From a virus, in IMG/VR virus record IMGVR_UViG_3300020159_002019, positions 45,291-109,290 of that record: a stretch of 64,000 nt of DNA. The stretch is one strand, 5' to 3'. Below are positions 1-64,000 of this stretch, piece after piece. The translations under genes were made by a program, and so were the position numbers. Below the pieces are notes generated by a model that worked only from the letters and a program-made list of their open reading frames with translations, searched no databases and had not been told where the DNA came from. Numbering within the stretch: the first letter of the stretch is position 1; each line of letters opens with the position of its first letter.

Positions 1-1470
1 ATTACATCGTTGGGGTTTGATAATCAATACCCAACAATAGCATCAACTAATTTAGGTAAAGATACAACATTAAATAAATTTAACGGTGGTGGTATATTTA
101 TTAGACCTTCTATCAATTTCACAGGAACATTTAAAAACGTAACTGGTTCATTCACTAAAAACCTATTAGTAGGTTTATGGAAACAACCTAAATCAGGTGG
201 TAATTGGACATTAGTTAATGTTGATACTACTGACTTAAATGGTAAATTCGCATTTAGTCCTATCGTAGATACTACATATTGGACTTGTAAAATAGAAGTT
301 AAAGGTGATACGTTATCTTTAGGTAATGTGGTAACAACAGCAGATGCTCAAAAAGTTAATAGATTTGTATTAGGTATTGAAAATCCAAAAAGTTTTGATT
401 TCCATTCATCAGATCCAAATAATTCAGGTAATATATCTATTTCAGACGTATATACAATCTTTAATAGAATTGCAGGTAGATTTAGTAGTTTTACAACACC
501 TGACGTTAGATTTTTTACAGATATTCAATATAACACAATTACGACAGATAGTTTAACTAATCATTCATTAGATATACCAGGAAGTGCTAATTATTCATAT
601 ACAATTGTAACAGGTGTTGATTCAATTACAGTTTATGTATTAGCAACAGGTGACGTAAATGAAACAGGTTTCCGTATGGCTAGATTAGTTCCAATTAAAA
701 TAACTAATCCATTAAACGCACCTAATTTCATTATAGATCAAACAACTGATTACTACGCTTCATTAAATGAAATGGAAATTAATTTACCGACATTAAAAAT
801 TGAAGAGGGTAATTTAGTTAATATTCCGGTAACAGTTTTAACTAACGGACAAGAATTAGGGGCTGTGCAATTAGCAATGAAATATGATACAGATTTATTA
901 GAGTTTAGAGGTGTAAAAACCCTAAACTCAACCGCTAAATGGATGTCATTTACAAATCCTAACGATGGTGTAGTTGAATGGGGTGGTGTAGATATGAGCG
1001 AACAAAATAAAGTTAAAGATGGTAATGATGTAGTTGTAATGCAATTTTACGCTAAAAAACCTAAAGATGATTGGAATGGTTCTCCATTATATGTGACTCG
1101 TAAATTTGTAGGTAATTCAACAGCTAAAGATTTAAGTATTAAACCTACTGATGGTAGAGTGGAAGTTCTTAAAACATCTCCAATTGTATCAAGGTTAAAT
1201 GGTAGTTTAAATATATTAGTTTATCCAAACCCTTCAACAGGTATAGTATCAGTTCAATTTAACGTACCTGATAACAATAATACTATGGTTTATTTTATAG
1301 ATATGATTGGACATAAAGTGGCTGAAATAACTAATGGTAAAATGCCAAAAGGTGAATACAGATACACTGCAAATTTAACAGATTTACCAGTTAGTGCTTA
1401 TACAGCGGTAGTTGAGTGTGATGGTAAAATAATTGGTAGCGCGAAACTAATAAACGGCGTATTTATGTAG
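1..1470 (+). CDS. Secreted multidomain protein with T9SS C-terminal sorting domain (5' end outside window)
   Basis: The frame is open from base 1, so the N-terminus and any signal peptide lie upstream; the TTG at 10 is not a convincing start. Counting from base 10, residues about 135-146 form an Asp/Asn-rich dockerin or EF-hand-like loop (DPNNSGNISISD). About 255-390 resemble a cohesin-type beta sandwich. The last ~85 residues begin at YPNPSTG (residue 405) and follow the T9SS type A sorting-domain pattern. In Bacteroidota such domains direct proteins across the outer membrane to the cell surface. It heads a run of exported-protein genes. Function as adhesin, virion fibre or host-surface protein is not decidable here. 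Confidence 0.8.
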   Translation: MTSLGFDNQYPTIASTNLGKDTTLNKFNGGGIFIRPSINFTGTFKNVTGSFTKNLLVGLWKQPKSGGNWTLVNVDTTDLNGKFAFSPIVDTTYWTCKIEVKGDTLSLGNVVTTADAQKVNRFVLGIENPKSFDFHSSDPNNSGNISISDVYTIFNRIAGRFSSFTTPDVRFFTDIQYNTITTDSLTNHSLDIPGSANYSYTIVTGVDSITVYVLATGDVNETGFRMARLVPIKITNPLNAPNFIIDQTTDYYASLNEMEINLPTLKIEEGNLVNIPVTVLTNGQELGAVQLAMKYDTDLLEFRGVKTLNSTAKWMSFTNPNDGVVEWGGVDMSEQNKVKDGNDVVVMQFYAKKPKDDWNGSPLYVTRKFVGNSTAKDLSIKPTDGRVEVLKTSPIVSRLNGSLNILVYPNPSTGIVSVQFNVPDNNNTMVYFIDMIGHKVAEITNGKMPKGEYRYTANLTDLPVSAYTAVVECDGKIIGSAKLINGVFM

Positions 1471-1500
1471 TAGAATAAACATACAAATATAAGAAATATT

Positions 1501-1845
1501 ATGGCAGAAGAAACAGAAAACACAAACGATGGAACATTGTCAGGTTTAAAGAAAACTATTATTGGTACTCTATCAACAGTAGTACTTGGAGCAGGTACTT
1601 GGCTAACAACAACATTTTTTAACGGACATTCAGATGATAATGCTGAAACTAAAACAGAACAAGCGGCACCTGCCCCAGCGGCAGCACCTGTTGTAATCAA
1701 CTTATCAAACAATAACGAACAAAAACAACAAAATAATAGTGGTGGTGGAAATACTACAATTATTAAAGAAAGAGTTATAGAAAAACCAGCTCCGGTTAAA
1801 GAAGAAAAGAAAAAAGAAGAACCAAAGGAAGAAGCGCCTTGGTAA
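1501..1845 (+). CDS. Small membrane-anchored protein with Ala/Pro linker and charged tail
   Basis: 114 residues. A single hydrophobic segment at about residues 18-40 is followed by an Ala/Pro-rich linker (about 58-66), an Asn/Gln-rich stretch and a Lys/Glu/Pro-rich tail ending in APW. There is no lipobox or signal-peptidase site, so it is probably an inner-membrane protein with an extended soluble tail. It lies 30 nt after the T9SS-domain gene and 30 nt before the CsgG-like gene, so it is probably co-transcribed. I do not recognise the family; holin, spanin or an envelope adaptor are possible. Confidence 0.6.
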   Translation: MAEETENTNDGTLSGLKKTIIGTLSTVVLGAGTWLTTTFFNGHSDDNAETKTEQAAPAPAAAPVVINLSNNNEQKQQNNSGGGNTTIIKERVIEKPAPVKEEKKKEEPKEEAPW

Positions 1846-1875
1846 TAAATCTTAAATAACGAAAACCAACAAAGA

Positions 1876-2589
1876 ATGAAAACCATAAACCAACAAAGCA
1901 TAATCAACTTCATAGTGGCTCTTTTAGGGGCGGCTATGATGTTTGGTTGTGGAACAACTAGAACAGAAAAATACACAGCTGATTTTGAAAAGAAACAATC
2001 AATACAAGTAGTAAGTGATTACGATGGGAAACCAATTCCTGTTCAAGTTCTTTCAATCGGTATTAGTGATAATGTCCTTACCTCATACCCAATTCTTAAA
2101 GAAAAAAATGTAGGATTAGGTGTTACAAATATAGCTTTAGATTACTTAGAAGGCACAAATAGATTCGAGTTTACAGAAGATAAAGAAGAAATCAAACTTA
2201 AAATGGTTAAACAATTCCAAGCAAGTGCTAAAGGCTTTACTGAAAATAAATTAGATGGTAAAGGTAAAATTAAACTTGCAAAGTATTTTGTTTATATTGA
2301 AGTATATGATTTTTCAGTAGATGAACAAGAAACCTATACTGCGGGTAAAAAGCAATTAGAAGTAACTACAAGATTAGGTCTACAAATTAGATTTGTTGAT
2401 GCTGAATCTGGACAAGTTAGAGTAGGTTCTGGTATGGGTGAAGCAACCCAATACGGTCAATCATTTTTGAAATCTCTTGATATGAAATTTGCGCAGTCAA
2501 CTGTTGGTATTTCGACAAGAAAATCCTTAGAAACAGCTTGTTCAAGGGTGGTATCCAAAATGATTAAAGATGGAATCTTTGAAAAATAA
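1876..2589 (+). CDS. CsgG-like outer-membrane lipoprotein
   Basis: 237 residues. A lipoprotein signal peptide ends in the lipobox-like MMFGCG, predicting lipidation at Cys25. The body follows the CsgG pattern: an N-terminal strand, a helix with NRFEF at about 95-100, a helix rich in Lys and Gln, then paired strands (YIEVYDF and LGLQIRFVDAESGQV). CsgG proteins form outer-membrane export channels for curli subunits. From memory, CsgG homologues also occur in marine myoviruses. Flanking genes encode other exported proteins; no CsgE or CsgF gene is evident, although the small secreted protein at 5459 is a weak candidate. The last 20 nt overlap the next gene. Confidence 0.8.
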   Translation: MKTINQQSIINFIVALLGAAMMFGCGTTRTEKYTADFEKKQSIQVVSDYDGKPIPVQVLSIGISDNVLTSYPILKEKNVGLGVTNIALDYLEGTNRFEFTEDKEEIKLKMVKQFQASAKGFTENKLDGKGKIKLAKYFVYIEVYDFSVDEQETYTAGKKQLEVTTRLGLQIRFVDAESGQVRVGSGMGEATQYGQSFLKSLDMKFAQSTVGISTRKSLETACSRVVSKMIKDGIFEK

Positions 2590-3817
2590 AATAATTTCTA
2601 TTATTTTAATTTTATTTATGATGAGTGGGTTGAGCGTAAAAGCTCAATCTATTTCATATTCATATGTTGATCCCTGTACTAAAGAAACTAAAAATATTAC
2701 AGTATCTGGATTAAATGGTACTTTACCTATTGTAATGAATTATTATGGGCAAGTAAAAGCATTTACACCAACAGAACTTCAAAACGGAACTTTTGACTCT
2801 TGGGCTAATTCAGTTTATAATGAATATGGTAAAGGAAATCCTTGCGCTCAAATAGGGATTCAAACAATTACAACGAATGTATTAAATGTAACTAATAACG
2901 TAGTTAATAATGTTGTTTCATTAGGTTCTATGCTAACTTCAATAACATCTTCAGGGGTTAATTCTATACCTACCGATGTAGTATCAACAACCGGAACTGG
3001 ATCTAATACTACCACTTCTAATAATAATTCAGGTGGAGGAAGAACTATAACAGGTGGTAAATCAGAAAAAGGAGTTCAAAGTAAAGAAGAAAAACAAGAA
3101 GAGCAAAAACAAGAAGAAGTTAAGCAAGAAGAAACTAAACAATCTTCTAATTCTGCCAAATCAACTAGTAAAGCAACCTCAAAATCAGACAAACCGGCTA
3201 TTATGTTAACAGGCGATTTGGTTGGTATGCAATCTGCTTCTGATAATACACAAGACGCTAAAGCTACAACATCATATATTAGAATATCTGGAAATAAAAA
3301 GACATCGTTAGGTGTATCAGCAGATTTTACAATAAATGCTAATATAGGTAATATAACAGTATTTAGATCTTGGATGACACAAAAAACAGCTCGTAAACAT
3401 ATTGATTTAGTTTCTAATAGTATATCAATATTACCAAACAGCTTTAGCAATACATTAGTATTTATAAGAATAGATAACGTAAAGAAATTCACTGGACTAT
3501 ATGGTGTTGGGGGTATGTATGGGGCTTTAAACAAAGAACCGCTAACTTCTTTATTAACTCTTGGTGGTGGGATGTATAAAGGACAACTAACTAAAAATGT
3601 TGATGCGGTATTTATATTAGTGGCTGTATATGTTCCATATATGAAATATTATACTGAAAGTATAATGAAATCAAAACCATTAATACTTCCATTTATGAAT
3701 ATAAACTATAAAGTAACTAAATCCTTTAGATTTGGATTAACGGCTGGAACCACATATTCGGTAAATGAACAACTAATAAACTATCAAGTATTATTTGGAG
3801 CTAAATTAACTTTATGA
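2570..3817 (+). CDS. Exported, probably outer-membrane, protein with charged linker
   Basis: 415 residues. A signal peptide occupies about residues 1-25 (hydrophobic core, cut near KAQS). The N-terminal domain (about 26-95) has two Cys residues. Asn/Thr/Ser-rich sequence follows, then a Lys/Glu/Gln low-complexity linker (about 168-190) and a C-terminal region (about 210-415) of alternating strands ending in an aromatic/hydrophobic strand (YQVLFGAKLTL), typical of outer-membrane beta barrels. It starts inside the CsgG-like gene and overlaps the next gene by 4 nt, so the three are translationally coupled. Precise function unknown. Confidence 0.65.
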   Translation: MESLKNKIISIILILFMMSGLSVKAQSISYSYVDPCTKETKNITVSGLNGTLPIVMNYYGQVKAFTPTELQNGTFDSWANSVYNEYGKGNPCAQIGIQTITTNVLNVTNNVVNNVVSLGSMLTSITSSGVNSIPTDVVSTTGTGSNTTTSNNNSGGGRTITGGKSEKGVQSKEEKQEEQKQEEVKQEETKQSSNSAKSTSKATSKSDKPAIMLTGDLVGMQSASDNTQDAKATTSYIRISGNKKTSLGVSADFTINANIGNITVFRSWMTQKTARKHIDLVSNSISILPNSFSNTLVFIRIDNVKKFTGLYGVGGMYGALNKEPLTSLLTLGGGMYKGQLTKNVDAVFILVAVYVPYMKYYTESIMKSKPLILPFMNINYKVTKSFRFGLTAGTTYSVNEQLINYQVLFGAKLTL

Positions 3818-5469
3818 GAAAAATATTATTATTTTTACTATTATTATCATCAGTTGTTAAAAGTCAAAACTTTTCTCAGACAGGTAGGGTGTTTGGTATA
3901 AATAATGTAGGAGTATCTAATATAAGAATACAATTTTGGAAACGAACAACATCAGCCCTTACAGGATTCACATCCCAAACAAACTATAATGGACATTCTT
4001 ATTATCGTTCAACAACAACTAATACTTGGACAGGCTCTAAATCTACTTGTGAAAGTATGGGAGGACATTTAGTTACGATGTCTAACGCAGCTGAAAATAC
4101 ATTTGTGTTTGGAACATGGCCTTCAGGATGGTTTGGATATTATCAAGATAAAAGTACTGGGTATTTCTTTTCAGAGCCTTTAGGAGGATTTAGATGGACT
4201 GAATTACCTGTAACAACGAGTTTAGTTGCTAATTATGATATAGCAGATACTAATTCATATAAAACAACATCACCTACGTTAGTTAGGAATACTATTAAAG
4301 GAACTAACGCTACTTTATTTAGTACTCCAACATATACAGCAACATCAGGTAAGTATATGTCATTTAATGGTTCAACACAATATATGATGACTGAAAATCT
4401 TGGAAGTTATTTTAATTCAGGCGTTGTTAGTTTAATGTTATGGTGTTACCCAACAGATGCCGGTGTATTAGTATCTGAACAAGGACAACCTTCCGTTGAT
4501 GGTGGTTGGTTTGATTCTCAAATTGAAATAACTAATGTAAGTGGTTCAACCGGAACATTAAGGTGTGGAACTTGGAGTGGTAGTGGATTACAAAGTGTAA
4601 GTACAACAATAACATTAAATCAATGGAACTTTATATGTTTAACACATTCAGGAACTCAATTAAAAGGATACTTAAATGGGACAAACTTTAATTCTTTATC
4701 TTACGTAAGACAATACCCTTCTCAATTATATTATACCTTCGCTTCTAAATGTAATACAAATATGGGTGATGGAACATTTGCTAATGCCAGATTAGGTTCA
4801 TTTCAAGTATCTAATGTTGTATGGACAGATGATGAGGTAAATAGAAGTTATATGTTTAATGCTTATAGATTTGGAGTATATCCATATTCTAATTGGAATA
4901 ATGGCGAGCCTAATAATGCAGGAACAGAAGATTATGCTCAGTTCGTAAGTGGTGGTAAATGGAATGACTTACCAAACTCAGCGATGCTTAATTATGTATT
5001 GGAATTTGATTATATAACATCAAACGGAACTTGGGTTTTAGATACAACAGTATTAACAAATACTAGTGGAGATTATTCGGTTTTAAGAACATCTAACCCT
5101 TCTATTGAGTGGAGAATAATATTAGATACATTATCTATATCATCACCGCAAAGAACTAATGCTTTAGATAATAACAACCTTATATTTAATAAAAGAACTA
5201 TTAACGGAGCTGATTATTTTAGATATGATTTAAATACTGATAATAATTTTTCAGTTTCAGATATTTATTTACAAATAAAAAAACGTAGAGGATTGATTTG
5301 GACGGTACCAAATTATAGAATATATACACAAACGGAACATTCTACAATTAGGTTATCAGTCACGGATTTAAGATTAACATATCCGGGAGTTCAAACAACT
5401 ACAGCGTCACCACTAACAAATGGTGGTGTGACTAATTTTTATATATTAAGAACAGGCTATGACAATTAA
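3814..5469 (+). CDS. Secreted lectin: C-type lectin fold interrupted by a LamG/ConA-like domain, plus dockerin-like end
   Basis: 551 residues with a clear signal peptide (1-18). Residues about 59-135 give the first half of a C-type lectin domain (SYYR, W, SKSTCESMGGHLVTM). Residues about 140-350 look like a LamG/concanavalin-type beta sandwich. Residues about 355-400 give the second lectin half, with WNNGEPNN at 361 followed by EDYAQ and WND. An Asp-rich dockerin-like loop lies at about 472-483 (DLNTDNNFSVSD), followed by a module shared with the protein at 1-1470. The expected role is carbohydrate binding outside the cell or on the virion. It overlaps both neighbours. Confidence 0.75.
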   Translation: MRKILLFLLLLSSVVKSQNFSQTGRVFGINNVGVSNIRIQFWKRTTSALTGFTSQTNYNGHSYYRSTTTNTWTGSKSTCESMGGHLVTMSNAAENTFVFGTWPSGWFGYYQDKSTGYFFSEPLGGFRWTELPVTTSLVANYDIADTNSYKTTSPTLVRNTIKGTNATLFSTPTYTATSGKYMSFNGSTQYMMTENLGSYFNSGVVSLMLWCYPTDAGVLVSEQGQPSVDGGWFDSQIEITNVSGSTGTLRCGTWSGSGLQSVSTTITLNQWNFICLTHSGTQLKGYLNGTNFNSLSYVRQYPSQLYYTFASKCNTNMGDGTFANARLGSFQVSNVVWTDDEVNRSYMFNAYRFGVYPYSNWNNGEPNNAGTEDYAQFVSGGKWNDLPNSAMLNYVLEFDYITSNGTWVLDTTVLTNTSGDYSVLRTSNPSIEWRIILDTLSISSPQRTNALDNNNLIFNKRTINGADYFRYDLNTDNNFSVSDIYLQIKKRRGLIWTVPNYRIYTQTEHSTIRLSVTDLRLTYPGVQTTTASPLTNGGVTNFYILRTGYDN

Positions 5470-5902
5470 AAGTTTATTATTTGGGTTATTATTCCTTCCA
5501 TTGTTTTCATTTGGACAATGTGTAAAAGTTGATTCAGTTTATAATAAAACTGAAATGAAATCTATTGAAAATAGATCCGTATTATTTGGTATTAAACAAA
5601 TCACGGAAGATCTTTTACAAGATAAAGGTTTTGATATTTGTCAAGACGGATCACCAATATATGTTGAAATAACCTATATTGGATTACCTGAAAATACATT
5701 TAGAATTGCTGGATTTGCCTTACAAAACAAGATTACGGAAATTAAAGTTAAAATAATAAACGGAATTAGAATAATGGAAGGAACTGGAACTTATAAAACA
5801 TCTACAAATGCTATGATGCTTGAAATAAATGAAGAAGTTCCATTTAAACAAACAGTCCTATCTAATGCTATTAAATTAGCTTTGATAAACGCTTTGAGGT
5901 AA
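5459..5902 (+). CDS. Small secreted protein of the export operon
   Basis: 147 residues with a signal peptide of about 19 residues ending SFGQC. The mature part begins with Cys but lacks a clear lipobox. A mixed alpha/beta body follows with no motif I recognise. It overlaps the lectin gene by 11 nt and is the last gene of the plus-strand export operon; its stop abuts the stop of the convergent helicase gene. By position it could be a periplasmic partner of the CsgG-like protein, but the sequence gives no direct support. Confidence 0.6.
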   Translation: MTIKSLLFGLLFLPLFSFGQCVKVDSVYNKTEMKSIENRSVLFGIKQITEDLLQDKGFDICQDGSPIYVEITYIGLPENTFRIAGFALQNKITEIKVKIINGIRIMEGTGTYKTSTNAMMLEINEEVPFKQTVLSNAIKLALINALR

Positions 5903-7726
5903 TTATTTATTATATTTAGCGTCAATCCTTTCAATGATTTCTTCAATCACACCCTTGTTATCAATTACACCATCAATAGCCATATTAATAATGGATCTTT
6001 TTTTATCTAAAACTTCATATACTATCGTATCCACAGTATCGTCAAAAAGTGGAAAATAACAAATAACGTCCTTAGTTTGCCCTATCCTATACGCCCTATC
6101 TAATGATTGGTCAATATTTGCTGGGGTATAATTTAAATCATTTACAATAACAACTTCAGCTGCGGTTAAAGTTAATCCAACACCAGCAGCAACGGTATTA
6201 CCAATAAACAATCTAACATTTGGATTATTTTGAAAATCCTCAACAGCCTTTTGTCTATCCTTTTGACTTGTTTCACCATTAATAACAACACAAATATCTT
6301 TATATTCTTCTCTTAATGTATTAACAACTGAAGTATAATCGGTAAATACAATTACTTTTTTATCCGATTCTAATGAATTATTGATAAGTTCTTTGGTATG
6401 CTTTAATTTATTTTCGGCAACCCATCTTCTTAAAACAGATAATTCAACTAGTTTTTTAGCATATGAAACATTCTTACCTTGTTCTTCCCTCATTTGAATA
6501 TATCTTTCAACAGATGAATCATAATCAATTTTATCATCATCATCTAATTGTAAGTATATAGGTGAAATAATTTTATCAGGTAAATCTAATACATCTTCTT
6601 TTCTTCTTCTAATTGAAACAGGTTTAATCCTTCTATTTAATTCTTCTAAATTTGAAGCACCATCAGCCTTAATAATTCTTCTACCTTTAATCATCATAGT
6701 TTTAGCATTACAATAACTATATAGGAATGAATTATAATTGGTTGATAGTGGATGTTCTACCATAGATAATAATGAAAACAAATCCACAGGTTTATTTGTA
6801 ATTGGTGTTCCTGTTAAAAACCACCTTTTTTTAATTGTTTTAGCTATTTTTTTAACGTGTTTTGTTCTATTCGAACTTGATGATTTTAAATAATGTGCCT
6901 CATCACAAATAATCAAATCAAACTGTTCATTTAATATTTGATTATTAACAGCAACCTCATCGTATTCTTGGAACTTGAACTTAGGTTTTTTTTCTTTTTT
7001 AGGTTTTTCAATTGTATTAAACTTATCTAAGATATCATAATTTATAATTGTCCATTTATTAGGTTTCCATTCTCTTTGAATAATTGATACATTATCAGAA
7101 TCATCATATATAGATATTTCTTTTTTCCAATTTAATTTAAGTGATGCTGGGCATATAACCAATATTTTTTTAGCGTCAGATTCCAAAGCAGCGATAATTG
7201 ATGAGGCTGTTTTACCTAAACCTGGTGTATCTAATAATAAGAAATTATCATTTTGTAATAATTTAATAATAGCTTCTTCTTGATGCTTCATAGGAAGCCT
7301 TGAAGAGTATTTATTCCAATCCACATTTACTTCAGGTATAACCCTAAATAAATCTTCATTTAGTTGAGCTTTTGGTAGCCAAATAAGTTCAGAGTCTCTA
7401 TTTTTAAATAATTTAACTTGGGCGTGATATACCTTTTCTTGTTCCCCAACAATCTTTTCAATTAGGATTTTTTCTATTTGATTAGTAATATTAAATTGTC
7501 TCATTAAAGAGTTCCTAAAGAAATTAGTTAAATCTAAAAACTTATTTACTTCTTTTACTTGAAAATTATGATTATTTATAATATAATTTGCTTGATTTTC
7601 AGTTATCGGTAAGAATGATTTCTTTTCTCTTGTTTTTTTCAATTCCAAGATATAAGGATTATCCCCCACATAACTTTTTAATAAATCTAGAGCTTTAACT
7701 TTAGCAATGTCATTTAATTCTATCAT
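5903..7726 (-). CDS. SNF2-family DNA helicase/ATPase
   Basis: 607 residues. A helicase core is complete: Walker A near residue 170 (DTPGLGKT), the DEAH box near 275 (CDEAH) followed by LTGTP, and the C-terminal RecA lobe with GVGLTL and motif VI in the form QSLDRAYRIGQ. The RIGQ ending is characteristic of SNF2 enzymes. T4-like phages use ATPases of this broad class (UvsW and relatives) in fork remodelling and recombination; this one looks closer to SMARCAL1/SNF2 than to UvsW. It is the only minus-strand gene in the first 39 kb and diverges from the gene at 7901. Confidence 0.9.
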   Translation of the reverse strand: MIELNDIAKVKALDLLKSYVGDNPYILELKKTREKKSFLPITENQANYIINNHNFQVKEVNKFLDLTNFFRNSLMRQFNITNQIEKILIEKIVGEQEKVYHAQVKLFKNRDSELIWLPKAQLNEDLFRVIPEVNVDWNKYSSRLPMKHQEEAIIKLLQNDNFLLLDTPGLGKTASSIIAALESDAKKILVICPASLKLNWKKEISIYDDSDNVSIIQREWKPNKWTIINYDILDKFNTIEKPKKEKKPKFKFQEYDEVAVNNQILNEQFDLIICDEAHYLKSSSSNRTKHVKKIAKTIKKRWFLTGTPITNKPVDLFSLLSMVEHPLSTNYNSFLYSYCNAKTMMIKGRRIIKADGASNLEELNRRIKPVSIRRRKEDVLDLPDKIISPIYLQLDDDDKIDYDSSVERYIQMREEQGKNVSYAKKLVELSVLRRWVAENKLKHTKELINNSLESDKKVIVFTDYTSVVNTLREEYKDICVVINGETSQKDRQKAVEDFQNNPNVRLFIGNTVAAGVGLTLTAAEVVIVNDLNYTPANIDQSLDRAYRIGQTKDVICYFPLFDDTVDTIVYEVLDKKRSIINMAIDGVIDNKGVIEEIIERIDAKYNK

Positions 7727-7889
7727 CTATAACAATATAATATTTTTCAATAAAAAATAAATAAATGTTTATTTTATGCTTTATATATTTATATTGACCA
7801 GGACCTTAATAATTAATAGTATATTAAATAATATATATAATAACTAGAAACTAGACCAGAACAGCTTTATATAAAATATATTATAGAAC

Positions 7890-7900
7890 TATTTATATAT
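7890..7900 (+). promoter_or_regulatory. TATTTAT motif immediately upstream of ATG
   Basis: TATTTATATAT ends directly at the ATG of the 7901 gene. The same heptamer precedes many structural genes by 4-35 nt, at plus-strand starts 12287, 16726, 19627, 24208, 29623, 29832, 41478, 54993 and 61254. On the minus strand (read as ATAAATA) it precedes the genes starting at 39271, 45468 and 61212. It is probably the -10-like element of a late promoter giving very short leaders. Confidence 0.5.
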
Positions 7901-8266
7901 ATGGCAAAGCAAAAATTAGAATTTAATGATGATAGTTTAACATCATTACTTCAAGAAACATATTGTGAAATAGTTGATCAAAGAAATAAGGCTTTAGGAT
8001 TACTCAACAAGTATTTAAAGAATGTTGAAGAGAATAGTGATATAGCTATGGTTGGTAAAATCAATAACGAATTATTAAAAGTAATAGACTCTTCAATTGG
8101 TAAAAAGATTGAAGTGGTTAAACTTATGGCTGATATTATGAATAAGAAAGGTAGTATTAAAAATGATGATTCTTCAACAAATCAAATATCAAAAGAACAA
8201 AAAGCCGAAATGCGTAAATTGGTTAAAGAAATAAAAGAAGGTAAGATAAATATTAGTGGTGAATAA
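7901..8266 (+). CDS. Small helical protein, function unknown
   Basis: 121 residues, almost entirely predicted helix, highly charged, with a long central heptad-like stretch and a lysine/glutamate-rich C-terminus. Its size and helical make-up would suit a terminase small subunit or a structural chaperone, but I see no diagnostic motif. It is the first gene of a late transcription unit and its stop overlaps the ATG of the next gene. Confidence 0.6.
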   Translation: MAKQKLEFNDDSLTSLLQETYCEIVDQRNKALGLLNKYLKNVEENSDIAMVGKINNELLKVIDSSIGKKIEVVKLMADIMNKKGSIKNDDSSTNQISKEQKAEMRKLVKEIKEGKINISGE

Positions 8267-9807
8267 TGGCTAATACCGGACAAGCAGATAAAAAACTTAT
8301 ACTTGATAGAGTTCAAAACTTTTTAATTACAATTGAGCAATTAAAAAAAGAAAAGCTCGTATTACAATTAACAAATTATTCATTACCTTCATTAAGAATA
8401 CCTAAAGACGATCCATTTGATTTTCTTATGGATTTACTTGGAACAATGAAAGGTAAGAAACAAGCTGTTCAAGAAGTTCTAAATTCAGTATTGGGTAGTA
8501 TAGATTCAATCAATATTAAACTTAAAGAAGGTTTAAAAAAAGTAATTCTTAAATCTTTCTTTTGTAATAATGACTTTGTTGTAAAACCAGAATATACAAA
8601 TGGTTCAAATGATATTGAATTCTCAATATCAAGCATAGATTATTTTTTCTTATTAAAAACTAGTCCATTAGATGATGTAAGTGGGGCTTATGAAATAAAT
8701 AGTGGATTGAATAGATTTATTTATGATACATTAAATGGTTCGGCAGGGACATCATCGTGGCAAGATTTACTAACTAATGTGAGTTTTAATCAATCAACAC
8801 AAGTTTTAAGTTTTAGAATAAATCCTAAATATGCGAATCAACCTGTAAGTGTATTTGTAAATGATTATGTAGATTCACTTACTATTATTGATAATGAGTT
8901 CTTCAAATCTTTATTTAGTATCTCTCAAAAACCAAATAAAGAATTACAGAAAAGATTACAATTTTTAAATAAATTGATTAATGATGTAAGAAATGCTTGT
9001 GCTCCGACATTGAATGATGTGGGTAAAAATAAGACAGAAAAAGAAGCTATATTAGTAGATTTATTAAATAATAAAGGGAAACCTTTAAGTCAAATATTAG
9101 CTGAAAGAATTGCTAAATACAATGAATATGATACTTTAGCTGATGATTTTACAAATAAAATAAATCAAATTCTTTGTCAGCCCATACAAACACCAATAAC
9201 AAACCAAACTGTATTGGATGCTTATAGTCAGATAAATGATGAAATAAACCAATTAAATAGTTTATTAAATGGCATTGATAGTGTATTAAATAATTCATAT
9301 CAAAATAATGCTAATGGAACAGGTAATGGTATTGCAACTGGTGGGGATCCAATAACTGATAGCCCTTTTTCTTTACCTACATTAAATATAGATTTCAAGT
9401 TAGGTATAATAGCTCAAATACCTAATAATATTGCTAGATTATTATTATCCCCAAAGGTAATAATGTTATTTGGTATTTTAACACAATTACAAAATTTACC
9501 ATGGAATGAAGGATTTGAAAGTTTTTTACAAAAATTTACAAAATCTTTATTTGATATGATTAAAAGTATTATAACTGAAATATATGATAAGATATATAAT
9601 TTAGTTGCTGATAATATATGGTTGATAATACAAGGTTTAATATTACAAATTGTGGGTGAAAAAACAAAGGCTAGGTTAGCCATAATATTATCCCTAGTGG
9701 CCTTATTTGATAAATTAAATGGTATTTTAAGTGATATTGATTTCGGTAATTGTAGGTCAATATTGGATGCCTTATTAAAACTAACATCACTATCCAGTCT
9801 ATTATAA
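8266..9807 (+). CDS. Probable virion structural protein, unknown family
   Basis: 513 residues. The N-terminal ~100 residues are helical. A beta-rich middle section (about 105-205) follows, then coiled-coil-like helices, a Gly/Asn linker (about 345-365) and a strongly hydrophobic C-terminal third (about 380-513) with several amphipathic or membrane-like helices. It is coupled to the 7901 gene by a 1-nt overlap. A membrane-active virion protein is possible, but no homologue is recognised. Confidence 0.6.
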   Translation: MANTGQADKKLILDRVQNFLITIEQLKKEKLVLQLTNYSLPSLRIPKDDPFDFLMDLLGTMKGKKQAVQEVLNSVLGSIDSINIKLKEGLKKVILKSFFCNNDFVVKPEYTNGSNDIEFSISSIDYFFLLKTSPLDDVSGAYEINSGLNRFIYDTLNGSAGTSSWQDLLTNVSFNQSTQVLSFRINPKYANQPVSVFVNDYVDSLTIIDNEFFKSLFSISQKPNKELQKRLQFLNKLINDVRNACAPTLNDVGKNKTEKEAILVDLLNNKGKPLSQILAERIAKYNEYDTLADDFTNKINQILCQPIQTPITNQTVLDAYSQINDEINQLNSLLNGIDSVLNNSYQNNANGTGNGIATGGDPITDSPFSLPTLNIDFKLGIIAQIPNNIARLLLSPKVIMLFGILTQLQNLPWNEGFESFLQKFTKSLFDMIKSIITEIYDKIYNLVADNIWLIIQGLILQIVGEKTKARLAIILSLVALFDKLNGILSDIDFGNCRSILDALLKLTSLSSLL

Positions 9808-9849
9808 TATAGATTTTCTTTTTACATTTTTTTTATTATCCTTGTATAT

Positions 9850-10134
9850 ATGGAAAACAAGGAATACGAACACGTAAATCACCCAAACCATTACAATACT
9901 TTTAGTAAAGAAGTTATTGATATGATGGTAGATATTTGGGGTGTTGAAAAAACAATTGCTTTTTGTGAGATGAATGCTTTTAAGTATAAAATGCGTATGG
10001 GTGATAAACCAAATCAACCGTTGGAACAAGATGCTAAGAAAGCTTCTTGGTATATTAATAAAGCAAAAGAACTAAAAAGTAAGTTAGATACTTATGGTGT
10101 AATAGAAACAATCACGGAGGTAATATATAAATGA
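9850..10134 (+). CDS. DUF3310 protein (T7 gp1.7-type)
   Basis: 94 residues. The hallmark of DUF3310 is present: VNHPNHY near the start, EVIDMM, a cysteine followed by NAFKYKMRMG, and DAKKASWYI. The domain is common in phage genomes and is found in T7 gp1.7, reported as a nucleotide kinase. It opens a compact cluster with two methyltransferase genes and overlaps the next gene by 4 nt, which points to nucleotide or DNA metabolism. Confidence 0.85.
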   Translation: MENKEYEHVNHPNHYNTFSKEVIDMMVDIWGVEKTIAFCEMNAFKYKMRMGDKPNQPLEQDAKKASWYINKAKELKSKLDTYGVIETITEVIYK

Positions 10135-10811
10135 TAGAATTCGCAAGAACAAATAAGGATGTTATTAAAACCGTATCGGATGAACAATCGGTTATTATTG
10201 ATAGCATATTAAAACTTTATATTCCATCTAGACAAATAGATGTAGATCCGACATATTCTAAAGGTAATTTCTATAAGAAAACAATTATACCTGAACCAAA
10301 ACATAAGTTTGATTTATACCCACAAACAGAAGATACAATTCAAGCATCTGCCGATAAACTACCATTACCTGATAATTCAGTAAATAGTATAATGTTCGAT
10401 CCACCATTTGTTGTTGGGACTCCTAATACTTCTAAAGGTAAAGTGGGCTCAAATATAATATCAAGCAGGTTTGGTTCATTTAAAAATATTGAAGAGCTTT
10501 GGAAATTCTATGAAGCATCAATTGGTGAATTTTCAAGAATAATAAACGATAATGGTGTTTTAATTGTAAAATGTCAGGATACTATTAGTTCATCAAAACA
10601 ATACTTATCACATATTGAAGTAATTAATTATGGTATAAGACACGGATTCTATTGTAAGGATTTGTTTATTCAAACAACTAAAAATAGGATATTATCAGGT
10701 AAGCATAAAGTTCAGATGCACGCAAGAAAATACCATTGTTATTGGGTTGTTTTCACTAAGGAAAAGAGTAAGGTAAAATATAATAATTTTTGGGATGAAG
10801 AACAAAAATGA
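10131..10811 (+). CDS. Class I SAM-dependent DNA methyltransferase (DPPF type)
   Basis: 226 residues. Motif IV is DPPF, preceded by SVNSIM and followed by strands and helices of the Rossmann methyltransferase core (GVLIVKCQD). The C-terminal part (KVQMHARKYHCYWVVF) is like phage adenine/cytosine-N4 methyltransferases. It probably modifies phage DNA against host restriction. It overlaps both the DUF3310 gene and the small gene at 10795. Confidence 0.8.
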   Translation: MIEFARTNKDVIKTVSDEQSVIIDSILKLYIPSRQIDVDPTYSKGNFYKKTIIPEPKHKFDLYPQTEDTIQASADKLPLPDNSVNSIMFDPPFVVGTPNTSKGKVGSNIISSRFGSFKNIEELWKFYEASIGEFSRIINDNGVLIVKCQDTISSSKQYLSHIEVINYGIRHGFYCKDLFIQTTKNRILSGKHKVQMHARKYHCYWVVFTKEKSKVKYNNFWDEEQK

Positions 10812-11046
10812 GATGAATATAAATCATCTAATTAATTCGGTTAATTTTTACTTCACTTTAGATATTTCTAAATCAAAAGAATATTGGGTTGAATTAAAAA
10901 GTAGATTAGAAAAAATATCTTGGAATGAAGAATTAATTAAAATGTATAATAAACCATTTTATGATAAGTATATAAGTAGTGGTTTATTAAGTAAAAAATT
11001 TGAGTTTAAAAATGGTGTTCCTATTAGTTGGGAGGGAGAAATATGA
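10795..11046 (+). CDS. Small hypothetical protein between two methyltransferases
   Basis: 83 residues, mixed charge, with two Trp residues and no recognised motif. Its start lies 17 nt inside the upstream methyltransferase gene and its stop overlaps the ATG of the next one, so it is translated as part of the same operon. Confidence 0.55.
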   Translation: MKNKNEMNINHLINSVNFYFTLDISKSKEYWVELKSRLEKISWNEELIKMYNKPFYDKYISSGLLSKKFEFKNGVPISWEGEI

Positions 11047-11894
11047 GTTTGGAAATAAATAAAATACATAAAGGATTAACGGAAGAGTTAATCAAACAAA
11101 TGGATGATAAGTCAATTAATCTTATTGTCACGTCACCTGATTACGCTAACACAGTAAATTATGGTAAAAAAGTTAAATTATATAATGAGAATACTTTCGC
11201 TGATTGGTTTATACCGGTTATCAAAGATTTTTACAATAAACTAACTGATGATGGTTCATTTATTATGAATATAAATGATAAGGTATCTAATGGTGAGAGA
11301 AGTATCTATGTTATGGATTTGGTTTGTCGTATTGTTAGAGAAACAGATTTCAAGTTATACGATAGATATATTTGGGGTAAGAAAGCCGCTTTACCGACAG
11401 GTGGTAATAAAAGATTAAATGATAGAATTGAATATATCTTTCATTTTGTAAAATCACCAAAAGATTTTTATTGTGATACAAACGCTATTAGAGAACCATA
11501 TGCGGAAGCTTCCGTTAAACGATTTGACTATAAAGTAATGGCGAATGATGTTATTGATGAAAATGGTTTAACTGATAACACAAAAAAGAAAAAGGTGAAT
11601 GTAAATCCTTTGGGTAAAGTTCCTGGTACATTATTTCAATTCAATACAGCTGCGACTGTAAGAGATGAAAGTTCAGGAAGGCATCCCGCACCATTTAACC
11701 CTGAATTACCTGAGTTTTTTGTTAAATGGCTAACAAAGGAAGGTGATTTAGTTTTAGATCCTTTTAATGGAGTTGCTTCAAGTGGAGTTGCGTCTTACAA
11801 TAATAATAGAAACTATATTGGTTTTGATATGAATGAATTATATATTGATATCAGTAAAGAAAGATTGAATAAATTTAATAAATTAGAAGTATGA
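11043..11894 (+). CDS. DNA methyltransferase (N4-cytosine/N6-adenine type) with atypical TSPDY motif
   Basis: 283 residues from the ATG at 11043, chosen because a purine-rich GGGAGGGAGA lies just upstream. Motif IV reads TSPDY where the family usually has TSPPY or DPPY. The C-terminal motif I (DPFNG, then GFDM) is intact, and the order of motifs (IV before I) is that of the beta class. Expected role: modification of phage DNA. The TSPDY change is odd because the second proline normally stacks at the target base, so activity is not certain. Confidence 0.8.
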   Translation: MSLEINKIHKGLTEELIKQMDDKSINLIVTSPDYANTVNYGKKVKLYNENTFADWFIPVIKDFYNKLTDDGSFIMNINDKVSNGERSIYVMDLVCRIVRETDFKLYDRYIWGKKAALPTGGNKRLNDRIEYIFHFVKSPKDFYCDTNAIREPYAEASVKRFDYKVMANDVIDENGLTDNTKKKKVNVNPLGKVPGTLFQFNTAATVRDESSGRHPAPFNPELPEFFVKWLTKEGDLVLDPFNGVASSGVASYNNNRNYIGFDMNELYIDISKERLNKFNKLEV

Positions 11895-12151
11895 AAAAAT
11901 TGTTTATTTGGACAAAATTTGGATGTCCAGACTGTATTGAAATGAAAGGTATGTTAGATAACGCTAATATTCCTTATGAGGCTTTGGAAAGTGAATTGTA
12001 TCAAGGGTGGGATATTGCGGTTAGCGAAACTAAAAGTAATGGAGTACCGCAAGCTGAATTCGAATACCCTGATGGTAGTATTGTAAGGGTTTGGAACGCC
12101 GAAACATTGGATGAGTTATTACAAAAAATAAAAGATGAATGGGAAAAATAA
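11891..12151 (+). CDS. Glutaredoxin/thioredoxin-fold protein
   Basis: 86 residues. CPDC redox motif near residue 14, a cis-Pro context (GVPQ) and the betaalphabetaalphabeta-alpha order of glutaredoxins. A plausible reductant for the class II ribonucleotide reductase at 55034, although the two genes are far apart. It ends the methyltransferase operon with a 4-nt overlap upstream and a terminator downstream. Confidence 0.85.
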   Translation: MKKLFIWTKFGCPDCIEMKGMLDNANIPYEALESELYQGWDIAVSETKSNGVPQAEFEYPDGSIVRVWNAETLDELLQKIKDEWEK

Positions 12152-12232
12152 TCACTAATTTTAGTAGTAAATATTTTACTTTATTAAATTTTTAGTTATT
12201 TATATATTATAATTCTTTGTTGGTTTTATAAT

Positions 12233-12275
12233 TAACCCACTTATCCGTAAAAAGATATAGTGGGTTATTTTTTTT
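12233..12275 (+). terminator. Rho-independent terminator
   Basis: AACCCACT pairs with AGTGGGTT across a 17-nt loop, followed by a T-rich run. It closes the 9850-12151 operon. Confidence 0.85.
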
Positions 12276-12297
12276 ATATTTTCATCTATTTATATGT

Positions 12298-14892
12298 ATG
12301 AGTAAAATTTTAATCGAAGAAATCAATAGAAATAGAAAAGTGATGGGTATTCAACCCTTAACAGAATCACAAGAATTAGATTTAATATTAGAAGATATTA
12401 ACAAAGAAGTACTAAATGAAGGTTGGTGGGAAACAACTAAATATGCATTATCTAAATTAGGTAGATATAAAGCTAATGGTAAAATCTTGGGTAAAACACA
12501 AGAAACAGCTAAATCTGAAAGTAAGGTTAGGGATTTACTAATGAAAAAAGGTAATGAAATAATCCAACAATTAGATAAAGACATTCGTGGTATAGATCCT
12601 GAATTTCCAAATAACAAATCAAGAGTATCATTTTTAAGGTGTGTGATATTGGTTTCACAAGCTTATGATTCTATTGTGGCGGCAACTAAATTACCTCCAA
12701 CAGATCCTAAGTTTTTACCTATTGATGCCGCCAATCTTATTATTAATGATTTAAGGGAATACGTTAAAAAGTTTTTAGATACTGATTTAAGTGCGGCTTT
12801 TAGTATAATGGATAGTGAAATTATTGATGGTAATTTAATAACTGAAGATGAATTATTAGATGAGGCTGAACCAAGAAGCGCTAAATTATCACAAGCGGGT
12901 AAAACAGGTAAATTCGGCTCAACTAGAATGGATACACTTAAATCAAATAAATTACCTTTATTATTGGCTGGTTTAGGTGTTAGTTTAGGTGGTTTAAGTT
13001 GGTTAATGGATTCAGTTTGGGGGCAAAGATTCATTGAAGTTCCAACAGAAGAAGAAAAAGTTAAATATTTAAAAAATACTATTGGGACAATACAACCAGG
13101 TCAAGGTTTAACTCAATGGTTAAATATGTTTGAAGGTACTGGATTAAATCCAAATTCAACCCCACAACAATTTTTAGATGCCGTTACAAAAGTTGGTAAT
13201 GGTGATTTAGATAAAGGTATTGAGGCTTTAACAGAACAAGGTGGTATATTTAGAAACCCTGATGCGGCTAAACAAGTATTAGAACAAATTAAAAATAATC
13301 CTGATGGTTATAAAAACTTAGGTGAAATGTTTAAAGGGACTTGGGCTGGAACAGGAAAATCTATTGGTGATACATTAGTAACGGTTCCAGGTGCTTCGGT
13401 TGTGGAAACAATAGCAAAAAAAGTTGCTGTACCTGTATTAAAGAAAGTGTTAGTTAAAACTGCCGCTGGTTCAGCATCTCCAATTATAGGTGCTTTAGGT
13501 ATTGGTTTGATGGCGGCTGGTGCTCTTGTAAAGGGTATGAGAATTAAAGGACAGAAACAATCAAGAGCTAAAACATTAAATGACTTATATCAATCATTGG
13601 TAAATTTAGAACCAACAGAAGAAAACCCATCATCAGGTATTATTGAAACAGCTGGTGAAGGTGACGCAACAGGTGGTGATCAATCTAAATTGGGCGGTGC
13701 GACAGGTGTAAATATTGAATGTGTAAAAAATTTAATTAAGGCAACGATTCAGTTAAATGAAATGATTAATAAAGGTGTGGTTAAAAATCCGACTAATAAA
13801 AATGCTGCTGGTAGTAAAGGTAATATTAAAGTAGGTCAAGAATATTTATATAATAATAAACCTGTTTTAGTTCTTAATTTAAAAAATCCTGTAAGTAAAG
13901 GTTCTGATAAGAAATGGTTAACAAAAGATGACATTATTGGTAAAGATACTTTAGGTAATAATATGGTTTCTGTTGTATTTAAAAACAAATTAAATGATTA
14001 TAGTGATATGAACGCCAGTACGGCTGTCGATATTTCTAAATTAAAACCTATGACTGGTGGTAATAAACCACAACCAACACAACAAAAACAAGGTAGATTC
14101 CCTAATTCTAAGCCTTTAACTCAATCACAATTAAAATCTAGTATTGATTCAGTTGTTCATAATATACTTAGAGAGTTTATTGAATTACAAGAAGCGGGCG
14201 CTGCTTGGAATACGGCAAATGCTGCTAACGTAACTCAAACAAACGCACCTAAAGGTGGAGCTTTACAAGCCGGAGAAACAGATGCTGTGAATGGTTGGAA
14301 TAAAGTCGTAAATGCATTTAAACAAGCCAATGTATCTGCATTAGTTAAACCTATGGAATTATTGGTTAATACTTCAATTTCACAAGGTAAAGATACATTA
14401 AAGGCGGCTCAAGAGGATATGATGCAAATAGGTAATTTAATTATTCAGAATAGAGCAACTATTGGTAAAGTAATTCCATTTGAACAATTAGTAAAAGAAG
14501 CTGAAGACCCTAAAATAACTAGAAGTAGGAATGTTCAAGCAATAGCTAAATCGATATCATTAGTAAGTAGAATTATTATGGCGTATAAAGAAGATATTGG
14601 TTTAACAGGTGCTTATGGTAGTGCTAAAGCCCCTATGAATTTATTTATTCAAGCTTATGATTGTGTAGTTAAAGGTGGTGGTAAATCAGGGGGACAAACA
14701 ACTCAAGGAGGGAATCAACCATCACAAGGGGGAAATAACCAAGCAAATCAAGTTGGGGGTAATCAACCTGAAGGAAATGAAGAGGGTGGGACTGAACAAT
14801 CTGGAGGGGAAGAAACCTCAAATCAAAAACAAACCGGTGTTGGATTCGATACAAAAGTTAGTGGTTCTATTAGAGGTGATTACTTTAGATAA
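12298..14892 (+). CDS. Large internal-virion-like protein with cleavable-looking leader
   Basis: 864 residues. The N-terminus is a charged amphipathic segment ending VLNEG at about residue 42, resembling T4 prohead-protease sites (hydrophobic-x-Glu before a small residue). Two hydrophobic segments (about 220-240 and 397-420) flank a soluble section. The last ~70 residues are Gly/Gln/Asn-rich low complexity. The leader and membrane-like segments suggest a protein packaged in the capsid and perhaps ejected with DNA, but this is inference. First gene of the main late block. Confidence 0.6.
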   Translation: MSKILIEEINRNRKVMGIQPLTESQELDLILEDINKEVLNEGWWETTKYALSKLGRYKANGKILGKTQETAKSESKVRDLLMKKGNEIIQQLDKDIRGIDPEFPNNKSRVSFLRCVILVSQAYDSIVAATKLPPTDPKFLPIDAANLIINDLREYVKKFLDTDLSAAFSIMDSEIIDGNLITEDELLDEAEPRSAKLSQAGKTGKFGSTRMDTLKSNKLPLLLAGLGVSLGGLSWLMDSVWGQRFIEVPTEEEKVKYLKNTIGTIQPGQGLTQWLNMFEGTGLNPNSTPQQFLDAVTKVGNGDLDKGIEALTEQGGIFRNPDAAKQVLEQIKNNPDGYKNLGEMFKGTWAGTGKSIGDTLVTVPGASVVETIAKKVAVPVLKKVLVKTAAGSASPIIGALGIGLMAAGALVKGMRIKGQKQSRAKTLNDLYQSLVNLEPTEENPSSGIIETAGEGDATGGDQSKLGGATGVNIECVKNLIKATIQLNEMINKGVVKNPTNKNAAGSKGNIKVGQEYLYNNKPVLVLNLKNPVSKGSDKKWLTKDDIIGKDTLGNNMVSVVFKNKLNDYSDMNASTAVDISKLKPMTGGNKPQPTQQKQGRFPNSKPLTQSQLKSSIDSVVHNILREFIELQEAGAAWNTANAANVTQTNAPKGGALQAGETDAVNGWNKVVNAFKQANVSALVKPMELLVNTSISQGKDTLKAAQEDMMQIGNLIIQNRATIGKVIPFEQLVKEAEDPKITRSRNVQAIAKSISLVSRIIMAYKEDIGLTGAYGSAKAPMNLFIQAYDCVVKGGGKSGGQTTQGGNQPSQGGNNQANQVGGNQPEGNEEGGTEQSGGEETSNQKQTGVGFDTKVSGSIRGDYFR

Positions 14893-14906
14893 AAAATATT
14901 AAATTT

Positions 14907-15722
14907 ATGAAAATTAAAATAACAGAAGAACAATATAATACCTTATTAAATGAAGGTTTTTTTGATAGATTAGGTGCTAAAATATCTGCCGGAACTAAAC
15001 AAATTAAAGCTGTTGGGTCAAACATTAAAAATATCGTGACAGGTGATGGTAAAAGAACAAGTTATCAAGGGATAAAAAATTTAGGTGATGAAACTAAATT
15101 AAAAAGTATTGGATTATCAGTATATAATTTTATTGACAACTCAATAAAAAAAATTGTAGAAAATTACCCAAGTAGAAACGTGGATGTTTCTGAATATTTA
15201 TATCTTTTAGCTGATTTTACAGATCAAAATACTAAGGTTTTAAACCTAAATACTAAATATATTAAAATACCTAAAGCTCAATACTATACAGGTAAAAATG
15301 GGGATAACCGAGAAAATCTTAAACTAAAAAATGAAGGGATATCAATAAATAAAAATATTGAAAATACGATAAAAGATTTGGAAAAATTATTTTCTTCTAG
15401 TGGTAGGAATAATAATGATTTAATTGATTTAGCTTATAAATATATGTATTTCTTAAAAGAATTTTTAGGTGCAAATGAAAAAATGTTGAAATTAAATGAG
15501 AGTAGTTTATCTAAAGATAGTAATTTATTTTTTAATAAAAAAACAAATCAAACACAACCAACTCAAGCGACGCCTAATCAACCACAACCAACTCAAGGGG
15601 TTCAAAATAAACAAACACCTAATCAAACACAACCAACTCAAACTAATTATCCTGGTAGAACTGAAGAGTTGAGACAAAAAATGCAATCTAGATTAAACCC
15701 TAACCCTTATTACGGTAAATAA
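14907..15722 (+). CDS. Leader-bearing protein with Gln/Pro/Thr repeat tail
   Basis: 271 residues. It begins MKIKITEEQYNTLLNEGFF, with an LNE-G site as in the preceding gene. A Lys-rich helical body follows, and the tail (about 210-250) is built of degenerate TQPTQ/NQPQPTQ repeats. It lies 14 nt after the 864-residue protein and probably shares its transcript and fate. No enzymatic motif is visible. Confidence 0.6.
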   Translation: MKIKITEEQYNTLLNEGFFDRLGAKISAGTKQIKAVGSNIKNIVTGDGKRTSYQGIKNLGDETKLKSIGLSVYNFIDNSIKKIVENYPSRNVDVSEYLYLLADFTDQNTKVLNLNTKYIKIPKAQYYTGKNGDNRENLKLKNEGISINKNIENTIKDLEKLFSSSGRNNNDLIDLAYKYMYFLKEFLGANEKMLKLNESSLSKDSNLFFNKKTNQTQPTQATPNQPQPTQGVQNKQTPNQTQPTQTNYPGRTEELRQKMQSRLNPNPYYGK

Positions 15723-15763
15723 GTAAATATTTACAAAAAGTAAAAGTTTCATATATATAGTGT

Positions 15764-16549
15764 ATGGAATTAGATATAAAGAATTTAGATCAGTTAAAAG
15801 CTATTGGTGCCGCTCAAGAGAGTAATGAACCATACGATGTTATACCCTTACCAAGCGAAGGGTTATTTTACACAAATAAAAAATCATCTGTTAAAGTATC
15901 ATATTTAACCGCGGCTGATGAAAACATATTATTATCACCAAATCTACTTAAATCAGGTAAAGCTTTAGACGTTTTATTGGAAAGAAAGATAATGGATAAA
16001 GATATTAAGCACAATGAATTATTACCTGGTGATAGGGATGCTATATATATTTTTTTAAGAACAAGTGGTTATGGTAATATATACCCTGTTAAATTGACTG
16101 ATCCTAAAACAGGTGACGAATTTGAATATGGGGTTGATTTAAGTGATATAAAATATAAAGAATTAGTTGAGCCTGATAGTAATAATGAATACACTATGAA
16201 ATTACCCTTGTCAAAATCCACCATTAAATTTAGATTATTAACAACTAAAGATATTGAATCAATTGATGAGGAAATTGAAAAGAAAAAGAAAATGATGAAA
16301 TTTTATGTTGATGAAACATCAACAAAAAAATTAGAAAGAATGATAATGGAAATTGATGGTGATAGAGATAAAGGTAGAATTGCTCAATTTATATTAAATA
16401 TGAGGATTGGTGATAGTTCCGCTATTAGAAAAGAATACAATAGGGTAGAACCTGGTTTAGATTTAGGCTTGGAGGTTGAGGCTCCAAGCGGAGAATTTTT
16501 TCGTACTTCAGTACCAATCAGCCTTTCTTTCTTCTGGCCTGATTTTTAA
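15764..16549 (+). CDS. gp26-like baseplate hub protein (T4_baseplate family)
   Basis: 261 residues. The early LPSEGLFY motif, the central LTAADENILL section and a C-terminus ending FFWPDF are typical of the T4 gp26-type baseplate hub/assembly family. The helical part (about 165-215) is Lys/Glu rich. The frame ends at TTT TAA, and a downstream frame without its own ATG continues for 51 codons. The family identification is from motif memory. Confidence 0.7.
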   Translation: MELDIKNLDQLKAIGAAQESNEPYDVIPLPSEGLFYTNKKSSVKVSYLTAADENILLSPNLLKSGKALDVLLERKIMDKDIKHNELLPGDRDAIYIFLRTSGYGNIYPVKLTDPKTGDEFEYGVDLSDIKYKELVEPDSNNEYTMKLPLSKSTIKFRLLTTKDIESIDEEIEKKKKMMKFYVDETSTKKLERMIMEIDGDRDKGRIAQFILNMRIGDSSAIRKEYNRVEPGLDLGLEVEAPSGEFFRTSVPISLSFFWPDF

Positions 16550-16703
16550 TACTGAAGAAAACCTATACGATGAATTTGATTTTTTATCACATCATAGGAA
16601 TATAACTTGGAATGATTTTTTATCTATGCCTGTTAAAACAAAAAGATATTTAATTGGTAGGGTTATAAAACAATTTGAAGAAATGGAAAACCGCAATAAA
16701 TAA
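16548..16703 (+). CDS. Possible +1 frameshift extension of the gp26-like protein
   Basis: After the stop of the gp26-like frame, the +1 frame reads NTEENLYDEFDFLSHH and continues to EEMENRNK. It overlaps the upstream gene for ~70 nt but has only a TTG and a late internal ATG as starts. The sequence at the junction is GATTTTTAAT, where a P-site TTT could slip forward one base. Either programmed frameshifting, a pseudogenised split or a sequencing error would explain it. Confidence 0.45.
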   Translation, partial: NTEENLYDEFDFLSHHRNITWNDFLSMPVKTKRYLIGRVIKQFEEMENRNK

Positions 16704-16736
16704 TTGTGGTTTTTTTATTTAGACATATTTATATAT

Positions 16737-17360
16737 ATGAAACTTATAGATTTATTTAATGAAATATTAAAAGAAGCTGATGATTTTAAAATTACTAGAG
16801 ATGGTGGTGGTAGAGTTGCTTCTAAAATTGCTAATGTTGGTAAACAACTAACACCAGGATTTATCAGATCACCTAAAGAATATAAAGGTATTGGTGGCGC
16901 TAGATTAGCTAATAAAAATGTTGAAAAAGCTGCGGATAAAATAGGTTTTAATATCCCTAGATCAAGACAAACTCGTGATGATGTTGAGGGTGAAGATAAA
17001 ACTAATAAAATAACAATATCTTTTACTACGAGAGATAATTACACAGGATTCCAATATCTTAAAGTTAGTGTGGATGATTACCAAAGAATAAAAGAAATTT
17101 TTACTAAAGGTAATGTTAAAATGAAAACAACGACAGGTTATCCGGATTTATTTTCTGTTGATTTTAATCCAACAGGTAATAAATATTTAGTTAAATTTAA
17201 TGATATTATATATAATAAAAAATCACCAAGTTCAGGTGTTATATACACACCTAATACTTATGATATGACATACTTAACAGCTTTGGATATAAATGATCTT
17301 GTAGATAAAAACAAATACAAGAAGTATCAATTTAGATTAAATGTAATTAACAAACCTTAA
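16737..17360 (+). CDS. Leader-bearing late protein, unknown function
   Basis: 207 residues from the ATG at 16737, chosen over an upstream alternative because TATTTATATAT sits directly before it. It begins MKLIDLFNEILKEADDF, similar in form to capsid-targeting leaders (LKE before Ala). The body is basic, mixed alpha/beta, with no recognised motif. It sits between gp26 and the tape measure gene. Confidence 0.6.
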   Translation: MKLIDLFNEILKEADDFKITRDGGGRVASKIANVGKQLTPGFIRSPKEYKGIGGARLANKNVEKAADKIGFNIPRSRQTRDDVEGEDKTNKITISFTTRDNYTGFQYLKVSVDDYQRIKEIFTKGNVKMKTTTGYPDLFSVDFNPTGNKYLVKFNDIIYNKKSPSSGVIYTPNTYDMTYLTALDINDLVDKNKYKKYQFRLNVINKP

Positions 17361-17373
17361 TACTTAAATAGTT

Positions 17374-19611
17374 ATGGCTACAGGTGGAGATCCTAAAGAA
17401 AGTTTAAATATATATAGGGAAATTAATGATTTAGTTACCCAAATCAACGCTAATATTGAAAGAACTAACTCATTTCAAAGTGCATTACCTGAAGAAATTA
17501 AAAAACAAAAAGAGTTATTAGAAAGGTTAAATGATTTAAAAAGAATTGAAAATGAATTATTAAATGAGGAATATGATTTAAGACAAAAAACAAGAAAATT
17601 AACATTTGATGGGTTAAAAGAGAATATTAAAGCAGGTGAAGCTTATCGTAAAATACAAAAAGAAAACAGTAACTTATACCGTTCAATAAATGACTTACAA
17701 AAAATAGCAGACAAAGCTGAAGGTGAAAGAAAGAAAAATTTAGAAGAAATAATCAAATTAAAAAAACAAGAGTATGCTGAAAATCAAGCGGCTGCTGATA
17801 GTGTTGGTAGGTCCGTAATTGGTGGTAAGGCAATGGCTTCACTTATAGGTAGAATGGTTCCGGTTGCTGGGGTACTTGGTGGTATATTTTCAGAAATTAA
17901 AGATTTCTTCATTAATTATTACGATAAATTAGATAAAGCGGCTAGAACATTGTCCGTTGATGTTGGTATGACATCAGAACAGATGATGAATTTAAGACGC
18001 CAAGCCGCATTAACTGCTGTTCATACACAAGCAATGGGTGTTCATATTGCTGATATGTTGGCGGGTCAGAAAGCTTATAACGATGCTTTAGGTAGGAGTG
18101 TTGTATTATCAAGCAAGATGATGGCTGATATGACCGACATTGCTCTCGGGACTGATTTAGGTGCTGATGGTGCGGGTAGAATGGCAGCTTCTTTTGAAGC
18201 CTTTGGTTATAATATGACTGATGTTAAAGATTTAGTTGAAACAACTTTCATCACCAATCAAAAACTTGGGTTAAACTCATCTAAAGTATTAAAAAATATT
18301 GAAGGTAGTTTAAAAACGGCTCAAAAATATAGTTTCAAGGATGGGGCTAAAAACTTAGCTCAAATGGCTCAAACCGCAACGTCAGTTAAAATGAGTATGG
18401 AATCCGTATTTGGTTTATCTGAAAAGTTATTTGAGTTGGAAGGTGCTGTTGAATTATCTGCTCAATTACAAGTATTAGGTGGTAGTTTTGCATCTTTAGG
18501 AGATCCAATGCAGTTGATATATCAAGCAAGAAATGATATGGAAGGATTACAAAAATCCTTAATTGAAGCAACTAAAGGTGTGGCTATGTTTGATAAAGCA
18601 ACAGGTGAATTTAAAATACCTTCAGCCGAATTACATAGATTGAGAAAAGTTGCTGAAGCAACAGGTATATCTATTGATGAAATGACTGAAAGTGCTTTAG
18701 CATTGGCAAGACAAGAAAAGGCTTTAAGTCAAGTGAAAAATTTATTTGAATTCGATAAAGAACAGCAAGAATCAATTAAAAACTTAGCTCAATTAAATAA
18801 AGGGACTGGGAAGTTTGAAATTTTAGTTGGGGACAATATGGAATTATTGGAAAATTTAAGTCCTAGTAGTTTAAAGAAAGCTATTGGTGAGCAAAATAGA
18901 TTGGCAGATGCCGCAACTCAAAGATTAACATTCTTTGATAAGATGAAAAATTTATTTGAAATTTTAAAGGCTGGATTTGCACCAATAATGGATAAATTTA
19001 TTGCTGTTTTAGATAGAACCGATTTTGCTGAAAATTTAACTAAGGCTATGGAAACTGTTGGAAATGTAATTGGTAATATGATTGAAGGTGGTGGTTTAGA
19101 TAGTTTTCTAAAAAGTTTAATTGATGGTGTTAAAACTTTAGGTGATTTTATAGCTGGCGCTTTTAGTCCTACTAGGAACAAAACTTTAGGTGATGTATTA
19201 AGTAGTTTAGCTGATGTAATAGCCGGTGTTTTTACGGTTGCATATAATAAAGTGGCTACAAAAAGTTGGCTTTTACCTGATTTAGATAAGGGTGAAACTA
19301 CTATTGCGGAATATGCTAAAATAAATAATATAAAAATACCTGGTTATGCTAATGGCGGAGTTGTTCAAGGACCACCTGGTGTGGATAATGTTTTAGCTAG
19401 ATTGACACCAGGTGAATTAGTTGTACCTAAAAATAAAGTCGCTAATGGTTTAAATGCTAACGTAAATATTAATGGTACTTTAAAATTAGATTTAGGGATG
19501 GGTGTTACCGCTGATATGAGAAATGATTTGGCTAGTAGTCCTGATTTTAGATATGCTGTTTTACAACTAGTTTCAAATAATATGACTGAATTAATGAATG
19601 GTACTGTATAA
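17374..19611 (+). CDS. Tape measure-like protein
   Basis: 745 residues. The N-terminal ~140 residues are coiled coil, followed by a hydrophobic segment (about 150-180) and long helical stretches. The C-terminus has the tape-measure signature: YANGGVVQGPPGVDN, then ARLTPGELVVPK. Such proteins set tail length and may span the membrane during DNA injection. It is short for a phage this size if tail length scales as usual. Its position just before large tail genes fits. Confidence 0.8.
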   Translation: MATGGDPKESLNIYREINDLVTQINANIERTNSFQSALPEEIKKQKELLERLNDLKRIENELLNEEYDLRQKTRKLTFDGLKENIKAGEAYRKIQKENSNLYRSINDLQKIADKAEGERKKNLEEIIKLKKQEYAENQAAADSVGRSVIGGKAMASLIGRMVPVAGVLGGIFSEIKDFFINYYDKLDKAARTLSVDVGMTSEQMMNLRRQAALTAVHTQAMGVHIADMLAGQKAYNDALGRSVVLSSKMMADMTDIALGTDLGADGAGRMAASFEAFGYNMTDVKDLVETTFITNQKLGLNSSKVLKNIEGSLKTAQKYSFKDGAKNLAQMAQTATSVKMSMESVFGLSEKLFELEGAVELSAQLQVLGGSFASLGDPMQLIYQARNDMEGLQKSLIEATKGVAMFDKATGEFKIPSAELHRLRKVAEATGISIDEMTESALALARQEKALSQVKNLFEFDKEQQESIKNLAQLNKGTGKFEILVGDNMELLENLSPSSLKKAIGEQNRLADAATQRLTFFDKMKNLFEILKAGFAPIMDKFIAVLDRTDFAENLTKAMETVGNVIGNMIEGGGLDSFLKSLIDGVKTLGDFIAGAFSPTRNKTLGDVLSSLADVIAGVFTVAYNKVATKSWLLPDLDKGETTIAEYAKINNIKIPGYANGGVVQGPPGVDNVLARLTPGELVVPKNKVANGLNANVNINGTLKLDLGMGVTADMRNDLASSPDFRYAVLQLVSNNMTELMNGTV

Positions 19612-19638
19612 AAATTAAAAATCATTTATTTATTGTAA

Positions 19639-22600
19639 ATGAGTAACTCTAATATCAAATTAACAGACGAAGCAAAAATACAAATTGCCAAATTATTAGG
19701 TTTTGATATATCACCTGATAAAATGGATGATTACCATCAAATACTTGATGACGCTATTAGAAAAACTGCGTTATTAAATATAAATAATGTTAAGAATCTT
19801 GTCCCTACTGGATTGGAAAATCCTGTTGGTGATCCTTTAATTGAGACACAAATACAAACGCAAAAAAACGAAGTAACCAAAAACATTCAACCAAATGATT
19901 TGGTTGCTTATCACGGAAGAAATGTTATTGACGATTTATTTGATATAGTTGAAGATTTACCTACAAGAAATAACGTAAATCAAATTAAAACAACTTTAAT
20001 TGATGATAACGCTATTACAGATCCTCAACTTAGAGGGGATATAAAAAATCAAAAAAACCAAATACTTAAAAACTTATCTGAAGCCGATGCGTTACAATAT
20101 CTTAATTCAGGTCCAAGACAATATAATGCATTATTTGATGACTTACAAACTGATGGTGCGGTTGCAAATGTTTTAAGAAACGTAATTAATTCTAAGTTAG
20201 ATGATTTTATTGAACCAACAAAAACTTATTTATTAACTAAAAACTTAGAAATACCTGAGTTTATTAATAGATATGGCGCTGGATTATTCCAAAATATTTT
20301 AATAAAAGACTTATCAAACGCCGATACAGGTAGTATAGATTTCTTTATTGATTATGTGACACAAGTTCAAATAGGTAGAGCGTCATTTTTAGGTAATTTA
20401 ATGGTGAATAATACCCCAGGTGTTGATTTAATATCTAACAATCAAATTGAATTAACGAATAAGGGTAAGGATGCTAAAAAATATATAAAATACACAACAA
20501 AAGATGTTGGTAAAGATGTTGATTTAGATAGGATAAGACAAGTTCCTGATACAACAGGTAGTGATGAATACCCTGTTGATGGTTATTTTGTAATTGGAGA
20601 ACAAGGAAATTATAATTTTTCAGATCAAATAAACAAGTTTTCAAGTGTAGAAAGAACTCAGGTTGATATTCAAAACGATATTCAATTACCTAATGAAAGA
20701 ACACTTGATGGTTATTTAATAAATCTTGGTGAGCCAACTAATTCTGCTGGCGAATCTTTAACTCCTTTCATTGGACAAACACAATTCACTAAAAACGATT
20801 TAAGTTACGGTTTCAATGCTAATGGTGGGTCAGAATTACCTGCAACATTTAATTTAATAACTGATTTAGCTTCGGATGGATTACCATTATCTGTTCAAGG
20901 GGATTCTGAATTAGGTAAGGGTGGTTATATATTCTTAAAACAAACAATATTAAATAGGATTGATAGGGCTCAAACAAAAGAACTTGAGGGTAGGTATGGT
21001 AACGTAACTGACGCTATGGACGATCCTTTAGGTGCTGGTGTGGCGTTATTAAAAGGACAAGCACCACCATTTACTTTAAGTTATGATATTACAACATTAC
21101 CAGGATTTTTAACGGCATTTGATGTCGCTAGAAGATTATCAGGTATTGATTTGGGTATAAGCCCTATCCCTGAAGAAAATATTGCGAGTAGTGTGGTAAC
21201 TACTATTAAAAATGGTATAAATACCTTATTTGGTAGAAATATATTTGGTGGTGATATAACTGAATGTGATACTAATAATAGTGAATTAGTTCCTCCACAT
21301 ATCCCAAGAAATAAAACATTATTGAGATATACAAGTTCAGGTCAATTATTTAAGATGTATAATACTTTATCTTACAATAAATTTACCCCTGAATGGTTGA
21401 GAGATCCTGATACATTAGACATATTTGGAAAATTAGTACCAAAACCAAAATCTAATTTATATATTGATAGTGAAAGAAGTTATAGTGTATTTCAGAAAAT
21501 TGGTGGTATATTAGGATTACCTGTTAAAGAACCTGATTCTAATTACGTGATTGATAATACTGACCCTGTAAGATTAAATGACAGTCCAAGAAATAGTGGT
21601 TTAGGTAGTGGTAAATTAAGTGATGATTTTGTAGAATATGATAGTAATGCTGATGGTGCGGTTAAAGGTGGTAGAATTAATACTATTGCTATAAGGGCTG
21701 GAGAATCAACTGACGATATTTATTGGGAATCAAAGACTCCGTTAAGAGATAACGCTTCCTTTGCAAATCCATATGTTACGAATTATGGTCCATTTTATGA
21801 CGATAAACAAAATTGGCTTGTTCCATATTTTTCAAAAGATTATAGTTTTAATGGTGATAGTATTTTATGTGGAACACAAGCTTTGGCTAATAGAGATGAT
21901 ATTATAGGCGATGTTGTAAGAAACTCAACTAGAAGTTTAAGAGGTATGTCTAAGGGTAATGCCGTTAAATGGCCTAATAATGAAACAAATAAAAAGTTTT
22001 GTAGGGTATGGACAAAAGATAATAACTATAATCAAATAAGTGATTTAGTTAGAAAAGGTTATAGAGGTTATGGTAGAGGTTTAATGACTGATACGAAATA
22101 TACTACATTAGATAAGAATGGTATTCCGATAATAGCCCCAACTAAACAAAACTCAATTATAGATGAATATGGTGAAGGGACACTTGATCCAACAATAGCT
22201 AAGAGATATATGTTATCAATTGAAAACTTAGCTTGGAGAGGTGCTAAGGTATTTTTACCTTGTGGTGAAGTTGGACCTAATGGTGGTAGAATTATGTGGT
22301 TTCCGCCGTATAATATATCATTTAGTGATAATACTACTGTTAATTGGACTACGAATGAATTTGTTGGTAGGCCTGAACCAATATATACATATAATAATTC
22401 ATCAAGAAGCGGTTCTTTAGGATTTAAGATTGTTGTGGATCATCCATCCATTGTAAATCATTTTAATAGTAGTATTTATAACGAGGATAATTACGGTACA
22501 AAACCTGGTGAATTAGAAGCTTTTTTCGCTGATTGTGTCAATTACCCAATTGAAGATTTATTAGAAAAATATAAACAATTCTCTAGTGATGAAATAAATA

Positions 22601-24183
22601 ATTTAGTTACATTAATAAATAAAAATAAAGCAATATTAGATTTAATTTATAGTGGTAATCCTAAAGTTTATTACCATAATGATTTACCTGGTGATTGTAC
22701 CGCTGAAAAAAGAAATGGTAATAATCCTAATCCTGAAGGATGTTCTGCAACTTTTGTAACTAAAGATTTGGAAAAATTAAAAAATGATTATTTGGATTTA
22801 CGTAATATGTATATTGGTGGTCAAACAGATGAAACGTGGGGTGATATACCAAAAACGGAAGATTTTTTTGATAATATAATTCCTAATGGTTGGACTGATT
22901 TAAATAATTTAATTACTAAAATATGTGATACAATTAAAGAGGTACTTAATCAAAATAAAGATGCTGTGGTTTTAAATATTACAATACCTATCGAAACTAA
23001 TACATCTTATTTAAATGTATCTGAGAATAATTATAATAAAAATTTATCGGAAAGAAGAAAAACAGCTTTAGCTAAGTATATTAAAGAACAAATTAAAAAC
23101 CAAATATCTGATTTTGATGTGAATAAAATTAAATTTAATGGGGGGGTATTAAAATACCAAGCAAACAAAAATTCTTTAGATCAAGGTAGTGTAGTGGAAA
23201 CTCCATCGGTTAATTTAAATGATAAGGCTAAAGTAGAATTAGAAGATGAAAATGGTCTTAGAGCTGTATATTCAAAAGAATCTTATTTGTATAGATATGC
23301 GGTTATTAATGGTGGGGGTGTTAAAATAACATATAGTGATGGTACGGTACAAAATTTAGCTGATAAGGTTAATAGGGATAACGCTGCATTACAATTAAAA
23401 TTAGATTATTATAATTCATTATTTGAAAGATTGAAGGCTGGTGTTTTACAACCATTCAATAAAGAATGTGATATGTTTGAAGAATTAAAAGAAGATTCAC
23501 CATTTTTATATGATAGATTAATTGAAAAGTTAAAGTTTTTCCATCCGGCATTTCACTCAACAACACCTGAAGGATTTAATAGTAGATTAACATTTTTACA
23601 ACAATGTGCTAAGGCTGGTGATTCTATTGACACGAGTGTTGTGACAAATACTGCGTTTGGACCTCCACCTGTTTGTATATTAAGAATTGGTGATTTTTAC
23701 CATACTAAAATTATTATAAATGGTATAAACATAACTTACGATCCTTTAGTTTGGGATATGAATTATGAAGGTATTGGTATGCAACCAATGATTGCGAATG
23801 TGGATATTCAGTTTAGTTATATTGGTGGAAGTTCATTAGGTGGCCCAATAAATGAATTACAAAATGCGTTATCGTTTAATTACTTTGCAAATACTAATTT
23901 ATATGATAATAGGGCTAAATTAAGTAAAGATGAACAAGATATTGTTAACTTCGCTAATAAACCTATTTTAAAGAAAAGTGAAGTTGTTGAAATAGAATCA
24001 AGACCTTTATCACCATTAACTACATCACCTCTTAATGGTAGGGATTTAATTGTACCAAAAAACCCAACACCTGAATTTTATATACGTAAAAAGAATAATC
24101 CAAATGCGGAAACACCTAAAGTTCCGCCATTTATTGGGGATAATCAGGAAGAACAAAATCCGGTGGATCTTGAAACTAGATAA
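19639..24183 (+). CDS. Giant tail/baseplate structural protein with an OmpA-like segment
   Basis: 1514 residues. Asn/Asp-rich beta sequence dominates. About residues 870-945 contain a strand-rich section (WFPPYNISF, then EFVGRPEPIYTYNNSSR) reminiscent of phage tail-tube or hub proteins. About residues 1105-1165 hold NLSERRKTALAKYIKEQ, which fits the helix of OmpA-like peptidoglycan-binding domains. It lies between the tape measure and gp53, so it is probably a baseplate or hub component; the OmpA match could serve cell-wall docking. Confidence 0.65.
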   Translation: MSNSNIKLTDEAKIQIAKLLGFDISPDKMDDYHQILDDAIRKTALLNINNVKNLVPTGLENPVGDPLIETQIQTQKNEVTKNIQPNDLVAYHGRNVIDDLFDIVEDLPTRNNVNQIKTTLIDDNAITDPQLRGDIKNQKNQILKNLSEADALQYLNSGPRQYNALFDDLQTDGAVANVLRNVINSKLDDFIEPTKTYLLTKNLEIPEFINRYGAGLFQNILIKDLSNADTGSIDFFIDYVTQVQIGRASFLGNLMVNNTPGVDLISNNQIELTNKGKDAKKYIKYTTKDVGKDVDLDRIRQVPDTTGSDEYPVDGYFVIGEQGNYNFSDQINKFSSVERTQVDIQNDIQLPNERTLDGYLINLGEPTNSAGESLTPFIGQTQFTKNDLSYGFNANGGSELPATFNLITDLASDGLPLSVQGDSELGKGGYIFLKQTILNRIDRAQTKELEGRYGNVTDAMDDPLGAGVALLKGQAPPFTLSYDITTLPGFLTAFDVARRLSGIDLGISPIPEENIASSVVTTIKNGINTLFGRNIFGGDITECDTNNSELVPPHIPRNKTLLRYTSSGQLFKMYNTLSYNKFTPEWLRDPDTLDIFGKLVPKPKSNLYIDSERSYSVFQKIGGILGLPVKEPDSNYVIDNTDPVRLNDSPRNSGLGSGKLSDDFVEYDSNADGAVKGGRINTIAIRAGESTDDIYWESKTPLRDNASFANPYVTNYGPFYDDKQNWLVPYFSKDYSFNGDSILCGTQALANRDDIIGDVVRNSTRSLRGMSKGNAVKWPNNETNKKFCRVWTKDNNYNQISDLVRKGYRGYGRGLMTDTKYTTLDKNGIPIIAPTKQNSIIDEYGEGTLDPTIAKRYMLSIENLAWRGAKVFLPCGEVGPNGGRIMWFPPYNISFSDNTTVNWTTNEFVGRPEPIYTYNNSSRSGSLGFKIVVDHPSIVNHFNSSIYNEDNYGTKPGELEAFFADCVNYPIEDLLEKYKQFSSDEINNLVTLINKNKAILDLIYSGNPKVYYHNDLPGDCTAEKRNGNNPNPEGCSATFVTKDLEKLKNDYLDLRNMYIGGQTDETWGDIPKTEDFFDNIIPNGWTDLNNLITKICDTIKEVLNQNKDAVVLNITIPIETNTSYLNVSENNYNKNLSERRKTALAKYIKEQIKNQISDFDVNKIKFNGGVLKYQANKNSLDQGSVVETPSVNLNDKAKVELEDENGLRAVYSKESYLYRYAVINGGGVKITYSDGTVQNLADKVNRDNAALQLKLDYYNSLFERLKAGVLQPFNKECDMFEELKEDSPFLYDRLIEKLKFFHPAFHSTTPEGFNSRLTFLQQCAKAGDSIDTSVVTNTAFGPPPVCILRIGDFYHTKIIINGINITYDPLVWDMNYEGIGMQPMIANVDIQFSYIGGSSLGGPINELQNALSFNYFANTNLYDNRAKLSKDEQDIVNFANKPILKKSEVVEIESRPLSPLTTSPLNGRDLIVPKNPTPEFYIRKKNNPNAETPKVPPFIGDNQEEQNPVDLETR

Positions 24184-24229
24184 ATAATTAGGATTTTATA
24201 TTCTATGTATTTATATTATATATAATAAT

Positions 24230-24538
24230 ATGGACAGATATAAAGAAACATTTATAAACAATAAACATAGGACATTACCATTTGTTAAATTACCAAAGAA
24301 ATCTACCGATAAACAATATTTTTATAGTGTTGGTAGTTCTAGGTTAGATAAGATAAGTAATGATTTTTATGGTAATCCTACTTATGGTTGGTTAATAATG
24401 ATGGCTAACCCCCAATATGGTGCTTTGGAAATTAATATACCCGATCAAACAATATTAAATGTCCCATATCCTTTACAAGCTAGCTTATTAGATTATAATT
24501 CGGCAATAAATAATTATTTTAATTTATACGGATATTAA
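24230..24538 (+). CDS. 53: Baseplate wedge protein gp53
   Basis: 102 residues. The gp53 pattern is clear: SSRLDKISNDFYGNPTYGWL followed by IMMANPQYG and a C-terminal helix. In T4, gp53 is a wedge component carrying a LysM-like fold and controls wedge association. The stop overlaps the ATG of the hub/lysozyme gene by one base. Confidence 0.9.
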   Translation: MDRYKETFINNKHRTLPFVKLPKKSTDKQYFYSVGSSRLDKISNDFYGNPTYGWLIMMANPQYGALEINIPDQTILNVPYPLQASLLDYNSAINNYFNLYGY

Positions 24539-27500
24539 TGAGTGTAAACACAATTGATGGGTTAAATATGTATGACCCTAATGAAAATATTGGGGGTAGT
24601 GAATATACGTCTTATGGTTTTGGGACTAATCCTAATAGCAATAATGCAGTAAATCAAGAAGATTTGATTATGTATTGTAATCTAAGGGCTTTTACTAGAC
24701 CTAGATCGTATATAATGACCTCAAATGCTGATGGTGTTAAAACACAAGCCGTGGCTTCAGGTAGAATTAATTTTCTTAAACCAAATAAGGATAAAGATAA
24801 ATTTACAACAGATTGGACTGAATTAGATGCTTCAGGAAAGCCGAATGGTGAAGAAATGTTAGGTATTAACTCAGTTCAAATAACATATGATACATCTTAT
24901 GTTCCGAGAGTAACAATAACAATGACAGATGTTAGAGGACAAGCATTAAATGAGGACCCTAAAGATTCTCCATATGGGGCTTTTTTTAATTTTCCATACC
25001 CTATGTTTGTTTTAGAAGTTAAAGGTTATTATGGTAAGGCGGTTAAATACCTATTACATTTATTAAAATACTCATCTAGGTTTGACTATTCAACAGGAAA
25101 CTTTCAAATAACCTGTGAGTTTGTTGGATTTACATATGCTTTATTGTCAGATTTAAGTGTTCAATATGGTTTAGTGGCGTCTCAAATGGAAATAAATGGT
25201 AAATCAGCCAAAGAAAGGTTATGGGAAAAATTTAAGTTACAGTATGATAAATATAAAGATGTTCCTGGATTTAGTGCGGATATATCTTTAATTATTGGAG
25301 GGACTGATAGTTTTAATCCAAATAAGGGTGTTTACACTTTAGTTGATTTAATAAATAAAGCTAAGGATTTAAGTACATTTGTAGAAACTTTAGGACAAGA
25401 CAATAAAAAATTCAGAGAAAAAGCTGCGTTAGATAATTTTATTGATATAATACAAAGATTATACGATTCTATATTTAAAAAAGAAGAAATTTTAAATCAA
25501 GGGTTTAATGATCAAGTTAAAAATATAAATGCAAATTCATTATTTGCTGAATTCCCTGAATATAAACAACAATTAGAATGTAATGTTACGACTACTGGAA
25601 AACCAACCGATTTAATAAATCAACAAACAATAGATGAGTATAACAAATATTATAATAATGCAAAAAATGTAATAACTAGTAAAAATACTGACATACAAAA
25701 AGAATTAAATGATGAGGTTAAATCCCAATTAACTAGTTTTTTAGGATTCAAACCCTCAATAAGGAACATAATGTTGATTATTTGTAATAACTTTGAATTA
25801 TTCTTGGATTTATTGACAGAGACAACACAAAGGGCTGCTGAGAATAGAACAAGAAATAATGATTTCAATGGTATAATGAAGGATGGTAATCCAAAAAGAG
25901 AGGATAATAAAAAATTGGAACAAGTTTTTCCTTGGCCTGCTTTATACAATGACAATTATGAAACTTGTTATTTCGATGATTTACCTGAATTAAAAGCTAT
26001 TGATTATCCGGAAAAAGAATTTGTTGAGTCGTATTTAAGTGCAACCCAATACACTAATAAGTTATTGGCTGCTACAGGTACAAGTAACACCGTTTCAACT
26101 GAAATAACTAACCCTGTTAAATTTAATCCAATACACACACAACAATATGATAGTAATACCTTAAAAAAACCCATATTTGATATAGATATAAATAAGATTT
26201 TAATTCAAATAGTAGAACATGCTTTATTAATTTCTAGTAATTCTTATGGTGTCGATTCCGGAGGTGGTGGTACTCCTAATGTTGTTAAACAAATACAAAA
26301 TTTTGGTAAGGTAGATGCTAATAATTTATATGTGCAATTAGGTAATACTGGTATGAATACTATTTTACCTATACTTAGAAAAAGTTTAAATTGGATAACG
26401 GATAAAGATAAAGCTGTAGAAAGTACAAGAGGTATATTACAAACTATAATTGGTAATGATAATGTTATTGCTATTGGCGAATTAACCAACCCTTTTAATA
26501 ATATAAAGAAACAATTTCAATACATTAAAGATTATAGTTCTGATTATTTAACAGATATTGTAGAAACTCAAGATATAATAAAGTTAAAGGATAAGTATTC
26601 TAAATTACAAGAATTAAGATTTGTGCCTGAAGTTACAGGTAATTTATTAGGTGTTGGTGAATATGGCGCTGGTTCTGTTACAACCGATGGAAATAATGGT
26701 TTTATTTATTATGAAAAAGAAAACAAATTTTCATTCCCTGAGAAAATATCGTTAACTATGTTTATGCCATTTATGGAAACTAGAAAAATTAATGATAAAG
26801 ATATTAAATATATTAACAAAGAATATTTAAAAAATAACGATTTATTATTAAAATCTTTAATTAATGTTTTAAAAACAATACAACAAAGTGGTAGTGTTTT
26901 AGGACCTGAAGAATTATTAACTAATATACCTGGTATCACAGACAATTTTGATTTTATTTTATTTAATGGAATTCATAAAACAAAAATGGTGAATGCTTTA
27001 AGTACTTTATTTTTTAATGATGAATATGTTATTGATAATGTTAGTTATAATAATGGTGATAAAATAAAGGAATTAAAAAAATATAGGTATTATTTTCCTT
27101 TTACAACGGAAGGTACGGAATCATACGAAAATAATCCTAGTTATTATACAAAAAATAAATTGGCATTTTTGTCTGTTTATAGAGAATTGTTGATTAATCA
27201 GTTAAATAAATTTACTGAACAATTTACGAAAGATCAAATAAATGCAAATCCATCATTAAATGATATAAGTGAGCTTGAATTATATAGGGAAAAATTAGAT
27301 GGCGCTGCTTTTAAAGTGGATAAAAACGGTGTTGTGGGTTTAGATCCGACAACTAGTGATGCTTTTAAAAAATCTGTCGATAATAAAGTGTATGTTGACA
27401 TTTATGCCGATTTTAAAGAGTTTTTTGAAACACCGATACAAATGGTTGCAAAATCAAAAGGTTTATCAGATATTTATAAAAATCCATATAAATATTGGAC

Positions 27501-29616
27501 GAATAATAGTACGTGGAATAAAACTCCCACAAATGATCGAACAAAATTTATTAGGTATAATAACAAAATTTATGATGCATATAATAGTGGTAGTTTAATA
27601 AATTTTTATCTGAAAGGTTTCCAAGAAAGAATTATTGAAATTGAAAAAGGTGTAATTGAAAGTGATAAAAATAATCCCCAATCTGGATCTAATACAGCTG
27701 GCGTAAAAACAGCTAGTGATTTAAAAAGATCTATATACCAAACATTTAAAAATATAAACGATAAATGGATTATTGATAAACCTAATGGTGGTAAAAATCA
27801 ATATAGTTGGGGTTTAGAAGGTGATGTTGATCCAAATAACAATAATGAATTAAAGTATAATCCTAAAAGAGAATTTTTATTTGATCATTTCTTTTTTGTT
27901 GATAGAGTTAATAGAGATATTGGTAACGAAGTATTGTTAGATTTTAGAGTATTATATAATTACTATGATAAAGTAAATACTAAAAATAGTTTATATAGTA
28001 TCATAGGTGAATTGGCGAAAATGAATGAAATGATTTTTCATCCATTAACATCATATATTAGTTTTAATGGTGCGACTTCAGACAAAGCATCAATTGATAA
28101 TTTATTTAAACCAACAACCGTATTGGATTTTCAATCCACATCACCTGTATTTATTATGCAATATGTGGGTAAAAATGCTTCATATCAATATGAAAACCAA
28201 AACCATTTACCTGATGTGGTTAAAATTGATTTTTCAGGAAATGGTAAATTTTTAAGCCCTAAAGATTCGCCATTTAAAGATAATACTAATAGAATAAATG
28301 AGCCGGTGGCTTTTTTTGTTGATATGGGTATTAAAAATCAAAATATGTTTAGAGGTATTAGTTTAGATCAGGCTGAATTTAGGGAGACAAATGAAAGTAT
28401 TACTGTTTGGGATCAATTAACATCTCAAAAAGAAAGTAGATCGATACAAACAATAGGTAATAACATATATCCTATTTTATCTAGAAGAAGTTATACCTGT
28501 AAAGTTGAATCGTTAGGTAATATGATGATACAACCAACAATGTATTTTTATTTAAGATATATTCCATTATTTAGTGGTTTGTATTTGATAACAAAAGTAT
28601 CCCATTCAATACAACCAAACAATGTTGTAACAAACTTTGAAGGTGTTAGAATGTCTAGCTTAAACTTCCCATTTGTAAGCGAATTCGTTTCAACAATAAC
28701 AAAAGAAATATTAGAAAAAGGTGCTGGTGCGGTTACACCATATTTAACTAATCAAGATCCTAATTGGTGGGCTAATCAAAAAGATGTTGCATTGAGAAAT
28801 AGAATTGTTAATTTCTATAATAACATTAAAAATGTAATACCAAACCCTGCCGTTCAAGCTGCTTTGATTGCTATTGCGTATAAAGAATCTGGACTAAAAC
28901 CCAAAAATGAATCTTCATATGGTGGGACAACCTCTTTTGAAACATTTAATTCATTTAATAACTTAACACCATACACTACTAAAGGTGCTAACGGTAAAGA
29001 AACATCCCAATTTATAAATCAATTAAAAACATATGATGCCGCATTTTATAATTTTATTTATGGTACAAATGTACCGGGCACTAAAAACCCAAACAAAGCT
29101 AAAGAACTTGGTAATATCCCTATTAGTTCTAAGAATAAAAATCCTATAACTATTAAAGATAATAATGGTAATAATATTACTGTTTATAATGATGAAAATG
29201 GTGATGGTTATAAGTATAGGGGTAGAGGGTATAATGGAATAACCGGTAGGGGGGGATATGAAAAGGCTCAAAAAGATACAAATGTTGATGTTATTACATA
29301 TCCTGATAAATTGAATGATCTTGATACAGCGGCTAAAGCTTATGTGGGGTATATGAATAGAGGTGCTGAAGGTAAAGTTACGCAACCAACCAACAAAGAA
29401 AATTTATTTTATCAAGTATATAGTAGAACACCATTAAAGAATTTTGATCCCGCAAACTATCAAAAAGCGTATAATACTTTATTTTCAATAAACGCTGGAT
29501 CTGGTAATAGTATGGAAGTACATCTTAGTAACGCTATAAAAAAGGGTGGTTATAATGATGGTTATTTTATATTACAATCAATATATAACGCAATAAATGC
29601 CGGTGAAATTAAATAA
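24538..29616 (+). CDS. Giant baseplate hub protein with C-terminal chitinase/lysozyme domain
   Basis: 1692 residues. The N-terminal and central parts are beta-rich structural sequence. The last ~270 residues carry a GH19/lysozyme-like domain, with a catalytic-type Glu in AYKESG (about residue 1455) and the hallmark KYRGRGYNGITGRGGYEKA (about 1560). T4 gp5 combines hub and lysozyme, so by analogy this protein would cut peptidoglycan during injection. Coupled to gp53 by a 1-nt overlap. Confidence 0.85.
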   Translation: MSVNTIDGLNMYDPNENIGGSEYTSYGFGTNPNSNNAVNQEDLIMYCNLRAFTRPRSYIMTSNADGVKTQAVASGRINFLKPNKDKDKFTTDWTELDASGKPNGEEMLGINSVQITYDTSYVPRVTITMTDVRGQALNEDPKDSPYGAFFNFPYPMFVLEVKGYYGKAVKYLLHLLKYSSRFDYSTGNFQITCEFVGFTYALLSDLSVQYGLVASQMEINGKSAKERLWEKFKLQYDKYKDVPGFSADISLIIGGTDSFNPNKGVYTLVDLINKAKDLSTFVETLGQDNKKFREKAALDNFIDIIQRLYDSIFKKEEILNQGFNDQVKNINANSLFAEFPEYKQQLECNVTTTGKPTDLINQQTIDEYNKYYNNAKNVITSKNTDIQKELNDEVKSQLTSFLGFKPSIRNIMLIICNNFELFLDLLTETTQRAAENRTRNNDFNGIMKDGNPKREDNKKLEQVFPWPALYNDNYETCYFDDLPELKAIDYPEKEFVESYLSATQYTNKLLAATGTSNTVSTEITNPVKFNPIHTQQYDSNTLKKPIFDIDINKILIQIVEHALLISSNSYGVDSGGGGTPNVVKQIQNFGKVDANNLYVQLGNTGMNTILPILRKSLNWITDKDKAVESTRGILQTIIGNDNVIAIGELTNPFNNIKKQFQYIKDYSSDYLTDIVETQDIIKLKDKYSKLQELRFVPEVTGNLLGVGEYGAGSVTTDGNNGFIYYEKENKFSFPEKISLTMFMPFMETRKINDKDIKYINKEYLKNNDLLLKSLINVLKTIQQSGSVLGPEELLTNIPGITDNFDFILFNGIHKTKMVNALSTLFFNDEYVIDNVSYNNGDKIKELKKYRYYFPFTTEGTESYENNPSYYTKNKLAFLSVYRELLINQLNKFTEQFTKDQINANPSLNDISELELYREKLDGAAFKVDKNGVVGLDPTTSDAFKKSVDNKVYVDIYADFKEFFETPIQMVAKSKGLSDIYKNPYKYWTNNSTWNKTPTNDRTKFIRYNNKIYDAYNSGSLINFYLKGFQERIIEIEKGVIESDKNNPQSGSNTAGVKTASDLKRSIYQTFKNINDKWIIDKPNGGKNQYSWGLEGDVDPNNNNELKYNPKREFLFDHFFFVDRVNRDIGNEVLLDFRVLYNYYDKVNTKNSLYSIIGELAKMNEMIFHPLTSYISFNGATSDKASIDNLFKPTTVLDFQSTSPVFIMQYVGKNASYQYENQNHLPDVVKIDFSGNGKFLSPKDSPFKDNTNRINEPVAFFVDMGIKNQNMFRGISLDQAEFRETNESITVWDQLTSQKESRSIQTIGNNIYPILSRRSYTCKVESLGNMMIQPTMYFYLRYIPLFSGLYLITKVSHSIQPNNVVTNFEGVRMSSLNFPFVSEFVSTITKEILEKGAGAVTPYLTNQDPNWWANQKDVALRNRIVNFYNNIKNVIPNPAVQAALIAIAYKESGLKPKNESSYGGTTSFETFNSFNNLTPYTTKGANGKETSQFINQLKTYDAAFYNFIYGTNVPGTKNPNKAKELGNIPISSKNKNPITIKDNNGNNITVYNDENGDGYKYRGRGYNGITGRGGYEKAQKDTNVDVITYPDKLNDLDTAAKAYVGYMNRGAEGKVTQPTNKENLFYQVYSRTPLKNFDPANYQKAYNTLFSINAGSGNSMEVHLSNAIKKGGYNDGYFILQSIYNAINAGEIK

Positions 29617-29645
29617 TTTAACTATTTATATAGAAAGATAAAATT

Positions 29646-29816
29646 ATGGAAACTCAAAATATTAATGACTTCATTGAAATTGAAGGTAAAGAAAAAAAAG
29701 ATAACGAAAAAGTAGTTATCACAACTAAAGATGGTCTTGTAGAAAGAATCGACAAAAAATTAGTTGTTGAAGATGGTAGAGAATTAATCAGAGAAATTAC
29801 CTACGGAATATTATAA
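29646..29816 (+). CDS. Small acidic late protein
   Basis: 56 residues from ATG at 29646, beginning METQNINDFIEIEG. It is highly charged, with a short beta segment (VVITTKDGLVERID) and no Cys. TATTTAT lies 17 nt upstream, the same late signal as its neighbours, and the next gene starts 27 nt later with its own copy. Its length is close to the lower limit for confidence, but context and codon use support it. Confidence 0.6.
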   Translation: METQNINDFIEIEGKEKKDNEKVVITTKDGLVERIDKKLVVEDGRELIREITYGIL

Positions 29817-29842
29817 ATAATAAATCTGGCATATTTATTACT

Positions 29843-30514
29843 ATGAAAGAAACATTATTAGAAAAAGAATTAAAAAGATTCAATAATATACTTGGATATA
29901 AGTATTATATAAAAGAAGCGGAAGGTGATAAACCATTTGAAACCGCTGACGATACAACTATGGATGATGTTATTGATTTAGATAATCCAGTTGAAGAACA
30001 ACAACCAACATCAGGTAAAGATGCTCAAGGTATAAATGTTACAGATATTGTAAATAAAGTTGGTGACGTTGAAGAAAAGGTGGTTGATAGTGATGATAAT
30101 TTAACTAAAATTATGGACACTATTTCTAGTTTAGAAGCTAAATTAGGTAATATGGAACAAATCTTATCTAAAATAGATGATTTGGAAAATAAGATTGAAA
30201 AAACAATGCCGAAAACACCTGAACAAAAGTTAGAACTTAGAAGTTTAGATTCGTATCCATATAATGTTAAACTTGATGACTTTTGGAAGAAAGATATACC
30301 AGGTTATGATATTGAAAAATCTAATGGTGAAACATTTAAGAAAAAGGAATTGGTATTAACTCAAGATGAGGTTGATGATTATTCGGATCAAGAAGTGAGA
30401 GATTCTTTCTCAATCCCTGATTATGATGCTGACGAAGAGGATAAAAACTATAAGTTTGAGAAAAAAGTGGCTTTTAAAACCGGACCTAGTAGAATGACAG
30501 GTGGTTATTGGTAA
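29843..30514 (+). CDS. Acidic coiled-coil late protein with leader
   Basis: 223 residues. The N-terminus (MKETLLEKELKRFNN) is basic and amphipathic and runs to IKEAEG, a prohead-protease-like site at about residue 27. The following region is very acidic, with a coiled coil at about 75-115. A possible scaffold, capsid decoration or internal protein; no family recognised. Confidence 0.6.
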   Translation: MKETLLEKELKRFNNILGYKYYIKEAEGDKPFETADDTTMDDVIDLDNPVEEQQPTSGKDAQGINVTDIVNKVGDVEEKVVDSDDNLTKIMDTISSLEAKLGNMEQILSKIDDLENKIEKTMPKTPEQKLELRSLDSYPYNVKLDDFWKKDIPGYDIEKSNGETFKKKELVLTQDEVDDYSDQEVRDSFSIPDYDADEEDKNYKFEKKVAFKTGPSRMTGGYW

Positions 30515-30537
30515 TATTTAAATTAAAGAATATAAAA

Positions 30538-30729
30538 ATGGGAAAGAAAATACAATTAACAGAAACGGAACTAATCAATCTTATTGAAAAGATGGTTAAA
30601 GAATATGATAAACCAGCAATGGCTTCATTCCAAAAACAATACGGAAAGAAAAAAGGAAAATCTGTTTATTATGCAACAGCAAATAAACAAAAAAGAAGTC
30701 CTGAAACTTTTAAGTTAAAAAGAAAATAA
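30538..30729 (+). CDS. Small very basic protein with leader helix
   Basis: 63 residues from the ATG at 30538. It begins MGKKIQLTETELINLIEKM and ends in a Lys/Arg-rich tail (KKKGK and KQKRSPETFKLKRK). The basic tail would suit DNA condensation inside the head or RNA binding. Part of the 29843-31178 cluster of leader-bearing proteins. Confidence 0.6.
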   Translation: MGKKIQLTETELINLIEKMVKEYDKPAMASFQKQYGKKKGKSVYYATANKQKRSPETFKLKRK

Positions 30730-30758
30730 TAAAAATAAAAAAAGTAAATAATAGACAA

Positions 30759-31178
30759 ATGAAAAAAATTGTAAGATTAACAGAAAACGATATTAGAAGA
30801 ATCGTTAAAAGAGTTATGAATGAAGCTAAAGGTCCTGGTATGAATGAGGCTTTAGGTTTATTAGATGGTGATAGTGATACTCCAAGATCGGGTAGAAAAA
30901 TGCCAAAACAATATCTGACTAGACATATAGAATCAAGGGAAGATGCTGCAAGATATACTAAAGGAACTAAGATATCCGCTAGAGTATTGTTTGATATGTA
31001 TATGAAAGGTACAGATATTGAAGTTATAATGAATCCTGATAATGTTACCGGTCCTAATGGTAGACATAAGAAATTATTTGTTCTTAGTACGGGTCAAGTA
31101 TATAATGAATTAGATGAATATATGGGTAATTATAAAAAAGAAGGGTTTGATAAATTTGAAGATTATTTAGAATCTTAA
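30759..31178 (+). CDS. Leader-bearing late protein, unknown function
   Basis: 139 residues. The leader MKKIVRLTENDIRRIVKRVMNEAKG ends in MNE before Ala, matching the prohead-protease-like pattern of its neighbours. The rest is mixed alpha/beta with GRKMPKQYLTRHIES. It is followed by a strong terminator that ends the late block. Confidence 0.6.
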   Translation: MKKIVRLTENDIRRIVKRVMNEAKGPGMNEALGLLDGDSDTPRSGRKMPKQYLTRHIESREDAARYTKGTKISARVLFDMYMKGTDIEVIMNPDNVTGPNGRHKKLFVLSTGQVYNELDEYMGNYKKEGFDKFEDYLES

Positions 31179-31190
31179 AAAATAAATAAA

Positions 31191-31218
31191 AAAATCCCCT
31201 AACAAAGGGGATTTTTTT
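31191..31218 (+). terminator. Rho-independent terminator ending late block
   Basis: AAAATCCCCT pairs with AGGGGATTTT across a short loop and runs into seven Ts. Confidence 0.9.
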
Positions 31219-31243
31219 ATGCCTTTTTATTATACTTGTAATA

Positions 31244-32191
31244 ATGGATTATTCACTTATTACAGATTTAGTTGTTTCAATATTTGGAAACATTAAAAAA
31301 ACTTATCACGGAAACTCACAAGTAACCGTTGATTGTCCTTTGTGTTCCGCCGATAAAGGTGTTGAATATGATGGGAAAGGAAACCTTGAAATAAACCTTG
31401 AACAAGGATTATCTCATTGTTGGTCTTGCGAAAGAACACCCGGAACAATTGATGGACTTATTAAAAAGTTCGGAAATAAACCCCAATATAAGACATTTAA
31501 AGTTATTGCCCCTGAATATGATTACCAAATCAATAAAAGAAAATATACTAAAAAAGATAATAACATTACGGAGTTTCCAAAAGAATTTATCCCGTTCTCA
31601 ACAATAAATAAAAGAAACTATATCCACCTTCAACCATATAATTACATTATATCGAGAGGTTATACAGATGAATTATTAAAGGAATATAATATAGGGTTTT
31701 GTTTAGAAGGGAAATATAAACAAAGAATAGTAATACCATTATACGATAAGAAAGGTAATATTATTTATTTCTCAACCAGGTCATATACAGGTGCTAAACA
31801 AAAATATCTAAATCCTGATACAGATAAAGATGATTTAATATTTAATGAAAATAGAATTGATTGGGAAAAACCATTATATATTACAGAAGGTGTATTTGAT
31901 GGATTACCAATACCTAACCATTTCTTATTATTAGGGAAATCATTATCGGAGTTTAAATGGAAAACAATATATGATAACGCTAAATCGGATATTGTAATTG
32001 CTTTAGATCCTGACGCTAAAGAACAGACGTATAGAATGTATCAGAAGTTAAATGCTGGTAAATTAAGGAATAAAGTATTTGTATTACAATATACCGATGA
32101 TAGGGATTTAGGTAAATTATTTGAAAATAAAAAAGATTTTAACGATACGATATTGAATTACAGATATTTAAGTGAATTTGAAATAATTTAA
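31244..32191 (+). CDS. DnaG-type DNA primase
   Basis: 315 residues. Zinc-binding motif CPLC near residue 31 pairs with HCWSC near 62. A TOPRIM domain follows, with the catalytic Glu in YITEGVFDG (about 210) and the metal-binding DPDA (about 255). This fits phage primases that work with a DnaB-type helicase such as the one at 53485. It lacks a fused helicase domain, as in T4 gp61. Confidence 0.85.
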   Translation: MDYSLITDLVVSIFGNIKKTYHGNSQVTVDCPLCSADKGVEYDGKGNLEINLEQGLSHCWSCERTPGTIDGLIKKFGNKPQYKTFKVIAPEYDYQINKRKYTKKDNNITEFPKEFIPFSTINKRNYIHLQPYNYIISRGYTDELLKEYNIGFCLEGKYKQRIVIPLYDKKGNIIYFSTRSYTGAKQKYLNPDTDKDDLIFNENRIDWEKPLYITEGVFDGLPIPNHFLLLGKSLSEFKWKTIYDNAKSDIVIALDPDAKEQTYRMYQKLNAGKLRNKVFVLQYTDDRDLGKLFENKKDFNDTILNYRYLSEFEII

Positions 32192-32202
32192 TTTAAAAAA
32201 CA

Positions 32203-32233
32203 TTTGGAAGTATAAAAAATTATATTACCTTTG
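32203..32233 (+). promoter_or_regulatory. Bacteroidota-type promoter
   Basis: TTTG at 32203-32206 and TACCTTTG at 32226-32233 with 19 nt spacing from TTG. This is the TTTG/TAnnTTTG architecture used by the Bacteroidota primary sigma factor. Points towards the first tRNA array. Confidence 0.7.
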
Positions 32234-32291
32234 TGGTATGAAAAATTAATTACATATTTAATGGTAATTATTTAAAAAAAATAAAAAAAAG

Positions 32292-32322
32292 TTTGACAAT
32301 TAAAAAAAAAGTAGTATCTTTG
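32292..32322 (+). promoter_or_regulatory. Bacteroidota-type promoter of tRNA array 1
   Basis: TTTGAC at 32292 and TATCTTTG at 32315-32322 with 19-nt spacing. It lies 46 nt before the initiator tRNA. Confidence 0.8.
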
Positions 32323-32368
32323 TATCACAAATAAGAAAAACATACTATTTATTAGTAAGAAAATATAT

Positions 32369-32441
32369 CGTGGAGTAGTAGCAGTGGTAGCTCGCAAGGC
32401 TCATAACCTTGAGGTCGGTGGTTCGAATCCATCCTCCGCAA
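32369..32441 (+). tRNA. tRNA-fMet (CAT), initiator type
   Basis: Complete cloverleaf. The acceptor has C1 opposite A72, the mismatch diagnostic of bacterial initiator tRNA. The anticodon loop is CTCATAA on a CAAGG/CCTTG stem. T-loop TTCGAAT. CCA is not encoded (ACA follows). Confidence 0.9.
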
Positions 32442-32479
32442 CAATTTAAAAAAAGTAAAACAATTAAAAAAAAAAGATT

Positions 32480-32557
32480 ATGACAACAATTATTAACATA
32501 TTTGAATTTAACGTGATTGAGGATAGAAGCCTCGGTTTGGGATATCTTTGTGTCTAA
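32480..32557 (+). CDS. Possible 25-residue peptide after the initiator tRNA
   Basis: ATG at 32480 opens a frame reading MTTIINIFEF and ending GLGYLCV. It lies between tRNA-fMet and a strong terminator, the same position as the 36- and 44-residue frames after two related promoters at 34788 and 40016. Too short for coding statistics. Confidence 0.3.
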   Translation: MTTIINIFEFNVIEDRSLGLGYLCV

Positions 32558-32584
32558 TAATGTGTAGTTAGAATGAATTAAAAG

Positions 32585-32616
32585 AAACCCAAACCTAATA
32601 AGTTTGGGTTTTTTTG
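32585..32616 (+). terminator. Rho-independent terminator
   Basis: AAACCCAAAC pairs with GTTTGGGTTT across a short loop and is followed by a T run. Confidence 0.9.
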
Positions 32617-32640
32617 TTTTATATTGTTATTTGAAAATAC

Positions 32641-32716
32641 GGTTCATAGGTCAAATGGTTAAGATATCTCCCTGTCACGGAGTATGGAGCGGGTTCGATT
32701 CCCGTATGAACCGCCA
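32641..32716 (+). tRNA. tRNA-Asp (GTC), copy 1
   Basis: Acceptor GGTTCAT/ATGAACC, anticodon loop CTGTCAC, discriminator G, and an encoded CCA, one of only three in the window. Confidence 0.9.
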
Positions 32717-32722
32717 AAATAG

Positions 32723-32799
32723 GGTATCAGGGGCTGCTGGGTGTGGCTACTTGACTGTCACTCAAGAAAAACAGGTGGGTTCGAATCCCATTGGTACCG
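32723..32799 (+). tRNA. tRNA-Asp (GTC), copy 2, divergent
   Basis: Acceptor GGTATCA/TGGTACC, anticodon stem CTTGA/TCAAG with loop CTGTCAC. The D-arm is degenerate (about 3 bp). CCA is not encoded. Very different in sequence from copy 1. Confidence 0.75.
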
Positions 32800-32810
32800 C
32801 AAAAATAAAT

Positions 32811-32884
32811 GTTCCGTTGGACAAATTGGTTAAGTCGTTTCCCTTTCAAGGAAAAGATTGCGGGTTCAAATCCCGTACGGAATA
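32811..32884 (+). tRNA. tRNA-Glu (TTC)
   Basis: Acceptor GTTCCGT/ACGGAAT with a terminal G-T pair; anticodon loop CTTTCAA on TTTCC/GGAAA; T-arm CGGG/CCCG. CCA not encoded. Confidence 0.9.
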
Positions 32885-32891
32885 CAAAAAT

Positions 32892-32964
32892 GGGTTTATA
32901 GTGAAATTGGTGATCACGCATCCCTGATAAGGATGTATTATAGGTTCAAATCCTATTAGACCTA
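32892..32964 (+). tRNA. tRNA-Ile (GAT)
   Basis: Acceptor GGGTTTA/TAGACCT; anticodon loop CTGATAA on CATCC/GGATG; T-loop TTCAAAT. CCA not encoded. Confidence 0.9.
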
Positions 32965-32970
32965 CAATAT

Positions 32971-33043
32971 GGTGCAGTGGCAGATAAGGTTATTGCGGCG
33001 GACTGAAAATCCGTAGGAGTCGGATCGTTACCGACCTGCACCA
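32971..33043 (+). tRNA. tRNA-Phe (GAA)
   Basis: Acceptor GGTGCAG/CTGCACC; anticodon loop CTGAAAA; T-stem GTCGG/CCGAC with unusual T-loop ATCGTTA. CCA not encoded. Confidence 0.88.
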
Positions 33044-33052
33044 CAATAATAT

Positions 33053-33126
33053 ACTACCATAGCTCAATTGGTGAGAGCAGGATGCTTATACCATCAAGGT
33101 TGTCGGTTCAAATCCGGTTGGTAGTA
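33053..33126 (+). tRNA. tRNA-Ile (TAT)
   Basis: Acceptor ACTACCA/TGGTAGT; anticodon loop CTTATAC, giving UAU for the AUA codon that is frequent in AT-rich genes. One mismatch at the top of the anticodon stem. CCA not encoded. Confidence 0.82.
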
Positions 33127-33130
33127 CAAA

Positions 33131-33203
33131 TGGGATAAAAGCACATAAGGATGTGCAGACCCTAAACAGGGTAAGGATTGGGTTCGAATCCCAGATATTC
33201 CAC
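33131..33203 (+). tRNA. tRNA-like gene with unclear anticodon loop
   Basis: Acceptor TGGGATA/TATTCCA, a D-stem GCAC/GTGC and a good T-arm (TGGG/CCCA, loop TTCGAAT) are present. The anticodon region ACCC-TAAACA-GGGT gives a 6-nt loop, so no standard anticodon can be read. Possibly a decayed tRNA or one that has lost a base. Confidence 0.55.
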
Positions 33204-33220
33204 AAAAAAATTAAAAAAAG

Positions 33221-33251
33221 TTTGGAAATAATAAAAAAAGGAGTATCTTTG
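33221..33251 (+). promoter_or_regulatory. Bacteroidota-type promoter giving near-leaderless transcript
   Basis: TTTG at 33221 and TATCTTTG at 33244-33251, spacing 19. The ATG of the KWC gene lies only 4 nt after the -7 box, so the mRNA should start at or next to the start codon. Confidence 0.8.
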
Positions 33252-33255
33252 TAGT

Positions 33256-34113
33256 ATGGCAAAAATAGAAACATTAAAAGCAAAATTCCCTAATATAACC
33301 GAACAAACATTTATTCGTTTATTTGAGGGTGACAAGACATCTACTAAAAAGTATGCTGAATTTTTACTTTCCGCTTGGAATAGAAAAGGGACAAATTATG
33401 GTGGTTTAAGGGGTGTTGATGACTATATTAAATTGGTTGAGAATTTTGAGAAATTAACCCCTTATATTGATAATAAGGATATATACTCTTATGGAGATAT
33501 TCAATCAATAGTTGGTGTTGTTAAAATAGCTGAAGCCGAAAAAAATGAAAAATCTTTTGATAAAGATGAACACATTTCAGTTATTGAAGAAACTGAAGAT
33601 TATATCTTTTTGATACCTAAAACACACGTTGGTTCATTAAAATATGGTTCTAATACTAAATGGTGCACAGCGGCATCAACAAGTCCTGGAACTTTTAAAT
33701 CATATATTGATAGAGGTTTTTTAGCTTATTTAGTTGATAAGAAAAATAAAAAGACGAATAATCAAAATAAATTGGCTTTTTATTTTACAAATAAAGAAAA
33801 CTTACTTACACAAGTAATCCAAATCTTTAATCAATTAGATTCACTTGTAAATGAAAACCAAGTAATACAGAGTGGTTGGGATATTATGTTATTGAGTAAT
33901 CTTATAACTAAATTGAGGGTTTTCTTATTTGAGTTTAAGGAGAAAGAAAAAGTTAGGGTTGAAGTATCTAAAACAATTCAACAATTGAATCAAATCAATT
34001 ACGATAACTTCTTTAATGCTTTAAATACGTTAAAGATAAATCCTGAGAATGTTGAAGAATTGAAAAACGCTTTAGGGTTAGTTAAAACTTCAATGAAAAA
34101 AATCAAAGTATGA
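33256..34113 (+). CDS. KWC-motif protein 1
   Basis: 285 residues, no recognised family. An N-terminal helical part (1-110) is followed by a core: a strand with EETEDYIFLIP (about 112-122), then LKYGSNTKWCTAA with Lys-Trp-Cys at 135-137, then FLAYLVDKK. The same core occurs in the proteins at 41490 and 57857 and in altered form at 44159. After the core this copy lacks the WD strand seen in 41490 and 57857 and continues with helices. First gene of a three-gene operon transcribed from a host-type promoter inside the tRNA region, so it is probably expressed early. Confidence 0.7.
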   Translation: MAKIETLKAKFPNITEQTFIRLFEGDKTSTKKYAEFLLSAWNRKGTNYGGLRGVDDYIKLVENFEKLTPYIDNKDIYSYGDIQSIVGVVKIAEAEKNEKSFDKDEHISVIEETEDYIFLIPKTHVGSLKYGSNTKWCTAASTSPGTFKSYIDRGFLAYLVDKKNKKTNNQNKLAFYFTNKENLLTQVIQIFNQLDSLVNENQVIQSGWDIMLLSNLITKLRVFLFEFKEKEKVRVEVSKTIQQLNQINYDNFFNALNTLKINPENVEELKNALGLVKTSMKKIKV

Positions 34114-34460
34114 GGAGTGTAAAACAAATCAAAAAGTTAAGATATACTAATGATTGGGTGTCAAATGTTGATGATTCAAATATAACTTATCGTCTTTTTA
34201 CTTATAATGGTTTAACTTGGAATGTTATTTTAACTAACCGACAAGAATTAGGTGGTTGGACAATAAGGTTATGTAATAATGATGGTGATGAATTATACAT
34301 TTTTAATTCAGGTGTGAATAGAATGTCCATATCAATAAATGACGATTTAATTTACGAATTAGATGGTTGGTATTATGAAAATATAACTGAATTGAAGAAT
34401 AGGTTAGAAAACGATTTAATCGTATTATTAAGGAAATATGAGGAGTATATCAAAAATTAG
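34110..34460 (+). CDS. Small beta-rich protein, operon partner of KWC protein 1
   Basis: 116 residues starting MRSVKQIKKL, rich in Trp, Tyr and strands, with two Cys-free beta sheets predicted and a C-terminal helix. It overlaps the KWC gene by 4 nt (ATGA) and the next gene by 23 nt. No family recognised. Confidence 0.6.
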   Translation: MRSVKQIKKLRYTNDWVSNVDDSNITYRLFTYNGLTWNVILTNRQELGGWTIRLCNNDGDELYIFNSGVNRMSISINDDLIYELDGWYYENITELKNRLENDLIVLLRKYEEYIKN

Positions 34461-34770
34461 GGTAAGTGTAAAACAAGATTTTCAAGAATGGTTGGAAAAA
34501 ACTACCATTAGTAGATGGATGCCAAGACATAGAATAATATGTAATGATGGGTTTTCTATGTCAGTTCAGGGTGGTGAGTTTACATATTCAAACCCAAGAC
34601 AATTTGGTAGTAGTTTTACTGAAATGGAGATTGGGTTTCCTTCTGAGTATGAAGAATTGATTAGTAGTTATTCTGACTCTAATGAATATACTCAAACTGT
34701 TTATCCATATGTCCCAGTAAGTTTAATTATTGAAGTGATTGAAAAACACGGAGGAATAAAAAAAGATTAG
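34438..34770 (+). CDS. Small hypothetical protein, third gene of KWC operon
   Basis: 110 residues starting MRSISKIRVSVK, with the same ATGAGGAGT start context as the upstream gene. Contains RWMPRHRIICNDGFSMSV and an acidic C-terminal part. No motif recognised. Confidence 0.55.
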   Translation: MRSISKIRVSVKQDFQEWLEKTTISRWMPRHRIICNDGFSMSVQGGEFTYSNPRQFGSSFTEMEIGFPSEYEELISSYSDSNEYTQTVYPYVPVSLIIEVIEKHGGIKKD

Positions 34771-34787
34771 AAAAAAATAAAAAAAGA

Positions 34788-34818
34788 TTTGACAAGTTAA
34801 AAAAAAATGTTATCTTTG
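34788..34818 (+). promoter_or_regulatory. Bacteroidota-type promoter with conserved leader
   Basis: TTTGAC at 34788 and TATCTTTG at 34811-34818, spacing 19. The ~70 nt that follow (AAATGGGATATG, then GATTTCC, then ACAAAAACAAAAAAACAAAC) are closely matched after the promoter at 40016. Confidence 0.8.
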
Positions 34819-34897
34819 TATAACAAATGGGATATGAAAATATTTTTTAGATTTCCTTGACAAAAACAAAAAAACAAACTATTTATAAATTAAAGAT

Positions 34898-35008
34898 ATG
34901 AAAAACACGAATAAAAATATGACTATGGTTGTGAAAGCAACGGCAAAAGGTGGGAATAGAAATACCACACTTGGTTTAGGGCGTGTTATGTCTTTAATGG
35001 ATAGATAA
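34898..35008 (+). CDS. Possible 36-residue basic peptide
   Basis: ATG at 34898 opens MKNTNKNMTMVVKATAKGG, ending MSLMDR. It lies between a strong promoter and a terminator with no other content, in the same arrangement as the frame at 40122. A real short peptide or the spacer of a small RNA are both possible. Confidence 0.45.
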   Translation: MKNTNKNMTMVVKATAKGGNRNTTLGLGRVMSLMDR

Positions 35009-35032
35009 TACAATAATATAAAAAGATATATT

Positions 35033-35069
35033 AAAAACCCTGAACCATAAAAAAGTTCAGGGTTTTTTT
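35033..35069 (+). terminator. Rho-independent terminator
   Basis: AACCCTGAAC pairs with GTTCAGGGTT and is followed by seven Ts. It closes the 34898 unit. Confidence 0.9.
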
Positions 35070-35077
35070 ATTTATAA

Positions 35078-35149
35078 TCCAGATTAGTTTAATTGGGAAA
35101 ACACGTCTCTTGTAAAGATGAAAAGTTGGTTCGAATCCGACATTTGGAT
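35078..35149 (+). tRNA. tRNA-Thr (TGT)
   Basis: Acceptor TCCAGAT/ATTTGGA, D-stem GTTT/AAAC, anticodon loop CTTGTAA on CGTCT/AGATG, T-stem GTTGG/CCGAC. CCA not encoded. Confidence 0.85.
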
Positions 35150-35199
35150 CAAAGAAAATAGTAAAAAATTAATTAAAAATATGAAACGAAAACAGTAGG

Positions 35200-35232
35200 G
35201 TGTATGATCAATTAGGAATAGGTTGCATACAC
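35200..35232 (+). other. Short hairpin between tRNA genes
   Basis: GTGTATG pairs with CATACAC around a 19-nt loop. It lies in the 106-nt gap between tRNA-Thr and tRNA-Lys, which otherwise holds only a 5-codon ATG frame. Confidence 0.4.
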
Positions 35233-35255
35233 TAAAAATTAAAAAAAATGTATAT

Positions 35256-35343
35256 GCACCTATGGCTTAATTGGTAGAGCAACCGGCTTTTAACCGGTGG
35301 GGTAGACGAAAGTCCGTTGAAGGTTCGAGTCCTTCTGGGTGCA
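35256..35343 (+). tRNA. tRNA-Lys (TTT) with long variable arm
   Basis: Acceptor GCACCTA/TGGGTGC, anticodon loop CTTTTAA on ACCGG/CCGGT, T-stem GAAGG/CCTTC. About 20 nt lie between anticodon and T stems, forming an arm capped by GAAA (GAC-GAAA-GTC). Lysine tRNAs normally have a 4-5 nt variable loop. Confidence 0.85.
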
Positions 35344-35349
35344 CAATTT

Positions 35350-35422
35350 ACTTTCGTAGCTTAATTGGTAAAGAAACTAACTCTTAATTAGTGTGATGTG
35401 AGTTCGAGTCTCACTGGAAGTA
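35350..35422 (+). tRNA. tRNA-Lys (CTT)
   Basis: Acceptor ACTTTCG/TGGAAGT, anticodon loop CTCTTAA on ACTAA/TTAGT, T-stem GTGAG/CTCAC. CCA not encoded. Confidence 0.88.
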
Positions 35423-35449
35423 CTAAATGTTATTTGAAATATTATAAAT

Positions 35450-35522
35450 TGGGATGTAACTCAGAGGCTAGAGTGTTTGCCTGTTAAGCAAAAAGTCGAG
35501 ATATCGTAATTCTCCATCCCAG
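35450..35522 (+). tRNA. tRNA-Asn (GTT)
   Basis: Acceptor TGGGATG/CATCCCA, D-stem ACTC/GAGT, anticodon loop CTGTTAA on TTTGC/GCAAA, discriminator G. T-loop atypical (ATCGTAA). Confidence 0.88.
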
Positions 35523-35583
35523 CAAAAATTGAAAGATAAACGTATGAAACAAAGGAATGTAGTGGTTTATTAAGTAAATATAT

Positions 35584-35655
35584 GGCTCTATCGTTTAACG
35601 CATAAGACATTTCTCTTCTAAAGAAAGAATAGGGGTTGGATTCCCTTTAGAGCCA
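35584..35655 (+). tRNA. tRNA-Arg (TCT)
   Basis: Acceptor GGCTCTA/TAGAGCC, anticodon loop CTTCTAA on TTTCT/AGAAA, T-stem AGGGG/CCCTT with loop TTGGATT instead of TTCRANN. CCA not encoded. Confidence 0.85.
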
Positions 35656-35687
35656 CAGCAATCCAAGTTCGATTCTTGGTGGGAGTA
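35656..35687 (+). pseudogene. 3' half of a tRNA gene
   Basis: Directly after tRNA-Arg, CCAAG-TTCGATT-CTTGG forms a T-arm followed by TGGGAGT and A73. No matching 5' half (ACTCCCA) precedes it, because the region upstream belongs to tRNA-Arg. A remnant of recombination within the array. Confidence 0.7.
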
Positions 35688-35696
35688 CAAAAAAAT

Positions 35697-35767
35697 ACCT
35701 TCTTAGTTAAATGGGAGAATATCTGTTTTACATACAGAAGATAACTGTTCGATTCAGTTAGGGGGTA
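35697..35767 (+). tRNA. tRNA-Val (TAC)
   Basis: Acceptor ACCTTCT/AGGGGGT, anticodon loop TTTACAT on TCTGT/ACAGA, T-stem AACTG/CAGTT. CCA not encoded. Confidence 0.85.
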
Positions 35768-35777
35768 CAAAAAAAGA

Positions 35778-35808
35778 TTTGATTTTTTAAAAAAAATTAT
35801 TATCTTTA
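35778..35808 (+). promoter_or_regulatory. Bacteroidota-type promoter (weaker -7 box)
   Basis: TTTG at 35778 and TATCTTTA at 35801-35808, spacing 19, just before tRNA-Ala. Confidence 0.6.
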
Positions 35809-35819
35809 AAAAACAATAT

Positions 35820-35892
35820 GGGGTTATGGTATAGTTGGCGAACACAGTAGCTTTGCAAGCTTCAGTCCCGAGTTCAAATCTCGGTAGCTCCA
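35820..35892 (+). tRNA. tRNA-Ala (TGC)
   Basis: Acceptor GGGGTTA/TAGCTCC, anticodon loop TTTGCAA, T-stem CCGAG/CTCGG. One mismatch in the anticodon stem. CCA not encoded. Confidence 0.85.
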
Positions 35893-35895
35893 CAA

Positions 35896-35965
35896 TGTTT
35901 CACTTAGAATAAAAACAAACGCTTAATAGCAACAAACTCTTAATTTGTCAATTATTAGTGAAACA
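35896..35965 (+). ncRNA. Structured element A (terminal stem TGTTTCACT/AGTGAAACA)
   Basis: A perfect 9-bp terminal stem encloses 52 nt with an inner hairpin ACAAA-CTCTTAA-TTTGT shaped like a Lys(CTT) anticodon arm. There is no T-arm. It shares its first part (TTTCACTTAGAATAAAAA) and last part (CAATTATTAGTGAAA) with element B at 36051, and the second pair of the terminal stem covaries (G-C here, A-T there). Confidence 0.6.
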
Positions 35966-35968
35966 AAT

Positions 35969-36039
35969 GTCGATATAGTTAAATGGGATAACACCCCTCT
36001 CATCAAGGGAAGTTATTGGTTCGAATCCAGTTATCGATA
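35969..36039 (+). tRNA. tRNA-Met (CAT), elongator-type
   Basis: Acceptor GTCGATA/TATCGAT, D-stem GTTA/TAAC, anticodon loop CTCATCA. It lacks the initiator mismatch. It could alternatively be the Ile2 tRNA that is modified to read AUA. Position 37 is C, which is unusual. Confidence 0.8.
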
Positions 36040-36050
36040 CCCTGAAATAA

Positions 36051-36127
36051 TATTTCACTTAGAATAAAAAACTATTTGAATTTATCCTCCAATGGAGGGT
36101 GTATTTAATCCAATTAATAGTGAAATA
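36051..36127 (+). ncRNA. Structured element B (terminal stem TATTTCACT/AGTGAAATA)
   Basis: The same architecture as element A: a 9-bp terminal stem, the same conserved ends, and an unrelated middle containing the hairpin ATCCT-CCAATGG-AGGGT. It lies between tRNA-Met and tRNA-Gly. No T-arm. Confidence 0.6.
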
Positions 36128-36130
36128 AAT

Positions 36131-36203
36131 GCGGGTGTAGCTCAATTGGTAGAGCGCGACCTTGCCAAGGTCGAGGCTGTGGGATCGTACCCCATCACCC
36201 GCT
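36131..36203 (+). tRNA. tRNA-Gly (GCC)
   Basis: Acceptor GCGGGTG/CACCCGC, anticodon loop TTGCCAA on CGACC/GGTCG, T-stem GTGGG/CCCAT with T-loop ATCGTAC. CCA not encoded. Confidence 0.9.
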
Positions 36204-36419
36204 CATTGAGTAAGAGGTACTCAGTAGTCTTTAATCCAAGACTCATTTAACAATGGATTCGCTTAAATCGGACAGCGAAAATGCCGGTTCTTAGGAATAA
36301 GGAGCGAAGCACACCTCCCCTTCGTAGTGTGACTATTTTTAATGGGGATGCCCTTCAGGTTTTTGGAAAGAAGAAAACCGAAATGACTACTCACCTAAAT
36401 CTCAAGGTGGGGTAAACAA
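36204..36419 (+). ncRNA. Candidate ~215-nt structured RNA between two glycine tRNAs
   Basis: No coding frame fits. Visible pairings: CATTG/CAATG enclosing two hairpins (GAGTA/TACTC and AGTCTT/AAGACT); TTCGCT/AGCGAA; CTTA-GGAA-TAAG, with a GNRA-type tetraloop; CACAC/GTGTG; GGTTTT/AAAACC; CACCT/AGGTG; and a long-range AGTAGTC/GACTACT. A possible CCCC/GGGG pseudoknot is also present. This density of stems in an AT-rich genome suggests a functional RNA. It is not a tRNA, and I see no tmRNA, RNase P or group I intron signature. Confidence 0.55.
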
Positions 36420-36491
36420 GCGAGTATCGTATAATGGCTATTATACCACGCTTCCAACGTGGGGATGTGATTTCGATTATCACTACTCGCT
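36420..36491 (+). tRNA. tRNA-Gly (TCC)
   Basis: Acceptor GCGAGTA/TACTCGC, anticodon loop CTTCCAA on CCACG/CGTGG, T-stem GTGAT/ATCAC. CCA not fully encoded (TCCG). Confidence 0.9.
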
Positions 36492-36504
36492 CCGGACGTT
36501 TTAG

Positions 36505-36542
36505 AAATCAGTAATATTTTTTTGGTATTACTGATTTTTTTT
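36505..36542 (+). terminator. Rho-independent terminator overlapping a promoter
   Basis: AAATCAGTAATA pairs with TATTACTGATTT and is followed by Ts. The loop contains the TTTG of the next promoter. Confidence 0.85.
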
Positions 36543-36552
36543 ATTACCTTTG
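36521..36552 (+). promoter_or_regulatory. Bacteroidota-type promoter of the YqeY gene
   Basis: TTTG at 36521 (inside the terminator loop) and TACCTTTG at 36545-36552, spacing 20, placed 17 nt before the ATG at 36569. Confidence 0.75.
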
Positions 36553-36568
36553 TAGAAATAATAAAATT

Positions 36569-37018
36569 ATGACACTTAAAGAACAAATTCAAAAAGACTT
36601 CATCACGGCTATGAAAAATAAAGATGAATGGACTAAATCCGCTCTAAGTGGGTTAAAATCAAAGATTACTGAAGCTGAAAAAGTTAATGGAACAGAATTA
36701 TCAGACGCTGATATTCTTAAACTAATTAATAAAGGTATTAAACAAAGGGAAGAATCTGCTACTATATATAGTGAAGCAGGTCGTCCGGAATTAGCTGCGA
36801 AAGAATTACTTGAACTTAATGTTTTAATGGATTATATGCCAGCTCAAATGACTGATGAGGAAATTGAAACGGCTGTAAGGGAAATTATTGTTGGATTACC
36901 TACAATGACAAACGCAAATGCCTTGTCAGGAAAAACTATGGGTGAATTCAATAAAAAGTATCAAGGAATGGCTGATTCTAAAAGAGTTTCAGAAATTATA
37001 AAAAAAGTTGTATCATAA
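36569..37018 (+). CDS. yqeY: YqeY (GatB/YqeY domain) protein
   Basis: 149 residues. It matches the family over its whole length: SALSGLKSKITEAEK, then GIKQREES, ELLELNVLMDYMP and the C-terminal GKTMGEFNKKY/SKRVSEIIKK part. The domain resembles the tRNA-binding tail of GatB amidotransferase; YqeY itself has no settled biochemical role. A tRNA-binding domain protein encoded between two phage tRNA arrays suggests a job in tRNA handling, which is inference. Confidence 0.88.
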   Translation: MTLKEQIQKDFITAMKNKDEWTKSALSGLKSKITEAEKVNGTELSDADILKLINKGIKQREESATIYSEAGRPELAAKELLELNVLMDYMPAQMTDEEIETAVREIIVGLPTMTNANALSGKTMGEFNKKYQGMADSKRVSEIIKKVVS

Positions 37019-37062
37019 TTTGACTTTCAATAAACAATAAACTATAATTAAAAAACAAAAAT

Positions 37063-37173
37063 GGGGGGTAATTTTTTAGTGGATTGAAAATACCACTTAG
37101 AATAACTCTAAACTATATTGGTAAAAGTTTGACTAATAATCAAATATAGAAGGTTCGAACCCTTCACCCCCCG
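37063..37173 (+). tRNA. Oversized tRNA-like gene (111 nt) with expanded central region
   Basis: Acceptor GGGGGGT/ACCCCCC, D-arm-like TTTT/AAAA and T-arm GAAGG-TTCGAAC-CCTTC are present. A stem TACCA/TGGTA in the anticodon position encloses 23 nt instead of 7, including a TTAGA/TCTAA hairpin. A long variable arm (TTTGA-CTAATAA-TCAAA) follows. It contains CACTTAGAATAA, which is also in elements A and B. If an insertion were removed, a 7-nt loop CTTAGAA (Leu TAG) could form; discriminator G would fit Ser better. Confidence 0.55.
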
Positions 37174-37203
37174 CAATTATTAACAATATAAAACATAAAG
37201 TAT

Positions 37204-39042
37204 ATGACAGAATTAGTAAAAGAAAAAATGAAGTTATCTAACACATTAGATACATTACAATTTTTAAGAACCGCTAAAGGTGCTTCAGATGAAAAAATTC
37301 ATTTGGCTTTAGATAAAGCCTATGCTGAAACAACATCTAATGGAGTTGAGGAAATGTTATATAGAATTATGTTTCATATTGGAGATATTTCAAGAAAGCA
37401 TAATATCTTTAAAGAATTTGAAATCAACTCAGAAGTGGGTGGGGCTCAAGAAAGAAAGATATTTAGATCTTGTGTAAGATGGATGCAAAAGAACACCCCA
37501 GAGTTCTTGCATAACAACTTAAAGTTAGTAGTTGAATATACTTCATACGAAACTTTAATGTATTACCAAGTAAGCACAAACAGATATTTGGGTAATGTTA
37601 TGGGTGTTGAAAAACTATTCATTGACAACCAATATTTGTTCCCTTTCTTAAAGTCTGAGATTGAATCAGGTGTAAACTTGAACTTAATCGCAAGACACTT
37701 ACCTAAATATGCTACAGGTAAGCAAAGAACAACTAAAAAGACTTTAGTTGGTAAAAGGGGAAGAACTGAATTCAGTTGGACATTACCGAAAGGTAAGACT
37801 TGGGTTAAAATCAATGGAAACCTTGTAAATGGTGATAAAATCACGGTTAAGCATGGTGATGTTGCTGAATACCCAAGAGAAAAGAAATCTGAGTCTTTAA
37901 CAAGACAAAGTTTCTTAAACAAGTGGATTAAGGATTTCTGTGATTATATGAAATGGACAATCGCTGATTACAAAGCATTTAAGGGTAAGCAGAATACTGC
38001 TGAACAAAAAATGTCAAGTGGTTCAGTAATGTCTATGACAGAAGATCAATTTAATGGTTTCTTGGATTCTTTGACTGCGGGACAAAGAAAAAGGGTTGTA
38101 AAATCATTGGGTAATCCTAAATGGGGACAGCTAACTAAATGGTATAAGGCTTGGGAAGATGACCAATCTAACTTAGCTGAAAAAATTAGAAAAGCTACCA
38201 CACCTGCTGAAAAAGCCGCTTTGATGAAAGATTTCAAAGTTAAAACAACAGGGGATCAAACAATTGATTTGTTGGCTGAAATGCTTGGTAAGGGTTTAAA
38301 TGCTCAACAAGTAAATAACAACTATCAATCAATGATTGAGAGAATGAACATTAAACATTCAGTATTTCCAATTATTGACGGTTCGGGTTCTATGGATAGT
38401 ACTTTTGACCATAACGGTGTAGGAATATCTAACAGACAAGTAGCATACGCAATGGCAATTGCATTTACTACAATGAATCCAAACCCAAGATTTAGAAATA
38501 CTTATGGTTGGTTCTCAAACGACTTTAAGGTTTTTGGTAGGTCTGAGTATGGTGATACCTATATATCTATGTTTAAGAATGTGGATAAGTATGTAAGTCA
38601 TACAAAGACTTTTACTGAGAATTACAGATTACTTATGGAGACAGATCCAAAAGAAATTACATCTACAAATATGTTTGCTTCGGTAGAATATTTTGTAAAT
38701 CTTGTGAAAACAGGAAGATGTACTATGGAAGAATTACCTGAAACATTACTTTATCTTACAGATAATGAGTATAATTCAGGTAAATCACCAAAAGAAGCGG
38801 TTACTTTAGCCAATTCAATTGGATGGAGACCAAAGTTAATTTTTTGGGGTATTACCACAATGACTCATTCTATTAAGGAAGAGTTAAAATATACTCCGAA
38901 TGGTTTATTCATCGGTGGTTTCAACGAAAGTTGTTTATCACAAATCTTGGATGGAATCTCAAAAGATTCAATAAATCCAGAAGATGAATTGTGGGCTATT
39001 TATAACGATATTCGTTATAGTGTAATTAAAGTAGGTGAATAA
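37204..39042 (+). CDS. vWA-domain protein (DUF2828/TROVE-like architecture)
   Basis: 612 residues. An N-terminal helical domain (1-~330) is followed by a von Willebrand A domain with a complete MIDAS DGSGS (Asp392, Ser394, Ser396), a TSTNM segment near 500 and LLYLTDNEYN near 525. Helical repeats before a vWA domain are seen in DUF2828 and in Ro60/TROVE RNA-binding proteins. Bacterial Ro proteins bind Y RNAs with tRNA-like parts, so a position between tRNA arrays is suggestive. I cannot tell which family it belongs to. Confidence 0.75.
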   Translation: MTELVKEKMKLSNTLDTLQFLRTAKGASDEKIHLALDKAYAETTSNGVEEMLYRIMFHIGDISRKHNIFKEFEINSEVGGAQERKIFRSCVRWMQKNTPEFLHNNLKLVVEYTSYETLMYYQVSTNRYLGNVMGVEKLFIDNQYLFPFLKSEIESGVNLNLIARHLPKYATGKQRTTKKTLVGKRGRTEFSWTLPKGKTWVKINGNLVNGDKITVKHGDVAEYPREKKSESLTRQSFLNKWIKDFCDYMKWTIADYKAFKGKQNTAEQKMSSGSVMSMTEDQFNGFLDSLTAGQRKRVVKSLGNPKWGQLTKWYKAWEDDQSNLAEKIRKATTPAEKAALMKDFKVKTTGDQTIDLLAEMLGKGLNAQQVNNNYQSMIERMNIKHSVFPIIDGSGSMDSTFDHNGVGISNRQVAYAMAIAFTTMNPNPRFRNTYGWFSNDFKVFGRSEYGDTYISMFKNVDKYVSHTKTFTENYRLLMETDPKEITSTNMFASVEYFVNLVKTGRCTMEELPETLLYLTDNEYNSGKSPKEAVTLANSIGWRPKLIFWGITTMTHSIKEELKYTPNGLFIGGFNESCLSQILDGISKDSINPEDELWAIYNDIRYSVIKVGE

Positions 39043-39054
39043 CCTACTTTTTTT
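39028..39054 (+). terminator. Terminator overlapping the stop codon of the vWA gene
   Basis: AAAGTAGGT pairs with ACCTACTTT and is followed by Ts. The TAA stop lies in the loop. It may work for the convergent minus-strand gene as well. Confidence 0.8.
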
Positions 39055-39271
39055 ATGCCTTTATTTTAACCACAACCTCACCTTCATTATTAGTGGTTAG
39101 ATAATATTCTTTTTTGTTTGTAAATCCATATTTTTTAGATATGTTTGATTCTATCCTTTTTTTGGTTGATGGTGTGTTAGCAAATGTAATATGTGGTTGA
39201 ACATATTCATCTTTGAATTGTTCCATTTTATTTACCGTTTCTTTAATAATTCTCTTAATTAAATTTTTCAT
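39053..39271 (-). CDS. Small leader-bearing protein
   Basis: 72 residues starting MKNLIKRIIKETVNKMEQF, a basic amphipathic leader like those of the late proteins. The rest has PHITFANTPSTKKRIESN and a short beta C-terminus. Two overlapping ATAAATA motifs (TATTTAT on the coding strand) precede the start. Function unknown. Confidence 0.6.
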   Translation of the reverse strand: MKNLIKRIIKETVNKMEQFKDEYVQPHITFANTPSTKKRIESNISKKYGFTNKKEYYLTTNNEGEVVVKIKA

Positions 39272-39282
39272 ATAAATAAATA

Positions 39283-39314
39283 TTTGGTTTTATGAAAACT
39301 ATTATTTATATTTG
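39283..39314 (+). promoter_or_regulatory. Bacteroidota-type promoter of clpP
   Basis: TTTG at 39283-39286 and TATATTTG at 39307-39314, spacing 20, 24 nt before the ATG. Confidence 0.7.
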
Positions 39315-39338
39315 TATTGTAATTAAAAAATAAAATAT

Positions 39339-40004
39339 ATGTATAATAACAAAACAGATTTTAACAAATTCGCAACATCGCATATGGGTATATCGTCTTT
39401 ATACCTCGATGATCTTCAATCGTCAATGACACCTCACATCTTAGAAGAAAGACCGACAAGAGCAAATCTTATGTCAGTATTTGATAGATTGATGCAAGAT
39501 AGGATTATTTGGGTTGCCGGTGCGGTTGATGAGGGTATGTCACAAGTTATTCAAGCGCAATTGATTTACTTGTCAAACTCAGACCCTAAGAAAGAAATTA
39601 CGATGCACATTGACACTCCTGGTGGTTCAGTAAAGGCTGGATTATCAATCGTGGATGTAATGGATTATGTTAAACCTGACATTAGAACAATCAATACAGG
39701 TATGGCGGCATCAATGGGTTCAGTATTGTTAGGCGCTGGAACCAAAGGAAAAAGAATGTCTTTAAGATTTTCACAAACAATGCTACACCAATCTTCAGGT
39801 GGTGTGAGAGGAAATATTCAGGATGCTAGGATAACAATGATTGAATGGGAAAAAATAAATGATTTGTTATTTAATTTGTTAGGTGGGTATTGTGGTAAGG
39901 ATGCTATCCAAGTAAAAGAAGATGCTTCTCGTGATTTATGGTTAAGTTCTGAAGAAGCGTTGGCTTATGGGATAATTGACGAAATAATCAAACCAAAAAA
40001 ATAA
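39339..40004 (+). CDS. clpP: ClpP-like serine protease
   Basis: 221 residues. The catalytic triad context is complete: GMAASMGS with Ser125, TMLHQSSGG with His150, and SRDLWLS with the Asp. The N-terminus is ~20 residues longer than typical ClpP. Phage ClpP homologues can act in capsid maturation or host-protein turnover. No ClpX or ClpA ATPase is visible nearby, and this one is not next to capsid genes here. Confidence 0.9.
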   Translation: MYNNKTDFNKFATSHMGISSLYLDDLQSSMTPHILEERPTRANLMSVFDRLMQDRIIWVAGAVDEGMSQVIQAQLIYLSNSDPKKEITMHIDTPGGSVKAGLSIVDVMDYVKPDIRTINTGMAASMGSVLLGAGTKGKRMSLRFSQTMLHQSSGGVRGNIQDARITMIEWEKINDLLFNLLGGYCGKDAIQVKEDASRDLWLSSEEALAYGIIDEIIKPKK

Positions 40005-40015
40005 TTAAAAAAAAG

Positions 40016-40046
40016 TTTGACAATTAGAAAAAAAATATTATCTTTG
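40016..40046 (+). promoter_or_regulatory. Bacteroidota-type promoter with conserved leader (second copy)
   Basis: TTTGAC at 40016 and TATCTTTG at 40039-40046, spacing 19. It is followed by GGGATGTGAAAAATATTTTTCACATTTCC, a near-perfect hairpin, and the AACAAAAACAAAAAAACAAAC tract seen after the 34788 promoter. Confidence 0.8.
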
Positions 40047-40121
40047 TATTATAAATGGGATGTGAAAAATATTTTTCACATTTCCATAACAAAAACAAAA
40101 AAACAAACTATTTAATATAAA

Positions 40122-40256
40122 ATGAAAACATTAATTAACATATCATTATCGTCATTGTATCTATTACAGTCGCTATGCCAAAGTTGTGTTTCGGTATTAC
40201 CGTTACATCAGTATTGGTTAGTGCTAGGATTTAGTGCGGTGGGTATGTTAAGTTGA
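40122..40256 (+). CDS. Possible 44-residue hydrophobic peptide
   Basis: ATG at 40122 opens MKTLINISLSSLYLLQSLC and ends WLVLGFSAVGMLS, with two hydrophobic stretches compatible with a small membrane peptide. It lies between the conserved leader and a terminator, directly upstream of tRNA array 3. Confidence 0.5.
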   Translation: MKTLINISLSSLYLLQSLCQSCVSVLPLHQYWLVLGFSAVGMLS

Positions 40257-40278
40257 TAAGACAATAATATACCTTATT

Positions 40279-40320
40279 AAACCCCCTAAATCCGTATAAA
40301 TGAGATTTAGGGGGTTTTTT
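40279..40320 (+). terminator. Rho-independent terminator
   Basis: AAACCCCCTAAATC pairs with GATTTAGGGGGTTT and runs into Ts. Confidence 0.9.
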
Positions 40321-40354
40321 ATTTTAGTTATTTGACATATTGTATTAGAAATAT

Positions 40355-40427
40355 CAGGGTGTATATCAATTGGGAGATTACTCCATTTGGATTGGAGAGG
40401 TTGTAGGTTCGAGTCCTATCACCCTGA
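40355..40427 (+). tRNA. tRNA-Pro (TGG)
   Basis: Acceptor CAGGGTG/CACCCTG, anticodon loop TTTGGAT on CTCCA/TGGAG, T-loop TTCGAGT. CCA not encoded. Confidence 0.9.
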
Positions 40428-40434
40428 CAAATAT

Positions 40435-40505
40435 TCCCCTTTCGTCTAACGGCAGGACAGATGGTTTTGAGCTATCGAATCGAGGTTCGAATCCTTGAGG
40501 GGGAA
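40435..40505 (+). tRNA. tRNA-Gln (TTG)
   Basis: Acceptor TCCCCTT/AGGGGGA, D-stem GTCT/GGAC, anticodon loop TTTTGAG on GATGG/CTATC. CCA not encoded (ACCG). Confidence 0.87.
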
Positions 40506-40516
40506 CCGGTTTGGGT

Positions 40517-40555
40517 TTTACACTTTTAAACTTACGAGATAAGGAAAAAGTGAAA
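40517..40555 (+). other. Hairpin between tRNA-Gln and tRNA-Tyr
   Basis: TTT-a-CACTTTT pairs with AAAAGTG-AAA, with an inner CTTA-CGAGA-TAAG hairpin. No tRNA features. Confidence 0.4.
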
Positions 40556-40557
40556 TT

Positions 40558-40628
40558 GGGATGATGCCGAGAGTGGTCAGACGGTCTGTAAAACCGAACT
40601 GCATAGTGTTTGAGTCACTTCCATCCCA
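40558..40628 (+). tRNA. tRNA-Tyr (GTA) without long variable arm
   Basis: Acceptor GGGATGA/CCATCCC with a mismatch at the seventh pair, anticodon loop CTGTAAA on ACGGT/ACCGA, short variable region. Bacterial Tyr tRNAs normally have a long variable arm. Confidence 0.8.
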
Positions 40629-40638
40629 CAAAATAAAC

Positions 40639-40712
40639 GTAAGTGTAGTGAACAATGGCTAACACGTTCGGTTCCAACCCGAAAGATGTGGGTTCGACCC
40701 CTACCACTTGCG
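40639..40712 (+). tRNA. tRNA-Trp (CCA)
   Basis: Acceptor GTAAGTG/CACTTGC, anticodon loop TTCCAAC on TTCGG/CCGAA, discriminator G as expected for Trp. Confidence 0.88.
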
Positions 40713-40719
40713 CAAATAA

Positions 40720-40814
40720 GGAGAGGTGCTAGAGATGGATTATTGGGCTAGTCTTGAAAACTAGAGATCGTCAGTGATGGGGATCCGTGGGTTCGAATCC
40801 CACTCTCTCCTCCA
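40720..40814 (+). tRNA. tRNA-Ser (TGA)
   Basis: Acceptor GGAGAGG/TCTCTCC, anticodon loop CTTGAAA on CTAGT/ACTAG, long variable arm, T-stem GTGGG/CCCAC. CCA is encoded after T73. Confidence 0.9.
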
Positions 40815-40819
40815 AATAT

Positions 40820-40896
40820 GGGTTTGTTGGTGTTAATTGGATGAGCATTTACGATTGTGGCTCGTAAGGTGAGGGGTTCGAATCCCCCATAAACCC
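40820..40896 (+). tRNA. tRNA-His (GTG)
   Basis: The extra G at -1 opposite C73 is encoded, as required for His. Acceptor GGTTTGT/ATAAACC, anticodon loop TTGTGGC on TACGA/TCGTA. Confidence 0.9.
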
Positions 40897-40901
40897 CAAA
40901 A

Positions 40902-40962
40902 GTAAGGAATTAGGTTATTATACGTAGGCTCCGAGTGTAATAACTGAAATTTAGATCCTTAT
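40902..40962 (+). other. Hairpin between tRNA-His and tRNA-Ser
   Basis: TAAGGA pairs with TCCTTA outside and GGTTATTA with TAATAACT inside (8 bp), around a GC-richer apical loop (GTAGGCTCCGAG). No tRNA T-arm. Confidence 0.4.
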
Positions 40963-40978
40963 GAACTTCGGTCCGCAG

Positions 40979-41066
40979 GGAGAATTGACAGAGTGGTAAT
41001 GTATCGGTTTGCTAATCCGTAGTCTATGTAAAAGTAGCGGGGGCTCGAATCCCTCATTCTCCGCCA
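40979..41066 (+). tRNA. tRNA-Ser (GCT)
   Basis: Acceptor GGAGAAT/ATTCTCC, anticodon loop TTGCTAA on an imperfect stem, long variable arm, discriminator G and encoded CCA. Confidence 0.83.
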
Positions 41067-41075
41067 AAAATAAAT

Positions 41076-41164
41076 GCTTCTGTGGCGAAATTGGTAGCAC
41101 GCGATGGACTTAAAATCCATTGGGAAATAACAGTACCGTGTCGGTTCGATTCCGACCAGAAGTA
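41076..41164 (+). tRNA. tRNA-Leu (TAA)
   Basis: Acceptor GCTTCTG/CAGAAGT, anticodon loop CTTAAAA on ATGGA/TCCAT, long variable arm, T-stem GTCGG/CCGAC. Confidence 0.9.
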
Positions 41165-41171
41165 CAAACAT

Positions 41172-41257
41172 ACCCCAATGTTGGAATGTAGACAACCTAG
41201 TTTTAGAAACTAGTGTGAAGTAATAGTAGCGTCTGGGTTCAAATCCCAGTTGGGGTA
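41172..41257 (+). tRNA. tRNA-Leu (TAG)
   Basis: Acceptor ACCCCAA/TTGGGGT, anticodon loop TTTAGAA on CTAGT/ACTAG, long variable region. Confidence 0.9.
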
Positions 41258-41263
41258 CAAAAT

Positions 41264-41351
41264 GGGAATGTGGTGTGAGTGGTTGAAACCGGGGGTCTGC
41301 AAAACCCCAAAAACGAAAGTTTTCACGTCAGTTCGAATCTGATCATTCCCT
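41264..41351 (+). tRNA. tRNA-Cys (GCA) with long variable arm
   Basis: Acceptor GGGAATG/CATTCCC, anticodon loop CTGCAAA on GGGGT/ACCCC, discriminator T (U73 is a Cys identity element). The variable region forms AAAAC-GAAA-GTTTT, making this a class II tRNA, which is unusual for Cys. Confidence 0.85.
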
Positions 41352-41360
41352 CAATTACAT

Positions 41361-41433
41361 GACCCCATAGTTCAATGGATTAGAATACTTGAATACGGAT
41401 CAGGAGATGAGAGTTCAAATCTTTCTGGGGTTA
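41361..41433 (+). tRNA. tRNA-Arg (ACG)
   Basis: Acceptor GACCCCA/TGGGGTT, anticodon loop ATACGGA on CTTGA/TCAGG, T-stem GAGAG/CTTTC. ACG needs adenosine-to-inosine editing at position 34. Confidence 0.85.
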
Positions 41434-41440
41434 CAAAAAG

Positions 41441-41467
41441 AAAACCATTTTTATATGGTTTTTTTTA
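41441..41467 (+). terminator. Rho-independent terminator ending tRNA array 3
   Basis: AAAACCAT pairs with ATGGTTTT and is followed by Ts. Confidence 0.85.
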
Positions 41468-41489
41468 TGCCATTACATATTTATTACAT

Positions 41490-44162
41490 ATGATTATTAT
41501 TGAAGGAAAATTAGAAGATTTATCTAAGAAATATATACCGAAGTTTAATAGGGATTCATTTACTGAAGGTTTAACCCCTGAATCTGTTATTGAGCATTTA
41601 TATGTTTCAGATCCATCACCAACAAAGAAATACTTTGAGTGGATGATTAAAGAATGTTTGGGATTGATAGAACGTAATTATGTTATTAACAATGAAAAAA
41701 TAGCTAAACTTGTAACGGATATCCAAGAATTTGATAGAAATATTGATAAACTTAGTCAGGATTTTTTAGATTATAATAAAGAAGAAATTGGTGAAATTGC
41801 GTATAAGTTTTTAAATGGTAAGGCTTTAAAAGATATTGGTACATATAATTACGATATTTTAAGAAAAATAATACCTTCATTGGTAGAATATAAGACAGAA
41901 AGTCAAAGAAGAAGATTGGCTAAAGAAGGTGCTAAAATTATATTTCAAGATGAAAAATATGATGTTTATGAAATAGATACTTATGACGCTTCTTGTTTTT
42001 ATGGTCAAGGTTCTAAATGGTGTACAACTTATAAACAAAGTGATTCACATTTTAAATCATATGGTACTGGTAGGAATAAATTATTATATGTTATTAGTAA
42101 AACTAAGACAAAAGAAACTGATCCTCAATTTTATAAGATTGCTATAAATATAAGGTATGTTGATGAACAAATAACATTTTGGGATGCTCCTGATAATAGT
42201 TTTAATGGTTGGAAATATTTTAGGGAACAAGATCCAAATATTTTAACTTTTTTGATTTCTTATATTAAAGAAAAGAATCCTGAAGGATATCTTAAAATGA
42301 TACCTGAAAACTATTTAATAACGATTAAACAAGAAGAAGAAGGTTTAAGTGATTTAAATATTATTTCGGTTTTAGATGTTGATAAATCTAGTGATTGGTT
42401 AAGTCATAAATATGGGTTAAATGGTGTGGATACTATTATTAAAAAATTGGATATATTACAAGGTAATGTCAGTAATTTTTTAGGTGATTATTTTACCAGT
42501 GATGAAAAAGAGTATTTAATCATAAAAAGAAGTGAGAAATTAGAACCAAGAGGTTTGTCGTGGAAAGATTTAGTTAAAAGTTATCACCAATTAGCAATTA
42601 CTCTAGATAGCTATCAACCAAGTTGGTTTATTGATAATTTTTTAGGTGGGGATAAAAACAAAGCGTTAGAAATTGGGACAAAAGAACCGATAGTACTATA
42701 TTGGTTGGCTAGAGGTAGTGTTAATATAAAGGATTTGGGTGATTTATATGGAGCTGAAAAACTTGTTAAATATATTACTAAAAGTAAAGTTAAAGTTATT
42801 TTTGGGTTAAGTGATATATTGGGTGGTTTATTTACAAATGAAACTCCAAAGAAAAGAAAGGAGTTATATGAAATTGCTTATAAGTATGATGGCAAAAAAA
42901 GGAATATTGAATTAGTCGATTATTTGTCTAGACGTATGGGTAAAGAGGGATTCATTGCGTCATTTAATAAAGGTGATGGATATGGAATTGAACCTGATTC
43001 ATATGGAAGAGCATTTTTATATGTTAAAAATAATAACCCTGATTTAATAAGTAATGTATTTAACATTGAGGATATTAGTAAAATCTTCAAGTCAAACGAA
43101 AAAGCGTTTACTTATTTATTAAAAAATTATGATGAATTTACACGTAATTTAGATATTAGTGATTTAACTGAAATGTTTAGTGGTGATGTTCCTGATAGTA
43201 TATATGGTAAATATATGAGTGATTGGGAAAAGAGGAATGTTGCGTCAATATATAGAATGAAAAATGGTTCTGAAAAACTATTTGATTTTGTTCTTAAAAA
43301 GTTTTCTTTTAAAAAGTTAGCCGATATCATCGGATATGATGGAGTATTTCAATTATTTTCTATTGTTAAGTTTAAAAAAGGTATAAACTATATGATTGAA
43401 AATAAGGTTGGCGATATCGCTATTGATGATATAAAAATAAAAGATGGTAAGGTGGTATTGGTTGTTAATGATAGAACGGATTATGCGTTTTTATTTGATG
43501 ATGAAGATTTGGCTAAAACTATATTGGGTGAAGATATGGATTGGGAACCGTATAACGATACTATTTATAATTGGTATGATCAAGTATGGGATTGTATGGT
43601 ACCAAAATCAATTGAACTGGTTAAGTCTTGGATTAAAAGTAATATAACAGATTATGAGAATGATGAAGGTGAAAAAATTGATTTAGGTGATACATATTTA
43701 AATGAAATAGATGATGATGATTTGGGTAAAATAATAGATGAGTACGATGAATTTAGGGATTTAAAAAATGAGATGAGTTGGGCTTATGATAATGGTTATA
43801 ATTCTGTTGCTCAAAGTGATATTATTAGTAAAACACAAGATCAATTAGAAGAATATTTAGGTAGTTATATAGGGTATGAACCAGTTAAAAAGAATGGTCG
43901 TAGATATAATAAAGAAACAGGTAATTCTGAATCATACGAATATACAGCATATGAATACTTATATAATGTGGGTGATGGTTTATATGATATATTATATGAT
44001 TATGCAACTACTAATTGGGGTCATTCGGTTGATTACAACACATATTTTAGCACTTTATTAAAGGATTCTGACCCTAAAAAGTTATATATTGATACTGAGG
44101 CTTATCCAGACGATAAAGAAATTTGTGAGTATTTTAATGATGATTTACCGGAAAGAATATGA
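41490..44162 (+). CDS. Large KWC-motif protein 2
   Basis: 890 residues, no recognised family. After a helical N-terminus, the KWC core spans about 150-250: a strand EKYDVYEID, then FYGQGSKWCTTY with Lys-Trp-Cys at 176-178, then LLYVISK, then FYKIAINI and ITFWDAPD. The rest (about 260-890) is a long Asp/Glu/Lys-rich helical region reminiscent of repeat proteins. It begins 23 nt after the tRNA array terminator with a TATTTAT start signal, and overlaps the next KWC-like gene by 4 nt. Confidence 0.7.
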   Translation: MIIIEGKLEDLSKKYIPKFNRDSFTEGLTPESVIEHLYVSDPSPTKKYFEWMIKECLGLIERNYVINNEKIAKLVTDIQEFDRNIDKLSQDFLDYNKEEIGEIAYKFLNGKALKDIGTYNYDILRKIIPSLVEYKTESQRRRLAKEGAKIIFQDEKYDVYEIDTYDASCFYGQGSKWCTTYKQSDSHFKSYGTGRNKLLYVISKTKTKETDPQFYKIAINIRYVDEQITFWDAPDNSFNGWKYFREQDPNILTFLISYIKEKNPEGYLKMIPENYLITIKQEEEGLSDLNIISVLDVDKSSDWLSHKYGLNGVDTIIKKLDILQGNVSNFLGDYFTSDEKEYLIIKRSEKLEPRGLSWKDLVKSYHQLAITLDSYQPSWFIDNFLGGDKNKALEIGTKEPIVLYWLARGSVNIKDLGDLYGAEKLVKYITKSKVKVIFGLSDILGGLFTNETPKKRKELYEIAYKYDGKKRNIELVDYLSRRMGKEGFIASFNKGDGYGIEPDSYGRAFLYVKNNNPDLISNVFNIEDISKIFKSNEKAFTYLLKNYDEFTRNLDISDLTEMFSGDVPDSIYGKYMSDWEKRNVASIYRMKNGSEKLFDFVLKKFSFKKLADIIGYDGVFQLFSIVKFKKGINYMIENKVGDIAIDDIKIKDGKVVLVVNDRTDYAFLFDDEDLAKTILGEDMDWEPYNDTIYNWYDQVWDCMVPKSIELVKSWIKSNITDYENDEGEKIDLGDTYLNEIDDDDLGKIIDEYDEFRDLKNEMSWAYDNGYNSVAQSDIISKTQDQLEEYLGSYIGYEPVKKNGRRYNKETGNSESYEYTAYEYLYNVGDGLYDILYDYATTNWGHSVDYNTYFSTLLKDSDPKKLYIDTEAYPDDKEICEYFNDDLPERI

Positions 44163-44944
44163 AAGAACTAATAAGAAAAATATTAAGGGAAGAGGTTGGG
44201 ATGAAATCCACCGATAAAGAATTTGATGAGATTAAGGATTCTTGGTTTTATAGATTAAGAAATTATACATTGGGAGATATTGTAGATAATTGGGATTCGT
44301 TAAAAAATAACGAAAATGATAACATACAAACAATAAAATATTTTGTTGAAAATCCTGATAAGATAACTGACTTAATTTATGATGAAAAAGGTTTGGAAGA
44401 TGGATATCACAGATTGACCGCTGCTAAAATATTGGGGATACCAAAATTTAAATATATAAAGGGAGAAACCATAACTGAAAGTCGTGTTAAGAAGAGTGAT
44501 AGGATTGATATTTATAGGGATGAGAACATAGTGGTTGTCGCCCCTTTAACCCACGAAGCATTACAAAAATACGCGAGTGAATGTGCTTGGTGTATAAATC
44601 GCGATAAATACGAATGGACACATTACCATCAAGGTAAGATTGCTGTTATAATACAAAGAAAACCTAAAAAAAATAAAATAGGTAAAACAGAACAAGAAAC
44701 TTCGGAGGAGATTTATGACTTTACCCATAATGGGACGAGAAATCAAGAAGAAGATCATTATTTTGATGACCTAATTAGTAGTATGAGTAATTTTGATACC
44801 AACATTGTTTATTATAACCCCAGTGAAAGTATTATCTATGATAAAGGTGATAATTGTATGAGTGATTTTGGTTATTCTATCTATGATATTCCATATATAA
44901 CTGAAGAAATTATAAAGAAAATAAAATCAACTTTAATGAATTAG
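44159..44944 (+). CDS. ParB-like motif plus degenerate KWC-motif protein
   Basis: 261 residues. It begins with a short leader (MKELIRKILREE). Residues about 60-100 contain EDGYHRLTAAKILG (Asp81-Arg85), the phosphate-binding motif of the ParB/sulfiredoxin fold. Residues about 120-180 resemble the KWC core, with Ala143-Trp144-Cys145 in place of KWC and a following KIAVIIQRK strand. Coupled by ATGA overlap to the 890-residue KWC protein. Its stop overlaps the convergent gene's stop. Confidence 0.65.
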   Translation: MKELIRKILREEVGMKSTDKEFDEIKDSWFYRLRNYTLGDIVDNWDSLKNNENDNIQTIKYFVENPDKITDLIYDEKGLEDGYHRLTAAKILGIPKFKYIKGETITESRVKKSDRIDIYRDENIVVVAPLTHEALQKYASECAWCINRDKYEWTHYHQGKIAVIIQRKPKKNKIGKTEQETSEEIYDFTHNGTRNQEEDHYFDDLISSMSNFDTNIVYYNPSESIIYDKGDNCMSDFGYSIYDIPYITEEIIKKIKSTLMN

Positions 44945-45468
44945 AAGCCACGAAATTCCGTAATATCCACAGGAACACATAAGATTTTATTATAAAAAGT
45001 TTTATACCCACCACGAGTTTTTTCGGTTTCAGCTTCAATCCTATTAGGATCTACAACTTTATAATATTTAACATTTGTTTCACTATCCGCATACCCAACA
45101 AAATCACCCAATTCTATATCACATTTCTTTTCTTCCAATTGTTTTTTATAAACATAAAATGTAAGATTGCCATAATCCTCATAGAATAATGTACCATTAG
45201 GGTTATATGATTTTGGAGCATTATCCTCAATACTTACCAATACTTTCAGTTCAATTGGGGGTTTAAATCTTATTTCATCTTGAAGAGTTTCTCCGTAAAT
45301 ATCGTCATAATTTGTTTTTTGTCTGTCTATTTGATATAAGACAACTGTAAAGTTATTATCATCTTCTAGGTATTCGCGGCCCATTTCTATGTCAAGCGAA
45401 AAATCTACATCGTCATACCATTTTGATAATCTGGTAATAGGTATTTTTTTGTTATTTAATGGATTCAT
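44941..45468 (-). CDS. Possible neck protein (gp14-like)
   Basis: 175 residues, isolated on the minus strand between plus-strand genes. NYDDIYGETLQ followed by beta-rich sequence, then GDFVGYADSETNVKYYKVVD, recalls the neck proteins of T4-like phages (gp14), where a YGE motif precedes a beta domain. ATAAATA (TATTTAT on its strand) lies 6-12 nt before the ATG, like other late genes. Tentative. Confidence 0.5.
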   Translation of the reverse strand: MNPLNNKKIPITRLSKWYDDVDFSLDIEMGREYLEDDNNFTVVLYQIDRQKTNYDDIYGETLQDEIRFKPPIELKVLVSIEDNAPKSYNPNGTLFYEDYGNLTFYVYKKQLEEKKCDIELGDFVGYADSETNVKYYKVVDPNRIEAETEKTRGGYKTFYNKILCVPVDITEFRGF

Positions 45469-45510
45469 TTCTAATAAATATTTGTTTTTAATATTTTATT
45501 GTTTATAGTT

Positions 45511-46005
45511 ATGATAATTAAAAAAATTATGAAATTTGAGATACCTAAAAAAATGTCTATGGTGGATGCCAAGAACATTAAAGATATTAAATTATACATT
45601 AGTGATTATATAAATACTAATGGTAGTGTGAAATTATTCATTGGTTGTGATTCAAAACAATCTGGGGATTTTACTACTTATGCGGTATCTGCTGTTCTAT
45701 ATAAAAAAGGATTGGGTGGGCATGTTGTGTATTCCATTGATAAAGTTCCAAGAATTAGGGATATGTTTACTAAATTATGGGGTGAAGTAGAAAGAACAAA
45801 AGAGTTTTTAGAATACTTAGGTGAAGATATGAAACCTTTTGTTGAGGAAGTTCATTTAGATTTTAATCCATCACCCACACATAAATCAAATATGGTGCAT
45901 GATGCGGGTATTGGATTAATTAGTTCTATGGGTTATAAAGCAATTGCTAAATACGGTAGTTGGTGTGCCACACACGCGAGTGATAAAATATTAAAAAATG
46001 AGTAA
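45511..46005 (+). CDS. RNase H-like fold protein of the YkuK (DUF458) family
   Basis: 164 residues from the ATG at 45511; 45529 is an alternative. KLFIGCDSKQSGDFTTYAV gives the first strand with a catalytic-type Asp, EVHLDFNPSPTHKSN the second, and the C-terminal GSWCATHASDK the third acidic position. YkuK proteins have an RNase H-like fold, function unsettled. It is followed closely by the methyltransferase gene at 46014. Confidence 0.75.
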   Translation: MIIKKIMKFEIPKKMSMVDAKNIKDIKLYISDYINTNGSVKLFIGCDSKQSGDFTTYAVSAVLYKKGLGGHVVYSIDKVPRIRDMFTKLWGEVERTKEFLEYLGEDMKPFVEEVHLDFNPSPTHKSNMVHDAGIGLISSMGYKAIAKYGSWCATHASDKILKNE

Positions 46006-46013
46006 TAGATAAA

Positions 46014-46619
46014 ATGGAAAATAAAGATTGGGTAGGGAATAAGAATAGTATTTTTAAAACATTAGGTGCGAGTAATCATACGGATAAAGAGCGTGAAAAT
46101 GATGATTTTTATGCTACAGATCCTGATGCTGGTAAAATGTTATTAGATTTAGTTGAGTTAAATAAGAATATTTGGGAATGTGCTTGTGGTCAAGGACATC
46201 TAAGTGAAATATTTAAAAATGCTGAACATAATGTTAAATCAACAGATTTAGTTGATAGGGGTTATGGTGAAACAGGTATTGATTTTTTATCACAAACTGA
46301 ATTATTTGATGGTGATATCGTAACAAATCCACCATATAAATACGCTAAGGAGTTTGTTGAGAAAGGATTGGAATTAGTGAATGATGGTAATAAAGTTATT
46401 ATGTTTCTTAAATTACAATTTATGGAAGGTAAAGCCAGAAAAAAGTTATTTACTAAACACCCACCAAAAACAATTTACGTATCTTCAAGTAGAATAACCT
46501 GTGCTAAAAATGCTGATTTTGAAATGATGAAAGCGGGTGGTGGTTCTGCCGTAGCCTATGCTTGGTATGTATGGGAAAAGGGTTTTAATGGGGAAACTAT
46601 CGTAAAATGGTTTAACTAA
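46014..46619 (+). CDS. N6-adenine DNA methyltransferase (NPPY)
   Basis: 201 residues. FYATDP near the start, ECACGQGHLSE as motif I, DGDIVTNPPY as motif IV and a C-terminal AYAWYVWEKG strand. Typical of small phage adenine methyltransferases. Distinct from the Dam enzyme at 47160. Confidence 0.85.
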   Translation: MENKDWVGNKNSIFKTLGASNHTDKERENDDFYATDPDAGKMLLDLVELNKNIWECACGQGHLSEIFKNAEHNVKSTDLVDRGYGETGIDFLSQTELFDGDIVTNPPYKYAKEFVEKGLELVNDGNKVIMFLKLQFMEGKARKKLFTKHPPKTIYVSSSRITCAKNADFEMMKAGGGSAVAYAWYVWEKGFNGETIVKWFN

Positions 46620-46621
46620 TA

Positions 46622-46653
46622 TTTGTTTATTTAAGTTTTAATTCATACATTTG
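46622..46653 (+). promoter_or_regulatory. Bacteroidota-type promoter giving near-leaderless transcript
   Basis: TTTG at 46622-46625 and TACATTTG at 46646-46653, spacing 20. The ATG of the phosphatase gene is 4 nt downstream. Confidence 0.75.
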
Positions 46654-46657
46654 TAAA

Positions 46658-47149
46658 ATGGTTAAAGTATTAGCGAGATTTTTATTTTGGGGTATGTTGA
46701 AGAAACAAGGGATTACCGATTCTAATGTTGAGAATCAGGATAATACCTATTTCATATCAATTAATTCAACTGAAGGGAATGATATGGAGCCTTATTTTAA
46801 GGAAAAACATTCAAATGTATTGACATTATATTTTGATGATTGTAATGAATATAAAAAACATCCCATTATTGGTTGTTCTGGTGAGTTCTACGAGCAAATA
46901 CCTATGAGTGAAGAACAAGCGTTAGAGGTGGTTAATTTCGTTGAAAAAATGAATGAAAACTCTAAAGTGTATGTTCATTGTACTGCTGGCGTATCAAGAA
47001 GTGGTGCTGTTGGTGCATTTATAAATGATTATTTTGGTATGAGTTGGGATAAGTTTAAGTTTGATAACCCACAAGTGATTCCAAATTCACATATATCATC
47101 ATTGTTAAAGAAGGTGTATTATGGGAAATATCCTGACATATATAAATAA
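46658..47149 (+). CDS. Dual-specificity/tyrosine protein phosphatase
   Basis: 163 residues. The signature HCTAGVSRSG is intact (Cys108, Arg114), with a preceding general-acid candidate in YFDDCNE (about 67-73). Such enzymes remove phosphate from Tyr, Ser/Thr or RNA 5' ends. A host-directed role early in infection is plausible given the host-type promoter. Confidence 0.88.
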   Translation: MVKVLARFLFWGMLKKQGITDSNVENQDNTYFISINSTEGNDMEPYFKEKHSNVLTLYFDDCNEYKKHPIIGCSGEFYEQIPMSEEQALEVVNFVEKMNENSKVYVHCTAGVSRSGAVGAFINDYFGMSWDKFKFDNPQVIPNSHISSLLKKVYYGKYPDIYK

Positions 47150-47179
47150 AAAAAGGGGTTTATTTAACCCCTTTTTTTA
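47148..47179. terminator. Bidirectional terminator between convergent genes
   Basis: AAAGGGGTT and AACCCCTTT form a stem with A and T runs on either side, between the stops at 47149 and 47160. Confidence 0.9.
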
Positions 47180-48062
47180 TGATTAAAATTTCGTGTGATT
47201 CTTTAACTATTTTACCTTCATTTAATTCTAATCTATTTTTACCAATTCTTTTTTCACCATTAGACATAGAATAATTCCATTCAGGAAAATAGAAATCGAA
47301 ATCTTTATAATATTCTCTTATGGTTTCACAATTATTATATGAAAGAACAAAATCTCCTTTATGTTCTAATAACATATCTCTTAGAAGTTGGTGGTTGAAA
47401 CCTGAATGATGAACATCTATATTTTTCATCGGATACATACCTTTATGCATTTTATTATCACTATCTTTATCCAAGTAGTAAGGTGGGTCTAAATAAAGAA
47501 AATTTTCTTTATGTTTATCTAAAGTCACATCAAAAGTTTGATTATAAACAGATAAGTTTGGACAACTAAATAATCTTACATTGTTTATCATATCACCCCA
47601 TTTTTTATCCGTTAAATAAACACTACTACCCCAACCAAGATAACCGGGCCCATATGAACAATTATGGTTGAAATAATAATAAGCTGCTAATGTAATATCA
47701 TCTAAAGTAATAACATCATTTCTTTTATAGTAGTCGGTATTCCAATTTTTAAGCAATTCTTGTGTTTTATCACATTTAATGAGAATATCTTTTATTCTAC
47801 TATATTCTTCATTGGTTGGATTTATTTCACTCATTTTTTGAGATAATTCATTTGGTTTAGATAATAAAACATTCCAAAAGTTAGTCAGAACATCAAATAC
47901 ATCATAACCAATAACTGTCTTATTTAAATTACCAGCCCAATGAACTTCTAATGAACCACCACCAATAAAGGGAGAAATAATTTTATCGTAATCAACTATG
48001 AATGGTGTAATATGTTTAATTGCCTTTGATTTACCGCCAGCGTATCTAATAATTGTTTTCAT
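47160..48062 (-). CDS. dam: Dam-type DNA adenine methyltransferase (D12 class)
   Basis: 300 residues. IIRYAGGKSKAIKHI is motif I of the D12 class, LDPPYYLD is motif IV (DPPY) and the target-recognition insert lies between (about 60-190). T4 carries a Dam enzyme of this class for GATC methylation. Sequence specificity cannot be read here. Confidence 0.9.
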   Translation of the reverse strand: MKTIIRYAGGKSKAIKHITPFIVDYDKIISPFIGGGSLEVHWAGNLNKTVIGYDVFDVLTNFWNVLLSKPNELSQKMSEINPTNEEYSRIKDILIKCDKTQELLKNWNTDYYKRNDVITLDDITLAAYYYFNHNCSYGPGYLGWGSSVYLTDKKWGDMINNVRLFSCPNLSVYNQTFDVTLDKHKENFLYLDPPYYLDKDSDNKMHKGMYPMKNIDVHHSGFNHQLLRDMLLEHKGDFVLSYNNCETIREYYKDFDFYFPEWNYSMSNGEKRIGKNRLELNEGKIVKESHEILIIKKGVK

Positions 48063-48145
48063 AATAAAAATATATGGTTTGATGATATAAAAACATAGAT
48101 ATAGGTAATATTTATTTTTAGTAATCTTATACTTATATATGGTGT

Positions 48146-48202
48146 ATGAGTAAAATTAAAATGTTGGTTACAACGATAGATGGCGCTGGTGTGGGTGCTT
48201 AA
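48146..48202 (+). pseudogene. Truncated duplicate of the glycosyltransferase gene start
   Basis: 18 codons reading MSKIKMLVTTIDGAGVGA then stop. The same KIKMLVTTIDGAGVG peptide and the same upstream TTATATATGGTGTATGA occur at 49218-49322. The endonuclease gene lies between the copies on the opposite strand and overlaps this one. Confidence 0.75.
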
Positions 48203-48965
48203 TATTTTTTATTTCATTTAATATAAAATCAATACCTTTTTCTTTGTAATCATACTCCCAAATCGTAATAACGGTAAATCCTTTACTCTCACCTAATATG
48301 GTTTTTTGTTTATCATATTCCCATAATTCTTTTGCCGTCATACCCTTTTTTTTGTTCATATAATCACTATTATATAATTTAGGGTTACAATGCCAGTAAT
48401 CACCATTGAACTCAATTAGAATGTTTTTATTGGGTATATGGAAATCAAATAATTTACCTTCAATGTTGAAGTTTAATTTTATATCGTTATAATTTTTTTT
48501 AAGTAGAGATAGTATTTCATTTTGTGTTTTTGATGTTGGCGAGTATTTTAATTTACCTAATTTATGTCTATTAGACATAACTTTCTTCATTTTTTCTCTG
48601 GTTTTTTCTAAATTACCACTATCCCAAGACTTTTTAAGACCTTCAGAAACTTTTTTTCTATTTTCAGGTTTATTCATAGCGTTAGCGTCACCACAACCCT
48701 TATTTTTTCTTGATTTTGATATTTTTTTTATTGACTCTTCATTGTGTTTTTTACCCGCAAATGGATTACCTGAACCTGTTTGTGATATTACTGTACATTT
48801 ATGACATTTTTTATTTTTCTTAGTAAAGGTTTTTATGTTTCGTATTAAATAATATTTGGCGTTTTTTTGATTACCATCTGTTGAATGTGTTATTTTATCA
48901 CCACAAATAGGGCAATTTCTATTAGCGTAATACCTACCATTTTCATATTTTATATCTATATCCAT
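48168..48965 (-). CDS. Homing endonuclease-like protein (zinc-binding, NUMOD3, Vsr-like nuclease)
   Basis: 265 residues. A zinc-binding pair CPIC/CHKC (about 18-55), NUMOD3-type DNA-binding repeats (GNPFAGKKHNEESIKKIS and similar, about 65-130) and a C-terminal Vsr/EDxHD-like nuclease part (ILIEFNGDYWHCNP near 190, then WEYDKQKTILGE). It fits free-standing phage homing endonucleases. It lies between two copies of the start of the glycosyltransferase gene, its likely target site. Confidence 0.8.
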   Translation of the reverse strand: MDIDIKYENGRYYANRNCPICGDKITHSTDGNQKNAKYYLIRNIKTFTKKNKKCHKCTVISQTGSGNPFAGKKHNEESIKKISKSRKNKGCGDANAMNKPENRKKVSEGLKKSWDSGNLEKTREKMKKVMSNRHKLGKLKYSPTSKTQNEILSLLKKNYNDIKLNFNIEGKLFDFHIPNKNILIEFNGDYWHCNPKLYNSDYMNKKKGMTAKELWEYDKQKTILGESKGFTVITIWEYDYKEKGIDFILNEIKNIKHPHQRHLSL

Positions 48966-49138
48966 TATATAATAAAATCTTCATTTATTTTATTGTTTTT
49001 TAATAAATCTCTATAAACTAAATGCTCAATATACTTAGATTTATTTTTATGTGATTCACCCATAATCTTATCTAATTCAGGATTTAAGGTTATACTTACT
49101 TTAACTTTCTTTTTTCCTTCTTCTATTTTATTTCTCAT
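48965..49138 (-). CDS. Ribbon-helix-helix DNA-binding protein
   Basis: 57 residues from the ATG at 49138. KVKVSITLNPELDKIM gives the N-terminal strand and first helix of an Arc/CopG-type fold, followed by NKSKYIEHLVYRDL. Its stop overlaps the endonuclease start (TAATG), so the two are co-translated; it is a plausible repressor of the endonuclease. Confidence 0.75.
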   Translation of the reverse strand: MRNKIEEGKKKVKVSITLNPELDKIMGESHKNKSKYIEHLVYRDLLKNNKINEDFII

Positions 49139-49233
49139 ATTATATAAATACACAAAAAAAATAAAAAACAAGATTTTTATAGTATTTTTTCATTAATGTT
49201 TATTTTTCTTACTACATTAGTTATATATGGTGT

Positions 49234-50486
49234 ATGAAAAATAACGAAATTACGGGAGAACAAAAATACAACCCTGGCAAGATCAAGATGTTGGTGACAA
49301 CTATTGATGGTGCTGGGGTTGGTTGAATAAAGGTGCTTATAGAATGAGATGGCCTCACGTTCATCTACAAGAAATGTTTCAGGATGAAATACATATAGAT
49401 ATTATTGATATATCTGACTTTACAGATATTACAATATATAAAGATTATAATATTATATTCTGTCATAGAAGTTTAACTCCTGATATTGGAGCAACTCCTG
49501 AAATATATAAAAGATTAAAACAACAAAACCCTAATCAAATTATTATTGGTGATATTGACGATCATTGGTTGGTTGATCCATCACACGGATTATATCAAAT
49601 CATCAAGTTCCAACAAATAGATAAAAAGATTGTTGAGAATTTAAAAATATTTGATTATGTGACAACAACCAATTTATATTTCGCTTCTAAGATAAGGCAA
49701 TATAATAAGAATGTGGTAATATTCCCAAATGCTATTAATCCAAGAGATAGACAATTTATCCCTAATAGGGAAGAAAATGATAAGATTGGTATTGGTTATT
49801 TAGGTGGTTCATCACATTTAAAAGATTTACAATTATTGCATGGTGTGACGAATGTTCTATCAGGCGATAAGTCCGTTATGGATAAGATACAATTGGTTTT
49901 ATGTGGTTTTGATTTAAGGGGGACAAAAACAACCATAAATGCTCAAACTGGGGAACAAATGCAAGAACCGATTAAACCTCACGAAACTGTTTGGTATGAT
50001 TACGAAAAAATTGTAACGGATAATTATAATATTATTTCACCACAATATAAGAACTATTTAGATAGATTTACTCAAGGATCATTTGATGATAAGAATGAAC
50101 CGTATAGAAGAAGATGGACATTACCAATCAACAAATATGCTACAAACTATAACTACTTTGATATATCATTGGCTCCATTAGTAGAAACTGAGTTTAATAG
50201 GGTTAAATCGTCATTGAAGGTAATGGAAGCAGGTTTCCATAAGAAAGCTTTAATTGCGTCACATATTGAACCATATTCAGAAGATATTATTGATGGTAAG
50301 AATGGGTTTTTAATTGAACAAAAAAGAAGTCATAAAGATTGGCATAAAACAATTAAGAAATTGGTTAATAACCCTGAACAAATAAAAGATATGGGTGAAG
50401 CGTTATATGAAACCGTAAAGGAAAAATATAACTTAGATTTTGTATCAAAAAATAGGATGGAATTTTATAGGTCAGTAATAAAATGA
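49234..50486 (+). pseudogene. GT-B type glycosyltransferase gene with frame break near its start
   Basis: The frame from ATG 49234 reads to KIKMLVTTIDGAGVG and stops at TGA (49324-49326). The next frame (from 49323) continues NKGAYRMRWPHVHLQ for 387 residues. Restoring one G would give GVGWNKGAY, so a single-base loss (or a -1 frameshift) splits the gene. The long part is a GT-B glycosyltransferase: GIGYLGGSSHLKD near 155, then VKSSLKVMEAGFHKKALIAS near 300. Such enzymes can glucosylate phage DNA or surface glycans. It may be expressed by frameshift, from an internal start, or be broken. Confidence 0.75.
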
Positions 50487-50728
50487 GGACTATAAATCAA
50501 TACATTATTGAAAACAAACGGAAAGTTAAATTAAATTTAAGAACCGTTAATGTTAATGTTGGTGCTCGACCAATTAGAGCGATTTGGACACCTGAAATGG
50601 TTCAAGATATTTCTGCGTTTCATAATATAGATGCTGAGGCTGAATTATCTAGAATATTAAATGAAGAATTAAGTAGGAATATTGATTATCAAATTATTAG
50701 GAATTTTTTAAATAATGATTTACATTAA
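50483..50728 (+). CDS. Mini-gene: leader plus major-capsid-like fragment 1
   Basis: 81 residues. It begins MRTINQYIIENKRK, close in form to the capsid-targeting leader of T4 internal proteins (MKTYQEFIAE). The rest contains WTPEMVQDISAFHNIDAEAE and LSRILNEELSRNIDYQII, which recalls a segment of T4 gp23-type major capsid proteins (from memory). Far too short to be a capsid protein. Overlaps both neighbours by 1-4 nt. Confidence 0.6.
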   Translation: MRTINQYIIENKRKVKLNLRTVNVNVGARPIRAIWTPEMVQDISAFHNIDAEAELSRILNEELSRNIDYQIIRNFLNNDLH

Positions 50729-50982
50729 TGAGAACAATAAAACAATATAATATACAACGAAGGTTAAGAAATAACCTAAATAAGTGGGATGTCGTATTAG
50801 GAAATAGAGGTGGGGTTGATACCGGTTTGGTATTTGCTCCATATATACCAGTTCAATTAGATCCGGTAATGTTAGACAATCAAATAGTTGGTGTTAGTAG
50901 TAGATATGCGTCCGTTCAGGTAAATCCGAATAATTATGGTGTTATTAATATACCGAATGTAAATGGAAGGATATTTGTATGA
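50728..50982 (+). CDS. Mini-gene: leader plus major-capsid-like fragment 2
   Basis: 84 residues. It begins MRTIKQYNIQRRLRN. The middle, GLVFAPYIPVQLDP then GVSSRYASVQVNPNNYG, recalls the C-terminal part of T4 gp23-type capsid proteins. Shares the leader and the overlapping arrangement with its neighbours. Confidence 0.6.
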   Translation: MRTIKQYNIQRRLRNNLNKWDVVLGNRGGVDTGLVFAPYIPVQLDPVMLDNQIVGVSSRYASVQVNPNNYGVINIPNVNGRIFV

Positions 50983-51203
50983 GAAGTTTAAAAAATTTAA
51001 TAGGTAGGAAAAAACCTTTAATTGATTTAAGTTGGGATAGCGCCAATCTGACTATCGGTGATTTTTATCCTATAACTAATAATATTAGCAATAATATAAT
51101 TACAAATGGTGGGATTGTGTTTAATAATTTACCTATTAGTCCAATAGGATTAACAGAGGGTAGTGTGTGGAGAGATGGTGAAGGTATTTTAAGAATTGTT
51201 TGA
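50979..51203 (+). CDS. Mini-gene: leader plus structural-protein-like tail
   Basis: 74 residues. It begins MRSLKNLIGRKKPLI and ends LPISPIGLTEGSVWRDGEGILRIV-like sequence, a terminal pattern seen in many phage structural proteins. Third in the overlapping trio at 50483-51203. Confidence 0.55.
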   Translation: MRSLKNLIGRKKPLIDLSWDSANLTIGDFYPITNNISNNIITNGGIVFNNLPISPIGLTEGSVWRDGEGILRIV

Positions 51204-51234
51204 TTTTATAGACATTTTTTACTACTATTAAGTA

Positions 51235-52251
51235 ATGACAAAAACATTAGTGATAGATGGTAATTATCTATTAAAAAGGGGAACTAAAGGCGCTAAAAAT
51301 ATTATCTTTAATGAAGATAAGATAGGTGGGTTATATCAGTTCATCATTACAATAAAGATGATGATGAATAAGATATTCCCTGATAAGGTAATTGTATTTT
51401 GGGATGGACCCAATTCCAAAGATTATAGAAGAACATTTTACCCTGAATACAAAATACAACGAGAGGAGTTAAACAATAAGATTGATAAAGATTATCAGTT
51501 TAACATTCAAAAAATTAAATCCCAATATTATTGTGAAGAACTATATTTAAGACAATTTGAAGATGAAGGATCTGAGGCTGATGATAGTATTGCTTATTAT
51601 TGTTTAAATACTCCAAATGAGTATAAGTATGTATATACAAATGACAGGGATATATTACAGACAATTAGTGAAAATACTGAAGTTTATTTAGCGGACAAAA
51701 GAGATTTTGTAAATAAAAAAAATTGGAGTAAGTATTTAGATTATCATTATAAAAATATATGTTTAGTAAAAGTTTTAACAGGTTGTAATTCGGATAACAT
51801 AGCAGGTGTTTATGGTATGGGTGAAGCAACATTGTTTAAGTTATTTCCTGAGTTAGTAAAAGAAGAAAAAACATTAGAATGGGTATTTGAAAAAGCAAAC
51901 CAATTATTACCTGAATCGAGAGGTAGGGATGCGTCAGTATTAAGAAATCTCATTAACGGAAAATCAAAACACGGAGTAATGGGTGAAAACCTATATATTA
52001 CAAATCAAAAGATTATTGATTTAAGCCAACCTTTGCTAACTGATAACGTAAAAGAGAGGATTGATGATGAATTAATAAATGGTGTATTAAACCCTGAAGG
52101 TAGGGATTATAAGGTATTAATGAAACAAATGATTAATGATGGTATCTATTCATATATGCCGAAATCAGATTCTGGGTTTATTGATTTTTTTAAGCCATTT
52201 TATATTATTATGGAAAAGGAAAAGAAATTATATAAGAAAGCAATATTATGA
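51235..52251 (+). CDS. 5'-3' exonuclease/flap endonuclease (FEN1 family, T4 RNase H-like)
   Basis: 338 residues. Metal-binding acidic residues appear in order: VIDGNYL at the N-terminus, VFWDGP near 57, EDEGSEADD near 115, TNDRD near 140 and the helix-hairpin-helix region GCNSDNIAGVYGMGEAT near 185. It would remove RNA primers and process flaps during replication. It begins the replication block. Confidence 0.87.
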   Translation: MTKTLVIDGNYLLKRGTKGAKNIIFNEDKIGGLYQFIITIKMMMNKIFPDKVIVFWDGPNSKDYRRTFYPEYKIQREELNNKIDKDYQFNIQKIKSQYYCEELYLRQFEDEGSEADDSIAYYCLNTPNEYKYVYTNDRDILQTISENTEVYLADKRDFVNKKNWSKYLDYHYKNICLVKVLTGCNSDNIAGVYGMGEATLFKLFPELVKEEKTLEWVFEKANQLLPESRGRDASVLRNLINGKSKHGVMGENLYITNQKIIDLSQPLLTDNVKERIDDELINGVLNPEGRDYKVLMKQMINDGIYSYMPKSDSGFIDFFKPFYIIMEKEKKLYKKAIL

Positions 52252-52544
52252 GTAAAGAAAGAATTAATTTAAATTCGGAAGAACTAAGGGATTTATGGAA
52301 TGGTGTGTATCATAAAGGTAATACATATGAATTAAACGGTGAGGTATATGAACAAGTGGAAAAAATAGACACATCTAAATATTCAGATGGACCATCTTGG
52401 GATTATATAATCCAAAGAAAAGATGATGGTAAGTATTTTAAATTTAATGTTTGGGATGCTGGGGAACATAATGGGTATATTTTTGAAGATGAATATTTGG
52501 AAGAAGTGGAACAATATAAGAAAATAATTAATGAATATAAGTAA
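52248..52544 (+). CDS. Small acidic hypothetical protein
   Basis: 98 residues, beta-rich with WDYIIQRKDDGKYFKF and an acidic C-terminal helix. Overlaps the exonuclease gene by 4 nt and the dUTPase gene by 1 nt, so it belongs to the same transcript. Family not recognised. Confidence 0.6.
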   Translation: MSKERINLNSEELRDLWNGVYHKGNTYELNGEVYEQVEKIDTSKYSDGPSWDYIIQRKDDGKYFKFNVWDAGEHNGYIFEDEYLEEVEQYKKIINEYK

Positions 52545-52966
52545 TGATAGTAAGATTTAAAAAATTAAGTGAAAGAGCGGTAAAGCCGCAGTATGCAAAA
52601 CCTGGTGATGCTGGTATGGATATGGTAGCAACATCATTAGTTAAAAATGAAGTGTTTTATGAGTATGGAACAGACATTGCTGTTGAAATACCTGAAGGTT
52701 ATGTTGGATTAGTTTTCCCAAGATCGTCAATTAGTAAGACAAAACAAATATTAGCAAATCACGTTGGTGTCGTAGATTCAGGTTATAGAGGTGAAATCAA
52801 GTTCAGATTTAAGAAATTGGATTGGGATAGTGGTGAAGTATATAACGTAGGTGATAAGGTTGGTCAATTAATAATTATACCATACCCAACTATTGAATTA
52901 GAAGAGGTAAGTGAATTAAGTGAAACTCATAGAGGTGATGGGGCATTTGGCTCGAGCGGAAAGTAA
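52544..52966 (+). CDS. dut: dUTPase
   Basis: 140 residues. All five dUTPase motifs are present: PGDAGMD, FPRSSIS, GVVDSGYRGEI, GDKVGQLII and RGDGAFGSSG. The trimeric enzyme converts dUTP to dUMP, feeding thymidylate synthesis and keeping uracil out of DNA. Confidence 0.95.
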   Translation: MIVRFKKLSERAVKPQYAKPGDAGMDMVATSLVKNEVFYEYGTDIAVEIPEGYVGLVFPRSSISKTKQILANHVGVVDSGYRGEIKFRFKKLDWDSGEVYNVGDKVGQLIIIPYPTIELEEVSELSETHRGDGAFGSSGK

Positions 52967-52997
52967 AACAAGTTTAACAATTAAATATAAATAAAAA

Positions 52998-53483
52998 ATG
53001 AGTATCGGAAACGAAAAATTTAAAACACGATTTGAGTTCGTGTTAAAACTGAACAAAGACATTATTGTTCAAAGATTCTTCAACGTAAGAAAGTTTAATG
53101 AAAAAGCTGCAAGAAGTTTGTTTATGAAAGACACAACTAACGAAGTAGTAAATATCGTTAAAAAGGGTATTATGAAGAAGAGTGTAGATCACCTTTGGAA
53201 TAATTATGACCCATATGGGTTTTATTATGACGATGATGGTGAAATCGTAATTAAGGATATACCAAAGTATAATCTTAACGATATTAAAGACAACTTTACA
53301 TTTACTGTAAAGGTAGATGGAAGACCTGTATCGGAAACTATGTTTTCTGGATATGGATTATGTATCCCAGTTTTCTTTGAAAGTGGTCAAAGAATTAGAT
53401 ACATTGTAGATATTAAAGATTCTATTTCCACAATAATTTCAAGGCTACAAAACGCTTTACAATATACAGAAGAGGCTGAATAA
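52998..53483 (+). CDS. Hypothetical protein upstream of the replicative helicase
   Basis: 161 residues, mixed alpha/beta, with FRFF-like basic patches, NNYDPYGFYYDDDGE in the middle and a C-terminal amphipathic helix. It lies 1 nt before the helicase gene, so a replication role such as helicase loading is possible but not shown. Confidence 0.6.
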   Translation: MSIGNEKFKTRFEFVLKLNKDIIVQRFFNVRKFNEKAARSLFMKDTTNEVVNIVKKGIMKKSVDHLWNNYDPYGFYYDDDGEIVIKDIPKYNLNDIKDNFTFTVKVDGRPVSETMFSGYGLCIPVFFESGQRIRYIVDIKDSISTIISRLQNALQYTEEAE

Positions 53484-53484
53484 T

Positions 53485-54873
53485 ATGGGTGATAAAGAAA
53501 ATTTTGGGTATTTAGGTGATAGCTTTCAATCTAAAGTTCTGGCTCAGATTTTTACTGACAGAACTTTTGGAGAGAACTACATTAATATAATCGATCCAAA
53601 ATATTTTGATAATCAATATTTTAGGGTTATCACTCAATATATTAAGGAGTATTATGTTAAGTATGATGCTATCCCTACAATGGATGCTATTGAAAATGTC
53701 ATCAATTCAGAGGCATCGTCAGAAGTTACAAGAAGAGTTCTTGTTGATGAACTTGAGGGTATTAAATCGGCTGAATTAGCTGACAGTAGTTTTATTCAAC
53801 ACAAAGTAATTAATTTCTGTAAGCAACAAGAATTAAAGAAAGCCATTCAGAAGGTTCAAAAGATACTTGAAAAAGGAGATTTTGAGTCATATGATAAGTG
53901 TGAAGATATTATTAAAAAAGCAATCAACATATCGGAAGATAAAGATAATGGTGAAGATGCTTTGGATAATATAGAAAATGTATTAGATAATGATGAAAGA
54001 AAACCATTACCATTCGGTATCGGTGGATTTGATAGATCTACTGGTGGTGGATTAGGTTCAGGTGAAGTAAGTTTAGGTATTGCACCGTTAGGAACAGGTA
54101 AATCTACTTGTGCTACTAAGATAGCGAATACAAACTATAATTTAGGTAAGACAGTATTACATATTTTCTTTGAGGATAAAGTTAGGGATATTAAACGTAA
54201 GCATTACGCTTGTTGGACAGGTATTCCAATCAATGACTTAAAAGAGAATAAATCAGCGGTTATTGAGATAATTGAAGGTATTAAAGGTAAAGGTAAGCTT
54301 GTATTAAAGAAGTTCCCTTCATACGGAACAACTTTTGAGAAAATCCGTAATTGGGTTAAAAAACAAAGACAGAATAATATTATACCTGATATAATTGTTG
54401 TAGATTACTTAGATTGTATTCAATTGGCGGAAGAAAGTTGGACTGCTGAGGGTGTATTGGTAAGACAATTTGAAACACTCGCAGAAGAACTTAAAATACC
54501 TATTCACTTATTCACTCAAGGTGGTAGGCAATCAATCGGACAAGAAATTGTTACATCTGATATGGGTGGTGGTTCAATTAAGAAATCACAATTCGCTCAC
54601 TTCTTATATTCTATTGGTAGAACGATGGAACAACAAGAAAGTGGTAGGGCTAATTTATCAATTTTAAAGAATAGATTTGGACCCGCTGGTGTTGTATTTG
54701 AAAATGCATTGTTTGATAACGGTTCAGTTCAAATTGATACTGATAATGTCACAGAAGAACTTACTTTTTTAGGTGTTGAAAACAAAAAAGAAGAAAAGAA
54801 AAGGAATAGAATTAACGACATTCTACAAAAAAAACAGAAAGAAAAAGTTACAGATGACGAAGAAGCTCTGTAA
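53485..54873 (+). CDS. DnaB-type replicative helicase (T4 gp41-like)
   Basis: 462 residues. Walker A is APLGTGKS (about 200-207), Walker B is IIVVDYLDC (about 305), and the arginine-finger region with GGRQS and GRTMEQQ follows. The N-terminal ~150 residues are helical, as in hexameric helicases. It should work with the primase at 31244. Confidence 0.9.
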   Translation: MGDKENFGYLGDSFQSKVLAQIFTDRTFGENYINIIDPKYFDNQYFRVITQYIKEYYVKYDAIPTMDAIENVINSEASSEVTRRVLVDELEGIKSAELADSSFIQHKVINFCKQQELKKAIQKVQKILEKGDFESYDKCEDIIKKAINISEDKDNGEDALDNIENVLDNDERKPLPFGIGGFDRSTGGGLGSGEVSLGIAPLGTGKSTCATKIANTNYNLGKTVLHIFFEDKVRDIKRKHYACWTGIPINDLKENKSAVIEIIEGIKGKGKLVLKKFPSYGTTFEKIRNWVKKQRQNNIIPDIIVVDYLDCIQLAEESWTAEGVLVRQFETLAEELKIPIHLFTQGGRQSIGQEIVTSDMGGGSIKKSQFAHFLYSIGRTMEQQESGRANLSILKNRFGPAGVVFENALFDNGSVQIDTDNVTEELTFLGVENKKEEKKRNRINDILQKKQKEKVTDDEEAL

Positions 54874-54883
54874 GGAAAAAAAC

Positions 54884-54960
54884 ATTTTCCCCCAATTATA
54901 TATAACTACCTAATATTGATTTTATTAGGTTTTTAATAAAAAATAATTGGGGGATTTTTT
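54884..54960 (+). terminator. Large structured terminator
   Basis: CCCCCAATTAT pairs with ATAATTGGGGG around an inner ACCTAATA/TTATTAGGT hairpin, followed by a T run. Confidence 0.8.
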
Positions 54961-55033
54961 ATTTTACCTTGTATTTTTTCTAAAAAATAGCATATTTATA
55001 AAGACAATAAAATAATTAAAAAAAAGATAAAAA

Positions 55034-57301
55034 ATGAGTAAAAATGGACTTCAATTGGCGAGTGATTTAAAATATTATTTAGATTATTCGAGATGGATTG
55101 ACGATGAAAATAGAACTGAAACTTGGGAAGATTCAGTTAATAGGGTAATGAACATGCATAAAACAAAGTATGCTGAATTTTTAAGTAACCCAAGATTTGT
55201 AGAATTATTTGAAAGGGCTGAAAATGCTTATAAGGATAGATTAGTATTAGGCTCTCAAAGAGCGTTACAATTTGGTGGTGATCCAATTATGAAACACAAT
55301 GCGAGGTTATATAATTGTACAGCAACTTATGTAGATAGAGTTAGAAGTTTTCAAGAAATAATGTATTTGTTATTATGTGGTTGTGGTGTTGGATTTTCGG
55401 TTCAATATAAACACATTGGTAAATTACCTAATTTAGCAAAAAGAAATAAAGGAACAAAAACATTTGTAGTTCCAGATTCAATTGAAGGGTGGAGTGATGC
55501 TTTTGGTATTTTAATATCTTCATATATTGAAGAAGGAAATGAAACGCCATTCCCTGAGTATCAAGGATACGAAATTAGATTTGATTTAAGTTTAATTAGA
55601 CCTGAAGGTGCTATGATTAGTGGTGGATTTAAGGCTCCTGGACCTGAAGGATTAAGAAAATCATTATTAAAATGTGAAGAATTAATTGAAAGAAACTTAA
55701 ATCAAGGGGTTAATTTGATGAAACCTATTATGGCTTATGACTTCATTATGTATATGGCGGATGCTGTATTATCTGGTGGTGTAAGAAGAAGTGCTACGAT
55801 TTGTTTATTCTCACCGGAAGATGATGAAATGATGAATGCTAAAGTTGGTAATTGGTATTATGAAAACGCACAAAGAGCTAGATCTAACAACTCAGCAGTA
55901 ATCAACAGAAACACTACAACAAAAGAACAATTCAATAAGATTTTTACATCAATTAAAGATTTTGGTGAGCCAGGTTTCTATTTTGTGGATGATGAAGATC
56001 AAGTAACTAACCCTTGTGTTGAGATTGGTTTATACCCACAAATTGAAGGTTTAAGCGGATTTCAAGGATGTAATTTAACTGAAGGTAATGGTGGTATGTG
56101 CACAACAGAAGAAAAGTTTTATGAGGCTTGTGAATCTTTATCAATCTTAGGGACATTACAAGCTGGTTATGCTGATTTCCCATACTTAGGTGAAGTAACA
56201 GAATCAATTTTCAGAAGGGAAGCTTTGTTAGGATGTTCATTTACAGGTTGGATGGCTAATCCACACATTATGATGAATCCTGAAATTCAAAGAAAAGGTG
56301 CTGAAATAGTTAAAAAGATAAACCAAGAGTTAGCTGAAATTATCGGTATTAATCCAGCGTCAAGAACGACTTGTGTTAAACCATCAGGAAATGCTTCGGT
56401 ATTATTAAAATCACCTTCAGGTTGTCACGGAGATCATGCACCAAGATACTTTAGGGTAATGCAAATCAATAAACAATCAGGTATCGGTAAATACTTAAAT
56501 GAAGAACATTCGTATTTGATTGAAGAATCTGTATGGAGTGCTAATAAAACGGATTATGTAGCATACATTCCAGTAATCGCTAATAAGAACGCTAAGTTCA
56601 AGAAAGATTTGGTTGGTATGAATCAATTAGAAGTGGTTAGAACAATCCAAAACAATTGGGTTGAGTATGGAACAAATCACGAAAGAAATGTTCAACCATA
56701 TTTAAGACATTCAGTTTCTAATACGGTTGAATTAGATTATTCGGATTATGATGTGGTAGAGGATTATTTATTTAACAATAGATTTGATTTCGCGGCTGTA
56801 TCATTCTTACCTTTAACAGGTGATAAAGATTTCAACCAAGCACCATTTACATCGGTATTATCAGGTGAAGATTTATATGATAAGTATGATGACGCAGCTT
56901 TCTTCGCTTCAGGTTTAATTGTTGATGGATTACACGCTTTTGATGGTAACTTATGGGAGGCTTGTGATTATGTAAACAAAAGGGACTTGAAATTACAAGG
57001 GACTAGGGTTGAGGCTTTAATTAAGAAAGATTGGATTAGAAGAGCTAAACAATTCGCTAAGAGATTCTTCAAGGGCGATATTAAAGAAATGGTATTATGT
57101 ATTAAAGATTTACATTTATATCATAAATGGGTTAGAATTAATCGTGAATTAAAACAAAGAGATTTTGATTTTAATGAAGCAATTAAGCAACCTGAATATG
57201 TTAATATGGATACTATGGGAGCTGTATCTTGTAGTGGTCCTAATGGATGTGAAATACCGGCAGACATAATGGAGGCTATGAAATCTTCAATAACTTCTTA
57301 A
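55034..57301 (+). CDS. nrdJ: Class II (adenosylcobalamin-dependent) ribonucleotide reductase
   Basis: 755 residues, a length like the monomeric L. leichmannii type. NCTATYVD near residue 97, CGCGVGFSVQ near 118, SGGVRRSATICLF near 250, EPGFYFVDDEDQ near 315, GCNLTEGNGG near 345, a KPSGNASVLL loop near 455 and C-terminal redox Cys in CSGPNGCEIP. No NrdB-type small subunit gene is present, so the radical must come from B12. It makes phage deoxynucleotides without oxygen dependence. Confidence 0.88.
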   Translation: MSKNGLQLASDLKYYLDYSRWIDDENRTETWEDSVNRVMNMHKTKYAEFLSNPRFVELFERAENAYKDRLVLGSQRALQFGGDPIMKHNARLYNCTATYVDRVRSFQEIMYLLLCGCGVGFSVQYKHIGKLPNLAKRNKGTKTFVVPDSIEGWSDAFGILISSYIEEGNETPFPEYQGYEIRFDLSLIRPEGAMISGGFKAPGPEGLRKSLLKCEELIERNLNQGVNLMKPIMAYDFIMYMADAVLSGGVRRSATICLFSPEDDEMMNAKVGNWYYENAQRARSNNSAVINRNTTTKEQFNKIFTSIKDFGEPGFYFVDDEDQVTNPCVEIGLYPQIEGLSGFQGCNLTEGNGGMCTTEEKFYEACESLSILGTLQAGYADFPYLGEVTESIFRREALLGCSFTGWMANPHIMMNPEIQRKGAEIVKKINQELAEIIGINPASRTTCVKPSGNASVLLKSPSGCHGDHAPRYFRVMQINKQSGIGKYLNEEHSYLIEESVWSANKTDYVAYIPVIANKNAKFKKDLVGMNQLEVVRTIQNNWVEYGTNHERNVQPYLRHSVSNTVELDYSDYDVVEDYLFNNRFDFAAVSFLPLTGDKDFNQAPFTSVLSGEDLYDKYDDAAFFASGLIVDGLHAFDGNLWEACDYVNKRDLKLQGTRVEALIKKDWIRRAKQFAKRFFKGDIKEMVLCIKDLHLYHKWVRINRELKQRDFDFNEAIKQPEYVNMDTMGAVSCSGPNGCEIPADIMEAMKSSITS

Positions 57302-57307
57302 TATATT

Positions 57308-57335
57308 AAAAGGTGGGGAAACCCACCTTTTTTAT
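57308..57335. terminator. Terminator between convergent genes
   Basis: AAAGGTGGG pairs with CCCACCTTT and is followed by Ts. Confidence 0.85.
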
Positions 57336-57742
57336 TGCATTAACCTAATACATTCTGGTCCAATACCTCTTTCAATTGATTCAGGTGTTGTGAGTTTTCT
57401 ACCACACCTACCACAACTTCCTTCGTGAAGGACTTGAACAATTGAAGGTATTTTATTAATATTATTAATAAACCAATTAAAAACTTTGAATGATGTTGCT
57501 TCACTACTAATTCTTGATTTTTTACTTGAATTAAAAACACCTTTTTTGATATACCCAATAAATGAATAATTACTTGTGTTGTCTGAACCAGTTAAAACTG
57601 ATACAAAATAAATATCATTATCCTTGGCTTTACGAACTCTATAAGTAAAACGATTACCTGTGTTGGTATTAGTTATCGTGAAAATAGCTTTCCCTGCAAA
57701 AATGAAGGTTTTTATGTCGTTGTTTTCTAATTGGTTAATCAT
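57332..57742 (-). CDS. DUF6011-like zinc-binding protein
   Basis: 136 residues from the ATG at 57742, chosen because a TATATTTG box lies 4 nt upstream. The C-terminus CGRCGRKLTTPESIERGIGPEC is the DUF6011 signature, with Cys residues placed to bind zinc. The N-terminal part is a beta domain. Function unknown. Confidence 0.78.
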   Translation of the reverse strand: MINQLENNDIKTFIFAGKAIFTITNTNTGNRFTYRVRKAKDNDIYFVSVLTGSDNTSNYSFIGYIKKGVFNSSKKSRISSEATSFKVFNWFINNINKIPSIVQVLHEGSCGRCGRKLTTPESIERGIGPECIRLMQ

Positions 57743-57745
57743 ACA

Positions 57746-57777
57746 CAAATATAATACCTTTATTTGGAACTACCAAA
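57746..57777 (-). promoter_or_regulatory. Bacteroidota-type promoter, near-leaderless
   Basis: On the minus strand, TTTG at 57777-57774 and TATATTTG at 57753-57746, spacing about 20, with the ATG 3 nt after the -7 box. Confidence 0.7.
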
Positions 57778-57856
57778 TTTATTTTTAAAATATTGATTTT
57801 CAGGTTTATTAAAAATAGATTTGTTTTTTTTATATTGTTTTCTTATTATTAAAAAT

Positions 57857-59035
57857 ATGGATATACTTTCTTTACAAATCGACTCAAAATACAAAAAATG
57901 GTTAAAAAATCTTTATGATGGTAGTGGCTTACACCCTTCATTCGTTTTTATGTGTAATAAACATAAACGATTGAGTGATAATATACCTATTGAATATCGT
58001 GATATTTTTAACTTTAAATCCGTAGATGATTTCATATCATATGTGGATAGTTTAGAATCTGAAACAGAAAAAGAAGAAACTATTAAAAATAGTGGATCTA
58101 CAACAATTTATGAAAATGAAGATTTTTTAGTGAAAAGAATTCATAATTTGGATGCTATGAAATTATATGGTAAGGGAAGTAAATGGTGTATTGCTTCTGA
58201 CGATATTAATATTTGGGATAAATATGAGAAGTATGGTGATATTTTCTTCTTGGTGTTTTCTAAAAAATTACCATACACAAGCCAATTTAATAAGTTTGTC
58301 GTTCAATTAAACAATCAAAAATATTTAACGATTTGGGATAGAACGGATTGTGCTTATGGGTCCAACATATTTGATTTAATTAATTTAGATGGTGAGATAT
58401 TCCGAAATCATTATAATTTAGAGATAGTGTCAAAACTAATACATTATATTTCAGATATTAATGTGTTAGATGTATTAGTTAATAATAACGCAATAATAGC
58501 GGGTGGTGCTCTAACATCTATTATATTGAATGAAAGAATAAATGATTTTGATATATGGTTTTCAAATGAAAACGACTACAAACAAGCTATTATTAATATG
58601 AATGTTTTATATATGACAAAGAAAAACCAATCTAATGATAATGTTTTTGAGTATATTAGTCATAGTAAATATACGACTACCAACGCTATAACATATACTA
58701 TTGATAATAAAAAATATCAATTCATTAGTCCATCCAGATATACTTTTGGTAATGTTGATACAATAATCAATCAATTTGATTTCACTTGTGTTATGTGTGG
58801 TGTGGATGTAAAAAATAAAAAATTAATACATAATGATAAGTTTTTTAGTGATGCTAAATCTAAAAAATTAATCATAAATAAAGGGTTAAAATCACCAGCT
58901 TCTTTATTGGATAGGATTGTTAAATACACCAAAAAAGGATATAGGGTTTCTAAAGAATCACAAAGAGATGCTCTAAGATTATTATCTAAAGTGACTGAAC
59001 AGGAAATAAATGACGTGACACTAACAATGTATTAA
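57857..59035 (+). CDS. KWC-motif protein fused to a CCA-adding-like nucleotidyltransferase
   Basis: 392 residues from the ATG at 57857. The N-terminal half has the KWC core: NEDFLVKRIH near 90, LYGKGSKWCIAS with Lys-Trp-Cys at 109-111, FFLVFSKK near 130 and FVVQLNNQ/LTIWDRTD near 145-160. The C-terminal half has AGGALTSIILNERINDFDIWF (Gly216-Gly217, Asp230-x-Asp232), the polymerase-beta nucleotidyltransferase motif in the arrangement of CCA-adding enzymes and poly(A) polymerases, then FDFTCVMCGV near 310. A tRNA 3'-end or antitoxin-like role is inferred, not shown. Its stop abuts the gp6 stop. Confidence 0.7.
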   Translation: MDILSLQIDSKYKKWLKNLYDGSGLHPSFVFMCNKHKRLSDNIPIEYRDIFNFKSVDDFISYVDSLESETEKEETIKNSGSTTIYENEDFLVKRIHNLDAMKLYGKGSKWCIASDDINIWDKYEKYGDIFFLVFSKKLPYTSQFNKFVVQLNNQKYLTIWDRTDCAYGSNIFDLINLDGEIFRNHYNLEIVSKLIHYISDINVLDVLVNNNAIIAGGALTSIILNERINDFDIWFSNENDYKQAIINMNVLYMTKKNQSNDNVFEYISHSKYTTTNAITYTIDNKKYQFISPSRYTFGNVDTIINQFDFTCVMCGVDVKNKKLIHNDKFFSDAKSKKLIINKGLKSPASLLDRIVKYTKKGYRVSKESQRDALRLLSKVTEQEINDVTLTMY

Positions 59036-60838
59036 TTATTTCAATCTAACTATAATGTCAATAGAAGGGTTTAATATTTGTAAGATTTGATTATCATCTG
59101 CAAGTATTACCTCTTCTGTTATTTGTATTTCACCATCAGAAGCCACAGTTTGAACCGATGTATTTTGTGAGTAAATACCACCCACTTTATTATATACTTT
59201 AAGTGATGTTAAGTTTAATACCCCTGGCGTATTCATAATGGCGTTTTTAACTGTCCCTAAAAAAACATCATCACCCAAAGCAAGTTTAGATTTATCAAAA
59301 ATATTGGCGATATTTGTTACAATCGCTGATGATAAATCGGTTGGTGAGTATTGTTTATTGTACTGAACATCTAATACAAAACTAAGATTAACTACCTGAG
59401 CTGGTTGAACAACCACATAGTCATTTATCATTCTATATTGTGATAAGTAAGTCGATATGTTATTCGCTATATTAGAGTTAATATCACTTGTTAAATTACC
59501 ATTTACGTCAGTAGTAAGGATATTTACATTTATCTTATTACCTGTTTTAGTAACACTAACCTTAGAAGGCGCTCCAAACTTACCAGGCATCTTAAATATT
59601 TGTGATTCGTAATCTTCAAGGGTAACACACCTTTCTTGTGATGCGAAATTAAAACCAATATAATTCCTCGCTTCTTCTATTGTAGGTTGATTTGCTCCAC
59701 CTAATGAAGAAGTAACATTCGTCGCTCTTAATGAATTAGAAACTGCTGTATTGATAGTTGAATTAGGTCCATTAACAACGAAATTAGATGATGTAATCCT
59801 TGTAAGTGTGTTAGGGTTAAGAATTGATTGTTGTCCCCCACCAACTCTATATTTAACAAATATTGTTGTATTTGCTTTTGGCGCTAAACCTAAAACAGGG
59901 TTATTAGTAATCTCGTTATAATCAATATTAAATTCGTTTAATGTAAATTGTGTGATTGCATCGTTATCGGTTTCAGATCCACCAAAAGTAATAACCATAA
60001 AGTTTTCTGGTGTATATTCCGTAATAAACTTTTTATTTATTTTAGTCCATTTACCTTGTCTGATTCCATCTACAACAGGTAGGTTAGGATCTTCAATATA
60101 AACGCTTTGTTGAGCTAAAGCATCTACTTCAAACCATCTTTGATTATCGTCAAAAAATACTGAATCTTCAGGGATTGTGGTAATTGCTGTTCCATCTTGA
60201 ACTACTATTGAACTAATAGAAAGAACATTTCTTTCAGGTAGAATAATTTGATAGAATGGTTTAACATTATTTGTATTTACGATTTGTCTAAGTGTTCTTG
60301 TTTCACCATTTACAACAACCTCTGTTTTAATTATTTGATATGAAACAACTTTATTGTTTGCATCAAATATTGGTAATTTTAACCTATTTTGAAAACCATT
60401 TGAGTTAATCGTTGAAGAAAAATCAATATCAGTTAAAGTTTCAAATACCTGACCACCGCCACTAATTTTAGTCCCTGCTTTAAGGATACCTAAATAATTT
60501 ACATCTTCTTTATCACCATCAACAGGAACATTTATACTGAATTGACATACAGCAACTGAAGGTCTATTTCCTGGTATTTTTAAACCATAGGTTCTGGCAA
60601 TATTATAGATTGAATTAGTTTGTTGTGCGAATTGAAGATAAGTTTCTTGGATACTTCTATCAATGTGGAAGTTTAAGTTATCGGCAACAGCTGCGTTGAT
60701 ATCTACTAATACTGAGAATAAACCAGCATCACCAAAGTTGGTAATTAAATCAGGGTAATAAGTTTGAACATAACCAATAAGTTCATTTCTTAAACCTGTG
60801 AATTCACGTTCTGCGTATGATATTTTTCTTTCTGCCAT
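59036..60838 (-). CDS. 6: Baseplate wedge protein gp6 (Baseplate J family)
   Basis: 600 residues. The N-terminal REFTGLRNELIGYVQTYYPD, then NFHIDRSIQETYLQFA, and the central beta-rich region ending in ARNYIGFNFASQERCVTLEDYE are typical of gp6/Baseplate J proteins. In T4, gp6 forms the wedge ring contacting gp25 and gp53. It overlaps the gp25 gene by 1 nt; both lie on the minus strand. Confidence 0.9.
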   Translation of the reverse strand: MAERKISYAEREFTGLRNELIGYVQTYYPDLITNFGDAGLFSVLVDINAAVADNLNFHIDRSIQETYLQFAQQTNSIYNIARTYGLKIPGNRPSVAVCQFSINVPVDGDKEDVNYLGILKAGTKISGGGQVFETLTDIDFSSTINSNGFQNRLKLPIFDANNKVVSYQIIKTEVVVNGETRTLRQIVNTNNVKPFYQIILPERNVLSISSIVVQDGTAITTIPEDSVFFDDNQRWFEVDALAQQSVYIEDPNLPVVDGIRQGKWTKINKKFITEYTPENFMVITFGGSETDNDAITQFTLNEFNIDYNEITNNPVLGLAPKANTTIFVKYRVGGGQQSILNPNTLTRITSSNFVVNGPNSTINTAVSNSLRATNVTSSLGGANQPTIEEARNYIGFNFASQERCVTLEDYESQIFKMPGKFGAPSKVSVTKTGNKINVNILTTDVNGNLTSDINSNIANNISTYLSQYRMINDYVVVQPAQVVNLSFVLDVQYNKQYSPTDLSSAIVTNIANIFDKSKLALGDDVFLGTVKNAIMNTPGVLNLTSLKVYNKVGGIYSQNTSVQTVASDGEIQITEEVILADDNQILQILNPSIDIIVRLK

Positions 60839-61212
60839 TATATTGTAATATTAATTGTATCTTGCTTTCCAAATATTGAGCCATTGTTTATGTATTTAAT
60901 TTGAAGATTGGCTTTTCTTTCGTTATTTGGGTCTATGTTTATTATTATATCAGTTATTTGTAATTGTGGGAAGTATTTTGTAACCGCAGTTTTTACTTCT
61001 TCTTTCATTGCATCATAGGTGGTATTATCATTCGGATTAAAGATAAAGTTTCTAAGATTTGTTCCAAAATCAGGTAAATAATATCTTTCACCTTTATTAG
61101 TTAATAATAAATGCGTCAATGATGAACGTATTTCATCATTAGTTGTTGTTGTTTGTTTAACAAATTCAGTATCACTCTCTGTGAATGGAAAAAATATACC
61201 AATACTAGCCAT
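60838..61212 (-). CDS. 25: Baseplate wedge protein gp25
   Basis: 124 residues. IRSSLTHLLLTNKGERYYLPDFGTNL carries the conserved gp25 helix and the Gly-Glu-Arg region, followed by the beta-rich C-terminus. gp25-like proteins nucleate sheath assembly. ATAAATA (TATTTAT on the coding strand) lies just before the ATG. Confidence 0.92.
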   Translation of the reverse strand: MASIGIFFPFTESDTEFVKQTTTTNDEIRSSLTHLLLTNKGERYYLPDFGTNLRNFIFNPNDNTTYDAMKEEVKTAVTKYFPQLQITDIIINIDPNNERKANLQIKYINNGSIFGKQDTINITI

Positions 61213-61267
61213 ATTTAAATAAATATATTACTTTAGAATTTTTGAAAATCATTTATTTATTATATAA

Positions 61268-63928
61268 ATGAATAAATATAGAATTAAAACTAAAATACTT
61301 CCTGAGCAAAATCAATACTTAAAAGTAAATCTTGAACAAGATTTTGATGTGCTCGATATTTTAACTTTAAGCGTTTATGGAACGGATGCGTATCCTAACC
61401 CTTGTGGGGATTGGGGTGTTATTATGGGTAGAATTGTTGATAGTAATAGTTTCCCAATGGAAAATGTTAAAGTTGGTTATGTGATACCATTAGATGATAA
61501 TGATAAAAATGATATAACTATTAGTTCCATATATAATGACATTATGGGTAATAAATATCCTTTATTACCGAAATATAAGGTAAATAAAAATCATTATCCT
61601 GTTGGTGGATTTCCGAGCGAAGATGAGGTAATGGCTAATTCAGCTTTGGAATATGTTTATAAAAAATATTTTAAATTCGTAACCTCAACCAATCAAAATG
61701 GTGATTACACTATTTTAGGTATTCCATTAGGTAAGGGTAGTTTAGTGATGAATTTTGATAGTACCGATGCTGGTTCATTAAGCACAACACCGGTTCAACA
61801 ATTAGCGACAGGTAATAAAGATAAGAAAAACTTTAAAAAGGATCAAAGATTAAATGGTTCTCCGATAAGTGCTAATAGTGGTGATCCTGTCACAGGTAAT
61901 ACTAGCGGTGCGTCAGTTTCTTTGGGTAATATAACACAAATAGGTGAAGGTGGGACTGTGGTAAATGTTATAACCGGAGCAACCGCAACTGCTGTGGGTG
62001 GTGGGACAAACTCGAAAAATCAGGCTGGGGATACTATATCGGTAATACAAAAACAAATTCCTAATGATGGTAGTGGTGTTGATAATACAGCGGGCGTTTT
62101 AATATCAAGATCAACAGACATTCAAATTAAATCATTTTTTGGTGATTTTGATATATGTGAAATAGGTATAAATAGGTATGATTATAAATTAGATTATAGA
62201 TACCAACCTTGTAATTATATTATTGGTTCATTTTATGCTGATTTTGCGGTGTTTAATTCTGCAACGCCGACATATACAATAAATAATATGGCTTTGGCCA
62301 CATCTAAACAAAATATGGGTGGTAAAGTAGCATTTTTATTGGATGGAACAGATGAAATTGATCCTGATGTTTCGGCTGATGTCGCACCTGATGGAACATT
62401 TTATGCTGCGATACCTTGTAAATGGGATAGGTATAATATCGATGAAGAAGGTAATTGGTATAAGACAAATGATGATTTTACTAAGAATCCAACAGGTATT
62501 TTTACGAGAACACCTTATTGTTTAATGATATACATTAATAATAATGTTAGTGTAAATTTAAATGATAGTAAAACTTATTCAAGGGCTTCAAGTATAGGTT
62601 TTAACTTAAATAATAGTGCTGATTTTGTAGAACAAATAGGTTATGACGGCTCAACTGGTATAACGACAGTTAATAGATTTAATATTAACTATAACGCTCA
62701 ATACTATCCGGCATCACCATTCCCAAATGGGTTTTATAACCCAATAAATACTAATTATTATCCATATCCAAAAGAAGATGTTGGAACAAAGTATAGAAAT
62801 GGTGCTGAGTTAAATTGGGATTATACTAATAGGAGAAGTAATATTTATACAATAGCAAGTCAATGGACAAAGTATGGTTATTATTCAGCATTAAATGTTG
62901 AAAATAATGGATTAAGTGGAACATATAGTGATATATTAACAAAGGGTAGATATGCTCCAATGCCAAATTGTTATTCAACAAAACCATTATCAGGTAATAC
63001 ACAACTTATCACTACTTTAACGACTAAAGGTTTGGCTTTACCTGGTGAGCAATTACCATTAGATGACACTAATTTAAACAATAGTAATTGGTATCCGTAT
63101 AATACAGATACAGGTTTATATCCTGATGGAACAATAGGTAATACTAGTAATCCACCACCCCCTGTAACCAACCCACCAACCCCAAGTGACAATTTACCTG
63201 ATTTTAATTTTACAAATTTTAATCCGGATGTTGGTATTTGGTCAAATGATGGTGGTAACACAAATAGTGTGTTTGAAGTTAAAAGTGCTGGTAATTATAA
63301 CATAAAAGGTAGTTTTAGGATGATTGGTGATGTACAGGTTAAATATAGGGGTAATGATCCACCCTATACTTATGATGATCTTTGGTATTCTTATGCGATT
63401 AAGAAATATTCTAATGGTAATAATATAAATTTATTAGTGGGTAGGCAAAATGCCGCTAATAATTCAGGAATACAATATGGATTATTTAAAGATTTTAGTT
63501 TTAATGAAAATTATTACTTACAAGAAGGTGATTTAATATATTTTCAGTTTTACTCTGAACAACTCACGGAACGTAGAAATATGCGTTTAGAAAATGTTAA
63601 TATTAATTTCTTTAAAAGACCTACTGGTAATATATTCCCTTTAATTATTGGTAATATGTATTTACCAACATTTGAGGCTACTAAATACGATACTGTGTAT
63701 TATCCAATCGGAGCTGGAAAAGATATTTTTGACACGAATAGTGGTGGATTTAACGCACCTAAATTAACCGAAATGGATTTAATGCTTTATCCAATAACAG
63801 ATGAAATGTTTAACATTGTTGAACATACACAAATAAATAACCCATATGAAAATGAAACAATAAATTATTATTTCTTTTGTAATCAATATTGGAAATTAAG
63901 AGATTTTATATATAACGAAATAAACTAA
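61268..63928 (+). CDS. Large tail/baseplate protein with carboxypeptidase-regulatory-like domain
   Basis: 886 residues. Near the start, GDWGVIMGRIVDSNSFPMENVKVGY followed later by NQNGDYTILGIPLGKGSL looks like a CNA_B/carboxypeptidase-regulatory beta sandwich, split by an insert. The C-terminal half is Asn/Tyr-rich beta structure. It diverges from gp25/gp6, so it is probably part of the baseplate or tail. Three Pro-rich repeats lie near residue 640. Confidence 0.6.
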   Translation: MNKYRIKTKILPEQNQYLKVNLEQDFDVLDILTLSVYGTDAYPNPCGDWGVIMGRIVDSNSFPMENVKVGYVIPLDDNDKNDITISSIYNDIMGNKYPLLPKYKVNKNHYPVGGFPSEDEVMANSALEYVYKKYFKFVTSTNQNGDYTILGIPLGKGSLVMNFDSTDAGSLSTTPVQQLATGNKDKKNFKKDQRLNGSPISANSGDPVTGNTSGASVSLGNITQIGEGGTVVNVITGATATAVGGGTNSKNQAGDTISVIQKQIPNDGSGVDNTAGVLISRSTDIQIKSFFGDFDICEIGINRYDYKLDYRYQPCNYIIGSFYADFAVFNSATPTYTINNMALATSKQNMGGKVAFLLDGTDEIDPDVSADVAPDGTFYAAIPCKWDRYNIDEEGNWYKTNDDFTKNPTGIFTRTPYCLMIYINNNVSVNLNDSKTYSRASSIGFNLNNSADFVEQIGYDGSTGITTVNRFNINYNAQYYPASPFPNGFYNPINTNYYPYPKEDVGTKYRNGAELNWDYTNRRSNIYTIASQWTKYGYYSALNVENNGLSGTYSDILTKGRYAPMPNCYSTKPLSGNTQLITTLTTKGLALPGEQLPLDDTNLNNSNWYPYNTDTGLYPDGTIGNTSNPPPPVTNPPTPSDNLPDFNFTNFNPDVGIWSNDGGNTNSVFEVKSAGNYNIKGSFRMIGDVQVKYRGNDPPYTYDDLWYSYAIKKYSNGNNINLLVGRQNAANNSGIQYGLFKDFSFNENYYLQEGDLIYFQFYSEQLTERRNMRLENVNINFFKRPTGNIFPLIIGNMYLPTFEATKYDTVYYPIGAGKDIFDTNSGGFNAPKLTEMDLMLYPITDEMFNIVEHTQINNPYENETINYYFFCNQYWKLRDFIYNEIN

Positions 63929-63929
63929 A

Positions 63930-64000
63930 ATGGAAAATAAGAAAATATTATTACCGAATAAAAAATACATTGGAAGTCCTGATAAAGATATCCAAATTAA
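63930..64000 (+). CDS. 5' end of a further gene, cut by window edge
   Basis: ATG at 63930, one base after the upstream TAA, opens MENKKILLPNKKYIGSPDKD and stays open to the window end. Too little for an identification. Confidence 0.6.
   Translation, partial: MENKKILLPNKKYIGSPDKDIQI

What the first reader, a model, noticed from the sequence alone, without database searches (positions are those of the whole stretch)
33256..59035. A protein family marked by a KWC motif, with four members fused to different partners
Proteins at 33256, 41490, 57857 and (altered) 44159 share one core: a strand around an acidic residue, then YG-x-G/N-S/T-KWC, then a hydrophobic LxY/FLV strand ending in Lys, and in two of them a FxKxA strand followed by a WD turn. 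I do not recognise the family. Its partners differ: long helical repeats, a ParB-like motif, a nucleotidyltransferase, or nothing. Four paralogues with swapped domains and a conserved Trp-Cys pair suggest a recognition or enzymatic module, perhaps in defence, counter-defence or tRNA biology.
Basis: partly seen in the sequence, partly recalled or inferred. Interest (0 to 1): 0.8.

Follow-up and report, generated by a model that had tools for sequence, protein, structure and literature searches.

The report
Phage protein domain with swappable partners
Four genes in this phage share a previously undescribed protein domain, marked by an invariant tryptophan-cysteine pair, that large phages reuse with dozens of different attached parts, probably as tools for taking over or disarming the bacterium.

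Summary
All four proteins share one domain. A profile built only from other phages finds them at E=1.8e-32, 1.8e-24, 3.3e-17 and, for the altered copy, 3.8e-11. I recovered 225 family ORFs in 117 clusters. The family is almost confined to phages: hundreds of viral loci against four in about 85,000 cellular genomes. Most large phage records checked carry 2-7 copies. Pfam and NCBIfam give no real match. AlphaFold gives the same strand/helix order in two window members (pLDDT 92 and 82). No solved structure resembles the domain; the nearest predicted fold outside the family is PcfJ, but sequence profiles do not support membership.

The core is constant and the C-terminus varies: 41 unrelated types, including ankyrin, LRV, HEAT, LRR, pentapeptide and Fic, plus a Gad2/CCA-adding-type nucleotidyltransferase in the window protein at 57857. 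Many members begin with a short leader ending (L/I)xE|G/S, the T4 prohead-protease site, and leaderless relatives start exactly at that junction.

I infer a phage effector family: a constant Trp-Cys core aimed by swappable domains, partly packaged in the head and injected. The family is solid; injection and function are inference. A proteome-wide test of the leader in phage PA5oct was negative.

The parts
33256..34113 (+). KWC protein 1 (285 aa), no leader: N-terminal helices, KWC core, short helical tail; lies inside the tRNA gene cluster
   Evidence: profile 1.8e-32; AF2 mean pLDDT 92.3
33478..33849 (+). KWC core of protein 1 (residues ~75-198); Lys-Trp-Cys codons at 33658-33666
   Evidence: W136 and C137 invariant in 129 sequences, K172 98%, D195 99%
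41490..44162 (+). KWC protein 2 (890 aa): 5-residue leader MIIIE, N-terminal helices, KWC core, 655-aa tail of unknown fold
41490..41504 (+). putative leader MIIIE before GKLEDLSKKY, a possible (L/I)xE prohead-protease site
41829..42203 (+). KWC core of protein 2; KWC codons at 42015-42023
44159..44944 (+). KWC protein 3 (261 aa), divergent core (SECAWC), overlaps the stop codon of protein 2; same gene pair in L007
   Evidence: 3.8e-11; probability 95.7
44159..44191 (+). putative leader MKELIRKILRE of protein 3
44438..44731 (+). divergent KWC core of protein 3; Trp-Cys codons at 44588-44593
57857..59035 (+). KWC protein 4 (392 aa from the ATG), no leader: KWC core plus nucleotidyltransferase
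   Evidence: AF2 mean pLDDT 81.7
57998..58348 (+). KWC core of protein 4; KWC codons at 58181-58189
   Evidence: same strand/helix order as protein 1
58454..59011 (+). Gad2-like nucleotidyltransferase domain of protein 4 (AGG, NDFDIW, FDFT motifs), CCA-adding-enzyme head fold

Best explanation
The four genes belong to an undescribed, almost phage-exclusive domain family, which I call the KWC domain. The domain is a constant core (two strands, a helix, the Y-G-x-G/N-T-K-W-C turn, a helix, three strands) preceded by conserved helices. Shown here: the core is one family, its Trp-Cys pair is invariant, it is multi-copy in most large phages examined, and it is joined to many unrelated C-terminal domains, mostly protein-binding solenoids and some enzymes. 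Inferred: these are effector proteins used early in infection. The variable tail selects the host or defence target. The constant core does the common job, either a Cys-centred activity or docking to one shared partner. Also inferred: a large subset, including 41490 and perhaps 44159, is made with a short capsid-targeting leader, packed into the prohead, trimmed after (L/I)xE by a T4 gp21-type protease and injected with the DNA. The leaderless subset (33256, 57857) is made in the cell. For 57857 the partner is a tRNA-nucleotidyltransferase-fold enzyme of the Gad2 type.
For: Family: (225 ORFs, 117 clusters). Phage confinement: 4 loci in genome contigs against at least 338-476 viral loci per scan. 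Copies per record: SCTP-2 7, two large IMG/VR records 6, another 5, window 4; 12 of 30 records have one. Partners: Ank in 8 of 92 representatives, LRV 4, HEAT 4, LRR 2, BspA LRR, pentapeptide, DUF4116, Fic; 41 BLAST-unrelated tail families. Core conservation: W and C 100%, Y130, G131, Y150, K172, D195 at least 96%, W and C also in the 26 non-pattern domains. Fold. Leader: [LI]xE[GS][RK] within residues 4-24 in 26 of 115 KWC representatives against 5 of 748 other proteins of the same loci, shuffles mean 0.7. Leaderless relatives begin M|SKVDELREKY where others read LLKE|GRKEDLKKKY. A gp21-type protease (PF03420) is in 9 of 14 KWC-phage records, including SCTP-2 and PA5oct. T4 gp21 cuts after L/I-X-E, the leader (CTS) directs packaging, and T4 internal proteins are a diverse defence set sharing only the CTS (PMC9026906; PMC3012670). 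The KWC protein of Pseudomonas phage PA5oct, EST35_0205, is annotated 'structural protein, ESI-MS/MS' and lies next to a terminase-like gene.
Against: No function is known for any member. The leader is phylogenetically clustered: 3 changes on the tree against 22-24 for shuffled labels, so the Fisher p-value overstates independence. In PA5oct, (L/I)xE near the N-terminus does not separate MS-detected from other proteins (21 of 76 against 45 of 130), and its MS list includes metabolic enzymes, so detection may reflect co-purification. PF03420 was not found in the window's own record, a 109 kb fragment. Two of the four window proteins have no leader, and MIIIE (5 residues) is shorter than the range of T4 propeptides (7-65). 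Gad2 homology covers only the nucleotidyltransferase half, and that domain occurs in many unrelated phages.
Confidence: 0.5

Rival explanations
1. KWC is a head or scaffold-core docking domain. The constant core binds the prohead scaffold and the variable tails are passive or structural cargo; Trp and Cys are there for folding.
For: PA5oct KWC protein annotated as structural and encoded among terminase and structural genes; leaders matching prohead-protease sites; SCTP-2 has seven paralogues.
Against: Tail diversity (Ank, LRR, Fic, nucleotidyltransferase) is unusual for capsid proteins. Many members have no leader and lie in accessory regions such as the tRNA cluster here. Several phages have one copy and some none of the S77 protease.
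Confidence: 0.2
2. KWC proteins are cytoplasmic counter-defence or host-takeover proteins made after infection. The leader-like N-termini are ordinary amphipathic helices that coincidentally contain LxE.
For: P0001 and P0004 have no leader; the nucleotidyltransferase of P0004 is homologous to Gad2, a verified anti-Gabija protein; multi-copy arrays with variable tails fit an arms race; LxE is not enriched in PA5oct virion proteins.
Against: The junction at LxE|G/S exactly matches the start of leaderless relatives, and the motif is about 30-fold commoner than in neighbouring proteins.
Confidence: 0.3
3. KWC proteins serve the phage's own translation or tRNA set, for example tRNA maturation or protection.
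For: 27 tRNA genes in the window with 33256 inside and 41490 directly after the cluster; P0004 tail has the CCA-adding-enzyme fold.
Against: P0001 and P0002 relatives outside the closest ones are not near tRNAs; typical partners are ankyrin, LRR or HEAT solenoids, not RNA-binding domains.
Confidence: 0.07

Closest known systems
PHROG 17056 and PHROG 28193 (phage protein clusters, function unknown)
   Same: 74 and 58 of 92 family representatives match them; they are fragments of this same family.
   Different: They carry no function, no domain definition and no link to the partner diversity or leaders.
PcfJ-like proteins (Pfam PF14284)
   Same: Best non-family fold match among predicted viral structures (Foldseek E 4.8e-4, prob 0.97; another PcfJ 5e-3); same G-x5-C spacing (EGxxMHHCV against YGxxTKWCT); weak Pfam hits in 2 of 92 members, best 0.0028.
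   Different: Sequence profile comparison is not significant, score 7.0 against up to 17 for shuffled columns; PcfJ invariants His, Thr-x-Glu and Gln are replaced by Trp, Lys-x-Ala and Asp; different N-terminal region and partners.
T4 internal proteins IPI-III and Alt with their capsid targeting sequence
   Same: Short N-terminal leader ending in L/I-X-E; a set of varied proteins in T4-like phages, at least one with a known counter-defence role (PMC9026906, PMC3012670).
   Different: T4 proteins share only the leader; KWC proteins share a folded core, and the leader is optional. Packaging of KWC proteins is not shown.
Gad2 (anti-Gabija protein of Bacillus phage SPbetaL7)
   Same: P0004 C-terminal domain is homologous (31.6% over 152 aa) with AGG, ND-D and FDF motifs conserved.
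   Different: P0004 adds a KWC core in front and lacks the C-terminal half of Gad2; anti-Gabija activity is untested.
Ankyrin or LRR effector families of intracellular pathogens and giant viruses
   Same: Constant N-terminal domain fused to variable solenoid tails, multi-copy; two Marseillevirus-like giant viruses (LCMAC201/202) encode fold-matching proteins, one annotated ankyrin.
   Different: The constant domain is unrelated to F-box or other known modules; here it is mainly in tailed phages.

Membership tests
KWC domain family (PHROG 17056/28193) | significant match to a family profile built without window sequences | tested here: met
   E 1.8e-32, 1.8e-24, 3.3e-17, 3.8e-11 for the four proteins
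KWC domain family (PHROG 17056/28193) | Trp-Cys pair after Y-G-x2-T-K | tested here: met
   Met in full by three; 44159 keeps Trp-Cys but has Y-A-S-E-C-A before it
KWC domain family (PHROG 17056/28193) | same predicted fold | tested here: met
   33256 and 57857 give the same element order; 41490 and 44159 were not predicted
PcfJ (PF14284) | score above Pfam cut-off | tested here: not met
   no window member matches; best family member 0.0028, below the cut-off
PcfJ (PF14284) | E-G-x2-[ML]-H-H-C-V motif with T-x-E and Q on later strands | tested here: not met
   G-to-Cys spacing equal, other residues replaced
PcfJ (PF14284) | profile-profile homology | tested here: not met
   score 7.0, shuffled columns reach 17
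PcfJ (PF14284) | similar fold | tested here: inconclusive
   Foldseek 4.8e-4, prob 0.97, but TM-score 0.25 or less for that hit with different flanking regions
T4-type head-packaged internal proteins | N-terminal leader ending L/I-X-E | tested here: inconclusive
   Present in 41490 (short) and 44159, absent in 33256 and 57857; common in the family; clustered on the tree
T4-type head-packaged internal proteins | gp21-type prohead protease in the same phage | tested here: inconclusive
   9 of 14 KWC-phage records; not in the partial window record
T4-type head-packaged internal proteins | present and cleaved in virions | not testable with these tools
   Only an annotation note for PA5oct EST35_0205; leader not predictive of MS detection there
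Gad2 | homologous nucleotidyltransferase domain with catalytic motifs | tested here: met
   (57857 only)
Gad2 | full-length similarity including the C-terminal half | tested here: not met
   Match ends with the nucleotidyltransferase domain; no record covers 80% of P0004
Gad2 | inhibits Gabija | not testable with these tools
   needs an infection assay
CCA-adding enzyme (tRNA nucleotidyltransferase) | head-domain fold | tested here: met
   E 3.7e-4, prob 1.00, for the model of 57857
CCA-adding enzyme (tRNA nucleotidyltransferase) | neck, body and tail domains and CCA activity | not tested
   alignment covers about 200 columns only; activity needs an assay

The most novel reading that the evidence does not exclude
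KWC is a new Cys-centred catalytic or docking domain, the constant warhead of a phage effector system: one core aimed at many host targets by swappable ankyrin, LRR, HEAT or enzyme tails, and delivered from the virion after removal of a capsid-targeting leader. It would be the phage counterpart of the ankyrin effector arsenals of intracellular pathogens and giant viruses.
Probability: 0.22. Interest if true: 0.92.

Novelty: new variant of a known kind. Interest (0 to 1): 0.72.

Why it matters
A multi-copy gene family in large phages has gone unnamed because each member looks like an orphan. Recognising the common core turns hundreds of 'hypothetical proteins' with ankyrin, LRR or enzyme tails into one system. 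It predicts which phage proteins may be injected, and it supplies candidates for new counter-defence functions, including a Gad2-type enzyme in this window.

Tried and rejected
Membership in a known Pfam or NCBIfam family: rejected. A known solved fold for the core (Foldseek PDB; sequence searches): none. The 3o3x hit at E 0.0029 covers only query residues 7-52, before the KWC motif, and was discarded.

PcfJ homology by sequence: profile alignments put Cys on Cys, but 52 PcfJ and 116 KWC sequences gave a non-significant score, so only the fold resemblance is kept.

Cys-His-Asp protease or transglutaminase triad: no conserved His in the family alignment, rejected. PA5oct neighbours as divergent KWC paralogues: no. 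tRNA-linked function: P0001 and P0002 location not conserved beyond the closest relatives. Leader as a general predictor of virion proteins in PA5oct: negative.

Adding nucleotidyltransferase fragments to the P0004 alignment misplaced them on the KWC core; they were removed before folding. One viral scan with a broad PcfJ alignment could not run.
Full report
1. Where it is. The window is bases 45,291-109,290 of a 109,290-base virus record from IMG/VR. It carries 27 tRNA genes and encodes proteins I read as gp6/gp25-like baseplate, primase, DnaB-type helicase and ribonucleotide reductase, which suggests a T4-like myovirus (reading, not tested). A 12.5 kb stretch of it has no near relative among 50,697 phage records at DNA level.

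2. The observation. The proteins at 33256, 41490 and 57857 contain YG-x-x-[ST]-KWC, and 44159 contains SECAWC. A profile from eight seeds (44159 not among them) found 44159 at 1.4e-8. A profile made only from other phages found the four at 1.8e-32, 1.8e-24, 3.3e-17 and 3.8e-11, and hhalign of 44159 against the 129-row alignment gave probability 95.7. A search of the whole record finds exactly four copies. 44159 overlaps the stop codon of 41490, and the same pair is adjacent in contig L007.

3. The family. tblastn of the cores converged on Salicola phage SCTP-2, PA5oct-like Pseudomonas phages and Caulobacter phage CcrBL9. Profile-guided scans of IMG/VR confirmed 476 and 338 relatives before caps. 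The same kind of scan of about 85,000 bacterial and archaeal genomes gave four loci, all in metagenome-assembled genomes. All together 225 ORFs in 117 clusters were collected. Of 30 records, 18 hold two or more copies: seven in SCTP-2, six in two large IMG/VR records. PHROG 17056 and 28193 (function unknown) match 74 and 58 of 92 representatives. Pfam and NCBIfam have no model.

4. Conserved residues. In 129 aligned sequences W136 and C137 are invariant; Y130, G131, Y150, K172, D75 and D195 are at least 96% conserved. Because the loci were collected with patterns containing WC, I checked the 26 unique domains that match no scan pattern: all keep W and C.

5. Fold. AlphaFold2 of 33256 with 129 sequences gives mean pLDDT 92.3: helices, then strand, strand, helix (ending at YG), KWC turn, helix, strand, strand, strand. 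57857 gives the same order in its core (mean pLDDT 81.7). No PDB structure matches the 33256 model. Among predicted viral structures 22 match at E<=1e-3. They include the PA5oct structural protein, CcrBL9, phage ctWb16, Marseillevirus LCMAC201/202 proteins (one annotated ankyrin repeat) and, first outside the family, a PcfJ-like protein at 4.8e-4. PcfJ has the same spacing from Gly to Cys, but other invariants differ and the profile comparison is not significant. I therefore call it PcfJ-like in fold at most, not a PcfJ.

6. Partners. Pfam on 92 representatives finds ankyrin repeats in 8, LRV in 4, HEAT in 4, LRR in 2, DUF4116 in 2, and BspA LRR, pentapeptide and Fic in one each. Among 103 tails of at least 80 aa there are 41 BLAST-unrelated families. 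In the window, the tail of 57857 is a nucleotidyltransferase. It matches PHROG families including one named nucleotidyltransferase, is homologous to Gad2 with catalytic motifs kept, and its model matches CCA-adding enzymes at 3.7e-4. Gad2 is listed among verified anti-defence proteins (PMC10767833). The 655-aa tail of 41490 matches only its orthologue among the family tails.

7. Leaders. Many members start with a short hydrophobic segment ending in (L/I)xE before G/S-R/K, for example MKFISILLKE|GRKEDLKKKY. Leaderless members start M|SKVDELREKY or, in 33256, M|AKIETLKAKF, at the same point. T4 gp21 cuts after L/I-X-E and the removed peptide is the capsid targeting sequence (PMC9026906); T4 internal proteins are a diverse defence set sharing only that sequence (PMC3012670). 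The pattern [LI]xE[GS][RK] in the first 24 residues is in 26 of 115 representatives against 5 of 748 neighbours, and gp21-type proteases are in 9 of 14 KWC-phage records. The PA5oct member is annotated as MS-detected in the virion. Limits: the leader state changes only three times on the core tree, so members are not independent. LxE does not separate MS-detected from other PA5oct proteins. 33256 and 57857 have no leader, and the window record, a fragment, shows no protease.

8. Judgement. Shown: one family, its conservation, its near confinement to phages, its copy number and its partner diversity. Supported but not proven: a shared fold for all four (two predicted) and the leader as a protease site. 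Inferred: injected or early effectors with a constant core and target-selecting tails. The alternative that the core is a scaffold-docking domain, and the alternative of purely cytoplasmic counter-defence, remain open.

Noticed in passing
window 36569-37018: Phage-encoded YqeY/GatB-like protein (Pfam YqeY 4.9e-38) inside the tRNA cluster, next to 10 tRNA genes; unusual cargo for a phage.
   Followed up: no
window 39339-40004 and 46658-47149: A ClpP protease (3.1e-57) and a dual-specificity/tyrosine phosphatase (1e-9) encoded near the KWC genes.
   Followed up: no
window 14907, 16704, 30759 (and 12298): Other window proteins begin with leader-like segments containing L/IxE (MKIKITEEQYNTLLNE|G, MKLIDLFNEILKE|A) or a similar one (MKKIVRLTENDIRRIVKRVMNE|A); the last type recurs in L008, L133 and L140. 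They may be further capsid-targeted proteins.
   Followed up: partly
window 37204-39042: 612-aa protein in the tRNA cluster without any Pfam match; by eye a von Willebrand/TROVE-like layout.
   Followed up: no
L003 9529-22473 (SCTP-2) and L115 575-6816: Tandem arrays: six KWC paralogues, five with near-identical leaders, in SCTP-2; in L115 four non-KWC proteins share the N-terminus MKKLLESLLEQ-DIFKPPTEEEL.
   Followed up: partly
L134 3-9336: Fold-matching KWC proteins in Marseillevirus-like giant viruses (LCMAC201/202), and a 148 kb contig with a 2129-aa ORF carrying two KWC cores followed by a 990-aa BspA-LRR KWC protein, suggest the domain crosses between phages and giant viruses.
   Followed up: no
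L177 1827-2201: On Bacteroidota plasmids and phages PcfJ genes sit beside PcfK-like or 'Cas9 inhibitor AcrIIA9' genes, a possible counter-defence context for PcfJ itself.
   Followed up: no

Follow-up and report, generated by a model that had tools for sequence, protein, structure and literature searches.

Class II CCA-adding enzymes and bacterial poly(A) polymerases (PF01743) combine a head fold, with GG, DxD and DFT motifs, with VRD, RRD and EDxxR motifs and body and tail domains. The EDxxR motif of class II enzymes selects C and A, and the body and tail domains of CCA-adding enzymes read and grip the tRNA. For jumbo phages, Iyer et al. have proposed that CCA-adding enzymes restore the CCA (PMC7824862). 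Gad2 (WIT27925.1) of the Bacillus phages SPbetaL6 and SPbetaL7 is listed as an inhibitor of Gabija, with its mechanism reported as unknown (PMC12904381). Phage proteins of PHROG 17056 and 28193 carry a KWC domain; a literature search on KWC and PcfJ returned nothing relevant, and we did not find the role of KWC described.

Here we describe a phage protein, KWC-NTase, in which a KWC domain is followed by a nucleotidyltransferase (NTase) domain related to that of Gad2. It is encoded in a stretch of 64,000 nt (the window) contained in a virus record of 109,290 bases. We think that the protein more likely attacks host immunity than finishes tRNAs, and give a probability of roughly 45% to a role in counter-defence (or host takeover) as a phage enzyme of the Gad2/PHROG 4400 NTase family, because its family, evolution and anatomy fit that reading best.

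The KWC-NTase gene and its surroundings

The gene and its two domains are located in the window as follows:

57857..59035, + strand: KWC-NTase gene, ATG start at 57857, 392 aa; the same fusion is found in 22 other viral contigs
57857..58411, + strand: N-terminal KWC domain, residues 1–185, delimited by conserved residues and an AlphaFold model (pLDDT 88.2)
58181..58189, + strand: KWC motif, residues 109–111; [KR]WC in 49 of 49 homologous ORFs, a count that is partly by construction, KWC being contained in one of the two search patterns
58412..59032, + strand: C-terminal NTase domain, residues 186–392 (207 aa), supported by PHROG 4400 (E = 2e-23), AlphaFold and Foldseek

The first-pass annotation had treated this ORF as a gene and had read its product as KWC fused to a nucleotidyltransferase-like C-terminal half, and both readings stand. 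Full-length relatives were found at the same locus in 22 further IMG/VR contigs (50–90% identity). The start codon is supported by relatives that open with MDIL at the same site, most of them with a stop 2–4 codons upstream. Within the protein, KWC occupies residues 109–111, GG residues 216–217, and the DxD aspartates residues 230 and 232. The gene order NrdJ (ribonucleotide reductase), in some cases DUF6011, KWC-NTase, baseplate J and gp25 was the same across the KWC-NTase contigs, as far as each extends. No relative of the fusion was detected in GTDB genomes.

The only isolate relatives of one gene of the virus record are in a Flavobacterium phage, and the host is likely a member of Bacteroidota, probably Flavobacterium-like. 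YqeY, taken as a host marker, yielded a single distant Firmicutes match. The other half of the record (L296–L298) is rich in sugar genes, encoding GDP-mannose dehydratase, UDP-galactopyranose mutase, aminotransferases and glycosyltransferases.

The nucleotidyltransferase domain and its relatives

Five motifs or residues of the NTase domain bear on its function:

58502..58507, + strand: GG motif, residues 216–217, conserved in 38 of 38 sequences
58544..58552, + strand: DxD, putative metal-binding motif, residues 230–232, conserved in 38 of 38
58718..58720, + strand: Q288, aligned by hhalign with the Glu of class II enzymes; Gln in 26 and Glu in 12 of the 38 family members
58775..58786, + strand: FDFT, residues 307–310, corresponding to RRDFT of CCA enzymes in profile alignments
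58895..58942, + strand: P-x-S-xxx-R-xx-KY-xxx-GY, residues 347–362, in the place of EDxxR of CCA enzymes; P347, R353 and Y357 in 38 of 38

The NTase domain was modelled with AlphaFold2 from an alignment of 38 sequences (pLDDT 91.7, pTM 0.86), separately from the KWC domain; a joint alignment of both domains was misaligned. In the model, the domain folds like the head of class II tRNA nucleotidyltransferases, and both aspartates of DxD are kept. Foldseek returned 36 PDB matches at E ≤ 1e-3, all to class II CCA-adding/poly(A)-type enzymes, the best being 4wby (E 1.5e-7, TM 0.56). GG, DxD and DFT also lined up in a profile–profile alignment (hhalign) of the NTase family with eight genuine class II enzymes (P = 87%, E = 4e-6). 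Family profiles were matched with E values from 2e-23 to 2e-15 (PHROG 4400 at 2e-23, 18122, 27100 and 1614 'nucleotidyltransferase'). When the PDB was searched by sequence, neither a single sequence nor a first profile produced a useful match, and a wider profile gave weak yet consistent CCA/poly(A) matches. Against PF01743 (PolyA_pol), the domain scored 13–15.6 bits, well below the curated cut-off of 23; most of the genuine PF01743 enzymes from 26 genomes scored 50–141 bits.

A GG...DxD motif in the arrangement of CCA-adding enzymes had been noted at first pass. This was confirmed for GG, DxD, DFT and the modelled head fold, but the remaining class II CCA motifs are absent. The VRD of motif A was not found (LTS in this protein, mostly xTS or xKN in the 38-sequence family), nor was the RRD of RRDFT (x[FY]D in 38/38). 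EDxxR was missing from the aligned columns of all 38 sequences, the sole EDFLR string sitting elsewhere. Body and tail tRNA-binding domains were not found in the protein, which ends shortly past the head and first neck helices, some 30 residues after the GY motif; the genuine class II enzymes recovered for comparison measure 441–482 aa, against 207 aa for this domain. The domain has the right fold, yet by these usual criteria it is not a CCA-adding enzyme. These absences make a CCA enzyme less likely and do not lower the likelihood that the protein transfers nucleotides.

The position of Q288 raises the question of a catalytically weak or dead NTase that would act as a sensor or sponge by binding a nucleotide or RNA. 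The stand-alone phage group of the family keeps the class II Glu; the KWC-NTase group and nearly all members of the Gad2 group have Gln there, and the KWC domain may be the part that does the work. We nevertheless hold an inactive enzyme to be distinctly unlikely, given that GG, DxD and [FY]D[FW] are each kept in 38/38 sequences and that the NTase part is under purifying selection (dN/dS 0.21–0.43).

Conserved active-site residues would also suit a toxin that modifies proteins or the acceptor ends of tRNAs with added nucleotides and so halts translation in the host, in the manner of MenT with a different fold; MenT shows that extending tRNA ends is toxic (PMC11541572). The first-pass annotation had named a MenT/MNT-type enzyme as its alternative, and the structural comparison argues against this, neither MenT nor MNT structures being among the 50 best matches listed. 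The adjoining genes encode ribonucleotide reductase, DUF6011 and baseplate proteins, and no antitoxin-like partner was found among them. We give the toxin little credence.

The relative that weighs most is Gad2. The NTase of the window protein matched Gad2 of SPbetaL6 over 174 aa with 32% identity (BLASTP, E = 2e-17), and both proteins matched PHROGs 18122, 27100, 16176, 4400 and 1614. They have in common GGAxTS, INDxDIxF, FDFT, R-xx-KY and the Gln in place of Glu. They differ in layout: in Gad2 the NTase is N-terminal and accompanied by about 230 other residues, whereas in the window protein it is C-terminal and follows KWC. No counterpart of the C-terminal region of Gad2 was found in the KWC-NTase protein. 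As a side observation, the NTase of Gad2 (L024:3914–5116) had a weak PADLOC match (3e-4) to the candidate defence protein PDC-S19, a hint that hosts may have related NTases.

Among isolate phages, the domain occurs in two other settings, as a stand-alone protein of about 210 aa and at the N-terminus of larger proteins. The larger proteins comprise Gad2 and proteins of Aeromonas, Serratia, Psychrobacillus and Klebsiella phages. Stand-alone NTases were found in Streptococcus thermophilus phages, in csAssE-Sib (annotated as polyA polymerase) and in Thomasclavelia phages (annotated as CCA tRNA nucleotidyltransferase). Those of PHROG 4400 (Streptococcus M19_032, csAssE-Sib and a Thomasclavelia phage) share the domain and its motifs with the window protein; they differ in lacking KWC, in having Glu at the position of Q288 and in often lying in recombination modules.

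The genes next to stand-alone NTases include those for SSB, RecT, ExoVIII, DnaD, RusA and DNA methylases, and the RecT/SSB/exonuclease/RusA modules could indicate an accessory factor of DNA recombination or replication with no role in defence. The KWC-NTase gene lies outside any such module, however, and in its predicted fold it resembles terminal NTases of the RNA type. Its dN/dS is also unlike that of the phage replication genes (DnaB, exonuclease and primase), which is low. A recombination or replication factor thus seems improbable to us.

The tRNA genes of the phage

32369..41434, + strand: 27 tRNA genes in clusters, three of them encoding CCA (ARAGORN, Rfam and stem-fitting)

ARAGORN called 27 tRNA genes in the window and Rfam 26. 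The first-pass annotation had counted three CCA-encoding genes in a total of 28; the three were exactly those named, Asp copy 1, Ser-TGA and Ser-GCT, and the total needed correction. For Ser-TGA, T73-CCA follows from the sequence and from the Rfam end at 40811. With Ser-TGA so corrected, CA directly follows the discriminator in 20 of the 27 genes (21/27 by the stem-fitting script), against a background of 0.048 per position for CA, which bears out the earlier statement that most of the tRNAs end in the discriminator followed by CA. This CA mostly reads CAA. The same N73-CA pattern was seen in the relatives G003 and G008, and tRNA arrays are present in both relatives whose contigs span the tRNA region. 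The lack of tRNAs in a 98-kb relative (G001), once taken as counter-evidence to a tRNA role, was dropped from consideration, as the G001 contig stops short of the tRNA region. A tRNA-like sequence at 33132–33203, after tRNA-Ile, ends in ...ATATTCCACAAAA and was called by neither ARAGORN nor Rfam.

The premise that the phage tRNAs mostly lack CCA is in itself ordinary. Bacteroidetes tRNA genes are mostly without an encoded CCA (PMC5143459), so such a host must add CCA itself and the phage need not. The proposal at first pass that the protein matures the phage's own tRNAs is therefore not supported: a host of that kind must already do so, the protein is without EDxxR, RRD, body and tail, a stand-alone homologue occurs in Streptococcus phage M19, which has zero tRNA genes, and the best-characterised relative is the anti-Gabija protein Gad2.

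The same points weigh on tRNA 3'-end repair, by which the protein would restore or extend phage or host tRNA ends damaged by host nucleases. The class II CCA-adding/poly(A) head fold of the model, the 27 tRNA genes with their mostly N73-CA ends, the tRNA arrays of both relatives covering the region and the CCA restoration proposed by Iyer et al. are all in keeping with repair. In the jumbo Serratia phage BF, moreover, genes for RNA ligase and polynucleotide kinase are found close to an NTase of the same family. These two functions were not among the 25 commonest Pfam families listed for each half of our record. Together with the missing CCA-enzyme parts, the M19 homologue and a Bacteroidetes-type host that must supply CCA addition, this leaves repair as a credible but less likely explanation, second to counter-defence.

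The KWC domain, allele exchange and counter-defence

The window protein contains the Y-G-x-x-x-[KR]-W-C signature with the flanking conserved K, Y and D by which we recognised KWC domains; Y104, G105, W110, C111 and D164 were invariant in 33 diverse KWC proteins. A single scan of viral contigs confirmed at least 325 homologues, in most of which KWC lies near the N-terminus and the remaining parts vary. KWC proteins of other phages (PHROG 17056/28193) have the same domain and differ from the window protein in its partners: LRV, HEAT repeats, ankyrin, LRR and ADP-ribosyltransferase take the place of the NTase. One KWC protein, EST35_0205 of phage PA5oct, carries an annotation as a structural protein seen by mass spectrometry. 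KWC looks like a large undescribed modular phage family. Paralogues were also found in the window:

33256..34113, + strand: KWC paralogue of 285 aa, directly beside a tRNA cluster
41490..44162, + strand: KWC paralogue of 890 aa, directly after the last tRNA; dN/dS 0.30–0.34, as high as that of KWC-NTase
44159..44944, + strand: possible degenerate KWC paralogue (AWC) of 261 aa, recognised by eye only and without a family match

The KWC model had no PDB match at E ≤ 0.001 and 22 matches at this threshold among viral structure models (BFVD). One of the viral models, named PcfJ-like, matches the KWC fold at 4e-4, with further PcfJ-like ones at 1.5e-3 and 1.5e-2. Homology to PcfJ was not supported by sequence, hhalign against two PcfJ proteins being not significant, and the likeness is one of fold only; PF14284 (PcfJ) was absent from a Pfam search of the window protein. 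The BFVD matches A0A481Z016, A0A481YZT2 and A0A481YW50 are Marseillevirus LCMAC201/202 proteins with a KWC-like fold, suggesting from the models that the domain may have reached giant viruses too.

The gene has exchanged alleles at a fixed place. Compared with contigs L037 and L038, dS was 0.86 for KWC-NTase and 0.04–0.16 for its neighbours DnaB, NrdJ, DUF6011, baseplate J and gp25, and nucleotide identity fell from 97–99% outside the gene to 68% inside it, returning to 95% just past the 3' end. This jump in dS and the sharp drop in identity within the gene indicate allele replacement. The dN/dS of KWC-NTase (0.17–0.34) was about 3–5 times that of most neighbours (0.03–0.10) yet below 1, and the gene is therefore functional and diversifying. 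Elsewhere in the window, the large protein encoded at 24538–29616 had 37% identity to its counterpart in G003 over the aligned part, against 88–96% for its neighbours; it probably serves in the tail or in adhesion and evolves fast.

The counter-defence reading draws together the modelled class II fold, the kinship with Gad2, the allele swap, the raised dN/dS, the varied KWC partners, the KWC protein annotated as a virion protein seen by mass spectrometry and the stand-alone relatives among RecT, ExoVIII, SSB, RusA and DNA methylase genes. Mechanistically, the DxD aspartates would bind Mg-NTP, and the NTase domain would transfer a nucleotide to a host target or otherwise use NTP on it. That target would probably be part of a defence system; we do not claim Gabija itself. 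KWC may serve as the variable recognition or delivery part, because other phages combine it with many different partners. A further proposal, which we hold to be unlikely, casts KWC as a modular domain for targeting, perhaps injected, that phages join to many different effectors and that here aims a minimal, non-CCA class II NTase at a component of host defence, with recognition and active parts recombining.

Several points speak against counter-defence. The link to Gad2 spans the NTase only, with about 230 residues of Gad2 missing; PADLOC gave no match for the KWC-NTase protein; and rapid evolution and allele swaps are also seen in non-defence genes. The gene sits between those for ribonucleotide reductase and the baseplate, in no obvious counter-defence island, and with Gln for the class II Glu in the window protein, catalysis is not certain. 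On balance, we rank counter-defence first and tRNA repair second; a dead enzyme or sponge comes next, then a factor in recombination, and last a toxin.

Were tRNA the substrate after all, this would be an enzyme of the CCA type that lacks the C- and A-selecting motif. For KWC, a domain found in hundreds of phage contigs and without a solved structural relative, the fusion brings function within reach. As the NTase is here separated from what else Gad2 contains, and likewise in phage proteins of about 210 aa, the role of the NTase alone can be asked.
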